Part shown: in pieces, positions 1-64,000 of the stretch | Position numbering within the stretch: the first letter of the stretch is position 1 | How the letters are laid out: each line of letters begins with the position of its first letter | DNA from: Streptomyces sp. B21-083 | Lineage (GTDB): Bacteria > Actinomycetota > Actinomycetes > Streptomycetales > Streptomycetaceae | Direction: 5' to 3' | Assembly (NCBI RefSeq): GCF_036898825.1 | Contig: NZ_JARUND010000001.1 | Span: forward strand, 3,100,001-3,164,000 | Length of the DNA stretch: 64,000 nt | The notes under the pieces: generated by a model | Databases searched by the model: none | What the model was told of the DNA's origin: nothing | What the model saw: the letters and a program-made list of their open reading frames with translations, nothing else | Program-made: the position numbers and the translations under genes

Positions 1-813
1 CATGGCCGGGTGCACGCGCGCGGTGACGGACCGACCGTCCCCGGCCCGCTCGCAGATGGCGAGCAGTTTGATGGTGCAGCCCATGTTCCTGGCGGAGGCG
101 AAGTCGGAGGCGGTGACCTCGGTCATGCCCTCGCGGTAGACGTCGTCGAGGCGCACGCGCGTGTGGAAGGCGATTCCGGCGAGGATGGCGGCCTTGGCGG
201 CGGCGTCGAACGCCTCGACGTCGGCGGTGGGGTCGGCTTCCGCGTAGCCCAGGGCGGTGGCCTCGTCGAGGGCCTCCTGATAACCGGCGCCGGTCGAGTC
301 CATCTTGTCGAGGATGAAGTTGGTGGTGCCGTTGACGATCCCGAGGACCCGGTTCACCTTGTCGCCGGCGAGGGACTCGCGCAGCGGCCGGATGAGGGGG
401 ATGGCACCGGCGACGGCGGCCTCGTAGTAGAGGTCCGCGTCGTGCTCCTCGGCGGCGGCGTGGAGGGCGGCGCCGTCCTGGGCGAGGAGGGCCTTGTTGG
501 CGGAGACGACGGACGCGCCGTGCTCGAAGGCGGCGGTGATGAGGGACCGCGCGGGTTCGATACCGCCGATGACCTCGACGACGACGTCGATGTCGCCTCG
601 TTTGACGAGGGCGGTGGCGTCGGTGGTGACGAGGGCCGGGTCGATGCCTTCACGGACCTTGGAGGGCCGCCGTACGGCGACGCCCGCGAGCTCGACGGGA
701 GCGCCGATCCTGGCGGCGAGATCGTCGGCGTGCGTCGTCATGATGCGCGCCACCTCTGAGCCGACGACCCCACAGCCCAGCAGCGCCACCTTCAGCGGAC
801 GCGTACGCATCAT
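1..813 (-). CDS. hom: homoserine dehydrogenase (3' end outside window)
   Basis: Catalyses the NAD(P)H-dependent conversion of aspartate semialdehyde to homoserine in threonine/methionine synthesis. The 271 visible codons begin with two adjacent ATGs (MMRTRPLKVALLGCGVVGSE), giving the Rossmann motif GxGxxG near residue 14, and contain the family signature around AALAGAIPLIRPL and the NGTTNF motif. A GAGG lies just upstream of the first ATG. The frame is still open at base 1, so the C-terminal part, including any ACT domain, is missing only because the window ends. It lies 149 bp downstream of lysA on the same strand, the order usual in Streptomyces (lysA-hom-thrC-thrB). Confidence 0.95.
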   Translation of the reverse strand, partial: MMRTRPLKVALLGCGVVGSEVARIMTTHADDLAARIGAPVELAGVAVRRPSKVREGIDPALVTTDATALVKRGDIDVVVEVIGGIEPARSLITAAFEHGASVVSANKALLAQDGAALHAAAEEHDADLYYEAAVAGAIPLIRPLRESLAGDKVNRVLGIVNGTTNFILDKMDSTGAGYQEALDEATALGYAEADPTADVEAFDAAAKAAILAGIAFHTRVRLDDVYREGMTEVTASDFASARNMGCTIKLLAICERAGDGRSVTARVHPAM

Positions 814-915
814 CCGACCTCGTTTCCTCATACCGTCTACGGTTCATAAGTCTCACTCACCGGACTGAACTTTCTATCCATCGTCCGGATCGTGAGATGT
901 CTATTTCGTTTTCCG

Positions 916-946
916 GGCGGCGGAAGACAGGAGATCTTCCGCCGCC
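916..946 (-). terminator. hairpin between lysA and hom
   Basis: A perfect 12-bp stem (GGCGGCGGAAGA with TCTTCCGCCGCC) closes a 7-nt loop 17 bp after the lysA stop codon. There is no U-tract on the minus-strand transcript, so it may only attenuate read-through into hom. Confidence 0.55.
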
Positions 947-962
947 TTCGGAGATTCTGCCG

Positions 963-2354
963 TCATCCCACGTCGAGCCGGAGCAGATCCTCCTCGGTCT
1001 CCCGCCGGACGATCACCCGGGCCTCCCCCTCCCGCACGGCGACGACGGGCGGGCGCAGGGCGTGGTTGTAGTTGCTGGCCATGGACCGGCAGTACGCGCC
1101 GGTCGCCGGCACCGCGATCAGGTCACCCGGTGCCAGGTCGGCGGGCAGGAAGGCGTCCTTGACGACGATGTCCCCGCTCTCACAGTGCTTGCCGACGACC
1201 CGCACCAGCATGGGCGCGGCCTCGGAGGTCCGGGAGACGAGCGCGACGCTGTATTCGGCGTCGTACAACGCGGTCCGGATGTTGTCCGACATCCCGCCGT
1301 CGACGGAGACATACGTGCGCAGCCCGTCGAGAGGCTTGATGGTGCCGACCTCGTAGAGGGTGAAGGCGGTGGGCCCGACGATGGCGCGCCCGGGCTCGAC
1401 GGAGATACGGGGAGTACGGAGCCGAGCGCCCTCACACTCCCGGCTGACGATCTCGTGGAGCGCCTTGGCGATCTCGTGCGGCTCGCGCGGGTCGTCGGCG
1501 CTGGTGTAGGCGATACCGAGCCCACCCCCGAGGTCGATCTCGGGCAGCTCGATCCCGTGCTCGTCACGAATGTCCTTGAGCAGCCCCACGACGCGATGGG
1601 CGGCGACCTCGAACCCGGACATGTCGAAGATCTGCGACCCGATGTGCGAGTGAATGCCGATCAGCTCGAGTCCATCGAGCTGAAGAGCCCGCCGCACGGC
1701 CTCGGCGGCCTGTCCGCCGGCCAGCGGAATGCCGAACTTCTGGTCCTCGTGGGCGGTGGCGATGAATTCGTGAGTATGGGCTTCCACGCCCACGGTGATA
1801 CGGATCTGCACGCGCTGCCGCTTACCGAGGGACTGCGCGATGTGGGCGACGCGCACGATCTCCTGGAAGGAGTCGAGCACGATCCGCCCGACACCGGCGC
1901 GGATGGCGGTCTCGATCTCGTCAACGGACTTGTTGTTGCCGTGGAAGGCGATGCGGTCGGCGGGCATCCCCGCGGAGAGAGCGGTGGTGAGCTCGCCCCC
2001 GGAACAGACATCGAGGTTGAGCCCTTCGTCGTGCAGCCAGCGCACGACGGCCCGGGAGAGAAACGCCTTGCCGGCATAGAAGACGTCGGCGTCGGCCCCG
2101 AAGGCGGTACGCCACGCACGGGCGCGCTCCCGGAAGTCGACCTCGTCGATGAGGTAGGCCGGGGTGCCGAACTCCTCGGCGAGCGCCGTGACCTCGACCC
2201 CTCCGACGGTGACGACACCGTCGGGCGTACGGGCGACGGTCGACGCCCAGACCTTCGGGTCCAGGTGGTTGAGGTCGGCGGGCGGCGCGGAGGGGTGGCC
2301 CTCGGGCAGCACATCGGCGTGACGGGGCCCGGCGGGGTGTGCGGAACGGCTCAT
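963..2354 (-). CDS. lysA: diaminopimelate decarboxylase
   Basis: PLP enzyme that decarboxylates meso-diaminopimelate to lysine, the last step of lysine synthesis. The 463-aa protein starts at ATG 2354 (MSRSAHPAG), the start typical of Streptomyces LysA. Visible motifs are VFYAGKAFL, holding the PLP lysine, SGGELTTAL, HGNNKS, IHSHIGSQI, the phosphate-binding DLGGGLGIAY, EPGRAIVG and GAYCRSMASNYN near the end. The same frame is open for 270 further codons upstream, but these overlap nrtL and lack family sequence. It sits 34 bp after nrtL, suggesting co-transcription. Confidence 0.97.
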   Translation of the reverse strand: MSRSAHPAGPRHADVLPEGHPSAPPADLNHLDPKVWASTVARTPDGVVTVGGVEVTALAEEFGTPAYLIDEVDFRERARAWRTAFGADADVFYAGKAFLSRAVVRWLHDEGLNLDVCSGGELTTALSAGMPADRIAFHGNNKSVDEIETAIRAGVGRIVLDSFQEIVRVAHIAQSLGKRQRVQIRITVGVEAHTHEFIATAHEDQKFGIPLAGGQAAEAVRRALQLDGLELIGIHSHIGSQIFDMSGFEVAAHRVVGLLKDIRDEHGIELPEIDLGGGLGIAYTSADDPREPHEIAKALHEIVSRECEGARLRTPRISVEPGRAIVGPTAFTLYEVGTIKPLDGLRTYVSVDGGMSDNIRTALYDAEYSVALVSRTSEAAPMLVRVVGKHCESGDIVVKDAFLPADLAPGDLIAVPATGAYCRSMASNYNHALRPPVVAVREGEARVIVRRETEEDLLRLDVG

Positions 2355-2388
2355 GACTGCGTGCTTCCTCAGAGGTGTCAGAGGTGAT

Positions 2389-3408
2389 TCAAAGATATTC
2401 GGGTGCGTCGATACCGAGCAGGGACAGGCCGCCGGCCAGCACCGTCCCGGCGGCTTCGGCGAGCGCGAGCCGGGCTCGGTGGGCGGCCGAGGGTTTCTCG
2501 TCGCCGAGCGGCAGCACGATGGGGAGGAAGGCGAGCGTGGCATCGGCAAGGGTGACGAGATGCCGGGCGAGCCGGTCCGGGGCGCGGTGGGTGGCGGCGC
2601 CGAGGAGCAGACGGGGGTGGTCGGCGAGGACGACGTGAAGGGGGGCCGGTACGTCGTCCAGGTCACCGGCGTACGCGGCGAAGCCGAGGTCGGCGGCGTT
2701 CCGGCCGAGGGCGCGGGTACGGGCGTAGGCGTAACGCACCCGGAAGAGGGGGTTGCTCTCCCGCTGGACCAGATGCTCGGCGCCGACCCGGACCCGGTCG
2801 TGCGGGGCGGGATGAAGAAGCGCCCAGCGGGCGGCGTCGGGGCCGAGGGGGGCGGGGTCGCTGCGGGCGGGGGGAAGGTTGCGGAGGTCAAGGACCTCGA
2901 CGTACCGCTCGCCTCGGTCGCCCTGTTCTCCGGTGCCGCCGCGGTGGAACTGAACGCGGGCGCCTTGGGTGGCGACGATCCGTGCGACCGCGTCGGCGAC
3001 GGCTTCGGCTCGGGGTTCGTGGGCGAGGGGCAGCCGTACCGACAGCAACTGTCCGGCGAGGGCGTCGCCGTGTCCGTAGCGCAGGCCCTGGCTGAGGATC
3101 TCCCGTACGAGGGCTGCGGGGGCGGCGCTGTCGAGGCTGATGTTGAGGAATCCGGGCCCGGTGATCTCGACGCCACGGACGCCGGGTGCGGCGCTGATCC
3201 GCTCGCACAGGACCTCGGCGACGTATCGGGGGGTGCGGCCGGCGGGCCGGGCCAGCTGCAGCGCGATGTTCGTGGCGTAGTCCCCGGAGCCGCCGGGCCT
3301 TGGCGCCGCGACGACGGCGCGTGCGGGGACGGCGACGGTCAGTTCTCCCGCGTCGACAGCACGACGTACCGCGCACAGCACGGTACGGGAGAGCTCGACG
3401 GGGGTCAC
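2389..3408 (-). CDS. nrtL: ArgS-related anticodon-binding protein NrtL
   Basis: A 339-aa relative of arginyl-tRNA synthetase. It keeps the ArgS-type N-terminal additional domain (ATNIALQLARPAG, ITGPGFLNISL) and a C-terminal DALR anticodon-binding-like helical domain (FRVRYAYARTRALGR to the end), but lacks the HIGH and KMSKS catalytic motifs, so it should not charge tRNA. In streptomycetes this gene is found immediately upstream of lysA; its function is not established. The GTG start at 3408 (VTPVELSRTV) is chosen because homology begins there; the upstream open frame is low-complexity. Confidence 0.85.
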   Translation of the reverse strand: MTPVELSRTVLCAVRRAVDAGELTVAVPARAVVAAPRPGGSGDYATNIALQLARPAGRTPRYVAEVLCERISAAPGVRGVEITGPGFLNISLDSAAPAALVREILSQGLRYGHGDALAGQLLSVRLPLAHEPRAEAVADAVARIVATQGARVQFHRGGTGEQGDRGERYVEVLDLRNLPPARSDPAPLGPDAARWALLHPAPHDRVRVGAEHLVQRESNPLFRVRYAYARTRALGRNAADLGFAAYAGDLDDVPAPLHVVLADHPRLLLGAATHRAPDRLARHLVTLADATLAFLPIVLPLGDEKPSAAHRARLALAEAAGTVLAGGLSLLGIDAPEYL

Positions 3409-3562
3409 GGGACCAGCGTATGGGAGGAGGGGGGTGGGTAGGCGACTGGGTTTGCGGTGCGTCCGGCATGTGGACGGAGGGGGAGGAGGAGAGGGGAAGA
3501 GAATGAGGTGGAGAGGGGAAGAGAAGGGGTGGAACGAACAGAGGGAACGGCGAATGCCGGTC

Positions 3563-4060
3563 TCAGCCGCCGACACCCCGGCCGGCACGCTCGGCTTCTC
3601 CGGGGGCGCCGAGGGGGTCAACGGATCCGAGGGGCGGCACGGCCGCAGGTTCGAGGGGAGGCCCGAGGGCGCTCCCAAGGGAGGCGCCGTCCCGCCCACG
3701 CTCGGCCAACTGCTGTACGAGGCTGATGAGTTCGGAAGGGTCGAAGGGCTTGGCGAGAAACGCGTCGACGCCGACCTCCAGCCCCGCCTCGACCTCGTAC
3801 TCCGTACAGGCGCTGATGATGGCGAGGGGCAGGTCGCGGGTACGGGGATCGGCACGCAGCCGGGCGGCGGTGCGCAGACCGTCGAGCCGGGGCATCGCGA
3901 CGTCGAGGGTGACCACATCGGGGCAGACCTGATGAACGACATCCAGACACTCGGCACCATCAGCCGCGGTCACGACCTCGAAACCCTCCAGTTCGAGGTT
4001 GACCCTGATCAGCTGCCGGATGACCTTGTTGTCGTCCACAACAAGCACCCGGCCGGACAC
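3563..4060 (-). CDS. single-domain response regulator
   Basis: Receiver-only regulator of about 165 aa. Visible are the acidic pocket LVVDDNKV, the phospho-acceptor aspartate in VVTLDVAMPRLDG, the conserved Ser/Thr strand LAIISACTE and the lysine in LAKPFDPSEL. About 45 Pro/Gly-rich residues follow and there is no DNA-binding domain, so it probably acts by protein contact. No kinase is adjacent. The GTG at 4060 (VSGRVLVVDD) is preferred because the receiver starts there; a GTG at 4123 would add 21 non-conserved residues. Confidence 0.85.
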   Translation of the reverse strand: MSGRVLVVDDNKVIRQLIRVNLELEGFEVVTAADGAECLDVVHQVCPDVVTLDVAMPRLDGLRTAARLRADPRTRDLPLAIISACTEYEVEAGLEVGVDAFLAKPFDPSELISLVQQLAERGRDGASLGSALGPPLEPAAVPPLGSVDPLGAPGEAERAGRGVGG

Positions 4061-4233
4061 GCCTGGCACAAGTCGAGGGTAGGTCGAGACCGGCCACCGC
4101 GTCCGGCTTTTGCCTACTTCCACAGCCCCGATCGAACACCGGCCGGGTCCGCCGCAGGCTCCCGAAACCCGTTCCTGATCACCCCGAACGAGCTGGTAGG
4201 GTTCTACCCGTCACAGCGCAACGCGCCAGACAC

Positions 4234-4305
4234 GCCCCCGTAGCTCAGGGGATAGAGCAACGGCCTCCGGAGCCGTGTGCGCAGGTTCGAATCCTGCCGG
4301 GGGCA
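4234..4305 (+). tRNA. tRNA-Arg (anticodon CCG)
   Basis: 72-nt cloverleaf. The acceptor stem GCCCCCG pairs with CGGGGGC (4298-4304). The anticodon stem ACGGC/GCCGT encloses loop CTCCGGA (anticodon CCG, reading CGG). The T arm is GCAGG-TTCGAAT-CCTGC. CCA is not encoded. A TAGGGT at 4197-4202 could be its -10 box. The gene is the attachment site of the integrative element that follows. Confidence 0.95.
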
Positions 4306-4307
4306 CT
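4265..4307 (+). repeat. attL core (inside tRNA-Arg)
   Basis: 43-bp copy running from the anticodon loop to just past the tRNA 3' end. It matches 8633-8675 at 42 of 43 positions; the only difference is A at 4290 versus G at 8658 in the T loop. Confidence 0.9.
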
Positions 4308-4360
4308 CGCCATACAGCCAGCACGAATCATGCGCTGAGCTGGGCGGATGCCGACTTGAG

Positions 4361-4393
4361 AGAGCGGGAGTCAGTCTCACTGACTCCCGCTCT
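4361..4393. terminator. perfect hairpin downstream of tRNA-Arg
   Basis: 13-bp perfect stem (AGAGCGGGAGTCA with its complement at 4381-4393) and a 7-nt loop, followed by a pyrimidine-rich stretch. It lies inside the element and probably terminates the tRNA transcript, replacing the host terminator displaced to 8683-8721. Confidence 0.7.
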
Positions 4394-4415
4394 TTCTTGC
4401 TCTCTCTCACTGTCC

Positions 4416-4434
4416 ACGCACTATCTGCGATACA
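4416..4434 (+). repeat. 19-bp direct repeat, left copy
   Basis: ACGCACTATCTGCGATACA. A copy with one change lies at 8539-8557, near the other end of the element. Position and orientation suit integrase arm sites, but that role is inferred. Confidence 0.6.
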
Positions 4435-4474
4435 CGAGACACCCGTCCGACGCGTTCGCGAGAGGCTATGTGGC

Positions 4475-4999
4475 ATGGATGCAGGATTGGCTGCGGTGCT
4501 CGGTGCGGTCGCAGGCTCCCTCGCAACGACGGGAGCCGCCTTCGCCACTGGGTGGGCTGCGCGTGAGCAAACCAGGATCGCGGCACGTGCCGAAGACCGA
4601 CGCCAAAGACGAGAGCCCCGTAACGACATCTACAAGCGTTTCATCGACGCCGCTAGGGAAATGGAGCATCACACACAGCTTGATCCTCCTCTCGTGGCCA
4701 GACCTGAGGATGATCTAGACGTAAGCCAGTACCCCGCCGTAGTCGCACGCGCCGCCCACAGAGTGCGAGAGGCATGGATAGACGTTGCGTTGGTTGGGCC
4801 ACCAGAGGTCGAACGAATAGCCTGCGACATCGAGCGGAGTTCGAAGGCTTGCGCGGAACTAGTTCGGGCCCACACCTCATCCTCATTCTTTTTGATCCCG
4901 ACCCGTCACACGCCTGAAGAACTCCCGGGCCTACTGGCAGACTTCATCACCGCTGCACGGGAGGCTCTCGCTGACGATGGAACAGGCGATCGTAAGTAG
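4475..4999 (+). CDS. small membrane-anchored protein of the integrative element
   Basis: 174-aa protein of unknown function. ATG 4475 (MDAGLAAVLGAVAG) begins a single hydrophobic N-terminal helix (about residues 3-27), followed by a charged, probably helical cytoplasmic region (AAREQTRIAARAEDRRQRRE) and a mixed C-terminal part. Proteins of this shape, with one N-terminal helix followed by an Arg/Glu-rich stretch, are common next to integrases in Streptomyces elements. It faces the integrase gene convergently. No catalytic motif is visible. The open frame extends upstream into the tRNA, which is why the first internal ATG before the hydrophobic segment is chosen. Confidence 0.65.
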   Translation: MDAGLAAVLGAVAGSLATTGAAFATGWAAREQTRIAARAEDRRQRREPRNDIYKRFIDAAREMEHHTQLDPPLVARPEDDLDVSQYPAVVARAAHRVREAWIDVALVGPPEVERIACDIERSSKACAELVRAHTSSSFFLIPTRHTPEELPGLLADFITAAREALADDGTGDRK

Positions 5000-5032
5000 A
5001 ACGCGCCTGAGCGCCCCATTCACACGCCGTGT

Positions 5033-6493
5033 CTAGTCGCCCTCTTCTTCCAGCGCCCTTGCGATCTTCTCGTTGGCCGCTTCCTCGTGTCCGTCGATAC
5101 AGCCGTGGTAGCGGCGGTGGATCACTTCCGGGGAGTTGCCGACGCGCCGGGCCACCTCAGCGATCGGTACTCCCGCGTTGAGCCATCGCGTGATGCATGC
5201 GTGCCGCAGGTCGTAGGGGCGCCCGGCGAGCGGCGAGTCGACGCGGTCCGGCGGGAGGGCGAACAGTCGTGCCTCCTCCCACACGCGCCAGTACGTGGAT
5301 GAGCCGACGACTCCCCCGCGCTCGTTCCCGAACACCCGCCCCTCCTTGGCGGTCCCGAACTCCTTCAGGTGGGCCTGAAGGATGGCGACCAGGACGGGCG
5401 GGATGGGGACCGGACGGTCCGTGTCTGCCTCACGCGCCTTCAGGCCCCGGCGGTCGTGCCGCTCCCCCGAGTCGGTCCACTGCTTCCCGGAGACGGGACG
5501 CGTCTCCCGCAGCGTCAGCGTGCCCCAACCCGACTCCGGTAGGTGGCAGTCAGAGAGCCTCAGTCCCACCGCCTCAGCGGGTCGGAGCCCCGCGTAGTAG
5601 AGCACCCCGTAGAACGCCGTCAGGCGCCGCCCACGGTTGCGGTCCCATGAGCCGACGTACGAGACGGCGGTGAGCAACTGGCGCCCCTGTACGGCGTTCA
5701 CGAGGACACGTCGGTCCACCACCGCTCCGGAGCCTACGCGCTTCTTGTGGGCCCCTTGCAGGGGGTTCTCCGGGAGTTCCTTGGTGGCCACCGCGTGTTC
5801 GAGGGCGGTGTTCAGGGCGCGGCGCCGCCGCTTGTGCGTCTCCCCCGCCGCCGGGGTTCCGTCCAGTCGATAGCTGAGGCGGTACAGCACGTCCTCGAAC
5901 ACCCCTGCGTCGACCAGGTCGGCAACCGGCCGATCCTCCGTCGTGAGCCACTCGTACGCGGCCTTCAGTTCGGCCGGCGGATCGTCCCCCGCGTTCGCGG
6001 GCACGATCCCCCACCGGAACGCGAGCCGTAGGAGCGTGTCGTCAGGGGCCCCCTCGCGCTTCACCATGGCCAGCGCCACCGCCGCAAGCCCGTCCGCCAT
6101 GCCCTCACGTGTCTTCGCAGCGCTCATGCGCCACCGCCCTGCCAGGTACTTCCGGCAGAACTCGAACCACCGCAGCGACGGCTTGGCCTCAGCCGCCGTT
6201 GCCGCCGCCTCAGTCACCGCACGGACTTCGGACTCAGGCTGTCCACTGGAGATCTCGAACGCTTCCCCCCGACGCATGGCCTGCCGGAGCTCCGAACGTC
6301 GGCTCTCGGCAAGTGCAGACGTGGCGAACGTCGCGCTGCTCACCTTCCCGCCTACGACCCAACGGAGTTGATACGGACGCGCCTTCCGGTCAACCCTCGT
6401 GACCTTCCACAGCCGGACATCGAGGGAGTACCCCGATCGGGCCGACCCGTGCGGGCGGACGGCCGGGGTGGTGACGTCTTCCGTCGTGCTCAC
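5033..6493 (-). CDS. int: tyrosine site-specific integrase
   Basis: 486-aa phage-type integrase that recombines attP with the tRNA-Arg gene. It has an N-terminal AP2/arm-binding-like part and a SAM-like core-binding part, then the catalytic domain. The first arginine is in YYAGLRPAEAVGLRL, the second in PYDLRHACITRWL (about R430), and the nucleophile is Y462 in VIHRRYHG. The usual histidine before box II is Tyr and the LGH motif reads VGN, substitutions also seen in active actinobacterial integrases. The GTG start overlaps the xis stop by 4 bp, so translation is coupled. Confidence 0.93.
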   Translation of the reverse strand: MSTTEDVTTPAVRPHGSARSGYSLDVRLWKVTRVDRKARPYQLRWVVGGKVSSATFATSALAESRRSELRQAMRRGEAFEISSGQPESEVRAVTEAAATAAEAKPSLRWFEFCRKYLAGRWRMSAAKTREGMADGLAAVALAMVKREGAPDDTLLRLAFRWGIVPANAGDDPPAELKAAYEWLTTEDRPVADLVDAGVFEDVLYRLSYRLDGTPAAGETHKRRRRALNTALEHAVATKELPENPLQGAHKKRVGSGAVVDRRVLVNAVQGRQLLTAVSYVGSWDRNRGRRLTAFYGVLYYAGLRPAEAVGLRLSDCHLPESGWGTLTLRETRPVSGKQWTDSGERHDRRGLKAREADTDRPVPIPPVLVAILQAHLKEFGTAKEGRVFGNERGGVVGSSTYWRVWEEARLFALPPDRVDSPLAGRPYDLRHACITRWLNAGVPIAEVARRVGNSPEVIHRRYHGCIDGHEEAANEKIARALEEEGD

Positions 6494-6684
6494 GCAGCGT
6501 CCTCCCGCTCGTTAAGCCAGCGCTCGTACTCGGATCGGCGGATACGCACGTCACCGTTCGGCAGCTTGATGGCGCGGGGTCCCTTCCCGAGTTGGCGCCA
6601 CCGGTAGAAGGTCGACGGGGCAACCTTCAGGTCCGCGAGCACCTCGGAAACGGTCATTTTCTCGTCCATCGGGCGGGCGCTCAT
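6490..6684 (-). CDS. xis: excisionase (MerR-like HTH)
   Basis: 64-aa DNA-binding protein. The stretch MTVSEVLADLKVAPSTFYRW is the helix-turn-helix of the excisionase/MerR family, followed by the wing GKGPRAIKLPNGDVRIRRS and a YERWL tail. It should bend DNA at att sites and direct the integrase toward excision. It starts with ATG 6684, overlapping the HNH stop codon, and its own stop overlaps the integrase GTG, giving a three-gene coupled operon. Confidence 0.88.
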   Translation of the reverse strand: MSARPMDEKMTVSEVLADLKVAPSTFYRWRQLGKGPRAIKLPNGDVRIRRSEYERWLNEREDAA

Positions 6685-7127
6685 GCCGCCGTCCTTTCGG
6701 ATTCGATCGGGTCGTTCAGGACCGATTCGGGCAGGCCACGGGGCGACCGATGCGCAGTCGAGTCGGGCAGCCTACTGGCGGCGTAGATCGGGTGGTTGGC
6801 GTGTGCGAGTCGGGCCAGTACCGGGAGGCCGGTCGGGCGGATGACGGGGCGAGTCGGGTCGATCTGGCGCAGCAGCAACAGAGCCAGGGAGAGCGGGAAG
6901 CGGTCACCTTTGCGGTGGTTGCAGTCCAGGCAGGCCAGCACGAGCGCGGTGACCGTGGCCGTGCGCCACAGCGAGTTGGGCACGATGTGATCGAGCGTCG
7001 CTTCCCGCACGGTGGCGAACGGGCGACGGCAGTAGGCGCAGCGCAGCCCGTGGCGCTCAGCGAGCTGCCGTCGACGCAAGCGGCGCGTCTCAGTCTTGAT
7101 CCGGCGAGCGGCCGTGGTCGCGGTCAC
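6681..7127 (-). CDS. HNH endonuclease-like protein
   Basis: 148-aa protein with the HNH/McrA fold pattern: CAYCRRPF (first CxxC), DHIVPNSL (catalytic His within DHxxP), then CLDCNHRKGDR (second CxxC and the Asn of HNN). It could nick or cut DNA during element mobilisation or act in competition with other elements; the target is unknown. The GTG start at 7127 gives the basic N-terminus typical of these proteins. It is the first gene of the HNH-xis-int operon. Confidence 0.82.
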   Translation of the reverse strand: MTATTAARRIKTETRRLRRRQLAERHGLRCAYCRRPFATVREATLDHIVPNSLWRTATVTALVLACLDCNHRKGDRFPLSLALLLLRQIDPTRPVIRPTGLPVLARLAHANHPIYAASRLPDSTAHRSPRGLPESVLNDPIESERTAA

Positions 7128-7860
7128 CAGTCCGCCCGCAGGGACCGTGTCCAGCGGTGGTCGCGGTCCGGCGGGACCTCCCAGACGAGTGGGCGCCCGA
7201 AGGTTGCCCGCCCGGCAGGGCGGTCCTCATTGCTCTTAGAGGCTTGTGGCGGCACCGATCCGCCACGTGGGAGCGATCCGCCACGTGATCACCCCCTCTG
7301 ACCGGCACTGTGGCGGCGTGGCGGACCTCCCGGTAGAGGGCGGGAGCCCCCCTCTACCCGCCTTACCCCGCAGGTCAGACGGCCCTACCTACCCCCTTAC
7401 CGGGGTAAGGACCTCCCTCAATCTCACGGCCCCTCCCACAGACCGCTCTGACCCGGGGCGGCGGCGCGCCGGACCGCAACCGGTAGCGCGGGCCCCCCTC
7501 TACCCGTGGGCGACGCCAGGGGGATGACTCGGGCAAGTACCGGAGTAAGCGGAATGAGCCGGAGAACGGTCCAGGGAGGCAAAGGCACCCCCTGCCGGAT
7601 GCCTCCAGAGAGGGGTTTTCGGGGGCTGACCTGCGCGCCTCCCCGCCTCCCTGATCGTCGATCTACACAGGTCAGATACAGGGAGGCACCCCAGGGAGGC
7701 ACTCAGGGAGAACTCCCCGCCTCCCTGGCGCCTCCCCCGCCGCTTCCCCGTAGAAACGGAACCTATTGCAGCCGATTCGAGGGCGGAACGAGAGCTGTCG
7801 CGGTAGCTCTTCAACGGTGAGAGCCGAACCGCCGGCGGGCCCCATGGCTACCCTGGGACC
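7128..7860. other. non-coding tract of the element with CAGGGAGGC repeats
   Basis: No convincing gene. Besides the CCGCCACGTG repeats it holds dispersed CAGGGAGGCA boxes at 7572, 7679 and 7692 and inverted copies at 7644 and 7718, an iteron-like arrangement. The position between the integration module and the toxin-antitoxin genes is where such elements usually carry replication or transfer genes. Confidence 0.5.
7246..7335. repeat. GATCCGCCACGTG direct repeats and flanking TGGCGG inverted copies
   Basis: Within 90 bp upstream of the HNH operon, GATCCGCCACGTG occurs twice (7258-7270 and 7276-7288) with TGTGGCGGC-type inverted copies on both sides. This is a plausible operator or replication/partition site for the element; the binding protein is not known. 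Confidence 0.5.
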
Positions 7861-8064
7861 ATGACGACACGGGAAGAGCTGCACGCGCTCATCGACCGCG
7901 TGCAGGATGACGACTTGGACGCCGTGGTGCAGACCCTGCGGCCGTTCATAGGGCCCGCGTCCCGTCCGGCGCGGCCCTCGTTCATCGGCATGGGCCGCTC
8001 CGGGCACTCCGACACGGCCGCCCGCGCGGATGAGATTCTGCGGGAAACAGGGTTCGGCGAGTGA
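7861..8064 (+). CDS. antitoxin of a VapBC-like pair
   Basis: 67-aa acidic protein (MTTREELHALIDRVQDDDLD) with an N-terminal amphipathic helix and a Pro-rich middle followed by the tail DTAARADEILRETGFGE, the usual layout of short antitoxins whose C-terminus wraps the toxin. No clear DNA-binding fold is recognisable. Its stop overlaps the GTG of the PIN gene by 4 bp, so the pair is translationally coupled. It would stabilise the element by neutralising the downstream nuclease. Confidence 0.7.
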   Translation: MTTREELHALIDRVQDDDLDAVVQTLRPFIGPASRPARPSFIGMGRSGHSDTAARADEILRETGFGE

Positions 8065-8486
8065 TCGTGGTCGACACGGGCCCGCTCGTGGCCCTGGCGG
8101 ACGCCGACGACAACCACCACGCGGCATGCGCCCGCTGGTACGACAGCGTCCACCCCCGCAACCTCGTGATCCCCGCACCGGTCATCGCGGAAGCCTGCCA
8201 CCTGATCGGCACCCGATGCGGAGCCCAGGTCGAGGCCGCGTTCCTCGACGCGCTCGCGTCCGGACAGCTCGGCACCGTCACGGGTGTCATGCCCGACGAC
8301 ATCGAGCGCATGGCCCACCTCGTACGGCAGTACGCCAGCCTCCCGCTCGGGGGCACGGACGCGTGTGTCGTCGCCATCGCGGAACGCTGGCAGGCGAAGC
8401 AGGTGGCCACCGTCGACCGACGGCATTTCAGCGTCGTACGACCCAACCACGTGCCCTCATTCGAGCTGCTGCCGTACGACCTGTAA
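8061..8486 (+). CDS. PIN-domain ribonuclease toxin (VapC-like)
   Basis: 141-aa PIN-domain RNase. The acidic metal site is complete: Asp in VVDTGPLVALADADD, Glu in IAEACHLIG, Asp in GGTDACVVAIAE and Asp in VATVDRRHF. Family members cleave tRNA or rRNA when the antitoxin is lost. The GTG start at 8061 overlaps the antitoxin TGA. It is the last gene before the right attachment site. Confidence 0.88.
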   Translation: MIVVDTGPLVALADADDNHHAACARWYDSVHPRNLVIPAPVIAEACHLIGTRCGAQVEAAFLDALASGQLGTVTGVMPDDIERMAHLVRQYASLPLGGTDACVVAIAERWQAKQVATVDRRHFSVVRPNHVPSFELLPYDL

Positions 8487-8538
8487 CCCCGCGCGGCGGG
8501 AGCTCTCCGAGCGCGCACGGCCGCAGTTTCCCGCCTCT

Positions 8539-8557
8539 ACGCATTATCTGCGATACA
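8539..8557 (+). repeat. 19-bp direct repeat, right copy
   Basis: ACGCATTATCTGCGATACA, differing from 4416-4434 by one base and in the same orientation. It lies 75 bp inside the right attachment core. Confidence 0.6.
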
Positions 8558-8632
8558 GGACGTCTTCGTCCGCCATCCGTGATCAAGGAACCCGCTAGTC
8601 AGAGCCAATACGCAAGCCGAACTCCGAATGTG

Positions 8633-8675
8633 CTCCGGAGCCGTGTGCGCAGGTTCGGATCCTGCCGGGGGCACT
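8633..8675 (+). repeat. attR core (partial tRNA-Arg copy)
   Basis: Repeat of the 3' half of tRNA-Arg(CCG) with one T-loop change. It lacks the 5' half and cannot be a functional tRNA. It marks the right boundary of the integrated element. Confidence 0.9.
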
Positions 8676-8682
8676 CCGGAAA

Positions 8683-8721
8683 AAAACTCCTGACCTGCAG
8701 AAATGCAGGTCGGGAGTTTTT
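8683..8721 (+). terminator. original tRNA-Arg terminator
   Basis: A 17-bp stem (AAAACTCCTGACCTGCA against TGCAGGTCGGGAGTTTT, one G-U) followed by T residues. It lies just after attR, as expected for the host terminator displaced from the tRNA by integration. Confidence 0.8.
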
Positions 8722-8869
8722 GCGTTCACGTCACAACGCAGACGGTCTTTTGATCGTTGCTCTTATCGAGGCGCACATCCCGCTCCACATGCCGTGGATA
8801 ACGCCCCCCCTGCGGCGCGTTGGGGCGCGGGCCCACAGAGGGCCGATCTCTCCTGAGACCAGAGTTGGA

Positions 8870-9385
8870 TCAGACGTCGAAGGCACTGCGGATGACGAGG
8901 TCGAAGGCGCGGTCCGGCAGCAGCCAGCGCAGGAACATGGTGGGGCGGCCCCGAAACCGACCCGGTAGCGCATGTGCGGGCGGCGCGCCTTGGCGATCTT
9001 GACGATGGTCTTGCCGATGACCGACGGCGCCGAGATCATGCGTGCGTCGGGCTGCGAGCTCGCGGCGAGCATCTTGGCGACCCCTTCGGCCAGGGTCGAG
9101 TACGCGCCCTTGCTGGAGGTCTCCTTGAGTGTCTCGGCGGCGATGGCACCCCATTCGGTGCGGATCGATCCGGGTTCGACGACGACGACGTCGATACCGA
9201 ACTGCCGTGTCTCCATGCGCAGGCGTCGCTGAGCGCCTCGGCGGCGTGGTACCAGCCCCCCAGGGGCGTGGCGCGCTTGCCGCCCATGGAGCTGATGTTG
9301 ACGATGGTTCCGCTGTGGGCTGTCTCGTCGCGGCGCAGCAAGCCTGGCTCGAAAGCGGATCCAGTGGCACCTTCGCCGCCGCCCT
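8870..9385 (-). pseudogene. short-chain dehydrogenase/reductase fragment
   Basis: Pieces of an SDR in three frames. GTIVNISSMGGK and LGGWYHAAEALSD carry the catalytic Ser and Tyr region (the YxxxK lysine is lost). FGIDVVVVEPGSIRTEWG follows after a frameshift near 9225. The last piece, MFLRWLLPDRAFDLVIRSAF, is reached after another shift near 8945 and ends at 8870. The cofactor-binding TGxxxGIG N-terminus is absent. Clearly dead. Confidence 0.8.
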
Positions 9386-9485
9386 CGACAGGACGTTGGC
9401 TTCCGTGGCTCCTCAAGCCCGGCCGTAACCACAGCCGACACGCCCGTTGCGCTGCCCTGCCTTGCCTTGCCTGACCTGACCTGCT

Positions 9486-9819
9486 TCAGCGGATGCAAGG
9501 CAGCGCCTTGTCGGGGTGTTCGGCGTGGACGTTTGATGAGAACGGCCACCAGGCTGCCGGCCAGATGCCCCGACGGGCTGCCGATGGAGTCCAGCAGTCC
9601 GCGCAGCCGGTGTCCGGGGAGAGGTCCGGGCAGCTGTACAGGGGCTGCAAGGAAGAGCCTGGCGAGCGGGTTGGCGAAGACGACACGCTCCCGCTTGAGG
9701 GCGGGAGAGAGGCTGAGCAGGACGTGGTAGGCGCCGCGGGCCAAGAGCCTCGCACCCTTACGTTCATCCACGCCGGGCTCATCGCGACAGCCGTGGGCTG
9801 TTCAGTGACGACACAGTGA
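9486..9819. other. stretch without a recognisable gene
   Basis: Both strands are open for about 280-320 bp but no reading frame gives a sequence I recognise. It lies between two gene fossils and is probably degenerate DNA. Confidence 0.4.
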
Positions 9820-10194
9820 CGACCGCACCGAGCCGCCAGTACCGGCCCGCGTCCGGACCAGCAGCCGGCCTCCTGGCTCGCCCTGGCCCGAGCCGACGAC
9901 CTACGGGTGATCACCTCCCCGGCCGCCCTGGCGGAAGTCGTCCACCCGCGGATCAACCGCCCGGCCCTGGAGTGGACCCTCTCACTCGTCGTCGTCCAAC
10001 CGGTCACCGAGCCCATCGCCCGGCACGCCGCCTCCCTTCTCGCCGACGCCGGCCTGCACGGCCACAAGTACGCCATCGACGCCATGCTCGGCGCCACCGC
10101 CCTCGCCGCCCCCGGCCCCGTCACCATCCTCACCTCTGACCAGGAGGACCTCATCGCGCTGTGCGGCGGACGGGCCACCGTCATCAAGATCTGA
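9820..10194 (+). pseudogene. PIN-domain toxin, N-terminally truncated
   Basis: The open frame reads ARADDLRVITSPAALAEVV then HGHKYAIDAMLGATAL and VTILTSDQEDL, which are the central and C-terminal PIN motifs (Glu, Asp, Asp). The first strand with the N-terminal Asp is missing and no start codon with upstream homology remains. It is a remnant of a second VapC gene, unrelated in sequence to the intact one at 8061. Confidence 0.7.
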
Positions 10195-10507
10195 CTCAGC
10201 TCCGTCCCCATCACGACGCGCCACAGCGGTCACCGCTTCGCCCCGAACGCAACTGATCCGAACCGGGCGGCCGTAGACACTCAGGAACCCTTCGATGTCC
10301 TGGCTGTTGAGGGACTCCGCAGTCCAGCCGAAAGGAGCATGCTCCCCGGCACTCGGCAGCTCGCTCCTGGCATGGCTGGATTCGCAACGTGACGCACCAG
10401 ACCGGGGGACCTCAGCAACACCGGCCGGCAGGGCAGCGGATTCTAGCGGCTGCCACCCCTGCGGGTGTAGCCTAGTGATCTAGCAGTCGTGGTTCCGAAG
10501 TCCCGTT
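10195..10507. other. intergenic, nothing recognised
   Basis: About 310 bp with no supported gene. The right part probably contains the promoter and long 5' leader of the cold-shock gene. Confidence 0.4.
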
Positions 10508-10531
10508 CGCCCGTGATCGCAATCACGGGCG
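10508..10531 (+). promoter_or_regulatory. hairpin in the cold-shock gene leader
   Basis: Perfect 10-bp stem CGCCCGTGAT/ATCACGGGCG with loop CGCA, followed by a T-rich stretch (TTCTTGCGTTTT). It lies 88 bp before the csp start and could be an attenuator or a temperature-sensitive leader element. Confidence 0.6.
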
Positions 10532-10619
10532 TTCTTGCGTTTTCAGCGCCTCTCCGGACCAGGGCGATCACCTCCCGGGCACGCAAAGTGCGGCCCGGTT
10601 TCCCTCGAAGGAGACAGTC

Positions 10620-10823
10620 ATGGCCAAGGGCACAGTCAAGTGGTTCAACAGCGAGAAGGGCTTCGGCTTCATCGAGCAGGAGGGCGGCGGTCCTGACGTC
10701 TTCGCCCACTACTCCAACATCGCTGCCCAGGGCTTCCGCGAGCTGCAGGAAGGCCAGAACGTCGAGTTCGACGTCACCCAGGGCCAGAAGGGCCCGCAGG
10801 CGGAGAACATCCGCCCCGTCTGA
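10620..10823 (+). CDS. cold-shock protein (CspA family)
   Basis: 67-aa single cold-shock domain that binds single-stranded RNA/DNA and acts as an RNA chaperone. RNP1 is KGFGFIEQ and RNP2 is DVFAHYSNI; the start [18 protein letters not shown] is canonical. AAGGAG lies 6-7 bp upstream of the ATG. It has a long leader with a hairpin upstream and a strong terminator downstream, so it is monocistronic. It is the one intact gene in the decayed strip right of the integrative element. Confidence 0.96.
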
Positions 10824-10833
10824 TCCCGCAACT

Positions 10834-10879
10834 GCGGCAAGGCCCGGCATCCCGGCTTCGGGGCGCCGGGCCTTGCCGC
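10834..10879 (+). terminator. csp terminator
   Basis: Perfect 15-bp GC-rich stem (GCGGCAAGGCCCGGC with its complement) with a 16-nt loop, 11 bp after the stop codon; no U-tract, as common in Streptomyces. Confidence 0.85.
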
Positions 10880-10956
10880 CTGCCGCGACCGCCTGTAGGC
10901 CCGGGCGCACCTCGAGGTTGTGGCCCGCACGATGAGCCGATGAACCGTCGGCAGGG

Positions 10957-11115
10957 TCACAAGGTGCCGAGGAAGGACACCTGCCATCGGTCCGGCGCCG
11001 CACCCGGCGAGCGGATCTGGCGGAAGTCGTCCAGCCCGTGGACGGCGACCATCGGCCAGACCGAACCGATCGCGTACCGCAGCCCCGCGCAGGTGAAGCC
11101 GAACAGGCCGGCGGA
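10957..11115 (-). pseudogene. CPBP-type membrane protease C-terminal fragment
   Basis: The minus frame reads AGLFGFTCAGLRYAIGSVWP then MVAVHGLDDF, the last two motifs of CAAX/CPBP intramembrane proteases (GxxxGxxRxxTGSxWPxxxxH). The EExxxR catalytic motif and the first helices are absent. Remnant only. Confidence 0.6.
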
Positions 11116-11129
11116 CAGCATCGGCCACG

Positions 11130-11257
11130 GTGTGTCGTCCGACGGGGCACCGAAGAAAGCCATCACCGACCTGCTCGGCATCCACGCCAAGACAGCCGAA
11201 CGCTGGGCCACCCTCGCCGACGAGAACTGGTCCGAATACTTGGCGTCGCTGAAGTGA
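11130..11257 (+). pseudogene. site-specific integrase C-terminal fragment
   Basis: About 38 codons (AITDLLGIHAKTAERWATLA then DENWSEYLASLK, stop) match the end of the XerC/D-like integrases abundant in Streptomyces (LLGIHxxTAxxWA...W..Y). Catalytic residues are missing. It abuts the CPBP fragment, so a deletion joined two unrelated remnants. Confidence 0.6.
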
Positions 11258-11482
11258 CGCACCCCTGCGTATAGCCGGTCAGTGGCCCGGTCGAGTAAGC
11301 GGTACGGCGGTGCGCGTGGCTTGTCGCCTTGCTGAGGCGCGGGTTACTGCCGCTCGGCGCACTCGAGCTCCCCTCTCGGAAAAGGCTTGTCCCCCACCCG
11401 CCCGATACCCCCTGCCGTCGACACCGGCCCGCGTGCCGCCTTTGGCGGACGGGCCCAGCCGCGCATGCGCGGGTGCCGGCGG

Positions 11483-12475
11483 TCAGTCCGTGGTGAAGCT
11501 GGACAGGATCGCGGCCGGGAGGCGGCTGCCTGCCGAGCCGTGGGGAAGGATCTCCGTGATGCGGGCCAGATCGGCGGCGGAGAGCTGGACGTCGGTGGCG
11601 CCGGCGTTCTCCTCAAGGCGCTTGGTGCTGCGGGTGCCGGGAATGGGCGCGATGTCCTCGCCCTGGGCGAGCAGCCAGGCCAGCGCGAGTTGGGCGGTGG
11701 TGATGCCCCTGCTGGCGGCCAGATTCTTGAGCTGTTCGGTGGCGTGCAGGTTGTACGTGTAGTTCTCGCCCTGCCAGCGCTCGTCCCAGCTGCGCATGTC
11801 GTCCGCGGCGTACTCGCTCGCGGGCTTGACCTGGCCGGTGAGGAAGCCGCGGCCGAGCGGTGAGTAGGGCACCAGGCCGATGCCGAGTTCCCGCAGAACG
11901 GGAAGGATCTTCTCCTCGACCTCCCGCTCGAAGAGCGAGTACTCGTACTGGAGCACGGAGACTGGGGTGACGGCGTGGGCGCGGCGGATGTACTGGGGGC
12001 CGACGTTGCTCAGGCCGAAATACTTCACCTTGCCCTCGGTGATCAGTTCGCCGACCACGCCGGCGACCTCCTCGACCGGAACGTCGGGGTCGGAGATGTG
12101 CTGGTAGAAGAGGTCGATGTGCTCGCTCCGCAGGTAGCGCAGGCTGTTCTCGGCGACCTTGCGGATGTTTTCCGGGCGGCTGTCGAAGCCGGAGCCGAGC
12201 GGCTGGGCGGTCATGTCGAAGCCGAACTTGGTGGCAAGGACCACCTCGTCGCGGAAGTCCTTGACCGCCTCGCCCAGGAGGATCTCGTTGCTGCCGGTAC
12301 CGGCGCCGTACAGCTCGGCGGTGTCGAAGAAGTCGATGCCGAGTTCGTGGGCGCGGCGGATGGTCGCGATGCTCTCGTCGTTGTTCGAGGCGCCGTAGGC
12401 CATGGACATGCCCATGATCCCCAGGCCGAGCGCCGAGACGCGCAGACCCTGAGAGCCCAGATCGCGGTGCTGCAT
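11483..12475 (-). CDS. aldo/keto reductase
   Basis: 330-aa NADPH-dependent oxidoreductase with a TIM barrel. Catalytic residues visible are D51 and Y56 (FFDTAELYGAG) and K83 (VLATKFGFD), with the His in DLFYQHISD and the cofactor loop PIPGTRSTKRLEEN. The substrate is unknown; close relatives reduce small carbonyls. The first residues (MQHRDLGSQGLRVSALGLG) are the canonical start. It is divergent from the TetR gene at 12599 with two palindromes between, which makes TetR its probable repressor. Confidence 0.93.
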   Translation of the reverse strand: MQHRDLGSQGLRVSALGLGIMGMSMAYGASNNDESIATIRRAHELGIDFFDTAELYGAGTGSNEILLGEAVKDFRDEVVLATKFGFDMTAQPLGSGFDSRPENIRKVAENSLRYLRSEHIDLFYQHISDPDVPVEEVAGVVGELITEGKVKYFGLSNVGPQYIRRAHAVTPVSVLQYEYSLFEREVEEKILPVLRELGIGLVPYSPLGRGFLTGQVKPASEYAADDMRSWDERWQGENYTYNLHATEQLKNLAASRGITTAQLALAWLLAQGEDIAPIPGTRSTKRLEENAGATDVQLSAADLARITEILPHGSAGSRLPAAILSSFTTD

Positions 12476-12515
12476 GAGTTCACTCCCTCAGTGTTTCGCC
12501 GGTTTCACCCGCAGG

Positions 12516-12540
12516 GTCAAACCGAACTGTTCCGTTTGAC
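12516..12540. promoter_or_regulatory. TetR operator O1 (putative)
   Basis: Inverted repeat GTCAAACCGAAC/GTTCCGTTTGAC (11 of 12 pairs) in the divergent promoter region. It shares the CAAAC/GTTTG half-site with O2. Confidence 0.6.
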
Positions 12541-12567
12541 TGTACGCCCGATCACCCGCGCTGCCAA

Positions 12568-12582
12568 ACCAAACGGTTTGGT
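12568..12582. promoter_or_regulatory. TetR operator O2 (putative)
   Basis: Perfect 7-1-7 palindrome ACCAAAC-G-GTTTGGT, 16 bp before the TetR ATG, well placed for autorepression. Confidence 0.65.
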
Positions 12583-12598
12583 GCCCTATCCTGGAGCT

Positions 12599-13222
12599 AT
12601 GTCCCAGTCCCGCGACTCCGGCCAGCCCGCAGCGCCCGCAGCAGCCGCCGGCGACACCACGCGCGAGCGCATTCTTGCCGCTGCCATGGAGGAGTTCGCC
12701 CGCCACGGCATCGCCGGCGCCCGCGTGGATCGCATCGCCAAACTCGCCAGGACCAGCAAGGAACGCGTCTACGCCTACTTCCGCGGCAAAGACGCGCTCT
12801 ATGCCGACGTCGCCGCACGGGAGTACGTCGTCATCGCCGAGGCCACCCAGCTGGACCCCTCCGACCTCCCTGGCTACGCGGGCCGTCTGTTCGACTACTT
12901 CGTCGCCCGTCCGGACCACCACCGCCTGATCACCTGGGGCCGCCTCGAACTGCCGGGCACCACAGCCGTTGCCGACGATCCCGCCCAGGCAGTGCTCGCC
13001 CGCAAAATCGACCAGCTCCGTCAGGTGCAGCAGGCTGGACAGCTCGACCCCGCCTGGGACCCGGCCGACGTCCTCGCCCTGGTCAACCAGATCGCCATGA
13101 CCTGGGCGTCGCAACCCGAACTCAGCGAGGCCGCCGCCGCACACGCCGTGGACCCCACCACCGCCGCCCGCCGCGCCGCGGTGGTGACCGCTGTCGAACG
13201 GCTTTTCCCCCGAGCGCGCTGA
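12599..13222 (+). CDS. TetR/AcrR family regulator
   Basis: 207-aa repressor. N-terminal HTH: RERILAAAMEEFARHGIAGA then VDRIAKLARTSKERVYAYF (about residues 22-67). The C-terminal ligand-binding region is the TetR_C type seen in YcfQ/RutR-like regulators (FVARPDHHRLITWGRLE, ending in VTAVERLFPRAR). It is divergent from the aldo/keto reductase, with palindromic operators between, so it probably controls itself and that enzyme in response to a small molecule. ATG 12599 follows a GGAG. Confidence 0.92.
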   Translation: MSQSRDSGQPAAPAAAAGDTTRERILAAAMEEFARHGIAGARVDRIAKLARTSKERVYAYFRGKDALYADVAAREYVVIAEATQLDPSDLPGYAGRLFDYFVARPDHHRLITWGRLELPGTTAVADDPAQAVLARKIDQLRQVQQAGQLDPAWDPADVLALVNQIAMTWASQPELSEAAAAHAVDPTTAARRAAVVTAVERLFPRAR

Positions 13223-13258
13223 GGTCCCCCGACCTGCGGCAGCCCAGCCTCGCTTCGG

Positions 13259-13428
13259 TCAGAATGTCAGCTCCGGGAACGCCTTGAAGTACGCACCGAG
13301 CCCTGCCTTCGCGCCGTCCGCCCCGTTGGGGGAGTTCGGGTTGTGCTGGATGAGGTCGGGCGCGTAGTAGCGGTCGATCGCCGACAGGTCCTCTGCCCGA
13401 TGATTTCGCCGTAGGCCGTGGTGATCAT
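13259..13428 (-). pseudogene. SnoaL/NTF2-like protein fragment
   Basis: MITTAYGEIIG followed, after a one-base frameshift near 13395, by EDLSAIDRYYAPDLIQHNPN and GADGAKAGLGAYFKAFPEL, the first half of a SnoaL-like polyketide cyclase/steroid-isomerase-fold protein. It ends at TGA 13259 after about 56 residues, whereas family members have about 120. Confidence 0.65.
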
Positions 13429-13589
13429 GTGCGCTTCCTGTGGCCGCGCGACGACCTCACCCCGCCGCGGGTTCCGTCTTGCGGGGCGTGAGCGCGCCCG
13501 CCGCACGATCTCACCGGTGACCCCCTGCCTGCGTTCGACGGCCGCGACTGTGGCGTGAACCGAAGTCCTCTGCCCTCGGCTGTACTTCG

Positions 13590-13737
13590 CTCGGACGCGC
13601 GGTGGCGGGTGGGGTCGGATGCGGGCGTCGAGGCCGGTGCCGGGGGCGGGGCGAGGGTGATGGTGCCGCCGGAGGGGTCGACGAGGTGGCGGACGATGGG
13701 CAGGCCGAGGCCGGTGCCGTCGAGGTGGACCTAGCGG
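13590..13737 (-). pseudogene. histidine kinase C-terminal fragment
   Basis: The minus frame reads VHLDGTGLGLPIVRHLVD and GGTITLAP, the G2 box and last strand of a HATPase_c domain. Everything upstream (N and G1 boxes, dimerisation domain) is gone. It is joined directly to the response-regulator fragment. Confidence 0.65.
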
Positions 13738-14135
13738 GTGCGGCGGTTGAGGGCGAAGGCCCCCAACGTCTGTGCGCCGGAGGCGGGTTGGTGGTTTTCG
13801 GGCGCTTCCGCGGGGGCGGCCGACGCGTGCGCGGGTGCTCGGGCGCGCCGGGTGGCCGCGCGGATGCGGGCGATCAACTCCCGCACGCCGAAGGGCTTGG
13901 CGAGATTGTCGTCGGCGTCGAGTTCGAGGCCGGCGATACGGTCGGCCTGCTCACGCCGGGCGGTGATCATGATGATGGGGACGGCGGAGCGGGCGCGCGG
14001 GCTGCGGCAGACGTCCAGGCCGTCCGTGTCGGGAAGCCCGAGGTCGAGCAGGACCCCGGCGAGGTCGTTCTCGTGGACGATGATCACCGACTGGGTGCGA
14101 TCACGGGCGCGCCTCTTGGCGAGCAGGCCGATCAC
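13731..14135 (-). pseudogene. OmpR-type response regulator fragment
   Basis: Retains VLLDLGLPDTDGLDVCR (phospho-acceptor Asp), VPIIMITARREQADRI, the lysine region DDNLAKPFGVRELIARI and a linker. The N-terminal acidic residues and the winged-helix DNA-binding domain are missing. It stops at TAG 13731, where the kinase fragment begins: a deletion fused the two halves of a former two-component pair. Confidence 0.7.
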
Positions 14136-14255
14136 GCGCGGGGAGTCTTGCGGTACGGCGGGAACTCGGGGGTCCGCTGAGGCGAAGTCGAGGATGCGCG
14201 CGTCCGTGAAGGGACTGGGGATCCGCGGCTCGGCCGATCAGTTGGACAAGGTGTC

Positions 14256-14732
14256 TCATGAGTGGTCGTAGACGGTGGCGGCGATGTCGCGGGCGCTCAG
14301 GGTTTTGCCGATGATCGGCTCGATGCGTTCCCACTTGCCGCCGGCGAGGCCGCAGCCGATGCGGGGCATGTGCACAGAGGCCTTGTCGGCGAGGGCGTGG
14401 TCGGCGACGGCTTGAAGGCAACGTTCGACGGCGTCGTACCGGATGGGCGGACCGCCGCTTCCCCTCTTCATCCCGCGCTGCGCGACCATGTTCGCGACCC
14501 AGATGTCGGATCGGACGCGGACCATCTGTACCGCGCCGAGGGCGAAGTCGTTGCCGGCGCGCTCGCGGTGCCAGCGGCGGTACTCGCGCTCCGGTTCGGG
14601 CCAGTGACGCGAGACCGCCAGGACGAATCCCTTGCCCCATCCGCCGAGGTCGTTGCAGATATGAGCGATGATCTTCGGGCCCCTGGCCTGGGGGTTGGTC
14701 GCGTCACCCGCGACTATCCGCAACCGTTTCAC
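14256..14732 (-). CDS. macro-domain (ADP-ribose-binding) protein
   Basis: About 158 aa forming one macro domain. Features are the N-terminal VAGDATNPQA, AHICNDLGGWGKGF (ADP-ribose-binding Asn and Gly loop), NMVAQRG and the second loop HMPRIGCGLAGGKW (GxGxxGG). The family binds or hydrolyses ADP-ribose esters or ADP-ribosyl adducts on protein or DNA. No ADP-ribosyltransferase toxin partner is adjacent. The GTG at 14732 is chosen because homology starts there (VKRLRIVAGDAT); a longer start at 14789 is possible. Confidence 0.85.
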   Translation of the reverse strand: MKRLRIVAGDATNPQARGPKIIAHICNDLGGWGKGFVLAVSRHWPEPEREYRRWHRERAGNDFALGAVQMVRVRSDIWVANMVAQRGMKRGSGGPPIRYDAVERCLQAVADHALADKASVHMPRIGCGLAGGKWERIEPIIGKTLSARDIAATVYDHS

Positions 14733-14827
14733 GGGGTCATGGTCGCCTGGCCCACGACCAGAGGCCAATGCTTTTCTCCGAGGACGCACAGGTTGGTTCG
14801 GTTACGTGTCGTCGTCCCGGTCCCCCG

Positions 14828-15970
14828 TCACGTTCGCTTCTTCCGCCCCCGTCCCGCGCCCGGTGCCCGTACCGACTGCCGGATCACCAGCTGGGTTCCC
14901 AGGATCACGTGGTCGCCGCCCGCGGTGCGCCGCTCCCCGTCCAGGGCCAGCCGTACGGCCGTGCGTCCCAGGTCCTCGTACGGCACCCGGAGTGTGGTGA
15001 GCGACGTCGACAGGTCGGCCGCGAAGGGGACGTCGTCGAAGCCCATGATCGAGATGTCGCCGGGGACGTCCAGGCCCGACTCGCGCAGGGCCGCCAGTAC
15101 CCCCGTGGCCACCATGTCCGTGCCCGCGAAGACCGCCGTGAACTCCAGGCCCGCCTTCAGGGCGTCCCGCATCCGGTCGTAGCCCGAGGCGCGGGTGTAG
15201 GTGCCGGGGATGTCCAACTCCTCGGCGTACGGGACGCCGTGGGCGCGCAGCGCCTGGAGGTAGCCCGCGCGGCGCTGTTCGGCGGTGCTCATCGTGGGGT
15301 CGCCGCCCAGGAAGAGGATGCGCCGGTGGCCCGCGGTGAGCAGATGGTCACCTGCCTGGAAGGCGCCGCCCCGGTTGTCGTACTCCACGACCGTGACCGG
15401 CAGGTCGCCCGGCAGGGGTGGGCGCCCGCACAGCACCAGGCGGGAGCCGACGGCGTCCAGTGCCCTGGCGTACTCGGCCATGCGTTCGTGGTACGCCTCG
15501 TCGAGCACCGCGCCGCCGACGAGGATGACCGCCGCCGCGTGCTGCTCCCGCATCAGCTGGACCAGGTCGTGCTCGCGGTTCTGGTCGCCGTGCGTGGTGC
15601 AGACGAGGCTCAGCCGGCCCCGGGCCGCCGCCTCCTGTTCGACTCCGGAGGCCACATCGGCGAACGAGGGGCCGATCATCTGTTCCATGACGAGGGCGAC
15701 GGGGCCGGCGACCCCGCCGGACAGGGCCTTGGCGTGCACGTTCACGACGTAGTGCAGTGACTCGACCGCAGCCATGACCCGGGCCCGGGTGGCGACGGAG
15801 ACGGGGTGACTGCCGGCCAGGGCCCTGGAAACGGTTGCCACGGATACGCCCGCCTGGGCCGCGACGTCGCGGATCGTGCTGGGCCGGTCACCGTCGGCGC
15901 CGTTCCGTCTGCGCTTGCCCGAGGTGGCGCTAGGGCCCGGTTTCCGGGCTTCGGTTCCGTTCTCCGTCAC
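14828..15970 (-). CDS. LacI family transcriptional regulator
   Basis: 380-aa sugar-responsive repressor. A disordered basic N-tail precedes the HTH (STIRDVAAQAGVSVATVSRA, about residues 31-50) and hinge. A periplasmic-binding-protein-like ligand domain follows (ALVMEQMIGPSFADVASGVE, AVFAGTDMVATGVLAAL, ISIMGFDDVPFAADLSTSLT). The C-terminus is basic (GRGRKKRT). The start is GTG 15970. Its neighbours, a 2-hydroxyacid dehydrogenase and a CUT1 importer, are the likely regulon; LacI-type palindromes lie upstream of itself and of the transporter. Confidence 0.93.
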   Translation of the reverse strand: MTENGTEARKPGPSATSGKRRRNGADGDRPSTIRDVAAQAGVSVATVSRALAGSHPVSVATRARVMAAVESLHYVVNVHAKALSGGVAGPVALVMEQMIGPSFADVASGVEQEAAARGRLSLVCTTHGDQNREHDLVQLMREQHAAAVILVGGAVLDEAYHERMAEYARALDAVGSRLVLCGRPPLPGDLPVTVVEYDNRGGAFQAGDHLLTAGHRRILFLGGDPTMSTAEQRRAGYLQALRAHGVPYAEELDIPGTYTRASGYDRMRDALKAGLEFTAVFAGTDMVATGVLAALRESGLDVPGDISIMGFDDVPFAADLSTSLTTLRVPYEDLGRTAVRLALDGERRTAGGDHVILGTQLVIRQSVRAPGAGRGRKKRT

Positions 15971-16036
15971 GTTCCGACGTTACTGCATCGCCGGTATGCC
16001 GACCGGTGACTGTGCAGCAACTTCCCCCCTTGTGAA

Positions 16037-16050
16037 TGGAAGCGATTACA
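16037..16050. promoter_or_regulatory. LacI-type operator upstream of the LacI gene
   Basis: TGGAAGCGATTACA fits the LacI/CcpA-family pattern TGNAANCGNTTNCA exactly. It lies 66 bp upstream of the regulator start, suggesting autoregulation. Confidence 0.65.
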
Positions 16051-16094
16051 TTCGCCGTACGCGGTGACCGGGAGGGCCGAGCTCGGCCCTCCCG

Positions 16095-17135
16095 TCACGC
16101 GCTCCTCGCCAGATCGCTGTGCCGTATCTGGTGGGCGGGCCGCAGCCCCGCGTCGAGCAGGGCGAGTTCGTCCACCACCGTCCGGCCCAGCCGCGCGAGT
16201 TCGTTGCCCAGGGAGCCGGCGATGTGCGGGGTGAGGAACACGTTGGGCAGGTCGTAGAGGGGGGAGGCGGCGGGCAGCGGCTCCGGTTCCGTGACGTCGA
16301 GTACGGCGCCGAGCCGCCCGGAGACGAGTTCCGCGGTGAGCGCGTCGTGGTCCACCAGGGCACCCCGCGAGGTGTTGATCAGGACGCCGCCGTCCGGAAT
16401 GAGGGCGAGCCGGTCGCGGTCGAGCATGCGGTATGTCTCCGGGATGTCCGGGGCGTGCAGGGTGACGATGTCGCTGGTGCGCAGCAGTTCCTCCAGGGAG
16501 AGAGAGGTCGCGCCCAGCGCCTCGGCCCCTTCGGCGTCCACGTACGGGTCGTACAGCGTGAGCGTCAGCTCGAACGGGCGCAGCAGTTCCAGTACCCGGC
16601 GGCCGACCCGCGAGGCCCCGATCACCCCGACCCGGCGACCGAGGTTGCCCACGTGGGTGTAGTCGTGCGGGGCCGGGTGGACCCGCTCGCGGCGGAAGCG
16701 TTCGCGCAGGCCGAAGGCGTCCTTGCCGGCCAGGAGGACGGCGGCCAGGGTGTACTCGGCCACCGGCAGCGCGTTGGCCTGTACCGCGCTGGAGACGGTG
16801 AGACCGCGCTCCCAGACGGCGTCGCCGAGCAGGCTGCGGACACTGCCCGCCGCGTGCAGGACCGTGTGCAGCCGGGGTGCGGCGGCCAGGACGTCGGCGC
16901 CGATGTGCGGGCAGCCCCAGCCGGTGATCAGTACTTCCGCCTCGGCCAGTGCGGCGGCGGCCCGGGGATCGGTGAAGTCCTGGACGATCAGTGTGGGATC
17001 GATCCGCGCCAGCTCCCCCAGCCGTTCCATCAGGGCGGGCGGGAAGAGTTCGGGCAGGTGCACCGGGTCCATCGCGAACACGGCGACCGGGAGGCGGGGC
17101 GGGACCACGGGGGGCTTGGGGGGCGCGGAGGGCAT
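16095..17135 (-). CDS. D-isomer-specific 2-hydroxyacid dehydrogenase
   Basis: 346-aa NAD-dependent dehydrogenase. The substrate domain has VLHAAGSVRSLLG; the Rossmann part has VGNLGRRVGVIGASRVGRRV (GxGxxG-like), the family signature with catalytic Arg in LINTSRGALVDHDAL, Glu in LDVTEPEPLP and His in FLTPHIAGS. It probably acts on a sugar-derived 2-keto/hydroxy acid imported by the neighbouring transporter (inference). ATG 17135 has AGGAG six bases upstream; the open frame continues 35 codons further without homology. Divergent from the transporter operon. Confidence 0.9.
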   Translation of the reverse strand: MPSAPPKPPVVPPRLPVAVFAMDPVHLPELFPPALMERLGELARIDPTLIVQDFTDPRAAAALAEAEVLITGWGCPHIGADVLAAAPRLHTVLHAAGSVRSLLGDAVWERGLTVSSAVQANALPVAEYTLAAVLLAGKDAFGLRERFRRERVHPAPHDYTHVGNLGRRVGVIGASRVGRRVLELLRPFELTLTLYDPYVDAEGAEALGATSLSLEELLRTSDIVTLHAPDIPETYRMLDRDRLALIPDGGVLINTSRGALVDHDALTAELVSGRLGAVLDVTEPEPLPAASPLYDLPNVFLTPHIAGSLGNELARLGRTVVDELALLDAGLRPAHQIRHSDLARSA

Positions 17136-17224
17136 GGGACTCCTGCTTCGCTGCGAAGGCGCACTGGGACCGGGACGGGGCGGGGCGTAAGGGGCGGGGC
17201 GGGAACGGTAGAGCGGGCGGGCGA

Positions 17225-17239
17225 TGTAAACGTATTCCA
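17225..17239. promoter_or_regulatory. LacI-type half-palindrome upstream of the dehydrogenase
   Basis: TGTAAACGTATTCCA resembles the LacI pattern with one extra central base. It lies in the divergent promoter region between the dehydrogenase and the transporter. Confidence 0.4.
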
Positions 17240-17433
17240 CGCTAGGCCGCAGACTCCGAGTCGGTCAATGGCATCACGGGAGGTGCGATCAGCGGCCTGC
17301 CACTTTTCCTGACTGATATCGAAGCAAAACTCGCAGGTCATCGACGTTTAATCGTTACCTGTGAGCAAGGTGTGCGAAACAGGAATCTCTCGACCTCTTG
17401 CGCCCCGACCGGTCGCGGCCTACCGTCCAGCAC

Positions 17434-17447
17434 GGCAAACGGTTACA
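17434..17447. promoter_or_regulatory. LacI-type operator upstream of the sugar importer
   Basis: GGCAAACGGTTACA matches the pattern TGNAANCGNTTNCA at every fixed position except the first. It ends 24 bp before the binding-protein start, so bound repressor would block transcription of the operon. Confidence 0.6.
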
Positions 17448-17471
17448 TGGCCCGCCCTAAGGAGCACCCTC

Positions 17472-18800
17472 ATGTCCGTCAGATTCAGGCGCCCCGCACT
17501 CGCCGGAGTTGTCTGCGCTCTCGCGCTCACCGTCTCCGCCTGCGGCGGGTCCGGCTCCGGCGACGACGCTTCGGGGTCCTCCGGGCCGGTCACCCTCGAC
17601 TTCTGGGGCTGGGCCAACGGCCAGGAGGCGGTCGTCAAGGCGTTCAACGCCTCGCACAAGGACATCCAGCTGAAGTACACCAAGGTGACTGATCAGCTCA
17701 CGATGCAGAAGCAGCTGAGCAACGCGGTCAAGGCCGAGAACGCCCCCTGTCTGCTGCAGAACACCGGTGAGTACGTGACGAGCTGGGTGGCGCAGGGCGC
17801 GCTGGCCGACATCACTCAGTACGTCGGGTCGAGCAAGGACAAGTTCAACCCGGGCTCGTGGGCCGTCGGCCAGGTCCAGGGCAGAACGTACGGTGTGCCC
17901 ACCGCCTCCGCGCCCGCGTTCACGATTCTCCGCACCGACATCTTCAAGAAGTACGGGCTCAAGGCCCCCACGACCTGGGACGAGTTCATCGCTGCGGGCA
18001 AGGTTCTCGCCAAGCACGGTGTCAAGATCACCAACTACGCCGGTGAGGACCCGAGCACCGTGGAGGTGCTGGCCATGCAGGCGGGCGCCCACTGGTACTC
18101 CATCGACGGCGACTCCTGGAAGGTGGATTTCCAGGACGCCGGCTCCCTCAAGGCGGCGAAGGTGATCCAGGAGATCATCGACAACGACCTGAACTCGAAG
18201 CTGTCGTTCGCCGACTACGCGGCCGTGCAGCGCAACTACGACAAGGGTGGCACCGCGACCCGGCAGATCTCCACCTGGCAGATGTCCGGGATGGTGCAGA
18301 ACTTCACGGACTCCTTCGGCAAGTGGGCGCTCGCGCCGTGGCCGACGTACCAGGGCGAGGCCGCGAAGACGCCGGCCGGCACCAACCAGAGCGGCAACCT
18401 GACGCTGGTGTCGAAGCAGTGCAAGAGCCAGAAGCAGGCGGCCGAGGCGGCGTTGTGGATGTCGACCGACGCCGGCGCGGTCAAGACCATGGCGAGCCCG
18501 GAGACCGGCAGCGGAGTGATGCCGGCGCTGGCCGACAGTGACGCGTACGTGGCCGAGGCGATCTCCGAGAAGCTGCTCGGCTCGAACTACCAGCCGGCGC
18601 AGCAGATCGTGAAGGACAGTCTGAAGACCGTGACGACCGACTGGACCTTCGGTCCGGACTGGACCGCGATGTTCTCCGAGATGCAGAGCCAGTGGGGTCA
18701 GGTGGTCAGCAAGAAGCAGACGGTCGCCGGACTCCTGGCGCACATGCAGGAGTGGACGGTCAAGGACCTCAAGTCCCGCGGTATCAACGTCAAGGGCTGA
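17472..18800 (+). CDS. sugar ABC transporter substrate-binding lipoprotein
   Basis: 442-aa extracytoplasmic binding protein of the CUT1 family. Lipoprotein signal: basic start MSVRFRRPALAGVV, a hydrophobic core and lipobox LTVSAC with the lipidated Cys at about residue 22. The mature part has the family features VTLDFWGWANGQEAVVKAFN and WALAPWPTYQGE. It delivers a carbohydrate, not identifiable from sequence, to the two downstream permeases. ATG 17472 is preceded by AAGGAG. First gene of a three-gene operon. Confidence 0.92.
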   Translation: MSVRFRRPALAGVVCALALTVSACGGSGSGDDASGSSGPVTLDFWGWANGQEAVVKAFNASHKDIQLKYTKVTDQLTMQKQLSNAVKAENAPCLLQNTGEYVTSWVAQGALADITQYVGSSKDKFNPGSWAVGQVQGRTYGVPTASAPAFTILRTDIFKKYGLKAPTTWDEFIAAGKVLAKHGVKITNYAGEDPSTVEVLAMQAGAHWYSIDGDSWKVDFQDAGSLKAAKVIQEIIDNDLNSKLSFADYAAVQRNYDKGGTATRQISTWQMSGMVQNFTDSFGKWALAPWPTYQGEAAKTPAGTNQSGNLTLVSKQCKSQKQAAEAALWMSTDAGAVKTMASPETGSGVMPALADSDAYVAEAISEKLLGSNYQPAQQIVKDSLKTVTTDWTFGPDWTAMFSEMQSQWGQVVSKKQTVAGLLAHMQEWTVKDLKSRGINVKG

Positions 18801-18811
18801 GGCACATCCCG

Positions 18812-19696
18812 ATGATTCGCTCCCTGCGCTGGAAGGGCGCCGCCTTCACGGTGCCCTTCCAGCTCGGCTTCGTCTTCCTCTACCTGCTGCCGATCGGGTA
18901 CGCCGTCTACCAGTCGCTGTACCACTCGCAGTCCTCCGGACTGGGCCTGGGCGGCACGACCGACGAGTTCTCCGGCCTCGACAACTACCAACAGGGCCTG
19001 ACAGACCCGAAGTTCATGGGCTCCGTGCTGCGGGTGGTGCTGTTCGCCTGCGTGCAGATCCCGGTGATGCTGGTGGTCAGCCTGGTCCTCGCCCTGTTGC
19101 TGGACTCGCTCACCTCACGGGCGGCGAGCCGGTTCCGGATCATGCTGCTGGTCCCGTACATGATCCCGGGTGTGGTCGCCGCGGTCGTCTGGATCAACCT
19201 GTACAGCCCCGACGTCGGCCCGCTCACCCCGCTGGGCGACGTGTTCGGTCTCGCCTGGAACTTCTTCGCGCCGTCAATGGTGTGGCCGTCCATCGGCAAC
19301 CTGCTGACCTGGCACGGCATCGGCTACAACATGGTGATCATCTACTCGGCGCTGCAGGGTGTACCGCGCGAGCTGTTCGAGGCCGCGCGGCTCGACGGCG
19401 CGACCGAGTGGCGGGTCGCGCTGAGCATCAAGATCCCGTTCGTACGAGGGGCGTTGGTGCTGACCGGGATGCTCTCGATCATCCAGATGCTGCAGCTCTT
19501 CAACGAGCCCGCGCTGTTCAGGAACATCACTCCGCAGACGGTCGACGACAGTTTCACCCCGATCATGATCATCTACAACCAGGCGTTCAACGCCGGCAAC
19601 TACCACTACGCCGCGGCCCTGTCGGTGCTGCTCGCCCTCATCCTGGGCGTCGCCTCCTTCCTCTTCTACCGGCTGACCTCGAAGGAGACCGACTGA
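18812..19696 (+). CDS. sugar ABC transporter permease (MalF type)
   Basis: 294-aa inner-membrane permease with six predicted helices, starting with MIRSLRWKGAAFTVPFQLGF. The EAA loop that docks the ATPase is FEAARLDGATEWRVALSIKI. It begins 11 bp after the binding-protein stop, and its own stop overlaps the next ATG (TGATG), so the operon is tightly coupled. Confidence 0.93.
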   Translation: MIRSLRWKGAAFTVPFQLGFVFLYLLPIGYAVYQSLYHSQSSGLGLGGTTDEFSGLDNYQQGLTDPKFMGSVLRVVLFACVQIPVMLVVSLVLALLLDSLTSRAASRFRIMLLVPYMIPGVVAAVVWINLYSPDVGPLTPLGDVFGLAWNFFAPSMVWPSIGNLLTWHGIGYNMVIIYSALQGVPRELFEAARLDGATEWRVALSIKIPFVRGALVLTGMLSIIQMLQLFNEPALFRNITPQTVDDSFTPIMIIYNQAFNAGNYHYAAALSVLLALILGVASFLFYRLTSKETD

Positions 19697-20622
19697 TGGC
19701 CACGACCACGACCCCCACCGCCGAGTCCCCGAAGCGGTCCCAGGCGCCGGCCGCGCGGCGCCTCAACCGCCCTGATTCCAGGGGCCGTTCGCGCGGTGGG
19801 CAGCGGTTCGTCCTGGTCGGACTGGTGCTGGCGAGCGCGTACAGCCTGTTCCCGGTGTACTGGCTGATCATCGCCGCCACCAAGGACCGTACGGGCCTCT
19901 ACCAGAGCAACGGCCTGTGGTTCTCCGGCTGGCACCTGTGGGACAACCTGCGTCAGGTGTTCACCTACGAGAACGGTATCTTCCTGCGCTGGACGGCCAA
20001 CTCGTTCCTGTACGCCGGTGTCGGCTCCGCCGGTGGCACGCTGATCGCCCTCGCGACCGGCTACGGCCTCGCCCGCTTCGACTTCCCCGGGCGCGGTGCG
20101 GTGTTCGCGGCTGTGGTGGGCTCGTTCCTCATCCCGATCGCGCTGCTCACGCTCCCGCTGTACCTGCTGTTCTCGGAGATCGGGCTGGTCGACACCCCGT
20201 GGGCGATGCTGATCCCCTGCCTGATCAACCCGTTCAGCGTGTACCTGGCCAAGGTGTACACCGAGGCGACGATCCCCTTCGAACTTCTGGAGGCGGCCCG
20301 TATCGACGGTGCCGGGGAGCTGCGGATCTTCTTCAGCATCGTGCTGCGGATGATGACGACGGGCGGCGCGACGGTCTTCCTGCTGGCCTTCGTCAACACC
20401 TGGAACGCCTTCTTCCTCCCCCTGACCGTCCTGCGCGGCGAGAACAACTGGACGCTCAATCTGGGCCTGTACAACTGGTCCGGCAAACGCGCGGAGTCGG
20501 GCATCGACCTCACCAGTCTGGTCCTGACCGGCGCCCTCCTCTCCATCGTCCCGATGGCGATCATGATGATCGCGATGCGCCGCTACTGGCGCACCGGCGT
20601 CACCATGGGTGCCCTCAAGTGA
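19696..20622 (+). CDS. sugar ABC transporter permease (MalG type)
   Basis: 308-aa permease partner with a basic, Pro/Ser-rich cytoplasmic N-tail of about 30 residues, then six helices. The EAA motif is LLEAARIDGAGELRIFFSIV. No ATP-binding protein follows; streptomycete CUT1 importers commonly share the multitask ATPase MsiK encoded elsewhere, which is presumably the case here. A terminator follows. Confidence 0.93.
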   Translation: MATTTTPTAESPKRSQAPAARRLNRPDSRGRSRGGQRFVLVGLVLASAYSLFPVYWLIIAATKDRTGLYQSNGLWFSGWHLWDNLRQVFTYENGIFLRWTANSFLYAGVGSAGGTLIALATGYGLARFDFPGRGAVFAAVVGSFLIPIALLTLPLYLLFSEIGLVDTPWAMLIPCLINPFSVYLAKVYTEATIPFELLEAARIDGAGELRIFFSIVLRMMTTGGATVFLLAFVNTWNAFFLPLTVLRGENNWTLNLGLYNWSGKRAESGIDLTSLVLTGALLSIVPMAIMMIAMRRYWRTGVTMGALK

Positions 20623-20630
20623 GGCTGGTC

Positions 20631-20669
20631 CAGGGCGCGTCGACCTGACGCCTCGGTCTCCGCGCCCTG
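20631..20669. terminator. terminator after the sugar importer
   Basis: Perfect 9-bp stem CAGGGCGCG/CGCGCCCTG with a 21-nt loop, between the convergent importer operon and the decayed amino-acid transporter. Confidence 0.6.
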
Positions 20670-20674
20670 ATCGC

Positions 20675-21903
20675 CTACTGGTTGGTCCGGGGCAGCCCCG
20701 GCGGGTTGATCTCCGACTTGGCCACCGCCTCGTCGGACAGACCCCAGCGCTTCAGGACCTTGCCGTACGTACCGTTCTCGATGATCGTCGAGGGCGGCCG
20801 CGAGCGGCTCGACCAGGCCGCTGTCCTTCTTGGTGGTGGCCGCGATGAGGCCCTGGAGGGTGGCGCCGGCGCCCGAGTAGGTGCCGACGACCTCCGTCCT
20901 GCCGGTGCCGGCCGCGTGGTAGGCGGCGGTCGGGTTGGGGCCCAGGTAGAGGTCGATACGGCCGGACTGGAGGGCGAGGTAGGTGTCGGGTGCGGTCGGC
21001 GCCTCGGGCGTAGCGGCGTTCCACGTAGTACTGGGCGACCGTCAGCAGGGAGGTGAGGACGACGTACCAGGCGGTGGCGACCAGCAGCAGCGGGATCACC
21101 CGGCCGTTGCGGCCGTAGACCACCTGGACCTGGTAGAAGAGCTCGCCGATCGCCATCACGTAGACCACCGACGTGCCCTTGAGCAGGCCGACGATCTCGT
21201 TGCCCGCGGTGGGCAGGATGGCGCGCATGGCCTGCGGGAGCACGATCCGCCGGATCTGCCGCAGCCTGGGGATGCCGAGCGCGGCAGCGGCCTCCAACTG
21301 GCCCTGGTCGACGGCGATGACCCCGCCCCGGACGATCTCGGCGGAGTACGCGGCCTGGTGCAGCGTCAGTCCGATGATCGCCGCGCCGATGGTGCCGATC
21401 AGGGTGTTGCTGTCGACGGACCAGAACACCGGCCCGAAGGGGGGATGCCGACGCCCAACCGGTCGTACAGGGCACCCAGGTTGAACCAGAAGACCAGCTG
21501 GACGATCATCGGGATCGAGCGGAAGATCCAGATGTAGGTCCAGGCGACGGTCTGCAGCACCGGGCTCCGGGACAGCCGCATGAAGGCCAGTACCGTGCCG
21601 AGGAGAAAGCCCAGCACCGCCGCGTAGGCGGTGAGTTGGAGGGTCACGCCGACTGCCGCGACGATCGTCTCGGACAGCACGTAGTCGCTGAAGACGCCCC
21701 ACTCCCACACGGGGTTGGTGACCAGCCCATGTGCGAACTGCGCGACCAGGACGACCACGACGACGGCCGCCGCCCATCGGGCGTAGTGGCGGACGGGGAC
21801 GACCTTGAGCGAGGCGGGGTCCTCCGGACGGGGCGGGGGTGGCGAGGCTGACGAGGCCTCGGTGCCGCTGGGCTTTCGCGGCGGAGTCGGTGGTGAGGCC
21901 CAT
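20675..21903 (-). pseudogene. polar amino-acid ABC permease and binding-protein remnant
   Basis: Starts MGLTTDSAAKAQRHRGLVSL and continues in three frames. After a shift near 21820 come VLSETIVAAVGVTLQLTAYA and IFRSIPMIVQLVFWFN. After another near 21440 come HQAAYSAEIVRGGVIAVDQG and QLEAAAALGIPRLRQIRRIV, the HisM/GlnP permease EAA motif, ending at QYYVERRYARG. It then runs into the C-terminal part of a solute-binding protein (TYLALQSGRIDLYLGPNPTA, GTYGKVLKRWGLSDEAV), itself shifted near 20790. At least three frame breaks and a gene-internal deletion: non-functional. Confidence 0.85.
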
Positions 21904-21953
21904 GGTGGGGGTCCTGTCCGGGGTTGAGGGGTGGTCGGGGCTTGACGGGTTTA

Positions 21954-22007
21954 CCGCGGGCCGGTGGGAGCTTGTCGCGCAGTTCCCCGCGCCCCTTTAT
22001 GGGGCGC
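21954..22007. repeat. Streptomyces-type intergenic repeat with palindrome
   Basis: Contains CGCGCAGTTCCCCGCGCCCC followed by a GGGGCGC inverted arm, a sequence I recognise as a very common intergenic repeat of Streptomyces chromosomes. It lies between the broken permease and the GNAT gene and could act as a terminator. Confidence 0.5.
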
Positions 22008-22032
22008 TGGTGCGCGCCCTCTCCCATGGCCC

Positions 22033-22560
22033 TTAGGCGGGCTTTGGGGCCGGGTGTGCCGTGAGGTGTTTTTCGAACGGCAGCTTGCCGATGGATTCCG
22101 GGTCGGCCGCCGTGTCGAAGAGCGGTGTGTAGCCGGTGGCCAGGTAAAGGCCGCGGGCTTCGGGCTGGCGAGGGCCGGTGGTGAGCTGGATCCGCCGGTA
22201 GCCTCGGGCGCCCGCCGCGCGCTCCAGTTCGTCGACGACCCGGCAGGCCAGGCCGCGTCGCCGGTGTGCGGAGTGCGTCCAGATGCGCTTCAACTCCGCC
22301 GTGTCCGCGTCGTACCGGCGGAACGCGCCGCCCGCGACCGGTTCGCCGCTTTCGAGGAGCAGGAGCAGGACACCGCCGTACGCCGCCGTGAACTCCTCGG
22401 CCGGGTAGCGGGCGAGTTCGGCGTGGGCGTCGTTGCCGTAGCGGGAGGAGTACTCGTCGCCGAGTTCGCGCAGCAGCGGTTCCACGAGCGGGTCGGACAC
22501 GGTGACGTGACGTATCGTCAATTGCCTTGCTGTTGACGTGGGTTGCGTGAGGGAGGTCAC
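22033..22560 (-). CDS. GNAT family N-acetyltransferase
   Basis: 175-aa acetyl-CoA-dependent acetyltransferase. Motif A is present as IWTHSAHRRRGLACRVVDEL (the pattern RxxGxG/A for CoA pyrophosphate), followed by GYRRIQLTTGPRQPEARGLY and YLATGYTPLFD. The acceptor is unknown. The GTG at 22560 overlaps the stop of the broken monooxygenase gene, so it belonged to that operon. It is intact although its neighbours on both sides have decayed. In Bacillus ytm-type operons an acetyltransferase works with a monooxygenase and a cystine-type importer on S-alkyl cysteines, a plausible analogy. Confidence 0.85.
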   Translation of the reverse strand: MTSLTQPTSTARQLTIRHVTVSDPLVEPLLRELGDEYSSRYGNDAHAELARYPAEEFTAAYGGVLLLLLESGEPVAGGAFRRYDADTAELKRIWTHSAHRRRGLACRVVDELERAAGARGYRRIQLTTGPRQPEARGLYLATGYTPLFDTAADPESIGKLPFEKHLTAHPAPKPA

Positions 22561-23058
22561 CCGGTCACCGCCGACGCCAGTGCTCGCGTGCCCTGTACCG
22601 CGCGCTCGGCGTCACGCTTGGCGTCGCGTTTGGCGACCTCCTCGCGGACGATCGGGATCACATACCGGCCGAAGTCGATGGCGTCGCCCAGCAGGTCGTA
22701 GCCGCGGGCGGAGAGGATGTCGACGCCGAGGTCGTAGTAGTCGAGGAGTGCCTGGGCCACGGTCTCGGGGGTGCCGACCAGGGCGGTGGCGAACGTCTTG
22801 GCGGCGAAGGTCGGGTAGGACACGTTGGGGCGGTGCGCGCAGGATCTGCAGGCGCTCCGGCCTGCTCGCGATGTACGCGGCGGCCGGCGCGGGGTCGGGC
22901 GGTCCTGACCCGTAGGCGAACAGCACCCGGTCCCAGCCATGGTCCTCGTGTGCCCGGGCGAGCCGGAGCGTGTGCTCCCTGTCGAAGGCGGCGCCGGAGC
23001 GCGGGGTGGTCTCGGAGCCGTCGTCGGTCGCGGCGATGCCAAGGAACTCCACAGGCAT
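22557..23058 (-). pseudogene. LLM-class flavin-dependent monooxygenase, internally deleted
   Basis: Begins normally (MPVEFLGIAATDDGSET, then HTLRLARAHEDHGWDRVLFA and YIASRPERLQ). It changes frame near 22838 and jumps from RPNVSYPTFAAKTFAT straight to ALVGTPETVAQALLDYYDLG, VDILSARGYDLLGDAI and the C-terminus. About 200 central residues of this normally 350-370-aa alkanesulfonate/organosulfur monooxygenase family are missing. Dead, but its upstream leader peptide remains. Confidence 0.85.
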
Positions 23059-23268
23059 GGAACAGGGCCTTTCTGAGGTTCCCCACGCCGTCTCGGCCGG
23101 CGGGCCCCGTACGCGGGCATGGCGGAACCTCCCTGCGTACGGCGGCACTTGACGGCACGTCAGGAAGAGAGAAAAAGGGGAAGACGAGAAGGAGAACGCG
23201 AAAAGGGGTGCGGAAAGCACCTGAGGAAGAGAAGAAGGTGAAGGCCGGTCAGACGGCCCGTTGCCGAG

Positions 23269-23349
23269 TCAGGCGCGACACGCGGCGGAGCACACTCGAC
23301 AGAGGTCGATGTGGCCGCGCGTAACCAAGCGCTGCTGCTGGGCATCCAT
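23269..23349 (-). CDS. Cys-rich putative leader peptide
   Basis: 26-aa ORF starting at ATG 23349 (MDAQQQRLVTRGHIDL) and ending CRVCSAACRA. The ending, with an L/RxVCSA-type block and three cysteines, is that of the short leader peptides found upstream of sulfur-assimilation and organosulfur operons in Streptomyces. They are thought to sense cysteine supply by ribosome stalling. It is on the same strand as, and 210 bp upstream of, the broken monooxygenase, so it once controlled that operon. The spacer is purine-rich (minus strand: pyrimidine-rich) with no clear terminator hairpin. Confidence 0.75.
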   Translation of the reverse strand: MDAQQQRLVTRGHIDLCRVCSAACRA

Positions 23350-23468
23350 GCGAACAATTGAGCAGTACGTCTCCCCGTACGTCAACCACCGCCCGGATGC
23401 CGGACAGGCTGGGGCAGGGCGGTGGCGGCGGCGGTGGTCGGCTCGCTATCAGCGACTCGGCGCGGAGC

Positions 23469-25040
23469 TCACGCCCGGGGCCGGAAGTGCGCCCCTGTCG
23501 ACTCCTCACCGGTGACCGTGGCCACGCAGCGCAGGACGCGCAGACCGTCGGCGTACTCGGTCTGGGTGGGCGGGAGTACGTCGACGGTCCAGCGGGACGG
23601 GTCGATCTCGCGCGCGTCGCCCTGTCTGGACTTGGCGAGGACCGAGCGGGAGCAGAGTTCGCGGACGCCCGGGTGGTTCTTCAGCTCCCGCTGGTTGTCG
23701 GTCATCCCGTCGGACGGGAGCGGGGCTATCGCGAAGGTCTCCCACGGGTGGGAGACCAGACAGTCGGAGCGGTTCACGCTGACGATCCCGACGATGACGA
23801 CCAGGCCACCCCAGCATTCGGCGGTCGTGGTGCAGCGGCCGTGCATGCCGGCGACGTCGGTCGCCGGGCAGTTCTCGGTCGTCGTCGGTACGCCGTAACC
23901 AGCGATCGTGGCCTGGGTCGCCCCGCCCGAAGCGGAGGCGGACGCGGGGATGGAAGCGGGGGTGGAGGGACCGGTGGTGGGCGCGGCCGTCGTCGACGGG
24001 GGCAGGTACTGGTACGCCACTGTCCCGCCCGTACCGACGACGACCACGGCCACGGCCGCGACGGACAGCCGCACGCGCACCGATCTGCGGCGCGAGGAGG
24101 TGGCGGGCGGCTGGACTGTGGTCGGCGGCGCGGAGGGTGGAACGAAGGGCGGAACGGCGGCGGGCACGGCCACCGGCACGGGAATCGGGACGGCGGCAGT
24201 GCCCGCCGGGTCTTCCGGGCCCGCCAGGTCCACGGCGGCCAGCGCGTCCCGGAGCGCCGCCGCGCTCGGCAGCCGGTCGGCCGGGTCGGGGGCCATGGCG
24301 TGGCGGAGGACCTCGGTGAAGCGCGGGTGCACTCCGGGGAGGTCCGGCAGGGGCCAGGTGTGCCGGACGATGACCTCCGCGATGCCGAGGCTGCCCTCCG
24401 TCGGGAAGTGCGGGGGCCTGCCGTGCACCAGGGCGTAGATCGTGGCGGCGAGGGAGTACACGTCCCCGGCGGGTGTGGGTTCGGCCAGCCGGAACGCCTC
24501 CGGTGGGGCGTACGCGGGCGTCAACGCCTCCCGGGTGACGGACAGTTCCTGACCGGGCCGGGGCATCGCGGCCAGCCCGAAGTCGGCGAGGCCGACATTC
24601 CCGTACCGGTCGATCATGATGTTGCCCGGTTTGATGTCGCGGTGCAGTACGCCACCGGCGTGGGCCGCGGCCAGCGCGTCGGCGATGCGTACGCCGATGT
24701 CCCGCGCCTCGGCGGCCGGGAGCGGGCCCTGCCGTTGGAGGCGGTCGCCGAGCGAACCGCCGGGGCACAGCTCCAGGACCATGTACGGGCGGCCGTCGTC
24801 GAGCACCCCGGCGTCGTGGACCGCGACCACGTGCGGGTGGCCGGACAGTTGACCGGCCGCGGTGACCTCGCGCAGGAACCGCTGCCGGTCGCGGTCGGTG
24901 GCCAGGACGCGGCTGTCCATCTTGAGGGCGACCTCGCGGCCCACGGCCAGTTGGCGGGCCCGGTACACGGTCGCGAACCCGCCCTGGCCGAGCACCTCGA
25001 CGACCTCGTAACCGGGCACGCCCGTGCGTTCGAACTGCAT
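23469..25040 (-). CDS. Ser/Thr protein kinase (PknB type), membrane-anchored
   Basis: 523-aa Hanks-type kinase. Catalytic domain about residues 10-270: glycine loop LGQGGFATVY, Lys40 (EVALKMD), catalytic loop HRDIKPGN (D135) and DFG at 153-155, then APPE and DVYSLAATIY. A Pro-rich linker leads to one transmembrane helix (about 325-343) and an extracellular domain of about 170 residues with six cysteines and no PASTA repeats, so the sensed signal is unknown. ATG 25040 has GGGGGAG upstream; the frame is open 28 codons further. It is divergent from the Mut7-C gene. Confidence 0.93.
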   Translation of the reverse strand: MQFERTGVPGYEVVEVLGQGGFATVYRARQLAVGREVALKMDSRVLATDRDRQRFLREVTAAGQLSGHPHVVAVHDAGVLDDGRPYMVLELCPGGSLGDRLQRQGPLPAAEARDIGVRIADALAAAHAGGVLHRDIKPGNIMIDRYGNVGLADFGLAAMPRPGQELSVTREALTPAYAPPEAFRLAEPTPAGDVYSLAATIYALVHGRPPHFPTEGSLGIAEVIVRHTWPLPDLPGVHPRFTEVLRHAMAPDPADRLPSAAALRDALAAVDLAGPEDPAGTAAVPIPVPVAVPAAVPPFVPPSAPPTTVQPPATSSRRRSVRVRLSVAAVAVVVVGTGGTVAYQYLPPSTTAAPTTGPSTPASIPASASASGGATQATIAGYGVPTTTENCPATDVAGMHGRCTTTAECWGGLVVIVGIVSVNRSDCLVSHPWETFAIAPLPSDGMTDNQRELKNHPGVRELCSRSVLAKSRQGDAREIDPSRWTVDVLPPTQTEYADGLRVLRCVATVTGEESTGAHFRPRA

Positions 25041-25171
25041 GCTGCCGTACTCCCCCACCAGCGAGGCCGACCGTCCCGGTCGGGGTACCGGGCCGGGGTG
25101 TTGAGAGCGCCGACAGTAGTGCACGGGAAACCGGCGGGCGTTCCCGGCCGGGGCGATGACATGCTGGCCGC

Positions 25172-25909
25172 GTGAGCAGACCGGAGATCGTCATCAGTTT
25201 CGCCCCTGAGCTGCGGCTTTTCGTCCCGTCGGAGCGACGTGCGGGGCCGACGGCCTTGGTCACCGACGGATCGTCCTCGTTGGGGCACGTGGTGGAGTCG
25301 CTGGGCGTACCCCTCACCGAGGCCGGGCGGCTGCTGGTCGACGGCCGGGAGGTGCCGGTGTCCCATGTGCCGGGCGCGGGCGAGACGGTGGAGGTCGGTG
25401 CCGTCGTCAGACCGCAGTCGGTGCCCGGGGCGCCGCTGCGGTTTTTGCTCGACGTTCATCTGGGCACGCTCGCCCGCCGGTTGCGGCTCCTGGGCGTCGA
25501 CGCGGCGTACGAGAGCGAGGACATCGGCGATCCGGCGCTGGCCGCGTTGTCGGCGGCCGAGCGACGAGTGCTGCTCTCCCGGGACCGGGGGCTGCTGCGG
25601 CGCCGGGAGCTGTGGGCGGGGGCGTACGTGTACAGCGACCGTCCCGACGACCAGCTCCGGGACGTACTCGGCCGCTTCGCGCCCCTGCTCGCTCCCTGGA
25701 CCCGGTGCACCGCCTGCAACGGACGGCTGTCGCGGGCCGACAAGCAGACGGTCGGCGACCGGCTGGAGGACGGGACCCGGCGGACGTACGACGTCTTCGC
25801 GCAGTGTGCGGACTGTGCGCGGCTGTACTGGCGGGGCGCGCACCACGCGCGGCTGGAGGCGATCGTCGAGGGCGCGCTGAGCGAGTTCGGCCCGCACCGC
25901 GCCCGCTGA
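25172..25909 (+). CDS. Mut7-C RNase-domain protein with N-terminal ubiquitin-like domain
   Basis: 245-aa protein. Residues about 1-85 look like a MoaD/ThiS-type beta-grasp domain (EIVISFAPELRLFVP, HVPGAGETVEVGAVV). Residues about 90-235 are a Mut7-C PIN-like RNase: FLLDVHLGTLARRLRLLG, LLSRDRGLL and a zinc ribbon CTACNGRLSR...CADCARLYW with the paired CxxC motifs. The target RNA is unknown. The start at 25172 is GTG (MSRPEIV). Both domains are complete. Confidence 0.88.
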   Translation: MSRPEIVISFAPELRLFVPSERRAGPTALVTDGSSSLGHVVESLGVPLTEAGRLLVDGREVPVSHVPGAGETVEVGAVVRPQSVPGAPLRFLLDVHLGTLARRLRLLGVDAAYESEDIGDPALAALSAAERRVLLSRDRGLLRRRELWAGAYVYSDRPDDQLRDVLGRFAPLLAPWTRCTACNGRLSRADKQTVGDRLEDGTRRTYDVFAQCADCARLYWRGAHHARLEAIVEGALSEFGPHRAR

Positions 25910-26194
25910 GGCACCTGTGAGGCACCTGTGAGGGAGGGCGGGAACCGACGGTGACACGAAGGCGTTGAACAGACGCGGTGCGATGGACGTATTGACAGGA
26001 GGCGATAAGGGGAGACTCTGACTGAAGCTTCAGGCATCATCTGTGTCGCCCGTCCGCCCTCACCTCTTCTCTTCCTGGCCACCACCCCGTCACGCGGACT
26101 GGGAACGCTCCTGGTGTCCCCCTTGCCTCGCTCTTCATTTCCCCCCGTCCGCCCCCGCAGCGCGTGGGCGCAACGTGGAAGGACGACGCGCGCT

Positions 26195-27238
26195 GTGTCC
26201 TCATTTCCGATAGTTCCCATAGCTCCGCCCGCTCCGACGGTCCAGTCGCCTCTCCAGGGCATCTCGGACTGTCCCTCACCGGCCTCCCGTGCCCGCCGGT
26301 TCCCCGGCGCGCGGTACGCCCGCCGCGTGCTCTGTCTGCTGCCGCTCCTGCTCATCGGGATCTGGGCGGCGGACAACTGGCCGGTGCTGCACGACGGTGC
26401 CCGGCGGCTCACCACGGCCGACCCCGGCTGGCTGGCGATCGGTGCCGCGTTCACGTTCCTGTGCTGGGTTTCCGCGGCCTTCGCCCGCCAGGGGGCGATC
26501 CCGGAGCGGCTGCCGCCCGGGCTGCTGCTGGCCTCGCAGTTCGCCGCCGGAGCCGCGAACAACGTTCTCCCGGCCGGTCTCGGCGCCCACGCGGTCACCC
26601 TGCGCTTCCTGACCGGCCGTGGCATCCCGCTGGCCCGCGCCACCGCGTCCCTCGCCCTTTACTCGCTGGTCAAACCGGTGGCGAAGCTGCTGCTGATCCT
26701 CGCGCTCCTGGCGACCTTCCCGACCTCCCTGGCCACCGCCGACGTCCTCCCCGACCAGGGCACACTGCTGCCCATCGTCGTCGGCGTGGCCGGCACGGTG
26801 ATCGTCGTGACGCTCGTTCTGGCCCTCGTACGTCCGTTGCGGCGCCCCCTGCTCGACGGTCTGCGCACCGCCCTGACGGACGCGCGCCGGCTGCACACCC
26901 GGCCTGTCCGGGTCGCCGCACTATGGGGCGGCGCCGCGGGCTTCTCCCTGTGCCAGGCCGCGGTGCTGGCCTGCGTCGGGGCCTCGCTCGGGCTGCCGAT
27001 CGCCTGGCCCGACGTGGTCTTCGCCTACCTCGCCGCGAGCGCCGCTGTCGGCGCCGTGCCCGCGCCGGCCGGGATCGGCCCCGTCGACGCGGCCCTGGTG
27101 TTCACGCTGGCCGCGATGGGCGCCCCGATGTCCCTGGCCGCCGCGACCGTCGTCGGCTTCCGTGTCCTGACGGTCTGGCTGCCGCTGCTGCCGGGCGCCC
27201 TCGTCCTGTCGTTGCTGGTGCGCGCCAAGGTGCTGTGA
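26195..27238 (+). CDS. LPG-synthase-TM family (UPF0104) integral membrane protein
   Basis: About 347 aa with seven to eight hydrophobic helices. It belongs to the flippase-like lysylphosphatidylglycerol-synthase transmembrane family, without the aminoacyltransferase domain; members move lipid or glycolipid intermediates. Typical features are FAAGAANNVLPAGLGAHAVT, AVGAVPAPAGIGPVDAALVF and a C-terminal VLTVWLPLLPGALVLSLL. The GTG at 26195 is chosen as the first start before the hydrophobic region with a purine-rich stretch upstream; GTG 26114 would add 27 residues. Just downstream is a long repeat array. Confidence 0.82.
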   Translation: MSSFPIVPIAPPAPTVQSPLQGISDCPSPASRARRFPGARYARRVLCLLPLLLIGIWAADNWPVLHDGARRLTTADPGWLAIGAAFTFLCWVSAAFARQGAIPERLPPGLLLASQFAAGAANNVLPAGLGAHAVTLRFLTGRGIPLARATASLALYSLVKPVAKLLLILALLATFPTSLATADVLPDQGTLLPIVVGVAGTVIVVTLVLALVRPLRRPLLDGLRTALTDARRLHTRPVRVAALWGGAAGFSLCQAAVLACVGASLGLPIAWPDVVFAYLAASAAVGAVPAPAGIGPVDAALVFTLAAMGAPMSLAAATVVGFRVLTVWLPLLPGALVLSLLVRAKVL

Positions 27239-27298
27239 CGCGCCGCTGGTGTGGAGGTACGCCGGGTTGATCCGCCCGGGCGCCGTACCGCGCACCCG

Positions 27299-28140
27299 GC
27301 TCACCCGAGCCTGCCCCGCGAGGCCAGCGCGGGGCGCCTTCGCGCTTCGATGCCGGGCGCGCGCAAGCCGCGGCGACACCACACGGGCCGCTGAACCCCG
27401 CGCAACGCGCCGCACGCCGTCCTCACCCCAGCCTGCCCTGCGGGGCCGGCGCCGGGCGCCCTCGCGCTTCGATGCCGGGCGCGCATCAAGGCGCGGGGCA
27501 CACACCCGGTGCGGTGACTTGCCAGGGTGATCCGCCGGGGTGGCGTGCCGCACGCCGTCCTCACCCCAGCCTGCCCTGCGGGGCCGGCGCCGGGCGCCCT
27601 CGCGCTTCGATACCGGGCGCGCATCAAGGCGGGGGGCACGCGCCCGGTGCGGTGACTTGCCAGGGTGATCCGCCGGGGTGGCGTGCCGCACGCCGTCCTC
27701 ACCCCAGCCTGCCCTGCGGGGCCGGCGCCGGGCGCCCTCGCGCTTCGATGCCGGTGCGCGTCAAGGTGCGGCGGCACGCGCCCGGTGCGGTGAACCCCGC
27801 GTAAGGTGCCGCACACCGTCCTCACCCCGGCCTGCGCTCAAGGTCGGCACCGGCCGCCCACGTGCGTCGATGCCGGTGCGCGCCAAGGTGCTGTGACGCG
27901 CACCCGGTGCGTGATGCGCCGAGCTGATCCGCCGGGGTGGCGTGCTGTACGTCATGCTCGCTCGGGCCTGCCGCGCGGAGCCGGCGCCGGGCGCCCTCGC
28001 GCTTCGATGCCGGTGCGCGTCAAGGTGCGGCGGCACGCGCCCGGTGCGGTGATCCTGGCGTATCACGCCGCACGCCGCCTTCACCCCGGCTTGCGGCGCG
28101 AGGTGGGCGCCGGGCGCGTCCCCGGGGTCCGCCGGGGAGG
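27299..28140. repeat. tandem array of about 120-138 bp extragenic repeats
   Basis: Seven degenerate units starting near 27299, 27421, 27559, 27697, 27820, 27956 and 28078 (spacings 122, 138, 138, 123, 136, 122). Each has CCTCACCCC, a GCCGGCGCCGGGCGCCCTCG core, CGCTTCGATGCCGG and a CGCCCGGTGCGGTGA tail. The second, third and fourth units are nearly identical. The array fills the gap between two convergent genes. Open frames across it reflect the repeat period (46 codons), not coding. Confidence 0.8.
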
Positions 28141-28176
28141 CCACTGGTGTTGACAGCCCCCCCGGGGGGAAACGCG

Positions 28177-29316
28177 TCAGTCCCGGCGGGCCACCAGGCG
28201 GTACGCGTTGGAGACGCCCACGCGGTGGGAGATCGGGCGGACGGCGAAGCGGTCCAGCAGGGTGCCCAGGATCAGCGCGGGGACGCCGGCCAGCAGCAGG
28301 GCTCCGCGCAGGGTGCGGCGCAGGGCGTTCGGCGGCTGCGGAAGCCACGGGAGGTTGTCGCGCGGGGCGGCGTTGTCGAGGGCCAGCCAGACGGCGGCGA
28401 GCAGGTCGACGGGGTCGTGCGGCTCGGCGTGCTGCTCCAGGACGACGGTGAAGCCCAGCTCGGTGAGCCGCTGCCGGAGGTTGTCGACGGGCACGAAGTG
28501 CAGGTGCTGGGGCTGGAGCCAGGGCAGCCACCAACGGCCGAGCAGCCGGGCGTAGCGGCTGTCGGGGTCGGGGACCTCGATCACCAGGTGTCCGCCGGGT
28601 CGGATGGCCTGCCGGGCGGCCTCCAGTTCGAGCGGGGGCTCGGTGCTGTGCTCCAGGTAGTGGAACATGCTGACGACGTCGTAGTGGGCGGCCAGTTCGG
28701 GGGCCAGCTCGGTGAAGCTGCCCCGGTAGCCGTGTTCGACGCGTCCCGCCCGCTCGGCGAGTTCGGCGCCGTCGGTGAAGTCAAGCCCGTCGAAGGTCGT
28801 GCCGGTGTGGACGACCCGGGCCGACTCACAGAAGTGGCCGTGGCCGGTGCCGACGTCGAGCCAGTTTTTCGGCGCGTCGTCGAAGGGGAGCAGGGCTCGG
28901 GCCCGCTGCTCGTACATTTTGGTGCGGCCCGCGAAGGTGTTGCCGAGCTGCTTCTCGCCGAGCCCGTCGTAGAAGTCGCGGTAGTAGAACTCCAGCCCGG
29001 CGGGGTTGAGCCGGGGGTTCTGGAAGGTGTGCCGGCAGTCCTCGCAGCGGTCTAGCACGAACCGTCCGGGCTTGTGCTGGAGCAGGTCGGTGGTCCGCAG
29101 CCGGGTCGTGAGCCGGGCCGAGCCGCACCAGGGGCAACTGGTGCGCGGGGGTTCGAAGAACCGGTCGAGGCCGTGGGCCAGGTCGGTCTGGTAGGTGGGC
29201 CGGAGGGCGGACACCTGCTCGGCACGGCTCGGAGCCGCCGGCCCGTCCGGCGCATCCGGCGTTACTGCCGCTTCCGGCGCATCCGCTGTGCTGGTCCCGT
29301 GCTCGTCGTCTCTCAT
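28177..29316 (-). CDS. class I SAM-dependent methyltransferase with zinc-ribbon N-terminus
   Basis: 379-aa methyltransferase. An N-terminal CPWCGS...CEDCRHTFQNPRL pair of CxxC motifs precedes the SAM domain: motif I LDVGTGHGHFCESA, then FDGLDFT, VVSMFHYLEHSTEP and GGHLVIEVPDPDS. It has the Methyltransf_23 layout common in sugar or lipid-linked modification. A hydrophobic C-terminal segment (ALLLAGVPALILGTLLDRFA) suggests membrane association. The start ATGA overlaps the glycosyltransferase stop. Last gene of the synthase operon; probably methylates the sugar or acyl product. Confidence 0.88.
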   Translation of the reverse strand: MRDDEHGTSTADAPEAAVTPDAPDGPAAPSRAEQVSALRPTYQTDLAHGLDRFFEPPRTSCPWCGSARLTTRLRTTDLLQHKPGRFVLDRCEDCRHTFQNPRLNPAGLEFYYRDFYDGLGEKQLGNTFAGRTKMYEQRARALLPFDDAPKNWLDVGTGHGHFCESARVVHTGTTFDGLDFTDGAELAERAGRVEHGYRGSFTELAPELAAHYDVVSMFHYLEHSTEPPLELEAARQAIRPGGHLVIEVPDPDSRYARLLGRWWLPWLQPQHLHFVPVDNLRQRLTELGFTVVLEQHAEPHDPVDLLAAVWLALDNAAPRDNLPWLPQPPNALRRTLRGALLLAGVPALILGTLLDRFAVRPISHRVGVSNAYRLVARRD

Positions 29317-30518
29317 ACCGTCTCCTTGGCGGGCGCGCCGATGGCGAGTTGCTCAAGATGGGTGGCCGCCGCCGAGGCACCTCCGGCGGCCCGGAACGCG
29401 GTACGGATCCGGCTCGCCGCGAGGCGGTGGCCGGGCTCGTGCAGTACGGCGTCGATCGCCGCGCCCAGTTTCGGCGCGGTGACCCGCCCGAACCGCACCC
29501 GGATGCCCGCCCCGGCCGCCACGACCTGACCGGCGACCACGGGCTGGTCGTCCCGGATAGGCGCGACGACAAGCGGTACCCCGTGCCAGAGCGCCTCGCA
29601 CACGCTGTTGTGCCCGGCGTGGCAGACGACGGCGTCGACCCGTTCCAGGAGCGGGAGTTGGGGCGCGGAGGGGACGATCAGGACATCTTTGTCGTCGTCC
29701 CCGCCCGGGGTGCTTCCGAGTACGCCCGCCGGATCGACGATCACCGTCTGCACCCGCTCCGCCCGCTCTCGTGCGGCGACCTGACACTCCGACAGAAAAC
29801 GTGCTCCGACATCGGTGTTGGCGGTGCCGAGGGTGACGAGGACGGTGGCGCGGGCCGGGTCGAGCCAGTCCCAGGGGAAGCCGGGCGCGGCGGGCCGGTC
29901 GGCGACGGACGGGCCGACGTATCGGATCTGGTCGCCCGTCCGGGCATCCGGGCCGACGAACTCCGGGGTGCTGAAAGCGAGTACGAGGTGCGGGGAGAAC
30001 CGTGGGTCTGCGGTGCCGGCGGGATCACCGACGCGGTCCCGGAGGCCCGCGAGCAGCTCGTCCAGCCACTCGGCGACCTTGGGCATGCCGGACAGTACGT
30101 CGGTGAACTCGGCGGAGGTGGTCGCCGAGGTCGCCCACGGCAGTCCCAGCCGCTCGGCGACGAGGCCACCGGCGAGGGCCTGTTGGTCGGCGACGACCAC
30201 GTCCGGCCCGAACTCCCCCACGGCGGCGGCGACTCCGGGAGCCATCTCCTCGGCGAGCGGGGCGAGGAAGTGTTCCCAGAGGAACTTCAGCGCCTCGGGC
30301 CCCCGCATGTCCGGCGGTCGTACGCCGTCACCGGAGCCGGGGACGGGCCCGGCGCACGGGAAGACGGTGACGTCCTCACCGACGAGCTTCCCCACGAGTC
30401 CCGGATCCGCGCACACCCAGGCCGACTCGTGGCCGCGCGAGGCGAGTTCGGCGGCGACCCCGACAGCCGGGTTGATGTGCCCGACGAGCGGCGGCACGAC
30501 GAACAGGAACCGGCTCAC
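29313..30518 (-). CDS. GT1-family (MGT-type) glycosyltransferase
   Basis: 401-aa GT-B enzyme of the kind that glycosylates polyketides and lipids. The N-terminal acceptor domain starts MSRFLFVVPPLVGHINPAVG. The C-terminal nucleotide-sugar domain has VLVTLGTANTDVG and the signature VDAVVCHAGHNSVCEALWHG followed by PLVVAPIRDDQPVVAGQVV. It overlaps the hydrolase gene upstream (4 bp) and the methyltransferase downstream (4 bp). It implies a glycosylated product of the PUFA/PKS-like synthase. The sugar donor cannot be told from sequence. Confidence 0.93.
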   Translation of the reverse strand: MSRFLFVVPPLVGHINPAVGVAAELASRGHESAWVCADPGLVGKLVGEDVTVFPCAGPVPGSGDGVRPPDMRGPEALKFLWEHFLAPLAEEMAPGVAAAVGEFGPDVVVADQQALAGGLVAERLGLPWATSATTSAEFTDVLSGMPKVAEWLDELLAGLRDRVGDPAGTADPRFSPHLVLAFSTPEFVGPDARTGDQIRYVGPSVADRPAAPGFPWDWLDPARATVLVTLGTANTDVGARFLSECQVAARERAERVQTVIVDPAGVLGSTPGGDDDKDVLIVPSAPQLPLLERVDAVVCHAGHNSVCEALWHGVPLVVAPIRDDQPVVAGQVVAAGAGIRVRFGRVTAPKLGAAIDAVLHEPGHRLAASRIRTAFRAAGGASAAATHLEQLAIGAPAKETV

Positions 30519-31342
30519 CGCGCTTCCGCCCCCGCCAGTGGAACCGGGGCTGCCGCACCGAGGATGAGCGACAGGATGTGCCCGCCGACCGTCCCCGACG
30601 CCTCGACGAGCACGGAGTGTTCGTGTCCCGGCACGACGACGGTCCGGCAGTCGGGCAGCACCGACTCCAGCCAGGGCGCGAGTCCGGCGAGGTCCGAGTC
30701 GCCCCCGTACACACCGAGTACCGGGCAGCGTACGGAACCGGTCTCGTCGTCGGTCAGGACACGGCTGGCCGGGATGTCCTGGGCCAGGGTCGTCTCGCGG
30801 GCCAGCCGGGCGGCGCCCTTGGCTAGGCGGGCGGTGTTCTGGCCTCGGTTGGCGGTGATCCAGGCGATGGCGTCGGCCTCGTTGTGCGCGAGTTCGTGCA
30901 TGACCCGGCCGAGGATGCCGTCGAGTTTGCCCGCCCAGGCGGCGGTCGCCGGTTCCGACTCGATGAGGGAGACGCTGGCGGCCCGCTCCGGGTGGCGGGC
31001 GGCGTATCCGAACGCGACTGTCCCGCCGTAGGAGTTGCCGACGAGATGGACCGGGCCGGTCACCTCCAGACGGTCGAGGAGGGCCTCCAGGTCGTCGATG
31101 TTGTCGTCGAGCGTGTAGCCGGTGGCGGGGCGGCTGGAGCGGCCGTGGCCGCGCAGGTCGTACATGACGACGTCGATGCCGGAGGCGGCGAACGCCGGTG
31201 CCACGGTGAAGTAGTAGCTGGCCAGACTGTCGGTGAGCAGGCCGTGCACGAGGACGGCGGTCGCGGCGACCGGCCGTCCGCCGCGCGGGCCGATGCGCTG
31301 GGCGTGCAGCCGGAGGCCGCCGCCGATGTCGACGTGTCCCAT
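30515..31342 (-). CDS. alpha/beta hydrolase (thioesterase-like)
   Basis: 275-aa alpha/beta hydrolase. HG oxyanion motif VLVHGLLTDS, YDLRGHGRS, nucleophile elbow LVGNSYGGTVA (Ser), acid YGGDSDLAG and catalytic His VPGHEHSVL. In this operon position, just after the ACP, it is a good candidate for releasing or editing the acyl chain, though esterase or haloperoxidase-fold roles are not excluded. ATG 31342 lies 2 bp after the ACP stop. Confidence 0.88.
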   Translation of the reverse strand: MGHVDIGGGLRLHAQRIGPRGGRPVAATAVLVHGLLTDSLASYYFTVAPAFAASGIDVVMYDLRGHGRSSRPATGYTLDDNIDDLEALLDRLEVTGPVHLVGNSYGGTVAFGYAARHPERAASVSLIESEPATAAWAGKLDGILGRVMHELAHNEADAIAWITANRGQNTARLAKGAARLARETTLAQDIPASRVLTDDETGSVRCPVLGVYGGDSDLAGLAPWLESVLPDCRTVVVPGHEHSVLVEASGTVGGHILSLILGAAAPVPLAGAEAR

Positions 31343-31344
31343 GG

Positions 31345-31674
31345 TCAGCCCGCCTCCGCCGCTTTGAGACTGGCGACGACGTGCTCGACGAGCCGGCCGA
31401 CGGTGAGTTCGATGATCTCGTCGAAGTCCATGTCGGCCAGGAACTCGGCGAAGTTGACCCGGTTGCCGTACTTCTCCTCCAGCATCCCCGCCAGCGTCAC
31501 CAGGTCGATGCTCTCCAGCTCCAGGTCGCGGTTGAAGGTGGTGTCCATCCGGATCTCGACGTCGTCGAGGCCGTACTCGTCCAGGAGGGCCGCGAGCATG
31601 CCCCTGATGTCGGCGAGCACCGCCTCCTCACTGACGACACCGGTTCTGGTCGTGTGCCCGTTGAGGCTGGTCAT
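31345..31674 (-). CDS. free-standing acyl carrier protein
   Basis: 109-aa carrier. The phosphopantetheine site is LELESIDLVTLAGMLEEKYG (Ser within ESI, a DSL variant). Helix 1 (DIRGMLAALLDEYGLDDVE) and the C-terminal helix (FDEIIELTVGRLVEHVV) are present. It starts at ATG 31674. If the upstream synthase is corrected for the missing base at 31758-31762, its TGA overlaps this ATG (ATGA). It would carry a starter, or the finished chain to the hydrolase or glycosyltransferase. Confidence 0.9.
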   Translation of the reverse strand: MTSLNGHTTRTGVVSEEAVLADIRGMLAALLDEYGLDDVEIRMDTTFNRDLELESIDLVTLAGMLEEKYGNRVNFAEFLADMDFDEIIELTVGRLVEHVVASLKAAEAG

Positions 31675-34600
31675 CGGTCCAACTCTCCTTGTTCTGCTGC
31701 GACTTCTTCGGCCGGTCCGGTTGTCCAGGCCACGACGTACTCCCTGTCGGGCAGTCCGGGGGATTGCCCGTCTGCTCGCAGTGCACGGTGTAGGCGGGCG
31801 CGAGCCGGCCGGAGACGGTGAGCCGGTCGCCCGCGTCCGTGGCCTCCCGCACCGCGAAGTCCCTTGGCCGGCCGCCGAATCCGGTGCCCTCCGCCTTCGC
31901 GACGGCCTCCTTGGCCGCCCAGAAGCGGGTGAACCAGAGCGCCTCGGACTCGCCGTCGGCGTCCGACCTGGCCCGCAGCAGGGCGAGTTCGGCCGGGCCG
32001 AGGGCGGTGGTGAGGGTGGAGGCGTCCCGCTCGACGACTTCCTCGATGTCGATGCCGGGCCCTTGCCCTGTATCCGGACGGGCGCCGGAGGCCGGCCCCG
32101 GCCGGGACGGCCGTACGATCGCCACGCCCGCCTCTGCCCGATGGGCGAGCGAGACGTCCAGCGGGGGCAGGGTCCGGCCGTGCGTCCCGGTGACGTACGG
32201 CCGCCCGGTCGCGTCGTTGTGCACCCGCAGCTCCGCCGGGAACACATCACCCTCGCCCTCCCGTTCCCAGAGCCACCGGCGCACGGCGTCCTTGGCGGCG
32301 ATCCGTCCGAGCAGCCACTGTCTGCGACCGCGCGGGGCGTGCCGCTCGTACTGGGAACGCTCCTCCCCACCAAGGGAGTTGCGCATGATGAGGTCGCGCG
32401 AGGCGAGGTCGGGCCAGCGTTCGTGGAGGAGCACCCAGCCGCCCGGCCGGGCCTGGGAGAGGGTGTTGCGCTCGGGGAAGCGTTCGACGGGCCTGGTCTG
32501 CGGGTCGTTGTCGAAGCGCCGGTCCTGCCAGCCGCTCAGCTCGGCCCAGACCTCGCCGCCGACGGCCAGTTGGACGTCCGCTTCGAGGACGGTGTCGGTG
32601 AGCGAGGTGATCCTCACGAAGCAGTCGACGTCGGTGCCGGGTTCGGGGTGCGGCCCGTAGAACCTCATCGTTCGCATCCCGACCGGGAACACGACCGTCC
32701 GCGAGGTGCGTGTCGCCATGATCCAGTACCCGAGGATCTGCCCGACGTTGTCGAGGAGCGAGCCGGGCGCGGGCGGGGTCGTGATGACTCCCCGTACGTG
32801 CGCCTCGCCCAGCGCGGTGAGTTCGGTGACCCCCTGGAACGCCGGGCCGTGGAACATCCAGCGCTCGGCGTAGAGCTGGGCGGCGGTGTGGTCGGGGGCG
32901 CGTTCGGTGGCGGAGGTTGTGGGCCAGGGGGTGGGGCGGGCCGTCAACTCCGGGTAGTTGTCGGCGAGTTCTACGGTGGCTCGGGCGCGGGGGCCGAATG
33001 AGACGGCCCGGTGGGTGGGCGATCCGGGGACGGGGGTGACGGTCACGTCCACGTCGACGGGCGGGGTGGCCGTGAGCCACTGGTCGAAGCGGGCGCCGTG
33101 CACGGCCACGGGTACGGGTACGGGTACAGGTACAGGTACAGGTACGGCTCGGGTTCCGGGGTGCGTCCGCGCCGCCGAGAGCTGGGCCGCTTCCATCATG
33201 TGCTGCACGATCGTCGTCGCCGGGACCACCGGCCACCGGTCGGCCACGTCCGGCCAGCCGGGGCGCTGAGGGAAGAAACAGTGGTCGAGGAGGTACGGCA
33301 TGGTGTCCGGCGAGACGTGGACCGTGGTGCGCCAGGGGGCCGGGGCGGCCTGGGCGCTGGAAGGCGCGACCCCTTCCTGACCGCGCCAAGGGGGTGGGGC
33401 GGCCTGAGTGGCGGGAGGCATGACCCCTTCCTGACCGCGCCAAGGGGGTGGGGCGGCCTGAGTGGCGGGAGGCATGACCCCTTCCTGACCGCGCCAAGGG
33501 GCTGGGGCGGCCTGAGTGGCGGGAGGCGCGACCCCTTCCTGACCGCGCCAAGGGGCTGGGGCGGCCTGAGTGGCGGGAGGCATGACCCCTTCCTGACCGC
33601 GCCAAGGGGCTGGGGCGGCCTGAGTGGTGGACGGCATGACCCCTGCCTGACCGGCCGGGACGGCGCCCCCTGCGGGCCCGCCCGGCCCCCGCGAAGCATC
33701 CCCGGCGGACCCGCCCGACCCCTGCACGGCGCCGCCCGCGTAGGCCCCGGTGGAGCCCGGTCGGCGATGGCCCGCGCCGATCAGTTCGGCGGCGGTGTCG
33801 GCCGTCTCCCGTAGCAGGGCGCTGAGTTCGGCGGCGGCCGGGAAGCGGGCCGCGAGTGCGTCCAGCGGCGACGCCAGCCCGGCGGCCGGGAGCGCGGCGC
33901 AACCAGGTGTCCGCACGATGCCCAACGCCGGGGCAGCATCAGCCTGTTGTGCTGCGGCGGCGGCCGAGGCGGCGACCCGCGACGGACCGGCACCTCGCGG
34001 CGCGGCGGCGGCCGGGACCTCGGTGGCCGAAGGCCGTGCGGGGTTGCTCACGGAACCCGGCCTCGAACCCGGCCTCGAACCCAACTCCGCCCGCAGTCGC
34101 GTGAGCGTCCCTTCGTCGAGGGAGACGAGGGCGCCACCCAGGTCGAGGCGGACGGGCGGGCGGGTGGACGGCCGGCCCCTCCGCACGGAGGCCGGCGTGT
34201 CGGCCGGTGCCGTGGAGCGGTCGGAGGGGCCGGCGGCGCGGGGTGCCGGGGCGGCGGAGACGTCGGCGCTGCCAGCGGTGCCGACGGTGGCGGCGGTGGC
34301 GGCGGTGGGTGGAAGCGCCGGTGATGTCGTCCGGCCGGAAACCCACAACGCCGTTGCCACACGCCGGAGTTGTGCCAGGCCGCCGCGGTGCGGGGAGTTC
34401 GCGGCTATGACCAGATGATCGCGCCCCGCCAGCGTGTCGCCGATGAGAGAGCCGAGTTGGCCGGTGCCCACCTGGACGAAGGTCCGGTGGCCGGCCGCGT
34501 ACATCGCCTCGACCAGCTGCCGGAAGCGCACCGGTTCCAGGAGATGCCGTACGAACAGTTCACGCACCGCCGACTCACCCGAAGGGAAGGGCGCCGCAGT

Positions 34601-37075
34601 CGTCCCCGACCAGACGGGAACCGTCGGCGGCCGGAGCCGGAAGCTGCTCGCGGCCTGCTCGATGGGGGCCAGGTAGGGCGCCAACATCGGTGTGTGGAAG
34701 CCGGATTGGAAGGGCAGCACCTGACTGAGCACACCCCGGGCACGGAACGCCCGGACGAACGCCTCGACCGCCGCGTCAGGGCCGCACACCATCGACTGGC
34801 CCGGCGCGTTGTCGTGCGAGAGCACGATCCCGGCGTCCGCCCAGCCCTCCTCGGCGAGCGCCGTGAGTACCCGTTCGGCGGGCGCGCCGACTGCCCCGAA
34901 GGCCAGCCCCGGCACACTGACCGTGTCGGGGTCGAAGGTCGCCATGAAGGCGCCGACCTCGTCACCGTCGTACAGTCCGGCGGCCACCATCGCCGTCCAT
35001 TCGCCGACGCTGTGCCCGGCCACCGCGTCCGGGACGACGCCCATACGGCGCAGTGCCCGGTCGAGCAGCAGCCCGACCCCGACAACCCCGAACCCGTGCC
35101 GGCCCACGTCCCCGACCTCGGCTCGTTCACCGGCCGGCAGGACGTCGGTGAGACCGAAGTGGGCGGCGATGTCGTCGACGCGGGGTTCGAAGTCCCCTTC
35201 GAGGCCGGGGAAGACGAAGGCGAGGCCCCCCAACTCCGTCCCCCCGTCCGCTTGTAGCGACTCGGGCCGGAACCAGACGTCGCTACGGCCCTGCCACGCA
35301 CGTCCCTTGGCGACGGCCCGGCGCGCCAGGGTGAGTCGCTTCGCCGTCGGATCGACGATGCCGAGCCGGGTACGTCCGGTCTGCGGATCTGGGCGGGTGG
35401 CGTCAAGTCCGGCTGCGAGTACGGAGCTGTCGCCCGTGTCGAGGAGGGCGGCGAGGGCCTCGGGGGTGTCGGCGGCGAGCAGCAGGACACGCTCGGGCTC
35501 GGCAACAGTGACCCTCGGCCCGGGGGAAGGCGCCGGGGACACGGTCGTCCTCATACGCGCCCCCGGCGCCTCCTCCAGCACCACATGGGCGTTGATGCCG
35601 CCGAACCCGAACGCGTTGACCGCCGCCCGTCGTACCGGCTGCTCGGCCGTGGTCTCCCAGGGCGCGGCCCGGTCCAGGGGGCGGAAACGGGTGGCCGCGA
35701 GGGCCGGGTTCGGGTCGTCGCAATGGAGGGTGGGCAGGAGCATGCCGTGGTGGACGGCGAGGGCGGCCTTGACGAGGCCCGCGACACCGGCGGCGGGCAT
35801 GGTGTGCCCGATCATCGACTTCACGGACCCGATCACCGCCGTACCGGCGCCACCCAGGCTGCCCGCGTCTCCCGGCCCGAACACCTCCGCCAGCGTGGCC
35901 AGTTCGGCGTTGTCACCGGCGGGGGTCGCCGTGCCGTGGGCTTCCAGGAGGCCGATGGAACCGGGCTGGGCGGGGTCGAGTCCGGCGGCCCGCCAGGCCT
36001 GGCGTACGGCGTGGGCCTGGCCGCCGGGGTCGGGGTTGACGAGCCCGGCGGCGCGGCCGTCACTGGCCACGCCGGTGCCCCGGATGACGGCGTAGATCCG
36101 GTCTCCGTCGCGCTCGGCGTCCGCGAGGCGCTTGAGGACGACCACGCCGGTGCCCTCACCGATCAGGATGCCGTCGGCACCCCGGTGGAAGGGGCGGATG
36201 CGCTGGCTGGGCGAGAGGGCTCGGAGCTGCGAGAAGACGCTCCACAGGGTGATGTCGTGGCAGTGGTGGACTCCGCCGGCCAACATCACGTCGCAGCGCC
36301 CGGAGGCGAGCTCGTTCACCGCCTGGTCCACGGCCACCAGCGAGGAGGCACAGGCCGCGTCCACGGTGTACGCGGGTCCACGCAGGTCGAGGCGGTTGGC
36401 GACCCGGGAGGCGGCGAGGTTGGGCACGAGCCCGATCGCCGACTCGGGGCTGTCGGGACCGAGGGTGTCCGTGAACGCCGTACGGATGCTGTCGAGTTGG
36501 GCGGAGTCCAGGTCGGGCAGCAACTCGCCCAGTGTCCGGACGAGTTGACCGGCGGTACGCACCCGCTGGTCGAGCCGGACGAGGCCGGGGGTGAGGTAGC
36601 CGCCCCGGCCCAGGACCACGCCGACGCGATGCCGGTCGGGCAGCCAGCTGTCCAGCTCTCCGCGGCCTCCGGCCCCGCCCCAGCCTGCGCCTCCTCCGGC
36701 GTCGGCGAGGGCGGCGGCGGCCACGTTGAGCGCGATCAGCTGGTCGGGCTCGGTTCCGGAGACGGAGTTCGGCATGATCCCGAACCGGGTCACCTCCACC
36801 TCCGCCAGCCCGTCCACGAACCCGCCGCGCCGGCAGTACACCTGGTCGGCGACGGCACGGCCACCGGCGGAGTCGGGCCGGTAGTAGGCGTCCTCGTCCC
36901 AACGCCCTGCCGGTACCTCGGTGATGGCGTCCGTGCCGGCGAGCAGGTTCCGCCAGTAGGTGTCGAGGTCGGCGGCGCCCGGCAGCAGCACCGACATGCC
37001 CACGATGGCCACCGGGCTCGCCGACGGGCCGACCGGTGCGTCGCTCGGTGCGCCCAGCGCGTGACGATCCGTCAT
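31628..37075 (-). CDS. PUFA/PKS-like synthase: KS-AT-DH-PPTase
   Basis: 1815 aa as read. KS about 20-500 with a complete triad: C242 (DAACASS), H380 (EAHGT), H424 (GHTMPAAG). AT about 615-910 with GHSVGEW (S689) and H794. Long Ala/Pro linker with 18-residue repeats (about 1150-1250). DH hot-dog region about 1255-1520 (LLDHCFFP with H1265, PVVPATTIV, FHGPAFQG, LLDNVGQILGYW). Sfp-type phosphopantetheinyl transferase at the end (GIDIEEV, FWAAKEAVAKAEG). The last 42 residues are aberrant: one extra base in the G run 31758-31762 would restore DREYVVAWTTGPAEEV and a stop at 31671 overlapping the ACP start. It begins 5 bp after the first synthase gene. Confidence 0.93.
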   Translation of the reverse strand: MTDRHALGAPSDAPVGPSASPVAIVGMSVLLPGAADLDTYWRNLLAGTDAITEVPAGRWDEDAYYRPDSAGGRAVADQVYCRRGGFVDGLAEVEVTRFGIMPNSVSGTEPDQLIALNVAAAALADAGGGAGWGGAGGRGELDSWLPDRHRVGVVLGRGGYLTPGLVRLDQRVRTAGQLVRTLGELLPDLDSAQLDSIRTAFTDTLGPDSPESAIGLVPNLAASRVANRLDLRGPAYTVDAACASSLVAVDQAVNELASGRCDVMLAGGVHHCHDITLWSVFSQLRALSPSQRIRPFHRGADGILIGEGTGVVVLKRLADAERDGDRIYAVIRGTGVASDGRAAGLVNPDPGGQAHAVRQAWRAAGLDPAQPGSIGLLEAHGTATPAGDNAELATLAEVFGPGDAGSLGGAGTAVIGSVKSMIGHTMPAAGVAGLVKAALAVHHGMLLPTLHCDDPNPALAATRFRPLDRAAPWETTAEQPVRRAAVNAFGFGGINAHVVLEEAPGARMRTTVSPAPSPGPRVTVAEPERVLLLAADTPEALAALLDTGDSSVLAAGLDATRPDPQTGRTRLGIVDPTAKRLTLARRAVAKGRAWQGRSDVWFRPESLQADGGTELGGLAFVFPGLEGDFEPRVDDIAAHFGLTDVLPAGERAEVGDVGRHGFGVVGVGLLLDRALRRMGVVPDAVAGHSVGEWTAMVAAGLYDGDEVGAFMATFDPDTVSVPGLAFGAVGAPAERVLTALAEEGWADAGIVLSHDNAPGQSMVCGPDAAVEAFVRAFRARGVLSQVLPFQSGFHTPMLAPYLAPIEQAASSFRLRPPTVPVWSGTTAAPFPSGESAVRELFVRHLLEPVRFRQLVEAMYAAGHRTFVQVGTGQLGSLIGDTLAGRDHLVIAANSPHRGGLAQLRRVATALWVSGRTTSPALPPTAATAATVGTAGSADVSAAPAPRAAGPSDRSTAPADTPASVRRGRPSTRPPVRLDLGGALVSLDEGTLTRLRAELGSRPGSRPGSVSNPARPSATEVPAAAAPRGAGPSRVAASAAAAAQQADAAPALGIVRTPGCAALPAAGLASPLDALAARFPAAAELSALLRETADTAAELIGAGHRRPGSTGAYAGGAVQGSGGSAGDASRGPGGPAGGAVPAGQAGVMPSTTQAAPAPWRGQEGVMPPATQAAPAPWRGQEGVAPPATQAAPAPWRGQEGVMPPATQAAPPPWRGQEGVMPPATQAAPPPWRGQEGVAPSSAQAAPAPWRTTVHVSPDTMPYLLDHCFFPQRPGWPDVADRWPVVPATTIVQHMMEAAQLSAARTHPGTRAVPVPVPVPVPVPVAVHGARFDQWLTATPPVDVDVTVTPVPGSPTHRAVSFGPRARATVELADNYPELTARPTPWPTTSATERAPDHTAAQLYAERWMFHGPAFQGVTELTALGEAHVRGVITTPPAPGSLLDNVGQILGYWIMATRTSRTVVFPVGMRTMRFYGPHPEPGTDVDCFVRITSLTDTVLEADVQLAVGGEVWAELSGWQDRRFDNDPQTRPVERFPERNTLSQARPGGWVLLHERWPDLASRDLIMRNSLGGEERSQYERHAPRGRRQWLLGRIAAKDAVRRWLWEREGEGDVFPAELRVHNDATGRPYVTGTHGRTLPPLDVSLAHRAEAGVAIVRPSRPGPASGARPDTGQGPGIDIEEVVERDASTLTTALGPAELALLRARSDADGESEALWFTRFWAAKEAVAKAEGTGFGGRPRDFAVREATDAGDRLTVSGRLAPAYTVHCEQTGNPPDCPTGSTSWPGQPDRPKKSQQNKESWTDDQPQRAHDQNRCRQ
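33108..33149. repeat. hexamer repeat coding for (Val-Pro)n
   Basis: Seven or so tandem copies of GGTACG/GGTACA inside the DH region of the second synthase, translated as alternating Val-Pro. Probably a length-variable surface loop. Confidence 0.7.
33320..33660. repeat. 54-bp tandem repeats in the AT-DH linker
   Basis: Six units with an exact 54-bp period; for example CTGACCGCGCC recurs at 33377, 33431, 33485, 33539 and 33593, and a diverged copy is at 33647. Each codes for an 18-residue unit PWRGQEGVMPPATQAAPA. The reading frame is preserved throughout, consistent with a flexible interdomain linker that grows by slippage. Confidence 0.9.
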
Positions 37076-37080
37076 GTCGC

Positions 37081-40000
37081 TTACCAGCCCGACGAGGTGT
37101 AGACGACGGCGCCTGCCGACTCCGCGCCCCAGGCCAGTTCACGGAGCAGCGCGGCCGTGCCCTCCTCGGGGTCGATGAGCCTTACCCCGCGCCGGGCGTA
37201 CTCGCGCCCGAGTTCGGGGGTCACCATGCCGGTGTGGCCGCCGGTCGGCGCCCACGGCCCCCAGTGCACGGTCAGGGCCCGCTGCCCGGTTCGGGCCGCC
37301 CAGGCCGCACCGAGGCTCTGGAGGGCGTCGTTGGCGGCGGCGTAGTCGACCTGGCCCCGGTTGCCGAGGACGGCGGAGATGCTGCCGAACAGGACGGCGA
37401 AGGCAGGCCTGTTGGGGAGCTGTTCCAGCGCGGCGAGCAGGGTTTCGGCGCCGGTGGTCTTGGTCCCGTACACACGCTGGAAGGACTCGCTGGTCTTCTC
37501 GGCGATGAGCCGGTCCTCGATGACCCCGGCCGCGTAGACGACGCCGTCGAGACGGCCGTGTTCGGCGTGGATCTCCTTCACGGCCTGGAGCGCCGCGTCC
37601 TGTTCGCGGAAGTCGACGGAGTGGTAGCGGGCCTGGCTGCCGAGGGCCGCCAGTTCGTCGAGCGTGGTGGTGATCTCCCGCTGGGCCAGCAGGAGTTCGG
37701 CCTCACGGTTGATCGCGGCCGGGGTCAGTCCGCCCCGGCCGGCGAGGGCCGCGCGCAGTTCCGTCCGGGTTCCGGCGGCTGCCGTGGCCGCGTCCTCCGG
37801 GCCTTCCGCTGCGGGGGTCCGGCCGAGCAGTTCGATCCGGCAGCGGGAGGCGGAGGCCAGCGCGGCGGCGAACTTCGCGGTGATGCCACGGGCCCCGCCG
37901 ACCAGCAGGACCACGCTGTCGCGGTCCAGCCCGAGGGCGGCGGCCTCGGCGGCCCCGGCCCCGGCGGGTCCGGCGCCGGTGGTGCCGAGTGCGCCCAGCG
38001 GGGTTTCGATCAGCTCAAGTCCGTGGCGTCCGGCGGCCGTTCGCAGGACGACCGGGGTGCGGTCCGGGGCGAGCAACTCGCCGAGCAGGGCGTCTGCGAC
38101 AGCGGCGGCACCCGTGTCGTCGCCGACGAGGTCGATGACGCGTGCGTCCGTCTCCGGGTACTCCCGGGCGACCGTCCGGATGAACCCGTGGAGTCCGGCG
38201 GACCTCAACTCGGCGGTCTCCGTACCCCCTTCGGTGGTCACCCGTACGGCGAACAGCCAGCGCGGGGCGAGCCCCAGGGCCGCCTTGAACACGGGGAACG
38301 CCTCGGGCAGCACCGGCGGCCGGGACGAGGCCAGCGGGTCGAGGTACAGGACCCCGTCGATGGGCCCGTCCGCCCCCGTCAGCAGGTGCTCGGCGTCGAG
38401 CACGAACGCGCCGGCGCCGTGTCCGGCAAGCCGTGCCACGACCTCCTGGGCCACCGCACCGCCGTCGTCGTCGCCCAGGATCGCGAACCGCTTTCCGGCC
38501 AGTACGGCGGCGGGGCCGACGCTCCCGGGTCCGGACCCGTTCAGGGTCCCGTTCAGGGTCCCGTTCCCGTCCTGCTGTTCCAGCAGCACAGGCCGCAACT
38601 GGAAGCGCTTCGGCGCCTCACCGATGACCTCCGGGGAGGGGGATACGGCGGCCACCTCCGTCGGGAGGGGCTGCGCTGCCGCTCCCACCACTCCTGCCGC
38701 TCCCTGCTGCTCGACTTCGTCAGGGCCGGTGAGCCGCGCCGCCAGCCACGCCGTCACCGCAGCCGCCGTACGGGCCTTGGCGAGATCCTCCAACTCGGCA
38801 TCCCCGAGCACAGTGAGGTCACCGCCACCTCCAATGCCCAGCCGCTGCGCCAACTCACCAGCGATCTCAGCCCGCTTGATCGAGTCGATACTCAAGTCGG
38901 CTTCCAGATCGAGATCCGGCTCGATCATGTCCACGGGGTAACCGGTGCGCTCACCGATGATCTCCAGCACCACCCCCAACACCTCCGCCTCCGTGAACCC
39001 CTCAGCGGTGGAGACGGAAGCAGGAGCGGGCACGGGCTCGGGCCCGGCTGTCGTGAGCCGCGCCGCCAGCCATGCCGTCACCCCGGCCGCCGTACGGGCC
39101 TTGGCGAGATCCTCCAACTCGGCATCCCCGAGCACCGTGAGGTCACCGCCACCCCCGACACCCAACCGCTGCGCCAACTCACCAGCGATCTCAGCCCGCT
39201 TGATCGAGTCGACACTCAAGTCCGCTTCCAGATCGAGATCCGGCTCGATCATGTCCACCGGATAACCGGTGCGCTCACTGATGATCTCCAGCACCACCCC
39301 CAACACCTCCGCCTCCGTGAACCCCTCAGCGGTGGAGACGGAAGCAGGAGCGGGCACGGCGTAGAGCGCGGGCGGGTAGGCGGGCGCAGTCTCCGGCGCC
39401 GGCTGCTGGACCTGGGTCTGAACCGCCCGCAGGGTCTCCGGTGCCGTCGGGCCGGGTATCCACTGGCCCGGTGCCGCGCCGAAGTACGTGAGAAGTACGT
39501 CCCGTTGGGCCGCGACCATCTCGCGGCTGGTGCGCAGGAACTCGGAGATCAGCGCGTCCCTGCCACCGACCGGGGTGCCGTCCTGGTGATTCGCGGTCAC
39601 TGTCGTCGTCTCCACTACGCGTCGGGCCGGTGCGAGGGCACCGGGGAGAAGTTCGCCGGCGGCGGTGCGGACCAGGTGGCCGTCGACCGTCCAGCCGGGC
39701 CGCTTGGGCGCCTTGGTCCGGGTCGCGTCGACCGCGTCGCGCCCGTGGAACAGCCATCCGGTGCGCACCGGCAGCCCCGCGACGGCCAGTTGGGCCAGCG
39801 CGTCCAGCCAGCCGTGCAGTCCGCTGTCCGGACGCGGTTCGCAGGCGACCGTGCGGTGCGGGCGGTCGCCGAGAATCTGGCCGACCAGCCGGGTCAGTAC
39901 GGAACCGGGCCCCGCCTCGACGAAGGTCCGGGCGCCCGCCTCGTACATGGCCTCGATCTGGGCGACGAAACCGACCGGGGCACCGATCTGGGCGGCCAGT

Positions 40001-43000
40001 TCGGCACGCACCGCGTCGGCGTCGGGGCCATAGGGGGCCGCCGTACGGTTGGACCACACCGGGAACTCCGGAGCGCGCACGGGCTGTTGGGCCAGCGCGT
40101 TCGCGAAGCGCTCGCCTGCCCCGGCGACCAGCGGGCTGTGGAAGGCACAGGCGACGGGGATGCGCTTCGCGCCGAGTCCGGCGGCGCGCAGCAGCCGTAC
40201 CGCCTCGTCGACCGCCTCCGTCGGGCCTGAAATCACCGTCTGCTTGGGCGAGTTGTGGTTGGCGATGACCACCGAGGTGGGCGCGTCCGCCGCGCGCAGG
40301 GCCGCCGTGACGTCCTCGGCTCCCGCCGACACCGCCGCCATGGTGCCCGGGTCGTCGCTGTTGGCCCGCGCTGCCGCCGAGAGGATCGCGGTCGCGCGTT
40401 CCGCGCTCAGGGCGAGAAGGGTTTCCGGGTCGAGGGCGCCGGCCGCGCTGAGGGCGACGAGTTCGCCGTAGCTGTGTCCGGCGGCCATGTCGGGACGTAC
40501 GCCGGCCGTGGTGAGGAGGGCGTGGGCGGCGAGGCCGGCGATGCCCAGGGCCGGCTGGGCGGTCCGGGTGTCGGTGAGCGCGGTGTGCTGGCGGTCGCGG
40601 GTGGTGTCGTCGAAGGCGGTGGGCGGGTAGAGGAGGTCGGCGTGGTCGCGGCCGAGTTCCAGGTAGTACTGGAGTTCGGGGAGAGCGACGAACACGTCGG
40701 CGAGCATCCCGGTCCGCTGGCTGCCCTGCCCGGGGAAGAGGAAGGCGACCTGGCCCGGCGCCTGGCCCGCCGCCTCCTCCTGCTGCTGGTGCTGCGCGAG
40801 GTGGACGCCGGCGCGGGGATCGTGCTCCCCCGCCAGTGCCCGCCGCAACTGTCCGACGAGGCCCGCCGTGTCCGTCGCGACGACCGCCACCTGTACGGGC
40901 TCGTGGCGGGCGTCGGAGCGGCGCGAGGCGGCGAGCGCGAGGTCGCGCAGCCGCCAGGAGGACTGCCCGTCCTGGGCTGCTTTCAGCACGTCCTCGATGG
41001 CTCGGCGTGCCCCGGCCGGATCGGCCGCCCGGAACGTGAACAGTTCGGCGGGCCAGGCGTCGAGGGTGTGCGCGGGCGGGGCGGAGTCGGCGTAGGCCTC
41101 CAGCACCACATGGAAGTTGGTGCCGCCGAAGCCGAACGCGCTGAGCCCCGCTCGTCGTTCGCGTGCCGGAGCCGCCCAGGGCCGGGTCCGCCCGTGGAAC
41201 ACGAACGGGCTACTGGTCTCGTCCCAGGCGGCGTTGGGCTTGCTGACGTGCAGGGTGGGTGGCTTGACCCCGGTGTGCAGGGCGAGCACGGTCTTGATGA
41301 GGCCGGCCAGTCCGGCGGCGCACTTGGTGTGCCCGATCTGCGACTTGACCGAACCGAGCGCGACAGCCCCCGGTTTGGCCCCGGCTTCGCTGAACACCTC
41401 GCTGAGGATGGTGAGTTCGGTGCGGTCACCGACCACGGTTCCGGTGCCGTGCGCCTCGACGAGCCCGACCTCGGCGGGCGAGACCCCTGCGTTGCGGTAC
41501 GCCCGCTGCAGCGCGGCCCGCTGGCCCTCGGGCCGGGGAGCGGTCAGCCCGAGGGAACGCCCGTCGCTGGAACTGCCGACTCCCTTGATGACGCCGTAGA
41601 TCCGGTCGCCGTCACGCTCGGCGTCCGACAGCCGCTTCAGCACGACACACGCGACGCCCTCCCCCAGCGCGATCCCGTCCGCCGAGCTGTCGAAGGCGCG
41701 CGAACGCCCGGTCGGGGACAGGGCGTGCACGGAGGAGAAGAGCACGTAGTCGTTGATGCCGTTGTGCAGGTCGGCGCCGCCGCACAGCACGACGTCGCTG
41801 GTCCCGCCGACCAGTTCCTTGCAGGCCACGTCGACGGCGGCCAGCGAGGAGGCGCACGCGGCGTCGACCGTGTAGTTGGCGCCGCCGAGGTCGAGGCGGT
41901 TGGCGATCCGGCCGGAGATCACGTTGGAGAGCATGCCGGGGAAGGAGTCCTCGGTGAGCCGGGGCAGCTGATCCACGAGCCCGTCCGGCACCTTGCCGTA
42001 GTACGACGGCAGTACGGCGCGCAGCGTGCCCGCGTTGGACAGGTCACTGCCCGCCTCCGCGCCGAAGACGACCGAGGTGCGTGAGCGGTCGAACTCCCGC
42101 CCCCGCTCGCCGTATCCGGCATGCGCCAGGGCCCGGCGGGCGGCTTCGAGGGCCAGCAGCTGGACGGGCTCGATGCTGCCGAGCGAGGTGGGCGGAATGC
42201 CGTAGGACAGCGGGTCGAAGGGGATGCGGGGCAGGAAGCCGCCCCACTTGGAGGACGTGACGCCACCGTCCCCGTCCTCGGCCGAGTAGTGCACGGCGGG
42301 GTCCCAGCGGTCGGCCGGCACCTCCGCCACCGCGTCGTGACCGCCGAGGACGTTCGCCCAGAAGGCGGCGAGGTCGGGGGCGTCCGGGAACATACAGGCC
42401 ATGCCCACCACGGCGACGTCGAGGGGCGCGGGCGGCGGGGCTTCGGTGTCCTCCTCGGCCGCCGGCACACCGAGCCGCTCCCGCAGCTGGGCCGCCCGCC
42501 CGGTGAGGAAGTCGGCGGCGCCGTCGGCCACGGAGTGGTGCAGCGCCTCGATGGTGGTGGTCGCCGAGCGCAGTACGGCCACTTCCCCGGCCATGAACAT
42601 GCCCTCGGCGAGCTGCCGTTGCTCGTCCACGGCCGCCAACTCGCCCTCCACGTCCCGCTCGACGCCCTTGCTGGCGATCCGCAGCCGCCCGACGTTCAGC
42701 CGCTCCAGGCGCTCCCAGATCTGCCGCTCGGGCACCCCGCTCGCCCGCAACTCCGCCTCGAAATCGCGGTAGTTGTCGCTGAACGGGCTGGGTACGCACC
42801 GGGTGGCATGACCGGGCGCCGTCTCCAGCAGCGCGGTACTGGTCGCGTCGACGACCTGGCGCTGGAAGAGCGGCTGGACCGCTCCGCAGGCCACCGCCTC
42901 GTCGGTGAACAGGTAGGCGGTGCCCATCAGTACGCCCACGGACGCACCGCGCGCGGTCAGTGGGGCGGCGAGGGCGGCGACCATCGCGGCCGACCGCTCG

Positions 43001-44538
43001 TCATGGATGCCACCCGCGAAGAACACCTCGATCCGCTCGGCGGCACCCTCCCCCGCACCGGCCAGGTAGTCCTCGATGACGGCGAGTTGGGCCTCCCAGA
43101 GCGGAAAGCTGCCGCGCGGTCCGACATGCCCGCCGCACTCCGACCCCTCGAACACGAACCGGCGTGCCCCGGCCTCCAGGAACTGCTTCAGCAGTCCCGG
43201 CGAGGGCACGTGCAGGAAGGTGCTGATCCCGGCCCGCTCCAGCGCCTCGGCCTGGGCGGGTCGGCCGCCCGCGATGACGGCGTGCGTCGGCCGCAGCTCC
43301 CGTACGGCTTCGAGCTGGGCGTTTCGCAGTTCCTCGGGCGCGAACCCGAGCACGCCGACACCCCAGGGCCGGTCGTCCCCGACGGCTTCCCGGGTCTCGG
43401 CCAGCATGGCCCGGCTCTGCTCGCCACTGGCGAGGGCCAGCGCGACAAACGGCAGCGCACCACCCCGGGCGACGGCTGCGGCGAACCGCGCCTGGTCACT
43501 GACTCGGGTCATCGGCCCCTGGGCGAGCGGGAGTTGAGTACCCAGGGCCCGGCTCATCGGAGAACCGGCGCGCAGCGCCCGCAGGGGCCCCGCACCCCGC
43601 ACGCCATCCCGTTCGCCATCCCATACGTCGTCCTGTACACCGTCCCGTACGACGTCTCGTACGACGTCGCGGACCGCGTCGGTGAGGGCGCGGACCGTGC
43701 GGGCGGTGTCGCCCCAGTGGTCGGCGAAGCGGGCGGCGAGGAAGCCGTCCTGGCCGACCGGGAGGAGCTGGGTGCGCGGGTTCTGGGCGCCGAGCATCGC
43801 CGCGACCGCCGCCGGATCACCGGCCGGGACGGACGGGGCGTCGGGGCCACGCCGGTGCAGTACGCGGTGACCGGCCAGGACGACGGTCTCCGAGCCGTCC
43901 ATCGAGCGCAGGGCGGCTGCCGTCGCCTCCGGCAGTGAGGACTCGGCGAGCAGGGCGAGTTGGCTGTCGAGCACGATGCCCGCCGCTCCCCCGGCGACGG
44001 CGGCGGCGGCCGTACGGGGGCCGATGCCGCCACGCGCCCAGACGGGGAGGCCGATGCCGGGTTCGGCGAGGAGCCGTTGCAGGAGGACGAAGGTGCTGAG
44101 GTCGCCGATCCGGCCGCCGCCGTCGCTGCCCCGGGCGATCAGCCCGTGCGCACCGGCGCGGACGGCCGCGAGGGCCTCCTCCAGGTCGGTGACCTCGACG
44201 AGGACGCGGTGGTGGGCGGCGAGCGCGGCGACCGGCCGGAACGCGTCGGCGGCATCGGGGGCGAGGATCACGGTGTCGGGTCCCCCGTCGCCGACCAGGT
44301 CGGCGGGGGTGAGCCGGCAGTGCGGCCCGATCCGTACGCCGTAGCGGAAGCCGGAGGCGGAGGGGGCTGCGAGGTGGCGTATTCGGGCCAGCGCGTCTCT
44401 GGCTCTCCGGTCGCCGAGGCCCAGGTCGAGTACGCCCAGGCCGCCCGCACGGCTGACCGCGGCGGCGAGCCGTGCGTCGGGCTCGCCGAAGGGGGTGACT
44501 CCAATGATCATGTCAGCGGCGCGCACGGCAGACGTCAT
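37081..44538 (-). CDS. PUFA/PKS-like synthase: ER-like x2-KS-AT-ACP-ACP-KR
   Basis: 2485 aa. Residues 1-260 and about 320-690 are two flavin (nitronate monooxygenase/PfaD-like) TIM-barrel domains; the second carries PLAQGPMTRVSD and GSECGGHVGPRG. KS about 705-1145 with C895, H1030, H1070. AT about 1265-1560 with GHSYGE (S1356) and H1467. Two near-identical ACPs with VDSIKR/IDSIKR (S1778 and S1886), the PUFA-synthase ACP motif. KR about 2005-2470 with VGGARGIT and the active-site Ser/Tyr region (FGSISAV, QVDYAAAND). ATG 44538 is preceded by GGAGA; GTG 44568 is less likely. First gene of the operon. Confidence 0.93.
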   Translation of the reverse strand: MTSAVRAADMIIGVTPFGEPDARLAAAVSRAGGLGVLDLGLGDRRARDALARIRHLAAPSASGFRYGVRIGPHCRLTPADLVGDGGPDTVILAPDAADAFRPVAALAAHHRVLVEVTDLEEALAAVRAGAHGLIARGSDGGGRIGDLSTFVLLQRLLAEPGIGLPVWARGGIGPRTAAAAVAGGAAGIVLDSQLALLAESSLPEATAAALRSMDGSETVVLAGHRVLHRRGPDAPSVPAGDPAAVAAMLGAQNPRTQLLPVGQDGFLAARFADHWGDTARTVRALTDAVRDVVRDVVRDGVQDDVWDGERDGVRGAGPLRALRAGSPMSRALGTQLPLAQGPMTRVSDQARFAAAVARGGALPFVALALASGEQSRAMLAETREAVGDDRPWGVGVLGFAPEELRNAQLEAVRELRPTHAVIAGGRPAQAEALERAGISTFLHVPSPGLLKQFLEAGARRFVFEGSECGGHVGPRGSFPLWEAQLAVIEDYLAGAGEGAAERIEVFFAGGIHDERSAAMVAALAAPLTARGASVGVLMGTAYLFTDEAVACGAVQPLFQRQVVDATSTALLETAPGHATRCVPSPFSDNYRDFEAELRASGVPERQIWERLERLNVGRLRIASKGVERDVEGELAAVDEQRQLAEGMFMAGEVAVLRSATTTIEALHHSVADGAADFLTGRAAQLRERLGVPAAEEDTEAPPPAPLDVAVVGMACMFPDAPDLAAFWANVLGGHDAVAEVPADRWDPAVHYSAEDGDGGVTSSKWGGFLPRIPFDPLSYGIPPTSLGSIEPVQLLALEAARRALAHAGYGERGREFDRSRTSVVFGAEAGSDLSNAGTLRAVLPSYYGKVPDGLVDQLPRLTEDSFPGMLSNVISGRIANRLDLGGANYTVDAACASSLAAVDVACKELVGGTSDVVLCGGADLHNGINDYVLFSSVHALSPTGRSRAFDSSADGIALGEGVACVVLKRLSDAERDGDRIYGVIKGVGSSSDGRSLGLTAPRPEGQRAALQRAYRNAGVSPAEVGLVEAHGTGTVVGDRTELTILSEVFSEAGAKPGAVALGSVKSQIGHTKCAAGLAGLIKTVLALHTGVKPPTLHVSKPNAAWDETSSPFVFHGRTRPWAAPARERRAGLSAFGFGGTNFHVVLEAYADSAPPAHTLDAWPAELFTFRAADPAGARRAIEDVLKAAQDGQSSWRLRDLALAASRRSDARHEPVQVAVVATDTAGLVGQLRRALAGEHDPRAGVHLAQHQQQEEAAGQAPGQVAFLFPGQGSQRTGMLADVFVALPELQYYLELGRDHADLLYPPTAFDDTTRDRQHTALTDTRTAQPALGIAGLAAHALLTTAGVRPDMAAGHSYGELVALSAAGALDPETLLALSAERATAILSAAARANSDDPGTMAAVSAGAEDVTAALRAADAPTSVVIANHNSPKQTVISGPTEAVDEAVRLLRAAGLGAKRIPVACAFHSPLVAGAGERFANALAQQPVRAPEFPVWSNRTAAPYGPDADAVRAELAAQIGAPVGFVAQIEAMYEAGARTFVEAGPGSVLTRLVGQILGDRPHRTVACEPRPDSGLHGWLDALAQLAVAGLPVRTGWLFHGRDAVDATRTKAPKRPGWTVDGHLVRTAAGELLPGALAPARRVVETTTVTANHQDGTPVGGRDALISEFLRTSREMVAAQRDVLLTYFGAAPGQWIPGPTAPETLRAVQTQVQQPAPETAPAYPPALYAVPAPASVSTAEGFTEAEVLGVVLEIISERTGYPVDMIEPDLDLEADLSVDSIKRAEIAGELAQRLGVGGGGDLTVLGDAELEDLAKARTAAGVTAWLAARLTTAGPEPVPAPASVSTAEGFTEAEVLGVVLEIIGERTGYPVDMIEPDLDLEADLSIDSIKRAEIAGELAQRLGIGGGGDLTVLGDAELEDLAKARTAAAVTAWLAARLTGPDEVEQQGAAGVVGAAAQPLPTEVAAVSPSPEVIGEAPKRFQLRPVLLEQQDGNGTLNGTLNGSGPGSVGPAAVLAGKRFAILGDDDGGAVAQEVVARLAGHGAGAFVLDAEHLLTGADGPIDGVLYLDPLASSRPPVLPEAFPVFKAALGLAPRWLFAVRVTTEGGTETAELRSAGLHGFIRTVAREYPETDARVIDLVGDDTGAAAVADALLGELLAPDRTPVVLRTAAGRHGLELIETPLGALGTTGAGPAGAGAAEAAALGLDRDSVVLLVGGARGITAKFAAALASASRCRIELLGRTPAAEGPEDAATAAAGTRTELRAALAGRGGLTPAAINREAELLLAQREITTTLDELAALGSQARYHSVDFREQDAALQAVKEIHAEHGRLDGVVYAAGVIEDRLIAEKTSESFQRVYGTKTTGAETLLAALEQLPNRPAFAVLFGSISAVLGNRGQVDYAAANDALQSLGAAWAARTGQRALTVHWGPWAPTGGHTGMVTPELGREYARRGVRLIDPEEGTAALLRELAWGAESAGAVVYTSSGW
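38735..39350. repeat. 324-bp direct duplication encoding the two ACP domains
   Basis: Two consecutive copies with a 324-bp period (for example, the serine codon region recurs at about 38882 and 39206). They differ by few bases, mostly silent, and the encoded 108-residue units are almost identical including the Ala/Pro linker. This suggests a recent duplication or ongoing gene conversion. Confidence 0.85.
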
Positions 44539-45012
44539 GATTCTCCGAAATACTCGGTGAAACTGCACGGTGGGGGTTTTGTGTGGCGCGGAAGCACTTC
44601 ACCTCAGAGGGAAACCACGGGGAAGCTAGCGCCGACATTACTCACGAGTCAACATGGCGTGGAACATTCCGTATGCGGCCGATTCCATTCGGCCACCACC
44701 GCCGAGCCACCCCAAGTCCCGAAAAACCGCCCAATTCCAATAAGTTTCGACGTCGCCGCAGACCGGCGGGGTGCCTCTGGATGTCAGCAAGCCGTCAGAC
44801 AACCGGTCGAATTCACTTCCGCCTCACGCCTCGGAAACACGGCGGACAGGGGATAAAAACCTTGTAAATTCCTCGCGAGCACATCGCGACGGCCGAATCC
44901 GGGCATGCCGAAGTCGCCGCTTCGGCACGGCCAAAGGCCGCTGCCCGGCGACACTGACAGACCATCTAATTCCACACCCCCTGCCGGAACAAGAGGCAGG
45001 ACACGACAGAAC
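44539..45012. promoter_or_regulatory. upstream region of the synthase operon
   Basis: About 470 bp without a gene and noticeably richer in A/T than the surroundings. It must hold the promoter of the synthase operon on the minus strand. I see no clear operator palindrome or -10/-35 pair that I can defend. Confidence 0.5.
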
Positions 45013-45048
45013 GAGCCGACCTCCCGGCAAAACCCGGAAGGTCGGCTC
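45013..45048 (-). terminator. terminator of the MFS gene
   Basis: 15-bp stem (GAGCCGACCTCCCGG with its near-perfect complement, one G-U) and a 6-nt loop, 21 bp after the MFS stop, separating it from the synthase promoter region. Confidence 0.75.
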
Positions 45049-45069
45049 GCTACGAGGGCCCAGCGGCGG

Positions 45070-46536
45070 TCAGGCCTTCGTCTCGGACACCTCCGGAGCG
45101 GGGGCCTCCGGAGCCGGCTCGGTTACCTCGGCGACCTCCAGCGGGCGGACCGGGATGAGGAAGGCGACGACCGCGGCCGCGAGGCCGATACCGCAGCCGA
45201 TCATCATGGCGGCCCGGAAACCGGCCTCGGAGGGCAGCGCGAAGCCACCGAAGTCGTTGGTCATCTGGGCCAGGACGACCCCGATGACAGCGGCCGAGAC
45301 CGAGCTGCCGATCGAACGCATCAGGGTGTTGAAGCTGTTGGCGGAGGCGGTCTCGGACTGCGGGACGGCGCCCATGATGAGCGCCGGCATGGCGCCGTAG
45401 GCGAAGCCGACACCCGTGTTGCAGACGATGGTCACCGCGAGCAGACCCCACGTGGAGCCGGTGCCGACGATCGGCAGCGAGATGCCGTACCCGATGGCGA
45501 TGACCAGGCTGCCGAGGGAGAGCGTGATCCTGGGACCGGACTTGGCGGAGAGCATGGCGCCGAGCGGCGACATGACCATCATCATCAGGCCGGCCGGAGC
45601 CATCCACAGCCCCATGGCGAGCATGGACTCGCCGAGCCCGTAGCCGGTCTCCTTGGGCAGCTGCATCAGCTGGGGGATGACCAGGGCCTGCGCGTACATC
45701 GCGAACCCGACGAGGATCGAGGCCGCGTTGGTCATCAGCACCTGCGGACGGGCGGTCACCCGGAGGTCGACCAGCGGCTCGGCGTTGCGCAGCTCCCACC
45801 GGCCCCAGGCCAGCAGCACGACCACGGCGACGGCGAACAGCCCGAGGGTGGTGCCACTGCCCCAGCCCCAGTCGGCGCCCTTCGACACGGCGAGGAGGAG
45901 GCAGACCAGCGCGGTGCCGAGCCCGATCGCGCCGAGCACGTCGAAGCGCCCGGCGGCGATGTTCTCGCGCCCGTCGGGCACGAAGACCGAGATCAGCGTG
46001 GCGACGGCGAGGGCCAGCGCGGCCACGACCCAGAACAGCACCCGCCAACTGGCGTTCTCGGCGATCGCCGCGGAGAACGGCAGCCCGAGCGCGCCGCCGA
46101 CCCCCATGGAGGCGCTCATGATCGCGATGGACGAACCGAGTTTCTCCGCCGGTACGACGTCACGCATCAGGCTGATGCCCAGCGGGACGACGCCCATGCC
46201 CATGCCCTGCAGTCCGCGCCCGGCGATCATCGGGAGCACGGAGGAGGACAGCGCGCAGAGGACGGAGCCCAGGACGAGCGGCACGAGCGAGGCGAGCAGC
46301 ATGCGCTTCTTGCCGTACATGTCGCCGAGCCGGCCGGCGACCGGCGTCACGACCGCAGCGGCCAGCAGGGTGGCGGTGATCACCCAGGAGGCGTTCGAGG
46401 CGGAGGTGTCGAGCAGGGTCGGCAGCTCCCCGATCAGCGGGACCACGAGGGTCTGCGTGACCGCGGCCACGATGCCGGCGAAGGCAAGGATGCCGACAAC
46501 TCTGCCGGAGCCGGCGTCGGGCTTGGAACTGTCCAC
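45070..46536 (-). CDS. MFS drug transporter (DHA2/EmrB type)
   Basis: 488-aa proton-driven exporter with about 14 predicted helices. Conserved motif A is GRLGDMYGKKRMLLASLVPL; motif C-like MGVGGALGLPFSAAIAENAS follows. The C-terminal tail is acidic and cytoplasmic. Together with the divergent MarR regulator it forms a typical inducible efflux pair. Its place next to the synthase operon makes it a candidate exporter or self-resistance pump for the product (inference). GTG 46536 with GAGGGAG upstream. Confidence 0.92.
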   Translation of the reverse strand: MDSSKPDAGSGRVVGILAFAGIVAAVTQTLVVPLIGELPTLLDTSASNASWVITATLLAAAVVTPVAGRLGDMYGKKRMLLASLVPLVLGSVLCALSSSVLPMIAGRGLQGMGMGVVPLGISLMRDVVPAEKLGSSIAIMSASMGVGGALGLPFSAAIAENASWRVLFWVVAALALAVATLISVFVPDGRENIAAGRFDVLGAIGLGTALVCLLLAVSKGADWGWGSGTTLGLFAVAVVVLLAWGRWELRNAEPLVDLRVTARPQVLMTNAASILVGFAMYAQALVIPQLMQLPKETGYGLGESMLAMGLWMAPAGLMMMVMSPLGAMLSAKSGPRITLSLGSLVIAIGYGISLPIVGTGSTWGLLAVTIVCNTGVGFAYGAMPALIMGAVPQSETASANSFNTLMRSIGSSVSAAVIGVVLAQMTNDFGGFALPSEAGFRAAMMIGCGIGLAAAVVAFLIPVRPLEVAEVTEPAPEAPAPEVSETKA

Positions 46537-46573
46537 TGGGTCACTCCCTCGGAGAGGATGCAGATGACACGAT

Positions 46574-46604
46574 GTGCATAATGCACGAGGAGTGCATCAT
46601 ACAT
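46574..46604. promoter_or_regulatory. MarR operator (putative)
   Basis: Perfect palindrome GTGCAT-A-ATGCAC (46574-46586) and a second, imperfect copy GTGCATCATACAT (46592-46604), between the divergent MFS and MarR genes. Spacing of 18 bp puts them on the same helix face region. Confidence 0.7.
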
Positions 46605-46680
46605 ATCGTCGGCGAACGCACTAACTTTGGAGGGGGCCCACCGAGGGGAAGGCCCGTTCAGAGCCGAAGGAAGCAGCCGC

Positions 46681-47184
46681 ATGGACAAACCCGTTGATCT
46701 GGTCGAGTTCGAGATGATGCTGCTCGGTCGGTACATGCATCTGCTCTCACCGACGGCGCGGGGCGCGGTGGGACGGCTCGACCGCAGCGCGTACATCGTC
46801 CTCAGCCGTATCCAGGTGGAGGGGCCGATGTCCATCGGCCAGCTCAGCGCCGCGTTCGGCCTGGACGTGTCCACGCTCAACCGGCAGACCGCCGCGATGG
46901 TCCGCGCCGGAATCGTCGAACGCATCCCCGACCCCGAGGGGGGCATCGCGCGCAAGTTCGCGATGACGGGGGAGGGCGAGCGCCGCCTGGCGGCCGACCG
47001 TACGGGGAACCGGGAGGGCCTGGCCAAGGTGGTGGTCGACTGGACGGCCGAGGAGGTCGCGGACTTCGCCGCCCACCTGAGCCGCCTCAACCGTGACGTG
47101 GAGCGACTGGACGGCCGGCCGTGGCCGCGCGACCGAACGGCGCCACCGACAAGCGGTGAACGATCGTTCACACTTGAAGAGTGA
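46681..47184 (+). CDS. MarR family transcriptional regulator
   Basis: 167-aa winged-helix regulator. Dimer helices flank the DNA-binding part: SRIQVEGPMSIGQLSAAFGL, DVSTLNRQTAAMVRAGIVER (recognition helix) and the wing IPDPEGGIARKFAMTGEGER. It is divergent from the MFS exporter with GTGCAT palindromes between, so it most likely represses both genes until a phenolic or lipid ligand binds. ATG 46681 follows GAAGGAAG. It may report the product level of the neighbouring cluster. Confidence 0.92.
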   Translation: MDKPVDLVEFEMMLLGRYMHLLSPTARGAVGRLDRSAYIVLSRIQVEGPMSIGQLSAAFGLDVSTLNRQTAAMVRAGIVERIPDPEGGIARKFAMTGEGERRLAADRTGNREGLAKVVVDWTAEEVADFAAHLSRLNRDVERLDGRPWPRDRTAPPTSGERSFTLEE

Positions 47185-47270
47185 ACCATCTCGGCATGAA
47201 TTGCCCCTGACATGGGCAGAGTTGAGGTGCGCCGACCGTCCCGCGCCGCACTTCGGGAGGCAGCCCAGTC

Positions 47271-48581
47271 ATGCACCCCGAGCCGGACCCCCGTACCCGC
47301 CGCCCTTCCCACCACCCTGCCCCCCGCCGGGTCGTCGTCACCGGTCTGGGCGCTGTCACCCCGCTCGGCGTCGGAGTCCCCGACCTCTGGCGAGGGCTCC
47401 TCGAAGGCCGGTGCGGCATAAGGGAGTTGACCGGCGAGGAGTTCAGCGACCTGCCGGTCCGGGTGGCCGGCACGGTTCCGGTGGACCTGGCCGGGCTGCT
47501 CCCCCGCCCCCAGGCCCGCCGGATGAACCGGGCCGCGCAGTTCGGCGTACTGGCAGCGCGGGAGGCCTGGCGGGACGCCGGGTTCGACGGTTCGGGCACG
47601 GAGGCGAGCGGTCTGTCACCCGAGCGTGTGGGGGTCTCGGTGGGCGCGATCCTGGGTGACGCCTCGGTCCTCGTCGGCGGCGACCGCAGGCTCCGCGACA
47701 AGGGTCCCCGAGCGGTCTCGCCGCTCACCACCCCGATGACGGTGCCGTCGCAGGCGGCGTCCCAGATCTCGCTGGACCTGCGCATCACGGGCGAGGCCCG
47801 CACGGTGACCAGCGCCTGCGCGTCGGGCACGGAGGCGATCGGCCAGGCGATCGACCGCATACGGTACGGCCATGTCGACGTCGCCCTCGCGGGAGGCGCC
47901 GAGGCTGTCGTCACACCGGCGATCATGGCGTCGTTCGCCGCGATGCGCGCCCTGTCGACATATCCCGCCGGGGACCTGCCGTCCCGCCCCTTCGCCAGGG
48001 ACCGGGACGGTTTCGTCAACGGTGAGGGCGCGGGTTTCCTGCTCCTGGAGTCCGAGGAGCACGCCCGGGCGAGGGGCGCCCGCGTCTACTGCGAGGCAGC
48101 CGGCTGGGGCCTGTCGGCCGACGCCCACCACATGGCGGCACCGGACCCCTCGGGCACCGGCGTGGCCCTGGCCCTCCACCGTGCCCTGCGCGACGCCGGA
48201 GGCCGTCCCGCCGACGTGATCCACGTCAACGCCCACGCCACGGCCACGATCGACGGCGACCTCGCGGAGGCGAACGCACTGCGGGCGGTACTGGGCGCGG
48301 TGGGCACGCTCCGCGTCCCCGTCACGGCCCTCAAGGGCCACCTCGGCCATCTCCAGGGCGCCGCGGGCGGGGTGGAGGCGGTGGCCACGGCCTTGACCCT
48401 GCACCACGGCACGATCCCGCCGACGATCGGTTGCGCGGAGGGCGAGCAGGACGAGGCGATCGACCTGGACGTGGTGCGGGGCGGCCCACGCCCGCTGCCC
48501 GACCACGGCGATCTGGCCCTCAGCAACTCGTTCGGGTTCGGCGGTCACAACGCGGTGCTGGCGCTACGGCGGGTGGGGTAG
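47271..48581 (+). CDS. beta-ketoacyl-ACP synthase II-like protein (FabF type)
   Basis: 436-aa condensing enzyme. RRVVVTGLGAVTPLGVG opens the thiolase fold; the catalytic triad is Cys in VTSACASGTEA, His in HVNAHATATIDGD and His in LKGHLGHLQGAAG; FGFGGHNAVL closes it. Not a chain-length factor, because the Cys is present. It could extend or prime the acyl chain together with the free ACP of the nearby operon, although it is on the other strand and 2.7 kb away from the synthases. ATG 47271 (MHPEPDPRTRR). Confidence 0.92.
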   Translation: MHPEPDPRTRRPSHHPAPRRVVVTGLGAVTPLGVGVPDLWRGLLEGRCGIRELTGEEFSDLPVRVAGTVPVDLAGLLPRPQARRMNRAAQFGVLAAREAWRDAGFDGSGTEASGLSPERVGVSVGAILGDASVLVGGDRRLRDKGPRAVSPLTTPMTVPSQAASQISLDLRITGEARTVTSACASGTEAIGQAIDRIRYGHVDVALAGGAEAVVTPAIMASFAAMRALSTYPAGDLPSRPFARDRDGFVNGEGAGFLLLESEEHARARGARVYCEAAGWGLSADAHHMAAPDPSGTGVALALHRALRDAGGRPADVIHVNAHATATIDGDLAEANALRAVLGAVGTLRVPVTALKGHLGHLQGAAGGVEAVATALTLHHGTIPPTIGCAEGEQDEAIDLDVVRGGPRPLPDHGDLALSNSFGFGGHNAVLALRRVG

Positions 48582-48616
48582 CGCGAGGCGGAGAGGGGGT
48601 TACTGGGGGTGGGAGG

Positions 48617-49714
48617 TCACGCCGAGCGCTTTCGGGCGGCGGTCTTCTTGGCAGTGGTCGTTTTGGCTGAACCGGCCTTGGCGGTACTGGCCTTGGCGGT
48701 ACTGCCCTTGGCCGTGCTCTTCTTCACGGCGCCGGTCGACTCCTTGGTGGCCGTGGCCTTCTTGGAGGCGGCCTTCTTGGCTGTAGAGGTCGACTTCTTT
48801 CCGACCTCACCCTTGGAAGTCGCCTTGGAAGCCGCCCTGGGCGCCGCCTTTGAAGCCGAAGCCGAAGCCGTACGACGCCCGCGCAGGGGCTTGACCTCCC
48901 CTTCCGCCACGTCCTCCGCGGCCTCCTCGACCTTCTCCCCCCTTGATTCCTTGGCCTCCCGCACGCTCTTCTCCAGCGCGGCCATCAGGTCGAGCACCTT
49001 GCCGCCACCGCTGGGCGCCGGGGCGTGCGGGGCCTCCTCGCCGGAGGCCTTCGCGGCGATGAGTTCCTCGACGGCCTCGCGGTAGTCGTCGTGGAGGTCG
49101 GCGAGATCGACCTCGCCGAGGGTCGCCATGAGGGCGTCGGCGAGATCGAGTTCCTGGTCCCGTACGGTGACGCCGGTATCCGGCGCGACACCGTCCGTGG
49201 CCCGGATCTCGTCGGGCCAGAGCAGCCCGTGCATGGCGATGACGTCGTCGACGACCCGCAGCATGCCGAGCCGCTCCCGCCCCCGGAGCGCGAACTTGGC
49301 GATGGCGACCTTCTGGCTGCGCTTCAGCGCCTCACGCAGCAGGGTGTAGGGCTTCGCGGCCGGGACCCCGTTCGCGGAGAGGTAGTAGGCGGTGTCCATC
49401 TGCAGCGGATCGATACGGTCGCCGGGCACGAAGGCGACGATCTCGATGGTCTTGGCGGTGGGCAGGGGCAGCGACCCCAGATCCTCGTCCGTGATCGGGA
49501 TCATCGCCCCGTCGGCACCCTCGTACGCCTTTCCGATCTCATCGCCTCTGACCTCGCGGTCCTCCAGTTCGCACACCTTGCGATAGCGGATGCGCCCGCC
49601 GTCCTCGACGTGGATCTGGCGGAAGGAGATCGAGTGGCTCTCGGTGGCGTTGACGAGCTTGATCGGGATGCTGACCAGCCCGAAGGAGATGGCGCCGTTC
49701 CATATGGATCGCAC
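48617..49714 (-). CDS. ku: non-homologous end-joining protein Ku
   Basis: 365-aa bacterial Ku, which rings DNA ends and recruits LigD. The start MRSIWNGAISFGLVSIPIKL is the hallmark of the family; the Ku core covers about residues 1-255. The C-terminus is a long Lys/Ala/Ser/Thr tail (repeats such as KKSTAKGSTAKASTAK), as in DNA-bridging Ku proteins of Streptomyces. The start is GTG 49714, divergent from the LigD-polymerase gene 56 bp away. Confidence 0.96.
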   Translation of the reverse strand: MRSIWNGAISFGLVSIPIKLVNATESHSISFRQIHVEDGGRIRYRKVCELEDREVRGDEIGKAYEGADGAMIPITDEDLGSLPLPTAKTIEIVAFVPGDRIDPLQMDTAYYLSANGVPAAKPYTLLREALKRSQKVAIAKFALRGRERLGMLRVVDDVIAMHGLLWPDEIRATDGVAPDTGVTVRDQELDLADALMATLGEVDLADLHDDYREAVEELIAAKASGEEAPHAPAPSGGGKVLDLMAALEKSVREAKESRGEKVEEAAEDVAEGEVKPLRGRRTASASASKAAPRAASKATSKGEVGKKSTSTAKKAASKKATATKESTGAVKKSTAKGSTAKASTAKAGSAKTTTAKKTAARKRSA

Positions 49715-49770
49715 GTGGTGAACCTTCCTCCGGTGACGTCTTTGCCCTGTTTTCGTGGGATTCTCATCGT

Positions 49771-50643
49771 ATGACGCCGATCACGGAGGTGGCGGGGCGA
49801 AGGGTGGCCCTCTCCAACCTGGAGAAGGTGATCCACCCGGCGACAGGCTTCACCAAGGGTGAGCTGCTGCACTACTACGCCACCACGGCCGACGTTCTCC
49901 TCCCCCACCTCCGCGACCGCCCGGTGTCTTTCCTGCGCTACCCGGACGGTCCCGACGGCCAGGTCTTCTTCGCCAAGAACGTGCCGCCGGGTACGCCCGA
50001 CTGGGTAACGACGGCGCACGTTCCGCGCTCGGAGGGGCCGGCACGCATGGTTCTGATCCAGGACCTGCCCTCGCTGATGTGGGCGGCGAACCTGGTCACG
50101 GAGTTCCACACCCCGCAGTGGCTGATCGACGCCCCCGGCGAGGCCGACCGTATGGTCCTCGACCTGGACCCCGGCCATCCGGCGACGATCGTGGAGTGCT
50201 GCGAGGTGGCGCTCTGGCTACGGGAGCGGCTGGCGGCGGACGGGATCGAGGCGTACGCGAAGACGTCCGGCTCGAAGGGCCTGCACCTCCTGACGGCGCC
50301 GGCGACCCGCACCCCGTCCGGCGAGATCACGGCGTACGCGAAGGAACTGGCGGTCGAGGCGGAACGCACCCTCCCCCACCTCGTCGTCCACCGCATGACC
50401 CGCAGCCTGCGCCCCGGAAAGGTCTTCGTCGACTACAGCCAGAACGCGGCCCGAAAAACCACGGCGACCCCGTACACCCTCCGCGCCCGCACCGAGCCGA
50501 CAGTGTCGACACCAGTGACGTGGGAGGAGGTCGCGGGGTGCACGAACCCGGCCCAACTCACGTTCGGGGCGGGGGACATCGCGGCCCGGCTCGATGCGCA
50601 CGGGGACCTGCTGGCGCCGCTCGTGCTGCCGCGGCCGACATGA
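49771..50643 (+). CDS. ligD: LigD-type polymerase (NHEJ primase-polymerase domain)
   Basis: 290-aa stand-alone PolDom of the archaeo-eukaryotic primase superfamily that fills gaps and adds ribonucleotides at double-strand breaks. Motif I is the metal-binding DRMVLDLDPG (DxD), then KTSGSKGLHL (phosphate-binding S/K/H) and the third Asp in KVFVDYSQN. No ligase or phosphoesterase domain is fused, as is usual for the split LigD of streptomycetes. Divergent from ku. The ligase subunit is not in this window. Confidence 0.93.
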   Translation: MTPITEVAGRRVALSNLEKVIHPATGFTKGELLHYYATTADVLLPHLRDRPVSFLRYPDGPDGQVFFAKNVPPGTPDWVTTAHVPRSEGPARMVLIQDLPSLMWAANLVTEFHTPQWLIDAPGEADRMVLDLDPGHPATIVECCEVALWLRERLAADGIEAYAKTSGSKGLHLLTAPATRTPSGEITAYAKELAVEAERTLPHLVVHRMTRSLRPGKVFVDYSQNAARKTTATPYTLRARTEPTVSTPVTWEEVAGCTNPAQLTFGAGDIAARLDAHGDLLAPLVLPRPT

Positions 50644-50719
50644 GCAGGCGGATGTCCCGCCTGCCGCCGCCGCGCACCCCCATCGCCGGAGGGTTGCGCC
50701 GACCGCCCCTCCACCACCG

Positions 50720-51145
50720 AACGCGAACTCGTTGACGCCCTCGTCGACGCACCGGCCAAGCCGTCAGAGACGGTCACCGGCGCCCGCAGATCAGACGCGC
50801 GCTGGAACTCCTCACCTGGTTCGACGAACAGGGCATCGAGCTGCCGGACCTCCGGCAAGCAGCGGGCCGTCGAACCGGAAGGGACTCAGCAACGAGGCCT
50901 TACCCCGGACCTCACCATCCCGGTCAGGCTTCCTCAACTGGCCCTGAAGCATCGTGAGCATGCCGAGGCTGCCTGGGACTCCAACCGTGCTGCCAGCACG
51001 ACCCCGTGGCTGTTCGGGACTCGTCGGCCGCAATACTGGCCGCCTTGCGCGGGCGGCAGACGTTCCTGCCTCAACCCTCGCCGCTCTGACCGGGATCAGC
51101 GTCGACAACGCGGCGGACCGGACGGGCTACATCGCGATTCGTCGC
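50720..51145 (+). pseudogene. tyrosine integrase remnant
   Basis: Fragments in different frames: LVDALVDAPAKPSETVTGAR, then IRRALELLTWFDEQGIELPD, then LTIPVRLPQLALKHREHAEA and AASTTPWLFGTRRPQ, and ARAADVPASTLAALTGISVD. Order and sequence match the XerC/D-like integrases of Streptomyces, but the catalytic Arg/His/Tyr motifs are missing or broken. It lies just before the TnpB element. Confidence 0.65.
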
Positions 51146-51363
51146 GACGAAAGTCAAGGGGCCCGATCTACGACTCACGGCCAGGAACGCCGCGGTCACG
51201 GACATGCGCCCTGCGCACAGAGGGTTTGGAGCTGCTGCCGCTGGAGTGCGTTCAAGAGCGATCTGGTGAGCGGGAGTGAGTGCTGCTGGTCTGCGTGTGT
51301 CGTGTCGCGTACCTCGGTCGTGGGGTCGGTTTGGTGAGGAACTGACGTTCTCTCATCGAATGC
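51146..51363. other. presumed left end of the TnpB element
   Basis: About 220 bp without a gene between the integrase remnant and TnpB. It contains T/G-rich sequence (GTCGTGTCGCGTACC) but I cannot place the left cleavage site. Confidence 0.35.
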
Positions 51364-53062
51364 GTGACCTTCTCGGGTGGTGCTCGTTTCCCCTGGCGAC
51401 GGGATCTTCGGGCGGGGTCGGTTGGGGGTGGCGGGGTGGGTGGGCTGAGGAGTATCGCGGCGTCGTTCGTCGCGTCCGGTCCGTCCGGTGTGGCGATCCG
51501 GACCCGCCTCAAACTCCTGACGCCGGGCGATGAGAAGGTGCTGCGGCTGGTGGGAGCGCATCTGGGGTCGCTGGCGTCGAGGGATCTCAAGGCACGCTGC
51601 CGGGATGGTCTGGAGCATTCCGGTGCGGCGTGGGCGGTGCGGAAGCGGGAGCTGACCCCGGTCTCGTCGTCGCGGTGGGCTGGCAGTATCACCAAGGCCA
51701 CGCATGATCTGTGGGCGCTGGCCCGGCGCTGTCAGTCGGCGCATGTTCAGAATCTGGAAGCGGGCGTCCGCACCCTCACGCATCGGCTGTCGCTGCCGGT
51801 CGGGCAGAAGGGGAGCAAGAAGGCGCCTGGTGGTTACCGGTCCCAGCGGGAGTGGCATGCGAAGTCCCGGCGGCTGCGCGTGCTTCAGGACCGGCTGGCC
51901 GTCGCGCGGGCCGACCGCGAGGCCGGTGTCGTGCATGTCGTGCGCGGCGGGAAGCGGCTGGCCCGCGCCAGGCATCACCTGGAGGCTGCCCAGCTCACGG
52001 AACCTGAGTGGCGTGGGCGGTGGGAGGCGGAGCGCTGGTTCTGCCAGGCGGACGGGGAGTCCGGCAAGCGCTACGGCAACGAAACCATCCGTATCAGCCC
52101 GGACGGCGAGGTGAGCATCAAACTCCCCGCACCGCTGGGGTATCTGGCGAACGCCCCGCACGGGCGGTACGTCCTCGCCTGCCGGGTCGTGTTCGCGCAC
52201 CGGGGCGGCGAGTGGGCGGACCGCGTCGCGGCGAACCGGGCGATCGCCTACCGCATCCACCTCGATACGGGCCGGGACCGCTGGTACGTGACAGCGTCCT
52301 GGCAGATCCCGCCCACCCCGACCCTGCCGATGGAGGCCGCGCTCGCCCACGGGGTGATCGGCGTCGACATGAACGCCGACCACCTCGCCGCCTGGCGCCT
52401 CGACATCCACGGCAACCCGACCGGCAGCCCGCGCCGCTTCTCCTACGACCTGACCGGCACCGCCGGACACCGCGACGCGCAGGTCCGCCACGCCCTCACC
52501 GGCCTCCTGCACTGGGCCCGAACGTGCGGCGTGAAGGCGATCGCGGTGGAAGACCTGGACTTCACGGCGGAGAAGACCCGGGAGAAACACGGCCGCAGGA
52601 GACGCTTCCGCCAGCTGATCTCCGGCATGCCCACCGGCAAACTCCGCGCCCGGCTGGCCTCGATGGCCGACCAGACCGGTATCACGGTCATCGCCGTCGA
52701 CCCCGCCTACACCAGCCGGTGGGGTGCCCAGCACTGGCAGAAACCCCTCACCACAACCACCCGTACAACCACTCGCCATGATGCTGCTGCCGTGGCGATC
52801 GGAAGGCGCGCCCAGGGACACCCGATCCGGCGACGGACGACACCGCCCCCACACGACCGGAGTGATCGTGCGGGGCATCGGACCGTCCAGGCCGGACCAG
52901 GCATCCCTGGACGTGAGGAACCCCGCCCCCGCATCCCCGGACCACGGACACGATCCGTGCCGCCCGGACGCGGAGCGAACGCGGGCAACCAGAACGCCCA
53001 ACACCGTCCGGGGCGTTCGACTGAGCATGAGTTTTGGCAACAGGACTCACTTCCGCTCAGTC
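51364..53062. mobile_element. IS200/IS605-like element carrying only TnpB
   Basis: A TnpB gene followed by a terminal hairpin (53019-53062); no TnpA transposase is present on either side. Such elements move only if a TnpA acts in trans. Exact ends were not determined. Confidence 0.65.
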
Positions 53063-53067
53063 TCTAG
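51364..53067 (+). CDS. tnpB: TnpB-like RNA-guided nuclease
   Basis: 567 aa as read. The RuvC-like core is complete: Asp in VIGVDMNADHLAAW, Glu in VKAIAVEDLDF and Asp in RHDAAAVAIGRRAQG. DPAYTSRWGAQHW stands where other TnpBs have the zinc-ribbon region; I see no CxxC pairs. The basic helical part (WHAKSRRLRVLQDRL) would bind the omega RNA. Family members cut DNA next to a short TAM, guided by an RNA from the element's right end. GTG 51436 may be the real start; residues before it are low-complexity. The C-terminal 90 residues are Pro/Arg-rich and overlap the predicted omega RNA. Confidence 0.85.
   Translation: MTFSGGARFPWRRDLRAGSVGGGGVGGLRSIAASFVASGPSGVAIRTRLKLLTPGDEKVLRLVGAHLGSLASRDLKARCRDGLEHSGAAWAVRKRELTPVSSSRWAGSITKATHDLWALARRCQSAHVQNLEAGVRTLTHRLSLPVGQKGSKKAPGGYRSQREWHAKSRRLRVLQDRLAVARADREAGVVHVVRGGKRLARARHHLEAAQLTEPEWRGRWEAERWFCQADGESGKRYGNETIRISPDGEVSIKLPAPLGYLANAPHGRYVLACRVVFAHRGGEWADRVAANRAIAYRIHLDTGRDRWYVTASWQIPPTPTLPMEAALAHGVIGVDMNADHLAAWRLDIHGNPTGSPRRFSYDLTGTAGHRDAQVRHALTGLLHWARTCGVKAIAVEDLDFTAEKTREKHGRRRRFRQLISGMPTGKLRARLASMADQTGITVIAVDPAYTSRWGAQHWQKPLTTTTRTTTRHDAAAVAIGRRAQGHPIRRRTTPPPHDRSDRAGHRTVQAGPGIPGREEPRPRIPGPRTRSVPPGRGANAGNQNAQHRPGRSTEHEFWQQDSLPLSL
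53019..53062 (+). ncRNA. right-end hairpin, probable omega RNA scaffold end
   Basis: 8-bp stem GACTGAGC/GCTCAGTC enclosing an inner GAGT/ACTC pairing, overlapping the end of TnpB and followed by TCTAGGAACGG. The position fits the 3' scaffold of a TnpB guide RNA, whose guide would be the DNA immediately to the right of about 53074. Confidence 0.5.
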
Positions 53068-53079
53068 GAACGGTTGTCG

Positions 53080-53691
53080 TCAACTCGCTTCGACACACTC
53101 TTCAACGAAGGCGCAAAGCCGACGAATGAGGCTCAGGTAGGAGGCGGGGTACGTGGTGGCCTGCATGTGCGATGCACCCTGGAGCCACTGTTGCCACAGG
53201 GCACCCGGGGCCAGGAAACGGGCTACCTGGTCGCCTTTGAGATTCAGGTCGATGAACAAGAGAGCGCCCATGGCCACAGTCTGGTCGTATGCGAGGTCGG
53301 GTCGCCGAAGGTAGCGATCAAGGTAGGCGACCAGTAGTTCGGCGTCGCGCGGCGTTCCGAAACTGGCCAGACCCACGCAGTAGGCCAGGCCGGCGCAGCA
53401 GACCTCGCTGGCCAGCAGGAGCTCCCCGAGGCGCTCACGGAACTCGGTCCGACGCGAGACAGCCACGAGCCACGCCGCGGTTCTCCGCTCGCGCCACCCG
53501 CCCTCAAGGAGGGTGGTGATCTCCTTCGCGGTGATGACTCCCGCGTCCTCGCTCAGCTGTCGCAGGAATTGGTCGTACTCAGGACTCCGCATGCGCAGCA
53601 AGCCGCCGCCGAGCTTCATGTAGCGCCGCTCGGGGGTGACATAGCGGCGAACCAGAGCCAGCAGTTCGGGATCCTCGTGGGCATGGCGCAT
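53080..53691 (-). CDS. DUF6000-like protein
   Basis: 203-aa helical protein of unknown function. Characteristic stretches are DPELLALVRRYVTPERRYMK, EITTLLEGGWRERRTAAWLV and LASFGTPRDAELLVAYLDRY, which I associate with DUF6000. Repeated amphipathic helices resemble HEAT-like immunity or adaptor proteins. ATG 53691 (MRHAHEDPELL) is chosen because the upstream open frame is Arg/Pro-rich. Convergent with the TnpB element. Confidence 0.7.
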   Translation of the reverse strand: MRHAHEDPELLALVRRYVTPERRYMKLGGGLLRMRSPEYDQFLRQLSEDAGVITAKEITTLLEGGWRERRTAAWLVAVSRRTEFRERLGELLLASEVCCAGLAYCVGLASFGTPRDAELLVAYLDRYLRRPDLAYDQTVAMGALLFIDLNLKGDQVARFLAPGALWQQWLQGASHMQATTYPASYLSLIRRLCAFVEECVEAS

Positions 53692-53995
53692 CACAGGGTC
53701 GATCCTGCCTCTAGGTGCGCGACGAGGCCACCTCTTTTGACGCCGCGCCGCCCGGCCAGGCCCTGCAGGCCACAACGCTGCCCCGCCTCGCACTGGCGGA
53801 CGTCGTTTCGGCCTCAATCCTCACTGCTCTCACCGAGACCCGTCGACAATGGGACGGCCTGGATGAACTTCGTCAAGCCTGACTGGACTGGCTACATCAG
53901 CAGCCGGCGAAGCGACAGCTAAGAAGTCGGTTTCTCTCGTGGTTGAGCCCCGGCATCATGGTCGTCGGTAGGTTCATATGTGAGAGGACGAACGA

Positions 53996-54574
53996 GTGCG
54001 GCGGGTGTCTGGAGACGGGCAGACCGATCTGACGGAGCTGTGGCAGCAGCGTTGGCCCAGTTGCCCACCGGTTGGGTACAAGCTCCGTGACCCGTATCGG
54101 AATGTCTGGGTACGTTTTCACAGCCTGCCGAAGTCGAAGCGGTACGCGGAGGACGAGAGCGAGTACACCATTGTCCTGGAGCGTTACAACACCGTCCTCG
54201 ATGAGTTGTTCGCTGGTGCGGACGTGTATGTGATCACTCCGCTCTGGACGACCGAAGCCGAGGTTCCGTCACTGCAACCCGTCACGGGGTACTGGCAGAG
54301 CCTGCTGGTAGAGAACGATCCTGACCCTGACTTCCGCACGTATTGCCACCTCTTCGTCGTCCGCCGGCCCTGGCGGCGTGGCTGCGCCGACGAGTTGCTC
54401 CGAGACATCGCCGACGACAAGGTGGCGGGAGTCCTCATCACCGACACCCGAATGCAGCGCATCCACCACCCCTACGACGGTGGCGCCGACGTCTTCCTCG
54501 CCACGTCGGAGGAACGGGACCGGATCCGCGATCGGCATGCCGACTGGCTTTCCAGTCATCCCGCAGGTCTCTGA
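53996..54574 (+). CDS. DUF3885-like protein
   Basis: 192-aa soluble protein. WQQRWPSCPPVGYKLRDPY, WVRFHSLPKSKRYAEDESEY and PYDGGADVFLATSEERDRIR are the pattern I associate with DUF3885, a family often found near polymorphic-toxin or immunity genes. No catalytic motif is evident. GTG 53996. Its end overlaps the 3' end of the convergent YrhB-like gene by 19 bp. Confidence 0.7.
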   Translation: MRRVSGDGQTDLTELWQQRWPSCPPVGYKLRDPYRNVWVRFHSLPKSKRYAEDESEYTIVLERYNTVLDELFAGADVYVITPLWTTEAEVPSLQPVTGYWQSLLVENDPDPDFRTYCHLFVVRRPWRRGCADELLRDIADDKVAGVLITDTRMQRIHHPYDGGADVFLATSEERDRIRDRHADWLSSHPAGL

Positions 54575-55140
54575 CCGGCTTGGATCGCCGCCCCGCTCAG
54601 AATCGTCTCTACAGCAAGTACCGGGTTGAAAGGCTCCACGAGCTCTTTGGTGGCGACGGCCAGCAGACGCGCGGGTACATCACCGTCCAGCAACGCACTC
54701 ACGTATTCGATGGCCTCCGCAGGCGAGAGCACAGGCAGCCTTTGGCGCAGCGTCCGCACCGCGTGCATGCGTCCGCGCGCAGCGGCGACTTCGCACAGCG
54801 CATCGTGTAGATCGTCTACTGCGGTGCGCACCGGCAGCCCACGTATCCGGGCTCGATAGTCGGCCTCCCACTCCCCGGTCACCGCGGAGACGACGCCGAT
54901 CCGGTGCAGTCCGCCGTCGACACGGTCGACCAGGTACGGCCCGTTACCGGCCAGCATGAACTCCGGGTTCCGGGTGCGTACGAACTCCTCGGAGGTCCAG
55001 CAGACGATCCACACCAGCTCGTGCTCCTCGACGTCGACCACAGCCATCCGCATCGCGCCCACACCCGCAGCCCGCCACGTCCGATAGTCGCGCTCCAACT
55101 GGTCCTCGACAGCCTGAACGGCGGCCTCTCGCTCGATCAC
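54556..55140 (-). CDS. YrhB/Imm35-type protein
   Basis: About 194 aa. The N-terminal 90 residues (REAAVQAVEDQLERDY, HELVWIVCWTSEEFVRT, GNGPYLVDRVDGGLHRIG) look like the YrhB/immunity-protein-35 fold. The C-terminal half is helical (LHDALCEVAAARGRMHAVRT, PVLSPAEAIEYVSALLDGD). Imm35 proteins protect against toxins of contact-dependent systems; none is visible here. GTG 55140 is taken as start; 55188 would add 16 atypical residues. Confidence 0.65.
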   Translation of the reverse strand: MIEREAAVQAVEDQLERDYRTWRAAGVGAMRMAVVDVEEHELVWIVCWTSEEFVRTRNPEFMLAGNGPYLVDRVDGGLHRIGVVSAVTGEWEADYRARIRGLPVRTAVDDLHDALCEVAAARGRMHAVRTLRQRLPVLSPAEAIEYVSALLDGDVPARLLAVATKELVEPFNPVLAVETILSGAAIQAGQRPAG

Positions 55141-55188
55141 GCACGCAGCTTCCCGCACGGACCCCTCTCTCCACCAGCAAATGCGCAC

Positions 55189-55811
55189 GGCGCAGGATCA
55201 CGTACGAGGGGTCGCGGACCTTCTTGGCCAGACGAACGACAGCCATGGAACGAGTGCGCTGCACCAGCAACGCGCCCGGCCAAGGGGGTCTTGCTGGCCT
55301 GGGCGTTGGTGAGGTCGGCCTGGAGCAAGGCCGGCTGACCGGCGATCCTCCGGGCGGGTCCTGGGCTGCCGGTTCGAGCGCGCCAGCATGGATGATTTCG
55401 AGGAAGTCGCGGTGCCGGTAGAGGCCGCTGTGGTCTACCTAGGCTGCCCGGCGATGGCGGAGGCACTGATCGGGGTGCCGCTCTTGGCGGCGTTCGCCAC
55501 CGCTGTGGTCACCCGCTGGCGGCGGTCGGTGTCCGCCTGGCGGCCATCGTGCATCGCGGGGACAATGGCAGGCTCCAGGGCCCGACACCGGGAAGCGGCT
55601 GGCCGCCTCGGGGCAGGCCCGGCATCACCACATGGGCACGGCGGATTGACTTCTCTCACCGTCTCGTCGCAGGCGCAGGCGCAAGCTTCCGAGAGTCTCA
55701 TACAGGAACCCTGCCACCTCCACCAGTTCGGCCCTCACCATCTCGTCGCACACCGTCGGTTTCCTTTCACGCCTCACGGCGAGGCGGGTCACGTAGTGGA
55801 TACTTACGCTC
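55189..55811. other. intergenic region with short doubtful frames
   Basis: About 620 bp. A minus-strand frame near 55200-55270 reads MAVVRLAKKVRDPSYVILRR and runs into the YrhB-like region out of frame; another near 55625-55745 reads VRAELVEVAGFLYETLGSLR. Both may be remnants of small proteins; neither is secure. Confidence 0.4.
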
Positions 55812-56483
55812 ATGATTCGCGCAGTGGTCTTCGACGTCGGCGAGTGTCTCGTGGACGAGACCAGGGAGTACGGCACTTGGGCCGACTGGCTCCAGGTGCC
55901 CCGCCACACTTTCGCCGCCGTGTTCGGTGCGGTCATCGCCCAAGGGCGTGACTACCGGGAGACATTCGAGGAGTTCCGGCCCGGTTTCGACCTGGACGTG
56001 GAGCGCGAGAAGCGTGCCGCCGCCGGACATCCCGAAGCATTCGACGAGGCGGACCTCTATAGCGACGTGCGGCCGACACTCACCCAACTCCGGGCCGACG
56101 GACTCTGGCTGGGCATCGCGGGCAACCAGACGGTCCGGGCCGGGAAGATCCTCCGCGGACTGTTCAGCGACGACGTCGATCTGATCGGGACGTCGGACGA
56201 CTGGGGCGCGAGCAAACCGGACCCCGAGTTCTTCCACCGCGTCGCCGAAGTCGTCCCGTTCGCCGACGACGAGATCCTTTACGTCGGTGATCGGGCCGAC
56301 AACGACCTGCGTCCGGCCGTCGCGGCAGGCATGCACGCCGCGTTGGTCCGTCGCGGGCCTTGGGCGATGATCCAGTGGCGGACCGAGGAGGCGCAGCAGC
56401 TCCCGACGTTCAGGATCGAGAGCCTCAACGAACTGCCCGCCCTGATCCGGGACTTCAACGCCATCAGCGAGCCAGCGCGCTGA
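55812..56483 (+). CDS. HAD family hydrolase
   Basis: 223-aa haloacid-dehalogenase-fold phosphatase. Motif I is AVVFDVGECLVDE with nucleophile D8; the usual second Asp is Gly, as in the subgroup that reads FDVGETLVDE. Motif II is IAGNQ, motif III the Lys in GASKPDPEFFHR and motif IV YVGDRADND. The substrate is unknown. ATG 55812. Its 3' end overlaps the convergent HTH/TPR regulator by 20 bp. Confidence 0.9.
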   Translation: MIRAVVFDVGECLVDETREYGTWADWLQVPRHTFAAVFGAVIAQGRDYRETFEEFRPGFDLDVEREKRAAAGHPEAFDEADLYSDVRPTLTQLRADGLWLGIAGNQTVRAGKILRGLFSDDVDLIGTSDDWGASKPDPEFFHRVAEVVPFADDEILYVGDRADNDLRPAVAAGMHAALVRRGPWAMIQWRTEEAQQLPTFRIESLNELPALIRDFNAISEPAR

Positions 56484-57693
56484 CCGTCGTCGCCCATCCG
56501 TAGAGCCGGTCGTCCAACTCCCTTACGCATGGCTCGTGCTGATGCGGGACCAACGCCCGCCGCACCTCGCGCACTCGATCCATACCCGTCGCGTACCAGG
56601 TACGTTCCAACTGGTCGAGCGCCCGCAGCGCATAACGACACGCTGCCTCAGGGGCGTTGGCGACGGTCTCGACGGCGGCCAGGTCGCCCAGGACGACGGT
56701 GGTCTGTTTCTCCTCGCCGGAGGTGAGCGAGTCGAGGACACCGAGCAGCGTTTCACGGGCTTGCGGCAGGTGCCCCGCCATCAGCTGCGTGTTGCCCTTG
56801 AAGGCGGCCAACCGCACCGCGCTGAACCAGTCCAGCCATTCGGGCGAAGCGGGGCCGGAGCCTGCGGCCAGAACGTCCTCGGCATGCCCGATCAGATTCA
56901 GTGCGGTACGGGAGTTGCCGCAGCGCGTCTCACATTCGGCTTCCACCGCATCGAGCCACGCGAGGAGTTCCGCCGAAGCGGCACCACGGCGCGCATAGGT
57001 GCGGGAGGCGGTCATTCGCTCGACAGCCTCGTCCCGGCGGCCGTCCCACCCCGGAATGAACGCGGTGTGCGCAAGAATCGCGGACCCGAGCAGCGGGTCA
57101 TCCGCCTCGGCTGCGGCCTGCAGAGCGCGGAGCAGCGTCTGCGCGGCGCGCTCCGGCTCACGAAGGTCGAAGAACTCGATCCGCCCCGCGAGCATGAAGG
57201 TCTCGGCAAGCGACGCGGCAACGACCGTACGCGTCTGCCCAGCCGTCTCCGGCAGCAGCGCGCACCCAAGGGTCGCGTGCGCGATCACCGGCGGATGCAG
57301 CGTGGCCGGAGCGACCGACCAGTAGAGGCGCCGATGCGAGCGTGTCACCGCCACGAAGTCCGCTGCGACGGTGGCGGGCTGAAGCGGGGCGACGGCCTGA
57401 GCAGGGATCGTGGCAAGGCTGGCTGCCGCAGGCGTGGGAACCGGCGCCGTGCGACGCCGTCCACTCACGACCATGCCGTCCGGTGCCGTGAACCCCAGCG
57501 ATTCGAGGTCCTGGCCGAGCGTACGGGTGAGCACCTGCTGTACATCCGGTTGCGGCCACGGCGGGTTCGGCGACTCCCAGCGCCGCACCTGCCGTACGCC
57601 CACGCCGAGAGCATCGGCGAGTGCCTGCTGCGACGCGTACCCCGCAGCCAGACGGGCCGACTTCAGCCGGGTGTTTCCTACGGACCGGGCCAC
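56464..57693 (-). CDS. helix-turn-helix regulator with TPR-like C-terminus
   Basis: 409-aa regulator. N-terminal XRE-type HTH (LKSARLAAGYASQQALADAL, GVGVRQVRRWE), then a linker and a helical tetratricopeptide-like region from about residue 110 (ATLGCALLPETAGQTR, ARETLLGVLDSLTSGEEK). Streptomycetes carry many such orphan regulators, often divergent from small proteins like those at 57892 and 58098. GTG 57693. AAGTCC repeats in the intergenic region are candidate operators. Confidence 0.85.
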   Translation of the reverse strand: MARSVGNTRLKSARLAAGYASQQALADALGVGVRQVRRWESPNPPWPQPDVQQVLTRTLGQDLESLGFTAPDGMVVSGRRRTAPVPTPAAASLATIPAQAVAPLQPATVAADFVAVTRSHRRLYWSVAPATLHPPVIAHATLGCALLPETAGQTRTVVAASLAETFMLAGRIEFFDLREPERAAQTLLRALQAAAEADDPLLGSAILAHTAFIPGWDGRRDEAVERMTASRTYARRGAASAELLAWLDAVEAECETRCGNSRTALNLIGHAEDVLAAGSGPASPEWLDWFSAVRLAAFKGNTQLMAGHLPQARETLLGVLDSLTSGEEKQTTVVLGDLAAVETVANAPEAACRYALRALDQLERTWYATGMDRVREVRRALVPHQHEPCVRELDDRLYGWATTVSALAR

Positions 57694-57774
57694 TGTTCCA
57701 CCTCCTGTTGAGCACCACCGACAGTGTCACAGCAAGCCCTTGCTCGGGCCTGCCTTCACTCGAAAGGGGCACAG

Positions 57775-57830
57775 AAAGTCCCTTAAGCGGCAACACAAAG
57801 CCCTCTGGAAGTCCTAGTTTTAGGGACTTT
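57775..57830. promoter_or_regulatory. AAGTCC(C)T repeats between divergent genes
   Basis: AAAGTCCCTTAA at 57775-57786 and the inverted pair AAGTCCTA-GTT-TTAGGGACTT at 57809-57830, three half-sites in 56 bp between the HTH/TPR regulator and the small-protein operon. Likely autoregulatory operators. Confidence 0.6.
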
Positions 57831-57891
57831 GCACGACCACCATTAACGCCATGACCACACCGTTTCCAAGGCAGTCGAACGGAGTCGGCCG

Positions 57892-58101
57892 ATGAGCACG
57901 GGGAAGATCAGGGCCGCCACTCAGCAGGTCGAGGACGCCATGCTGCGCGACTACCGCCTCTGGTTCGAGCACGCCCGCAAATGCGACACCTGCAAGCGCG
58001 TGACCAGCGCACGGGACGGCTGCGAGGACGGACAGGAGCTGTGGGGCACCTACCGCCTCGCACGGATCGGGCACCCCGAGGAGAAGAGGCAACCATCATG
58101 A
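57892..58101 (+). CDS. small Cys-containing protein
   Basis: 69-aa protein of unknown function (MSTGKIRAATQQVEDAMLRD). HARKCDTCKRVTSARDGCEDG carries C-x2-C and a further Cys, a possible small metal site. Its stop overlaps the next ATG (ATGA), so the two are translationally coupled. The pair lies opposite the HTH/TPR regulator, as is common in Streptomyces. Confidence 0.7.
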   Translation: MSTGKIRAATQQVEDAMLRDYRLWFEHARKCDTCKRVTSARDGCEDGQELWGTYRLARIGHPEEKRQPS

Positions 58102-58358
58102 CCTGGAAGGTCGAGCGCACCCCCGGACTCCCCCTCCACCGCACCGACGACGGCCACTACGCCCTCCCCCTACGACTGACCCACAACGGCGACCACCCCA
58201 CCGACACGACCATGACCCTCACCCCAGCCGAAGCCGAACACCTGCACGCCGCCCTGTGCCGCGCCCTCGATGACCAGCCAGCGCCTCCGTCCGTACCCGA
58301 CTGCCGCAGAACCGTCCAGACATCACCGGGTACCGCGCGCATCGTGGGCCGTCACTGA
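58098..58358 (+). CDS. small protein coupled to the Cys protein
   Basis: 86-aa protein of unknown function, starting MTWKVERTPGLPLHRTDDGH. Two-thirds beta-like followed by a helix with TPAEAEHLHAALCRAL. No motif allows a function. It overlaps the preceding gene by 4 bp and ends 20 bp before the convergent methyltransferase stop. Confidence 0.65.
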   Translation: MTWKVERTPGLPLHRTDDGHYALPLRLTHNGDHPTDTTMTLTPAEAEHLHAALCRALDDQPAPPSVPDCRRTVQTSPGTARIVGRH

Positions 58359-58378
58359 CCATCACGAGGGAAAGGCCG

Positions 58379-59164
58379 TCAGGTCGCCTGGAGCCAGAAG
58401 TGCAGCAGGTCGGTGTCGGCGGCGGGGGTGGGCTTGCCGTCCGGGTCGGTGACCGTGGTCACGGTCAGGCCGGCGGTCGTGGCCAGTTTCTCGAACCTGT
58501 CCCGGGTGTACCAGTGCAGGACCCACGGGCGGTCCACGACGCTGCTGTCCGAGCCGAGGTGGCGTTCGTAGCGCAGAAGCGTCGTCTGTGTCCGGGCCGT
58601 CTCGTCGCGTTGCTCGGCGACGACGGAGAAGCGGAGCTCCGCGCCGTCGGGTGCGACGGCCGTGCGCACGCCGCCGAGCTGTTCGGCCGGGGTCGGCGTG
58701 GGGGTGAACAGGGGCACCAGGGCGGTGCCTCCCTCCGCCAGGTGGGCGCGGACACCGCGGAGGGCGGCCAGTGCCGCGTCGTCGTCGGGAAGCAGGTTGA
58801 AGGTCGGTCCGGCGAGGAAGATCGCCCGGTAGCGGCGGGGCAGGTCCAGAGCTTCCATGCGCTGATGGAACACGGTCGTGGCGATGCCTTGTTCGTCCGC
58901 CCGGCGGCCGAGGCGTTCGAGCATGTCCGCGGAGGAGTCGACGCCGTCGACGTCCAGACCGCGCCGGCGCAGTTCGAGCAGGGGATCACCGTCTCCGCAC
59001 CCCAGCTCCAGTGCCGGCACGCCGGCTCGCTGGATGAAGGCCGCATAGGGCTCGGGGTCCTGGGAGAAGGATTTCAGCGGTGCGTAGAGCTCCGCGACGA
59101 TGCCGGTGTAGAAGTCAGCTGGGTCCACGTCCGGCACCCTACGCAGCCCGTCCCGTAAGTTCAC
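58379..59164 (-). CDS. class I SAM-dependent methyltransferase
   Basis: 261-aa methyltransferase. Motif I is PALELGCGDGDPLLELRRRG, motif II VDGVDSSADMLERL, then AIFLAGPTFNLLPDDDAALA and RVLLW-like C-terminal strands (RPWVLHWYTRDRFEKL). The fold is that of small-molecule methyltransferases (Methyltransf_25 type); the substrate is unknown. The GTG at 59164 gives MNLRDGLRRVPDVDPADFY; the downstream GTG codons are less well placed. Confidence 0.88.
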   Translation of the reverse strand: MNLRDGLRRVPDVDPADFYTGIVAELYAPLKSFSQDPEPYAAFIQRAGVPALELGCGDGDPLLELRRRGLDVDGVDSSADMLERLGRRADEQGIATTVFHQRMEALDLPRRYRAIFLAGPTFNLLPDDDAALAALRGVRAHLAEGGTALVPLFTPTPTPAEQLGGVRTAVAPDGAELRFSVVAEQRDETARTQTTLLRYERHLGSDSSVVDRPWVLHWYTRDRFEKLATTAGLTVTTVTDPDGKPTPAADTDLLHFWLQAT

Positions 59165-59248
59165 TCGAATATCAAGGGCGCCCCGTTTACGGCGAGTTGG
59201 TGGTGCCGAGCAGTGCCCGAGCAGAAGTACCGCCCGTTCCGGCCGCCG

Positions 59249-60052
59249 TCACACCCGCGCCCAGGTCCCCCGGTCCCGGGCCACCGCGTGCAGCGCTTCC
59301 ACGTCCGCCGGCTTCAGTACGCCCCCCAGTCGCGCCAGCCCCGACAGGTCCGTGTCGGCAAGGACCCTGACCTCTCTCAGCGGCACCGTCACCTTCAGGT
59401 CGGCCGGGCCTGCCAGGGCCAGGACGGGGTGGACCTCCGCCGTCAGGGCGTACGAGGCCCGGTCGGCGTACGAGCGGACCCGACGGAGGAGGGGGCGGGG
59501 GTCGCGGCGGCCCAGGGAGACCATCGGGTCGGCCACCAGGACCCGCTGCTTACGGGCGTACAGGGTGTGGACCGCGAACAGGCCGCCCGGGCCGATCACG
59601 AGGTGGTGGACCCGGTCGCCGCCGGGGAGCAGGATCGAGTGGAGGGTGTGCCAGCCCGCGCCCTCCAGCGCCTCCAGGGCCCCGCCCACCGCCTGCTCCG
59701 CCGCCAGCGCACGCCTTCGGGGGTCCGGGCGGAGGCGGTGAGGTGGGCCCGGGTCACGGTCCAGGGCGACCTGGAGGGCCTCGCCGGGGCGGTTGGGAGC
59801 CAGGTCGTCATCGGGGTGGAGGGAGAGGCGGGCCAGCTCCGCCGGGGTCGGGACCGGGGGCGGGCCCACCGTCACCGGGCCCGTCAGGAACGGGCCCAGG
59901 GCTTCCAGTACGTCCCCTCTGAGGTCGTCGCTCAGCAGGTTGACCCGGGACGACTCACGGTCGTACCAGGCGATGTTCCGCCCGTCCGTCAGACACACGT
60001 ACAGCCGTTCGTGGCCTTGGCGCCAGGCCGGTACGACGCGCAGTCCGCTCAT
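59249..60052 (-). CDS. NERD-domain protein
   Basis: 267-aa protein with a nuclease-related domain over about residues 115-230: LAAEQAVGGALEALEGAGWH, SILLPGGDRVHHLVIGPGGL (Asp and the GxxGxF block) and FAVHTLYARKQRVLVADP. The N-terminal part (WRQGHERLYVCLTDGRNIAW) is conserved among streptomycete homologues. Nuclease activity is predicted from the fold only. ATG 60052. Divergent from the phosphatase gene. Confidence 0.82.
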   Translation of the reverse strand: MSGLRVVPAWRQGHERLYVCLTDGRNIAWYDRESSRVNLLSDDLRGDVLEALGPFLTGPVTVGPPPVPTPAELARLSLHPDDDLAPNRPGEALQVALDRDPGPPHRLRPDPRRRALAAEQAVGGALEALEGAGWHTLHSILLPGGDRVHHLVIGPGGLFAVHTLYARKQRVLVADPMVSLGRRDPRPLLRRVRSYADRASYALTAEVHPVLALAGPADLKVTVPLREVRVLADTDLSGLARLGGVLKPADVEALHAVARDRGTWARV

Positions 60053-60174
60053 CCACCATCACCCCAATCCCCGCATGGCCATGGGAACAGGCGGGGTGCT
60101 GCGGGGGCAAGAACCCGGCTACCTTTGGAGGAAGTTGGGGCGGAGTCGGTTGCCCGAGTGGGGAGGCGGAGTAG

Positions 60175-60681
60175 TTGCGGACCCGCAGGAAGCAGCCCGA
60201 CGTACCGGCTCCGGGCGAGCCATGGAGCGAGATCGTGCCCGGGCTGTGGATGGGCGGACACGAGTTCACGAGTCGCCCGGGGGAGATCGAGTTCGCCGTC
60301 GTGCACGATGAGTTCGACCTGGTCGTGACCCTGCTGAAGCTGCCCGGGTACGGGCCCGATCCCGGCGTCGAGCATCACGTGTGGTCGATTCCGGACGGAC
60401 CGCTCGACGGGACCCAGCTCGCCGGGGTGATCCGGCTCGCGGAGACCGTGTGCACCGCGCTGGAGGACGGGCGCAGCGTCCTGGTGCGCTGTTACAGCGG
60501 GTACAACCGCTCGGGGCTCGTCGTCGCGCACGCCCTCGTCCACGACGGACACAGCACCGACGAGGCGATCCGTCTCGTCAGATCCCGCCGCTCCCCCTGG
60601 GCCCTGCACAACCAACTGTTCGTCGAGTACCTGCGGACGGGCCTGCCCACGGCCCGACTGCTGGAGGAACTTGCCGAGTAG
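60175..60681 (+). CDS. dual-specificity protein phosphatase-like
   Basis: 168-aa cysteine phosphatase. The P-loop is VLVRCYSGYNRSGLVVAHAL (Cx5R), with an upstream general-acid region around VWSIPDGP and a start typical of the family (EIVPGLWMGGHEF). It could remove phosphate from proteins, including targets of Ser/Thr kinases, or from phospholipid or nucleotide substrates. The start is TTG 60175, preceded by GGGAGGCGGAG. Confidence 0.85.
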   Translation: MRTRRKQPDVPAPGEPWSEIVPGLWMGGHEFTSRPGEIEFAVVHDEFDLVVTLLKLPGYGPDPGVEHHVWSIPDGPLDGTQLAGVIRLAETVCTALEDGRSVLVRCYSGYNRSGLVVAHALVHDGHSTDEAIRLVRSRRSPWALHNQLFVEYLRTGLPTARLLEELAE

Positions 60682-60859
60682 GCCGAACAGGCCGTCCCGC
60701 AACGGAAGAACCACCGGAGCCGCCCTCGGCCTGGTCAGCCCGGTCCGCCCGAGCGGCCCGAGCGGCCCGCCCGGAAAATGCGACTTCCCTGCGAATAAGG
60801 TGTCGTGGACGAGGCGACCCCGCCCGCCACACCCGTCCCGGCCCCGACGCAGGAGTGCA

Positions 60860-61654
60860 GTGAATCCCAGCCGCACCTCCCGTGTCCCCCTCGCCGCTCT
60901 GGCTCTGGCCCTCGCCGTCCTCGCCGCCGGCTGCGGGGACGCCGGTGGGCTGCGTGGTGCCGGGCCGACCGCCACCGCCATCAGCCCCGCCCGGCTCTGG
61001 CCGGAGCTGCCCGCCGCCTCCAGCCCCGCCTGGTACTACGGCGAGGCCGAGACCGAGACCGTGAAGGGCGTCACCGCCCCCGGCGACGACATCCACAAGG
61101 TCGACCCGGTTGCCGTCGTACGGGCGGAGATCGCCACCCACCCCGACGTGTACACCGCCGACAACTCCCCGTACACCGGGACGGCCGCCGGTATGGCCGC
61201 CTGCGGCCGGAAGGGCCGCAGCGGAACCGGCAGAACCGGCGGCAGCGGAACCGGCGCCTGTCCCGTCCTCAGGGCCTACTACCGCGACCTCACCGGCGAC
61301 GGCCGCGACGACATGGCCCTCGGTTTCCGGCTGCTGCCGGGCAACGGGACGGCCGTACGCGTGTACACCTTCCAGCGGCACAGGCTGGTGCAGATCATGG
61401 CCAACGACGACGCCGTGACCGCCGTGGAACTGGCCGGCCGGGCCGTGATCATCCGCTCGCCGTCGCAGATCCCGGGGTACGAGTACCGCACCCAGTGGAC
61501 CTGGGACGCCGACCAGAAGGCGATGCTGCTCACCCGGGACGAGTTCCTGCGCACCGGCAAACCCAAGCGCACCCACGCTCCCCGTGCATCATCCTCGGCC
61601 TCCACCTCCTCCGCCGCCTCCTCCTCGGTCTCCTCGTCCGCGAGTGCCCGATGA
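60860..61654 (+). CDS. secreted lipoprotein
   Basis: 264-aa lipoprotein of unknown function. Signal VNPSRTSRVPLAALALALAV with lipobox LAAGC (Cys about residue 25). The mature domain has an integrin-like Asp-rich motif (YYRDLTGDGRDDMALGF) and a Ser/Ala-rich C-terminal tail. GTG 60860 has AGGAG five bases upstream. The stop overlaps the histidine-kinase ATG (ATGA), so it probably modulates that sensor from outside the membrane. Confidence 0.85.
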   Translation: MNPSRTSRVPLAALALALAVLAAGCGDAGGLRGAGPTATAISPARLWPELPAASSPAWYYGEAETETVKGVTAPGDDIHKVDPVAVVRAEIATHPDVYTADNSPYTGTAAGMAACGRKGRSGTGRTGGSGTGACPVLRAYYRDLTGDGRDDMALGFRLLPGNGTAVRVYTFQRHRLVQIMANDDAVTAVELAGRAVIIRSPSQIPGYEYRTQWTWDADQKAMLLTRDEFLRTGKPKRTHAPRASSSASTSSAASSSVSSSASAR

Positions 61655-62982
61655 GGGTCGCGCTGCCCGGGTGGGCAGGGACCCTCGCCGCCAAGGCCGC
61701 GCTGTTCATCACCGGGATGTGCTGCGCGCTCGCCGCCCTGCTCGGCGTCCTCGTGCATGTCTCGGTGACCCATCAGACCGTCGACCAGGCCCGTGACCGC
61801 GCCCTGTCGCGGCTCGTGGAGGCCACGGCCGCGTACGAGGCGGGGGACGCCCTCCGGCAGCACGCCGGTATAGATCCCGAGGGGCTGCCGAAGGCGCTGC
61901 GGACGCTCGCGGCGGCCGGGGAGCGCGGCACGATGGTCACCGACCACGACGGGGTGCCGACGATGTGGGCGGCCGGCCCGGCGGACGGCGGGCACGCGCT
62001 CGCCGTGGCGCTCGACTACTCGCAGAGCGCCCGTACGATCGAGGGCCTCGACCGGGCCATCCTGTGGTCGTCGGGCCTCGCCATCGGCGCGACGCTGCTG
62101 GTCGGCGCGTTCGCGGTGACCCGGGTGACCCGCCGGCTGCACGCGACCGCCCAGGTGGCCCGCCGGATCAGCGCCGGCGACCTGGACGCCCGCGTCGGCG
62201 ACGCCCGTACGCAGGATCCGAGCCGTCCGCCGGACGAGGTCGCCGCCGTCGCCGCCGCGCTCGACACGATGGCCGCCTCGCTGCAGCGCAAACTGCTCAG
62301 CGAGCAGCGCTTCACCGCCGACGTGGCCCATGAGCTGCGCACCCCGCTCACCGGGCTGCACGCGGCGGCCGAACTGCTGCCGCCCGGGCGGCCGACCGAG
62401 CTGGTCAGGGACCGGGTCGCCGCCCTGCGTACGCTCACCGAGGACCTGCTCGAAATCTCCCGGCTGGACACGGGCAAGGAGCGGCTGGAGGTCGACACCG
62501 AGGCGCTCGGCGCCCTCGCGGAACGGGTCGTACGGGTCCTGCGGGCCTCGGGAAACTCGGCGCAGCCGGGAAACTCCGGGAGTTCGGGGACGCCCGCGTC
62601 CGACACGGAGATCGTCGTCGTCCGTGACGCCCGCGTCGACACCGACCGGCGTCGGCTCGAACGGGTGCTCGGCAATCTCGTCGCCAACGCCCACCGGCAC
62701 GGCCGTACGCCCGTGACGCTGACCATCGACGGGCCGGTCGTGACCGTGCGGGACCACGGTGACGGTTACCCGGACTACGTGGTGGAGCACGGGCCGCAGC
62801 GGTTCCGTACGGAGGGCGGGGCGACCGGGCACGGCCTTGGGCTGACGATCGCGTTGGGCCAGGCGGAGGTACTGGGCGCCCGGCTCACCTTCACCAACGT
62901 GCCCCGGAGCGCGGGCGGGGGCGCTCTGGCGACGCTCACCCTGGCCGAATCGCAGGTATTCGCCACCAACGGCCCAGCGTGA
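61651..62982 (+). CDS. sensor histidine kinase
   Basis: 443-aa membrane kinase. TM1 about 13-36, an extracytoplasmic segment, TM2 about 137-157, HAMP about 158-211, H box FTADVAHELRTPLTG with H227, N box LGNLVANAHRHGRTP and G boxes VRDHGDGYP and GHGLGLTIALGQAEVLG. No response-regulator gene lies next to it, so it is orphaned here. It is coupled to an upstream lipoprotein, a layout reminiscent of the CseA-CseC pair but without cseB or sigE. Confidence 0.93.
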   Translation: MRVALPGWAGTLAAKAALFITGMCCALAALLGVLVHVSVTHQTVDQARDRALSRLVEATAAYEAGDALRQHAGIDPEGLPKALRTLAAAGERGTMVTDHDGVPTMWAAGPADGGHALAVALDYSQSARTIEGLDRAILWSSGLAIGATLLVGAFAVTRVTRRLHATAQVARRISAGDLDARVGDARTQDPSRPPDEVAAVAAALDTMAASLQRKLLSEQRFTADVAHELRTPLTGLHAAAELLPPGRPTELVRDRVAALRTLTEDLLEISRLDTGKERLEVDTEALGALAERVVRVLRASGNSAQPGNSGSSGTPASDTEIVVVRDARVDTDRRRLERVLGNLVANAHRHGRTPVTLTIDGPVVTVRDHGDGYPDYVVEHGPQRFRTEGGATGHGLGLTIALGQAEVLGARLTFTNVPRSAGGGALATLTLAESQVFATNGPA

Positions 62983-63049
62983 CGGGCGCCTTACACGACC
63001 GGCTCCTAGCGTGGCGGTTAGTCAGCTCTGTCCGGCCAAAGGAGCCCAC

Positions 63050-63583
63050 ATGTCACCGCGGACCACCCTGACCCTCCTCGGCATAACAGCCGCCGCCACC
63101 GCACTCTCCCTCGGCGCCGTCACCCCGGCACTCGCGAGCCCCGCCGACGACGACTGGGGCAGCAGCTGGAACCAGAACCAGCAGCAGCAGCCGCCGAACA
63201 ACCCGAATCAGAACCAGAACAACCCGAACAACAACGACGGCGGCGGGCAGCAACAGCCGAGCAACAGCGGCTGGAACCAGCAGAACAGCAACCAGCAGGG
63301 CGGCAACGGCGACTGGGACCAGCACAACAACACCAGCAGCAACGCCGTCCTCTACAAGGGGATCGTCACCGCCAACGGCGGGCTGCGGCTGCGCAGCGCG
63401 CCGAATCGCGGCAGCGCCATCATCCGGGTCGTCCCCAAGGGCGCGATCGTCACCATCTTCTGCAAGGTCGGCGGCGAGAACGTCGACGGCAACTCGCTCT
63501 GGTACCTCCTCACGGACGGCACCTGGGCCTGGGGCGCCGCCCGCTACATCGACAACATCGGCGCCGCGCCACGCTTCTGCTGA
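63050..63583 (+). CDS. secreted N/Q-rich protein with SH3-like domain
   Basis: 177-aa exported protein. Signal peptide MSPRTTLTLLGITAAATALS ending near ALASPAD, then about 65 residues dominated by Asn and Gln (NQNQNNPNNNDGGG), then an SH3b-like C-terminal domain (IVTANGGLRLRSAPNRGSAI, VVPKGAIVTIFCKVGGE). The low-complexity region could mediate cell-wall binding or self-association. ATG 63050 has AAAGGAG upstream. It follows the kinase by 67 bp and may be its target. Confidence 0.85.
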   Translation: MSPRTTLTLLGITAAATALSLGAVTPALASPADDDWGSSWNQNQQQQPPNNPNQNQNNPNNNDGGGQQQPSNSGWNQQNSNQQGGNGDWDQHNNTSSNAVLYKGIVTANGGLRLRSAPNRGSAIIRVVPKGAIVTIFCKVGGENVDGNSLWYLLTDGTWAWGAARYIDNIGAAPRFC

Positions 63584-63617
63584 CCAATAAGTAGTGAGCT
63601 TTGGGTAGATTCCGGAC

Positions 63618-64000
63618 ATGACGAAGCCCGGAACCACCGTGGCGGCGGAGTACGAGGAATCCCCGAAGCCCTGGCTCTCGGAGCCCGCCGATCCCTCCGA
63701 TCCCGCCCCGCGCGTCCCCCGGCGCCGTGGCATCGAGCTGGCCCTCATCGTCGTCGCCGTCCTCCTCTGCGTGTACGGCTACTGCGATGTGGGCCTCGCG
63801 AGGAACGGCACCGTCCCGCCCGGCGCCGCCGGCTACGGCGCCGGGCTCGGCGTGCTCGCGCTCCTCGCCCATGTCGCGGTGCGCCGACGCGCCCCCTGCG
63901 CCGACCCGCTCCTGCTGCCCATCGGCGTGCTGCTCAACGGCCTCGGCCTGGTCCTCATCCACCGGCTCGACCTGGAGACGCCGGGGCCCCGGGCCGCCCC
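63618..64000 (+). CDS. FtsW/RodA/SpoVE family protein, N-terminal part
   Basis: The first 127 codons of a SEDS peptidoglycan glycosyltransferase. After a hydrophilic Pro-rich N-tail (MTKPGTTVAAEYEESPKP) come GIELALIVVAVLLCVYGYCD, GYGAGLGVLALLAHVAVRR and PLLLPIGVLLNGLGLVLIHR, typical of streptomycete FtsW-like proteins. It runs off the right edge of the window, so the catalytic loop is not seen. Confidence 0.85.
   Translation, partial: MTKPGTTVAAEYEESPKPWLSEPADPSDPAPRVPRRRGIELALIVVAVLLCVYGYCDVGLARNGTVPPGAAGYGAGLGVLALLAHVAVRRRAPCADPLLLPIGVLLNGLGLVLIHRLDLETPGPRAA

Follow-up and report, generated by a model that had tools for sequence, protein, structure and literature searches.

A conserved Type M secondary lipid synthase operon in Streptomyces sp. 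B21-083 with a predicted glycosylated long-chain product

The 64,000 bp stretch of the Streptomyces sp. B21-083 genome analysed here (the window) carries on its minus strand, at positions 28177–44568, a six-gene operon which is a member of Type M of the secondary lipid synthases, a described yet uncharacterised kind. Open reading frames and Pfam domains gave the order S1, S2, free acyl carrier protein (ACP), alpha/beta-hydrolase, GT1 glycosyltransferase (GT) and methyltransferase (MT), and adjoining genes overlap or almost touch (Table 1). The initial annotation had described two adjacent synthases followed by these four genes; the same reading frames and domains were recovered, which confirmed the observation as real. 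The best reading, to which we give a probability of roughly 0.6, is a self-activating iterative type I synthase producing a very-long, mostly saturated, hydroxylated acyl chain that is then glycosylated. We infer this product, and every chemical step leading to it, from the architecture, the intact active-site motifs, the conservation and the gene-swap pattern observed.

Table 1. Features of the operon and of its neighbourhood, in window positions. Partner counts (n=103) refer to loci with the DH plus at least 3 kb of sequence beyond it.
Feature	Position	Strand	Characteristics
S1	37081..44568	-	2495 aa, GTG start; pseudo-ER, ER, KS, AT, ACP, ACP, KR
ER1	43639..44523	-	FMN-barrel pseudo-enoylreductase; catalytic His replaced, glycine loops retained
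ER2	42499..43578	-	PfaD/FabK-like enoyl reductase, GGHxGP
KS1	41044..42432	-	PfaA/Type P-like ketosynthase, Cys-His-His intact
AT1	39709..40773	-	malonyl-type acyltransferase by motif (GHSYG, CAFHS)
Two tandem ACPs	38719..39333	-	DSIKR motifs
KR (ketoreductase)	37249..37914	-	Pfam domain
S2	31628..37075	-	1815 aa as read; KS, AT, DH, PPTase
KS2	35546..37021	-	ketosynthase, Cys-His-His intact, own clade; not a chain-length factor
AT2	34316..35245	-	PfaB position; GHSVG, SGFHT
DH	32396..33316	-	PKS-type double hot-dog; DHCFF...PVVPATT and LLDxxGQ
PPTase	31781..32275	-	P1a TGRP, P1b' VSLAH
Free ACP	about 31345..31674	-	LESID; 103/103 loci
Alpha/beta-hydrolase	30515..31342	-	HG, GNSYGG, His; 103/103 loci
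GT1 glycosyltransferase	29313..30518	-	macrolide-GT/YjiC-like; 99/103 loci
SAM methyltransferase	28177..29316	-	N-terminal CPWC...CxxC zinc ribbon; 61/91 complete loci
LPG_synthase_TM (flippase-like) membrane protein	26114..27238	+	convergent neighbour; 13/117 loci
MFS	45070..46536		outside operon
MarR	46627..47184		outside operon
FabF-like KS	47271..48581		outside operon

The order and strand of the detected parts were broken in just 3 of the 117 fetched loci, a conservation of gene order far above chance expectation. Same-order operons were found in many actinobacteria and on a few contigs of other phyla. At least 120 matches showed 76–93% identity, and the named ones among them were nearly all from Streptomyces. 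The initial annotation had named just distantly similar loci in other streptomycetes, yet close copies are common and the kind has been catalogued as Type M since 2011 (PMC3098273). The MFS, MarR and FabF-like KS genes, which had been counted with the cluster, do exist but do not travel with it: of 122 rows, MFS-like proteins were present in 8 (window included) and MarR in two, namely the window itself and L104, a close relative. Another close relative, L045, also has MarR and FabF by tblastn. Membership of the LPG_synthase_TM gene in the operon is unsure.

The N-terminal part of S1 consists of two NMO/PfaD-like barrels (Pfam). Two flavin enoyl reductases had been proposed; both barrels are present, but the first one does not stand as a working enzyme, the catalytic-His column of ER1 holding His in 0 of 102 aligned rows and Arg in 87. 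The GGHxGP motif of ER2 was kept in 104 of 104 rows, and its solved relatives include FabK. Together S1 and S2 hold a full reducing set with intact motifs. A pattern scan detected two DSIKR ACPs in the window S1 and one in most relatives, compared to four to six in Type A. In KS2 the Cys, His and His motifs were kept in 116, 115 and 114 of 117 rows, respectively. Motif patterns found P1a of the PPTase in 103 of 105 rows and P1b' in 97, whereas P1b and P0 were each found in none of the 105. The window S2 frame diverges from its relatives near position 31756, past the PPTase core, and its final residues are out of frame. The initial annotation of iterative, Pfa-like chain building with an integral PPTase is supported.

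KS1 and KS2 formed separate clades, both distinct from the genome's modular KSs (five in one tree, four in another), in trees built without PKSE and HglE KSs. Grouping with ordinary modular PKSs, the outcome named beforehand as speaking against the annotation, did not occur, although AU tests did not reject a sister relationship of KS1 (p 0.187) or KS2 (p 0.151) with the modular clade. Both the KS1 clade (100/98) and the KS2 clade (100/99) include Frankia sp. QA3 and Ca. F. nodulisporulans, which differ from the three strains of PMC3098273.

Variation among the partner genes was informative. Four of the 103 loci had no GT, and in three of these (L077, L081 and L082, of Micromonospora type) a sulfotransferase occupied its place. 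Such a swap between two unlike hydroxyl-modifying enzymes points to a hydroxyl acceptor. The MT was absent from 30 of the 91 complete loci, and in nine loci devoid of it an ABC exporter directly followed the GT, so that the product is probably transported through the membrane. The C-terminal tail of the MT is hydrophobic by eye, and 21 loci, including Frankia, Myxococcales and some Streptomyces, encode an MT fused at its N-terminus to a domain of membrane-bound appearance. The hydrolase model was closest to ordinary esterases and peroxidase-fold hydrolases, which leaves macrolactonisation without structural support.

We propose the following route. The terminal PPTase of S2 would charge the ACPs, AT1 would load malonyl units and KS1 would extend the chain on the S1 ACPs. 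Most rounds would end in full reduction by KR, the DH of S2 and ER2; at least one round, probably the final one, would stop at the KR and leave a 3-hydroxyl. ER1 may be a structural or FMN-binding pseudo-reductase. KS2 and AT2, which sit where Pfa systems have the CLF and PfaB, may serve a particular step, be it chain initiation, the handling of hydroxylated intermediates, or passing the completed chain on to the free ACP. GT1 would then put a common NDP-sugar, probably glucose, on the hydroxyl; no sugar-making genes were found within the operon. Release of the chain may fall to the hydrolase, either through hydrolysis or through transfer of the ester; a plausible recipient is the sugar of another unit, which would yield a macrodiolide. 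The MT may O-methylate the sugar at the membrane. The initial proposal of a reduced, glycosylated lipid agrees with this inferred route.

The same synthase chemistry could have another fate, namely a structural envelope glycolipid, comparable to heterocyst glycolipids and made at a developmental stage, and not a secreted macrolactone. We hold this to be a real possibility, if not the probable one. Matches to both S2 and the GT were present in 32 of 35 Frankiaceae genomes (25 of the 27 good ones), and strong matches in Streptomyces were patchy, with 37 of 101 genomes. A structural lipid fits near-universal carriage in Frankiaceae better than an antibiotic does. The hydrophobic tail and the membrane-looking fused domain of the MT argue in the same direction, as do the polyhydroxy long-chain lipids that Tunlid is said to have described in Frankia vesicles in 1989. 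Against it stand the ABC exporter of the nine loci and, in the accessible text of PMC5745019, the attribution of the Frankia vesicle envelope to hopanoids. On a tentative joint reading, Type M operons of different phyla would encode a single conserved machinery whose products are hydroxy very-long-chain lipids, either glycosylated or sulfated. In Streptomyces and Allokutzneria these would be macrodiolide glucolipids with antiviral activity, of the cycloviracin/fattiviracin class, and in Frankia a near-core glycolipid of the envelope that bears on the oxygen barrier; ER1 would be an ancient pseudo-reductase setting the reduction programme.

It is unlikely that the GT serves self-resistance or inactivates macrolides and that the lipid actually made is unglycosylated. 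The best NCBIfam match of the GT was indeed the macrolide family MGT (152 bits, below the cut-off of 260), and its relatives include OleI and YjiC, but resistance genes are rarely as fixed in place and presence as this one is over several taxa, and three loci have the sulfotransferase instead. Even less probably, the chain primes an enzyme encoded elsewhere in the genome, for instance a type III PKS of the sort used for Ars phenolic lipids. The nearest functionally anchored architecture, Type P, suggests it, but the Pfam search, which covered the operon genes, found no type III PKS, and what is conserved in its stead is the operon's own ACP, hydrolase and GT.

An omega-3 PUFA-type synthase, EPA/DHA-like, is very unlikely. 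KS1 is PfaA-like, the ACPs carry DSIKR, ER2 is PfaD-like and TIGR02813 was the top NCBIfam match of both S1 and S2, but S1 reached 959.5 bits, under the curated cut-off of 1010.1. By Pfam the FabA-like DH/isomerase and the CLF are absent, and KS2 keeps its Cys-His-His; the lack of both argues that this is not a PUFA synthase, and assignment to the omega-3 Types A/B, with their KS-CLF didomain and paired FabA-like DH/isomerase, was rejected. Moreover, a separate Pfa-like cluster (L009) exists elsewhere in the same genome, with KS-AT-ACP2-KR and a partner containing three FabA stretches. Least probable of all is a PKSE-type synthase, polyene or enediyne-like, for although the order KS-AT-ACP-KR ... 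DH-PPTase is shared and both synthases of locus L078 form one 3355-aa chain with a single KS, the window has an extra KS and AT and the invariant catalytic His motif of ER2, and its hydrolase, GT and MT match only general Pfam families.

Type M was listed without a product by Shulse and Allen (2011) for Actinosynnema, Frankia, Renibacterium and Streptomyces avermitilis, in the accessible text of PMC3098273, and the literature searched gave no product for any Type M locus. We found no trait distinguishing the window from this type. Frankia copies share its KS1 and KS2 clades, and the fused pfaD-pfaA and pfaBC-with-PPTase genes reported for Renibacterium (PMC13291983, in part) have their like in the window. 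Its PPTase fits the Type M motifs, P1a x(G/D)xP and P1b' hShxH in place of (F/S)NxSH, which are common to Types N–T and not specific to M (PMC3098273). To this description we add four conserved Type M partners, the free ACP, hydrolase, GT and MT, which the accessible Type M literature searched does not mention. With the ACP, hydrolase and GT accompanying the synthase even in distant taxa, and the GT exchangeable for a sulfotransferase, the "unknown lipid" is narrowed to testable questions.

The nearest functionally anchored relatives are the Type P phenolic-lipid synthases (C22–C26 chains). On Beijerinckia pBIND02, ER1-ER2-KS-AT-ACP-ACP-KR and DH-PPTase proteins match the window without the extra KS and AT of S2. 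KS1 was 51–54% identical to Beijerinckia and Methylosinus, and the DH-PPTase part 31–32% identical over 74% of the query. Azotobacter is grouped in Type P (PMC3098273), and its ArsA is said to make C23–C25 acids, with ArsD as PPTase (PMC4824345), both in the accessible text. In Type P, type III PKSs lie between both synthase genes, whereas the window operon has none and has its own ACP, hydrolase, GT1 and MT.

L009 was likened by layout only to S. coelicolor SCO0124-0129 (annotated "EPA", Type L). It is also a Pfa-derived iterative synthase, and its KS is 47% identical to KS1, but it contains three FabA stretches, as well as another KS-like stretch of weak similarity (29%), none of which has a counterpart in the window operon. 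The enediyne PKSE is a single KS-AT-ACP-KR-DH-PPTase chain with no ER; the window differs by its two chains and its ER, and a close enediyne link is not supported beyond a resemblance in layout. The heterocyst glycolipid synthase (hgl, Type F) is likewise a Pfa-like synthase serving a glycolipid, but it has KS-CLF-AT (hglC) and no DH according to the accessible text of PMC3098273, while the window has a DH and no CLF.

In cycloviracins and fattiviracins, trihydroxy long-chain acids occur as glucosides, and the cycloviracin sugars are methoxylated (PMC4365757, in part). No gene cluster for cycloviracin, fattiviracin, macroviracin or glucolipsin was found in the accessible literature searched. 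S. microflavus (fattiviracin) did not appear among the 120 matches listed in one search, which was not designed for it, nor Nocardia vaccinii (glucolipsin) among the 120 listed in another. The cycloviracin producer species Kibdelosporangium albatum, now Allokutzneria albata, encodes the same S2 (62% identity over 963 columns and 55% over 526), one species-level match of the S2 protein alone which makes macrodiolide glucolipids the leading candidate class; such loci are common in its family. Carriage by this species and by nearly all sampled Frankiaceae raises a concrete question: is there a Type M glycolipid in the Frankia vesicle wall? The long hydroxylated chains and glucosides of the macrodiolide glucolipids match the product class predicted here from genes alone.

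Six genes on the minus strand of the window overlapped or almost touched one another. By domain search they encoded two synthases (S1 and S2), a small free acyl carrier protein (ACP), an alpha/beta-hydrolase, a GT1 glycosyltransferase (GT) and a class I methyltransferase (MT). The host genome measured 10.5 Mb. The top named S2 matches were from Streptomyces, the first being S. turgidiscabies with 93% identity over the KS-AT part, and a contig of S. turgidiscabies Car8 (L130) showed 95–97% identity to the window in the five domains covered. Near position 31,756, beyond the PPTase core, the S2 frame parted from that of the relatives L044–L047, which may be an assembly error or real. Rfam at gathering thresholds gave no match within 26,000–50,000, the viral_contigs search gave none, and a tRNA-Leu called by ARAGORN was not accepted, its position falling within S2.

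Coordinates of features in the window and in compared loci
Sequence	Coordinates	Feature	Remark
Window	44568–28177	six-gene operon	minus strand
Window		S1 domains	two NMO/PfaD-like barrels (ER1, ER2), KS1, AT1, two DSIKR carrier domains, KR
Window		S2 domains	KS2, AT2, PKS-type DH, PPTase
Window	31628–31756	divergent S2 frame
Window	35114–35207	tRNA-Leu call	rejected
Window	48617–50643	Ku and LigD primase-polymerase genes (NHEJ)	adjoin the cluster
L077	16608–17564	sulfotransferase	beside hydrolase, Micromonospora-type locus
L081	16181–17137	sulfotransferase	beside hydrolase, Micromonospora-type locus
L082	16183–17142	sulfotransferase	beside hydrolase, Micromonospora-type locus
L156	14690–16220	tandem pair of hydrolase genes	Myxococcales MAG operon
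L078	14390–15451	353-aa protein after GT	no Pfam match at 0.01; GHMP/galactokinase-like fold by eye
G000:C2	1270000–1289500	second Pfa-like cluster (L009)	same genome as the window

The synthases belong to Type M of the secondary lipid synthases, a type already published (PMC3098273, with Streptomyces avermitilis among its carriers), and an S1/S2-like layout is mentioned for Renibacterium (PMC13291983). The accessible parts of the open-licence literature searched yielded no Type M product and no mention of a conserved partnership of GT, ACP and hydrolase; the window is therefore an ordinary representative of a synthase kind that is known but uncharacterised. The comparative findings make its operon more interesting than this membership alone.

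Gene neighbourhoods were compared in 117 loci. Thirty-seven of them (L044–L080) comprised 33 Streptomyces loci out of 32 genomes and four from other families; the other 80 were named loci found via KS2, the best 80 of 575 ranked by likeness to L077, and are no census. Five matching genomes (G012, G028, G054, G073 and G084) had neighbourhoods that stayed outside this set. A strict filter requiring ER2, KS1, AT1, KR, DH and hydrolase retained 91 of the 117 loci, with the free ACP and AT2 in 91, ER1 in 90, KS2 in 89, PPTase and GT in 87 each and MT in 61. Since this filter selects for the hydrolase and five synthase domains, these six parts cannot be counted from it, and the counts were redone with a single requirement, a DH followed by 3 kb or more of sequence, which retained 103 of the 117 loci. 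The free ACP and the hydrolase were present in all 103 and the GT in 99. Presence meant 60% query coverage, so that absences may be overcounted: L144 was scored as lacking the MT despite a match. Order or strand was broken in three of the 117 loci: L095 and L132 had the MT on the opposite strand, whereas in L145, a MAG contig, four genes (ACP, hydrolase, GT and MT) lay opposite to the second synthase. KS2 was absent from L078 and L079. In L078, S1 and S2 were fused as one 3355-aa chain. The initial annotation had also counted an MFS gene, a MarR gene and a FabF-like KS gene in the cluster. In the alignment set of 122 rows (the window, the 117 loci and four plasmid loci, three of them Type P-like and one from Streptomyces), an MFS-like gene occurred in only eight and MarR in two, the window included, and we therefore regard all three genes as neighbours only.

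Among 101 Streptomyces genomes, 38 matched, the window's own included; 37 matches were strong (28 at 56–100% and nine at 39–44%), the excluded one, G006, being a weak PPTase-only match. Phylum-wide, ten of 296 genomes matched, seven strongly (again with the window's own) and three by weak PPTase-only matches; a further search at E up to 0.001 gave 57 of 296, many of them weak and PPTase-only. The Frankiaceae were far richer: S2 matched in 32 of 35 genomes and GT in the same 32, those without either being G404, G554 and the 63%-complete G662. Some carried an additional, more distant Type M copy, the per-genome match numbers also counting fragments of one gene. The family assignment was fixed by genome G597, whose identity to Frankia sp. 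QA3 was 100%. The best 80 of 575 named loci included Kutzneria, Amycolatopsis, Actinopolymorpha, Micromonospora, Catenulispora, Actinokineospora and Frankia, together with MAGs labelled Myxococcales, Gemmatimonadetes, Acidimicrobiales, Thermoanaerobaculia and Proteobacteria, labels which can err. In Streptomyces sp. NBC_01243 the whole operon was plasmid-borne (L164): the plasmid is linear and 869 kb long, and IS3 and IS6 transposases lie close to the operon. Such a location is a possible route of transfer.

The active sites were largely conserved. The three KS motifs were found in 95, 103 and 98 of 105 rows for KS1 and in 116, 115 and 114 of 117 rows for KS2; a reading of KS2 as a chain-length factor was rejected on its motifs. 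All rows kept GHSYG in AT1 (108/108), GHSxG in AT2 (118/118) and GGHxGP in ER2 (104/104). The DH His motif was present by pattern in 106 of 110 rows and the DH Asp was conserved at 1.00 of 110. The hydrolase His was invariant (110/110) and its nucleophile was Ser in 102 rows and Cys in eight (L058, L061, L063, L087, L103, L107, L108 and L110). Two flavin ERs had been proposed: both barrels are present, but a reading with two active ERs was rejected, for ER1 retained its glycine loops and had no His at the catalytic site in any of 102 rows (R 87, P 8, Q 2, A 2, and L, W and V once each), the site being matched to ER2 via the common G-x-E-x-G-G-[H/R]-x-G motif and not via structure. The intact motifs and the missing ER1 His therefore suggest a domain set able, in principle, to reduce fully, with one ER copy apparently dead and both KSs intact. 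A reading of S1 and S2 as a PUFA synthase was rejected on domain content, NCBIfam score and the KS2 motifs.

Nature's substitutions of the tailoring genes offer clues to the product. Three of the four loci without GT carried a sulfotransferase at its place: L081 and L082, both Micromonospora, and L077, 99% identical to L081 in KS2. The fourth, L157, had neither gene. Because GT and its substitute both act on hydroxyls, the chain probably carries one. Sulfotransferase–thioesterase pairing occurs in terminal-alkene pathways. PDB sequence and fold searches with the hydrolase returned ordinary esterases, a curacin thioesterase ranking just 47th. An ABC exporter directly followed GT in nine loci, all lacking MT. 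The MT contained a zinc ribbon, and its tail looked hydrophobic by eye. In 21 loci, among them Frankia and Myxococcales as well as a second clade of Streptomyces, the MT also had at its N-terminus a homologous domain of some 280 residues, for which the three scanned gave no Pfam match. No sugar-making genes were found among the operon genes.

What is observed for Type M is architecture, conservation and gene swaps only; the assignment of KSs to steps, the origin of the hydroxyls and chain release we infer. KR-only first and last rounds would leave omega-1 and 3-hydroxyls. Both positions are present in cycloviracin and heterocyst glycolipids. The open-licence literature searched gave no paper joining Frankia, heterocyst glycolipid and vesicle. 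AT2 could act in off-loading by analogy with PfaB, described as a terminal acyltransferase (PMC12895367). Fitting actinomycete glycolipids would be the cycloviracins, fattiviracins and glucolipsins, which according to PMC4365757 are glucosides of hydroxylated C18–C33 acids closed to macrodiolides, the cycloviracin sugars being methoxylated. This class was noted before the Kutzneria S2, used as query, matched an S2 (P0143) of Allokutzneria albata, the present name of the cycloviracin producer Kibdelosporangium albatum. Identity to the window S2 was 62% over 963 columns and 55% over 526 columns, in one protein of one species, which belongs to a family with many loci of this kind.

In L009, the second Pfa-like cluster of the same genome, three FabA stretches were accompanied by two carrier domains, and one protein resembled PfaD by eye (GGHTDNRP). 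The neighbours of L009 encode an AMP-binding protein and one with ThiF/nitroreductase domains. By layout, the cluster was like the S. coelicolor SCO0124–0129 kind. The S. coelicolor cluster is annotated 'eicosapentaenoic acid' (PMC2374992, PMC6414726, PMC5932044); PMC3098273 classes it as Type L, with PUFA production not shown there.

Trees were built from 64 KS rows and, with most long branches removed, from 38, covering KS1, KS2, Type P, PfaA-type and modular KSs. KS1 (100/98) and KS2 (100/99) formed separate clades, KS1 lying nearest to a Rhodobacteraceae plasmid KS (97/88) and then to the KSs of Type P (88/29) and of the PfaA type. AU tests (p = 0.089 for KS1 with KS2, 0.474 for KS1 with Type P, 0.187 for KS1 and 0.151 for KS2 with modular KSs) left the deep branching order unsettled. 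Plasmid pBIND02 of Beijerinckia indica, a strain classed as Type P (PMC3098273), encoded one protein with the S1 layout, ER1-ER2-KS-AT-ACP-ACP-KR, and another that combined DH and PPTase; two type III PKSs separated the synthase genes, and a glycosyltransferase came after them. In Azotobacter, the characterised representative of Type P, ArsA is reported to produce C23–C25 acids, with ArsD as its PPTase (PMC4824345), and Shulse and Allen give C22–C26 acids such as behenic acid for this type (PMC3098273). Type P, with Azotobacter compared by description alone, would be the firmest functional anchor for the Type M engine: in the Azotobacter example, taken as an analogue, the basic engine yields long chains without double bonds.
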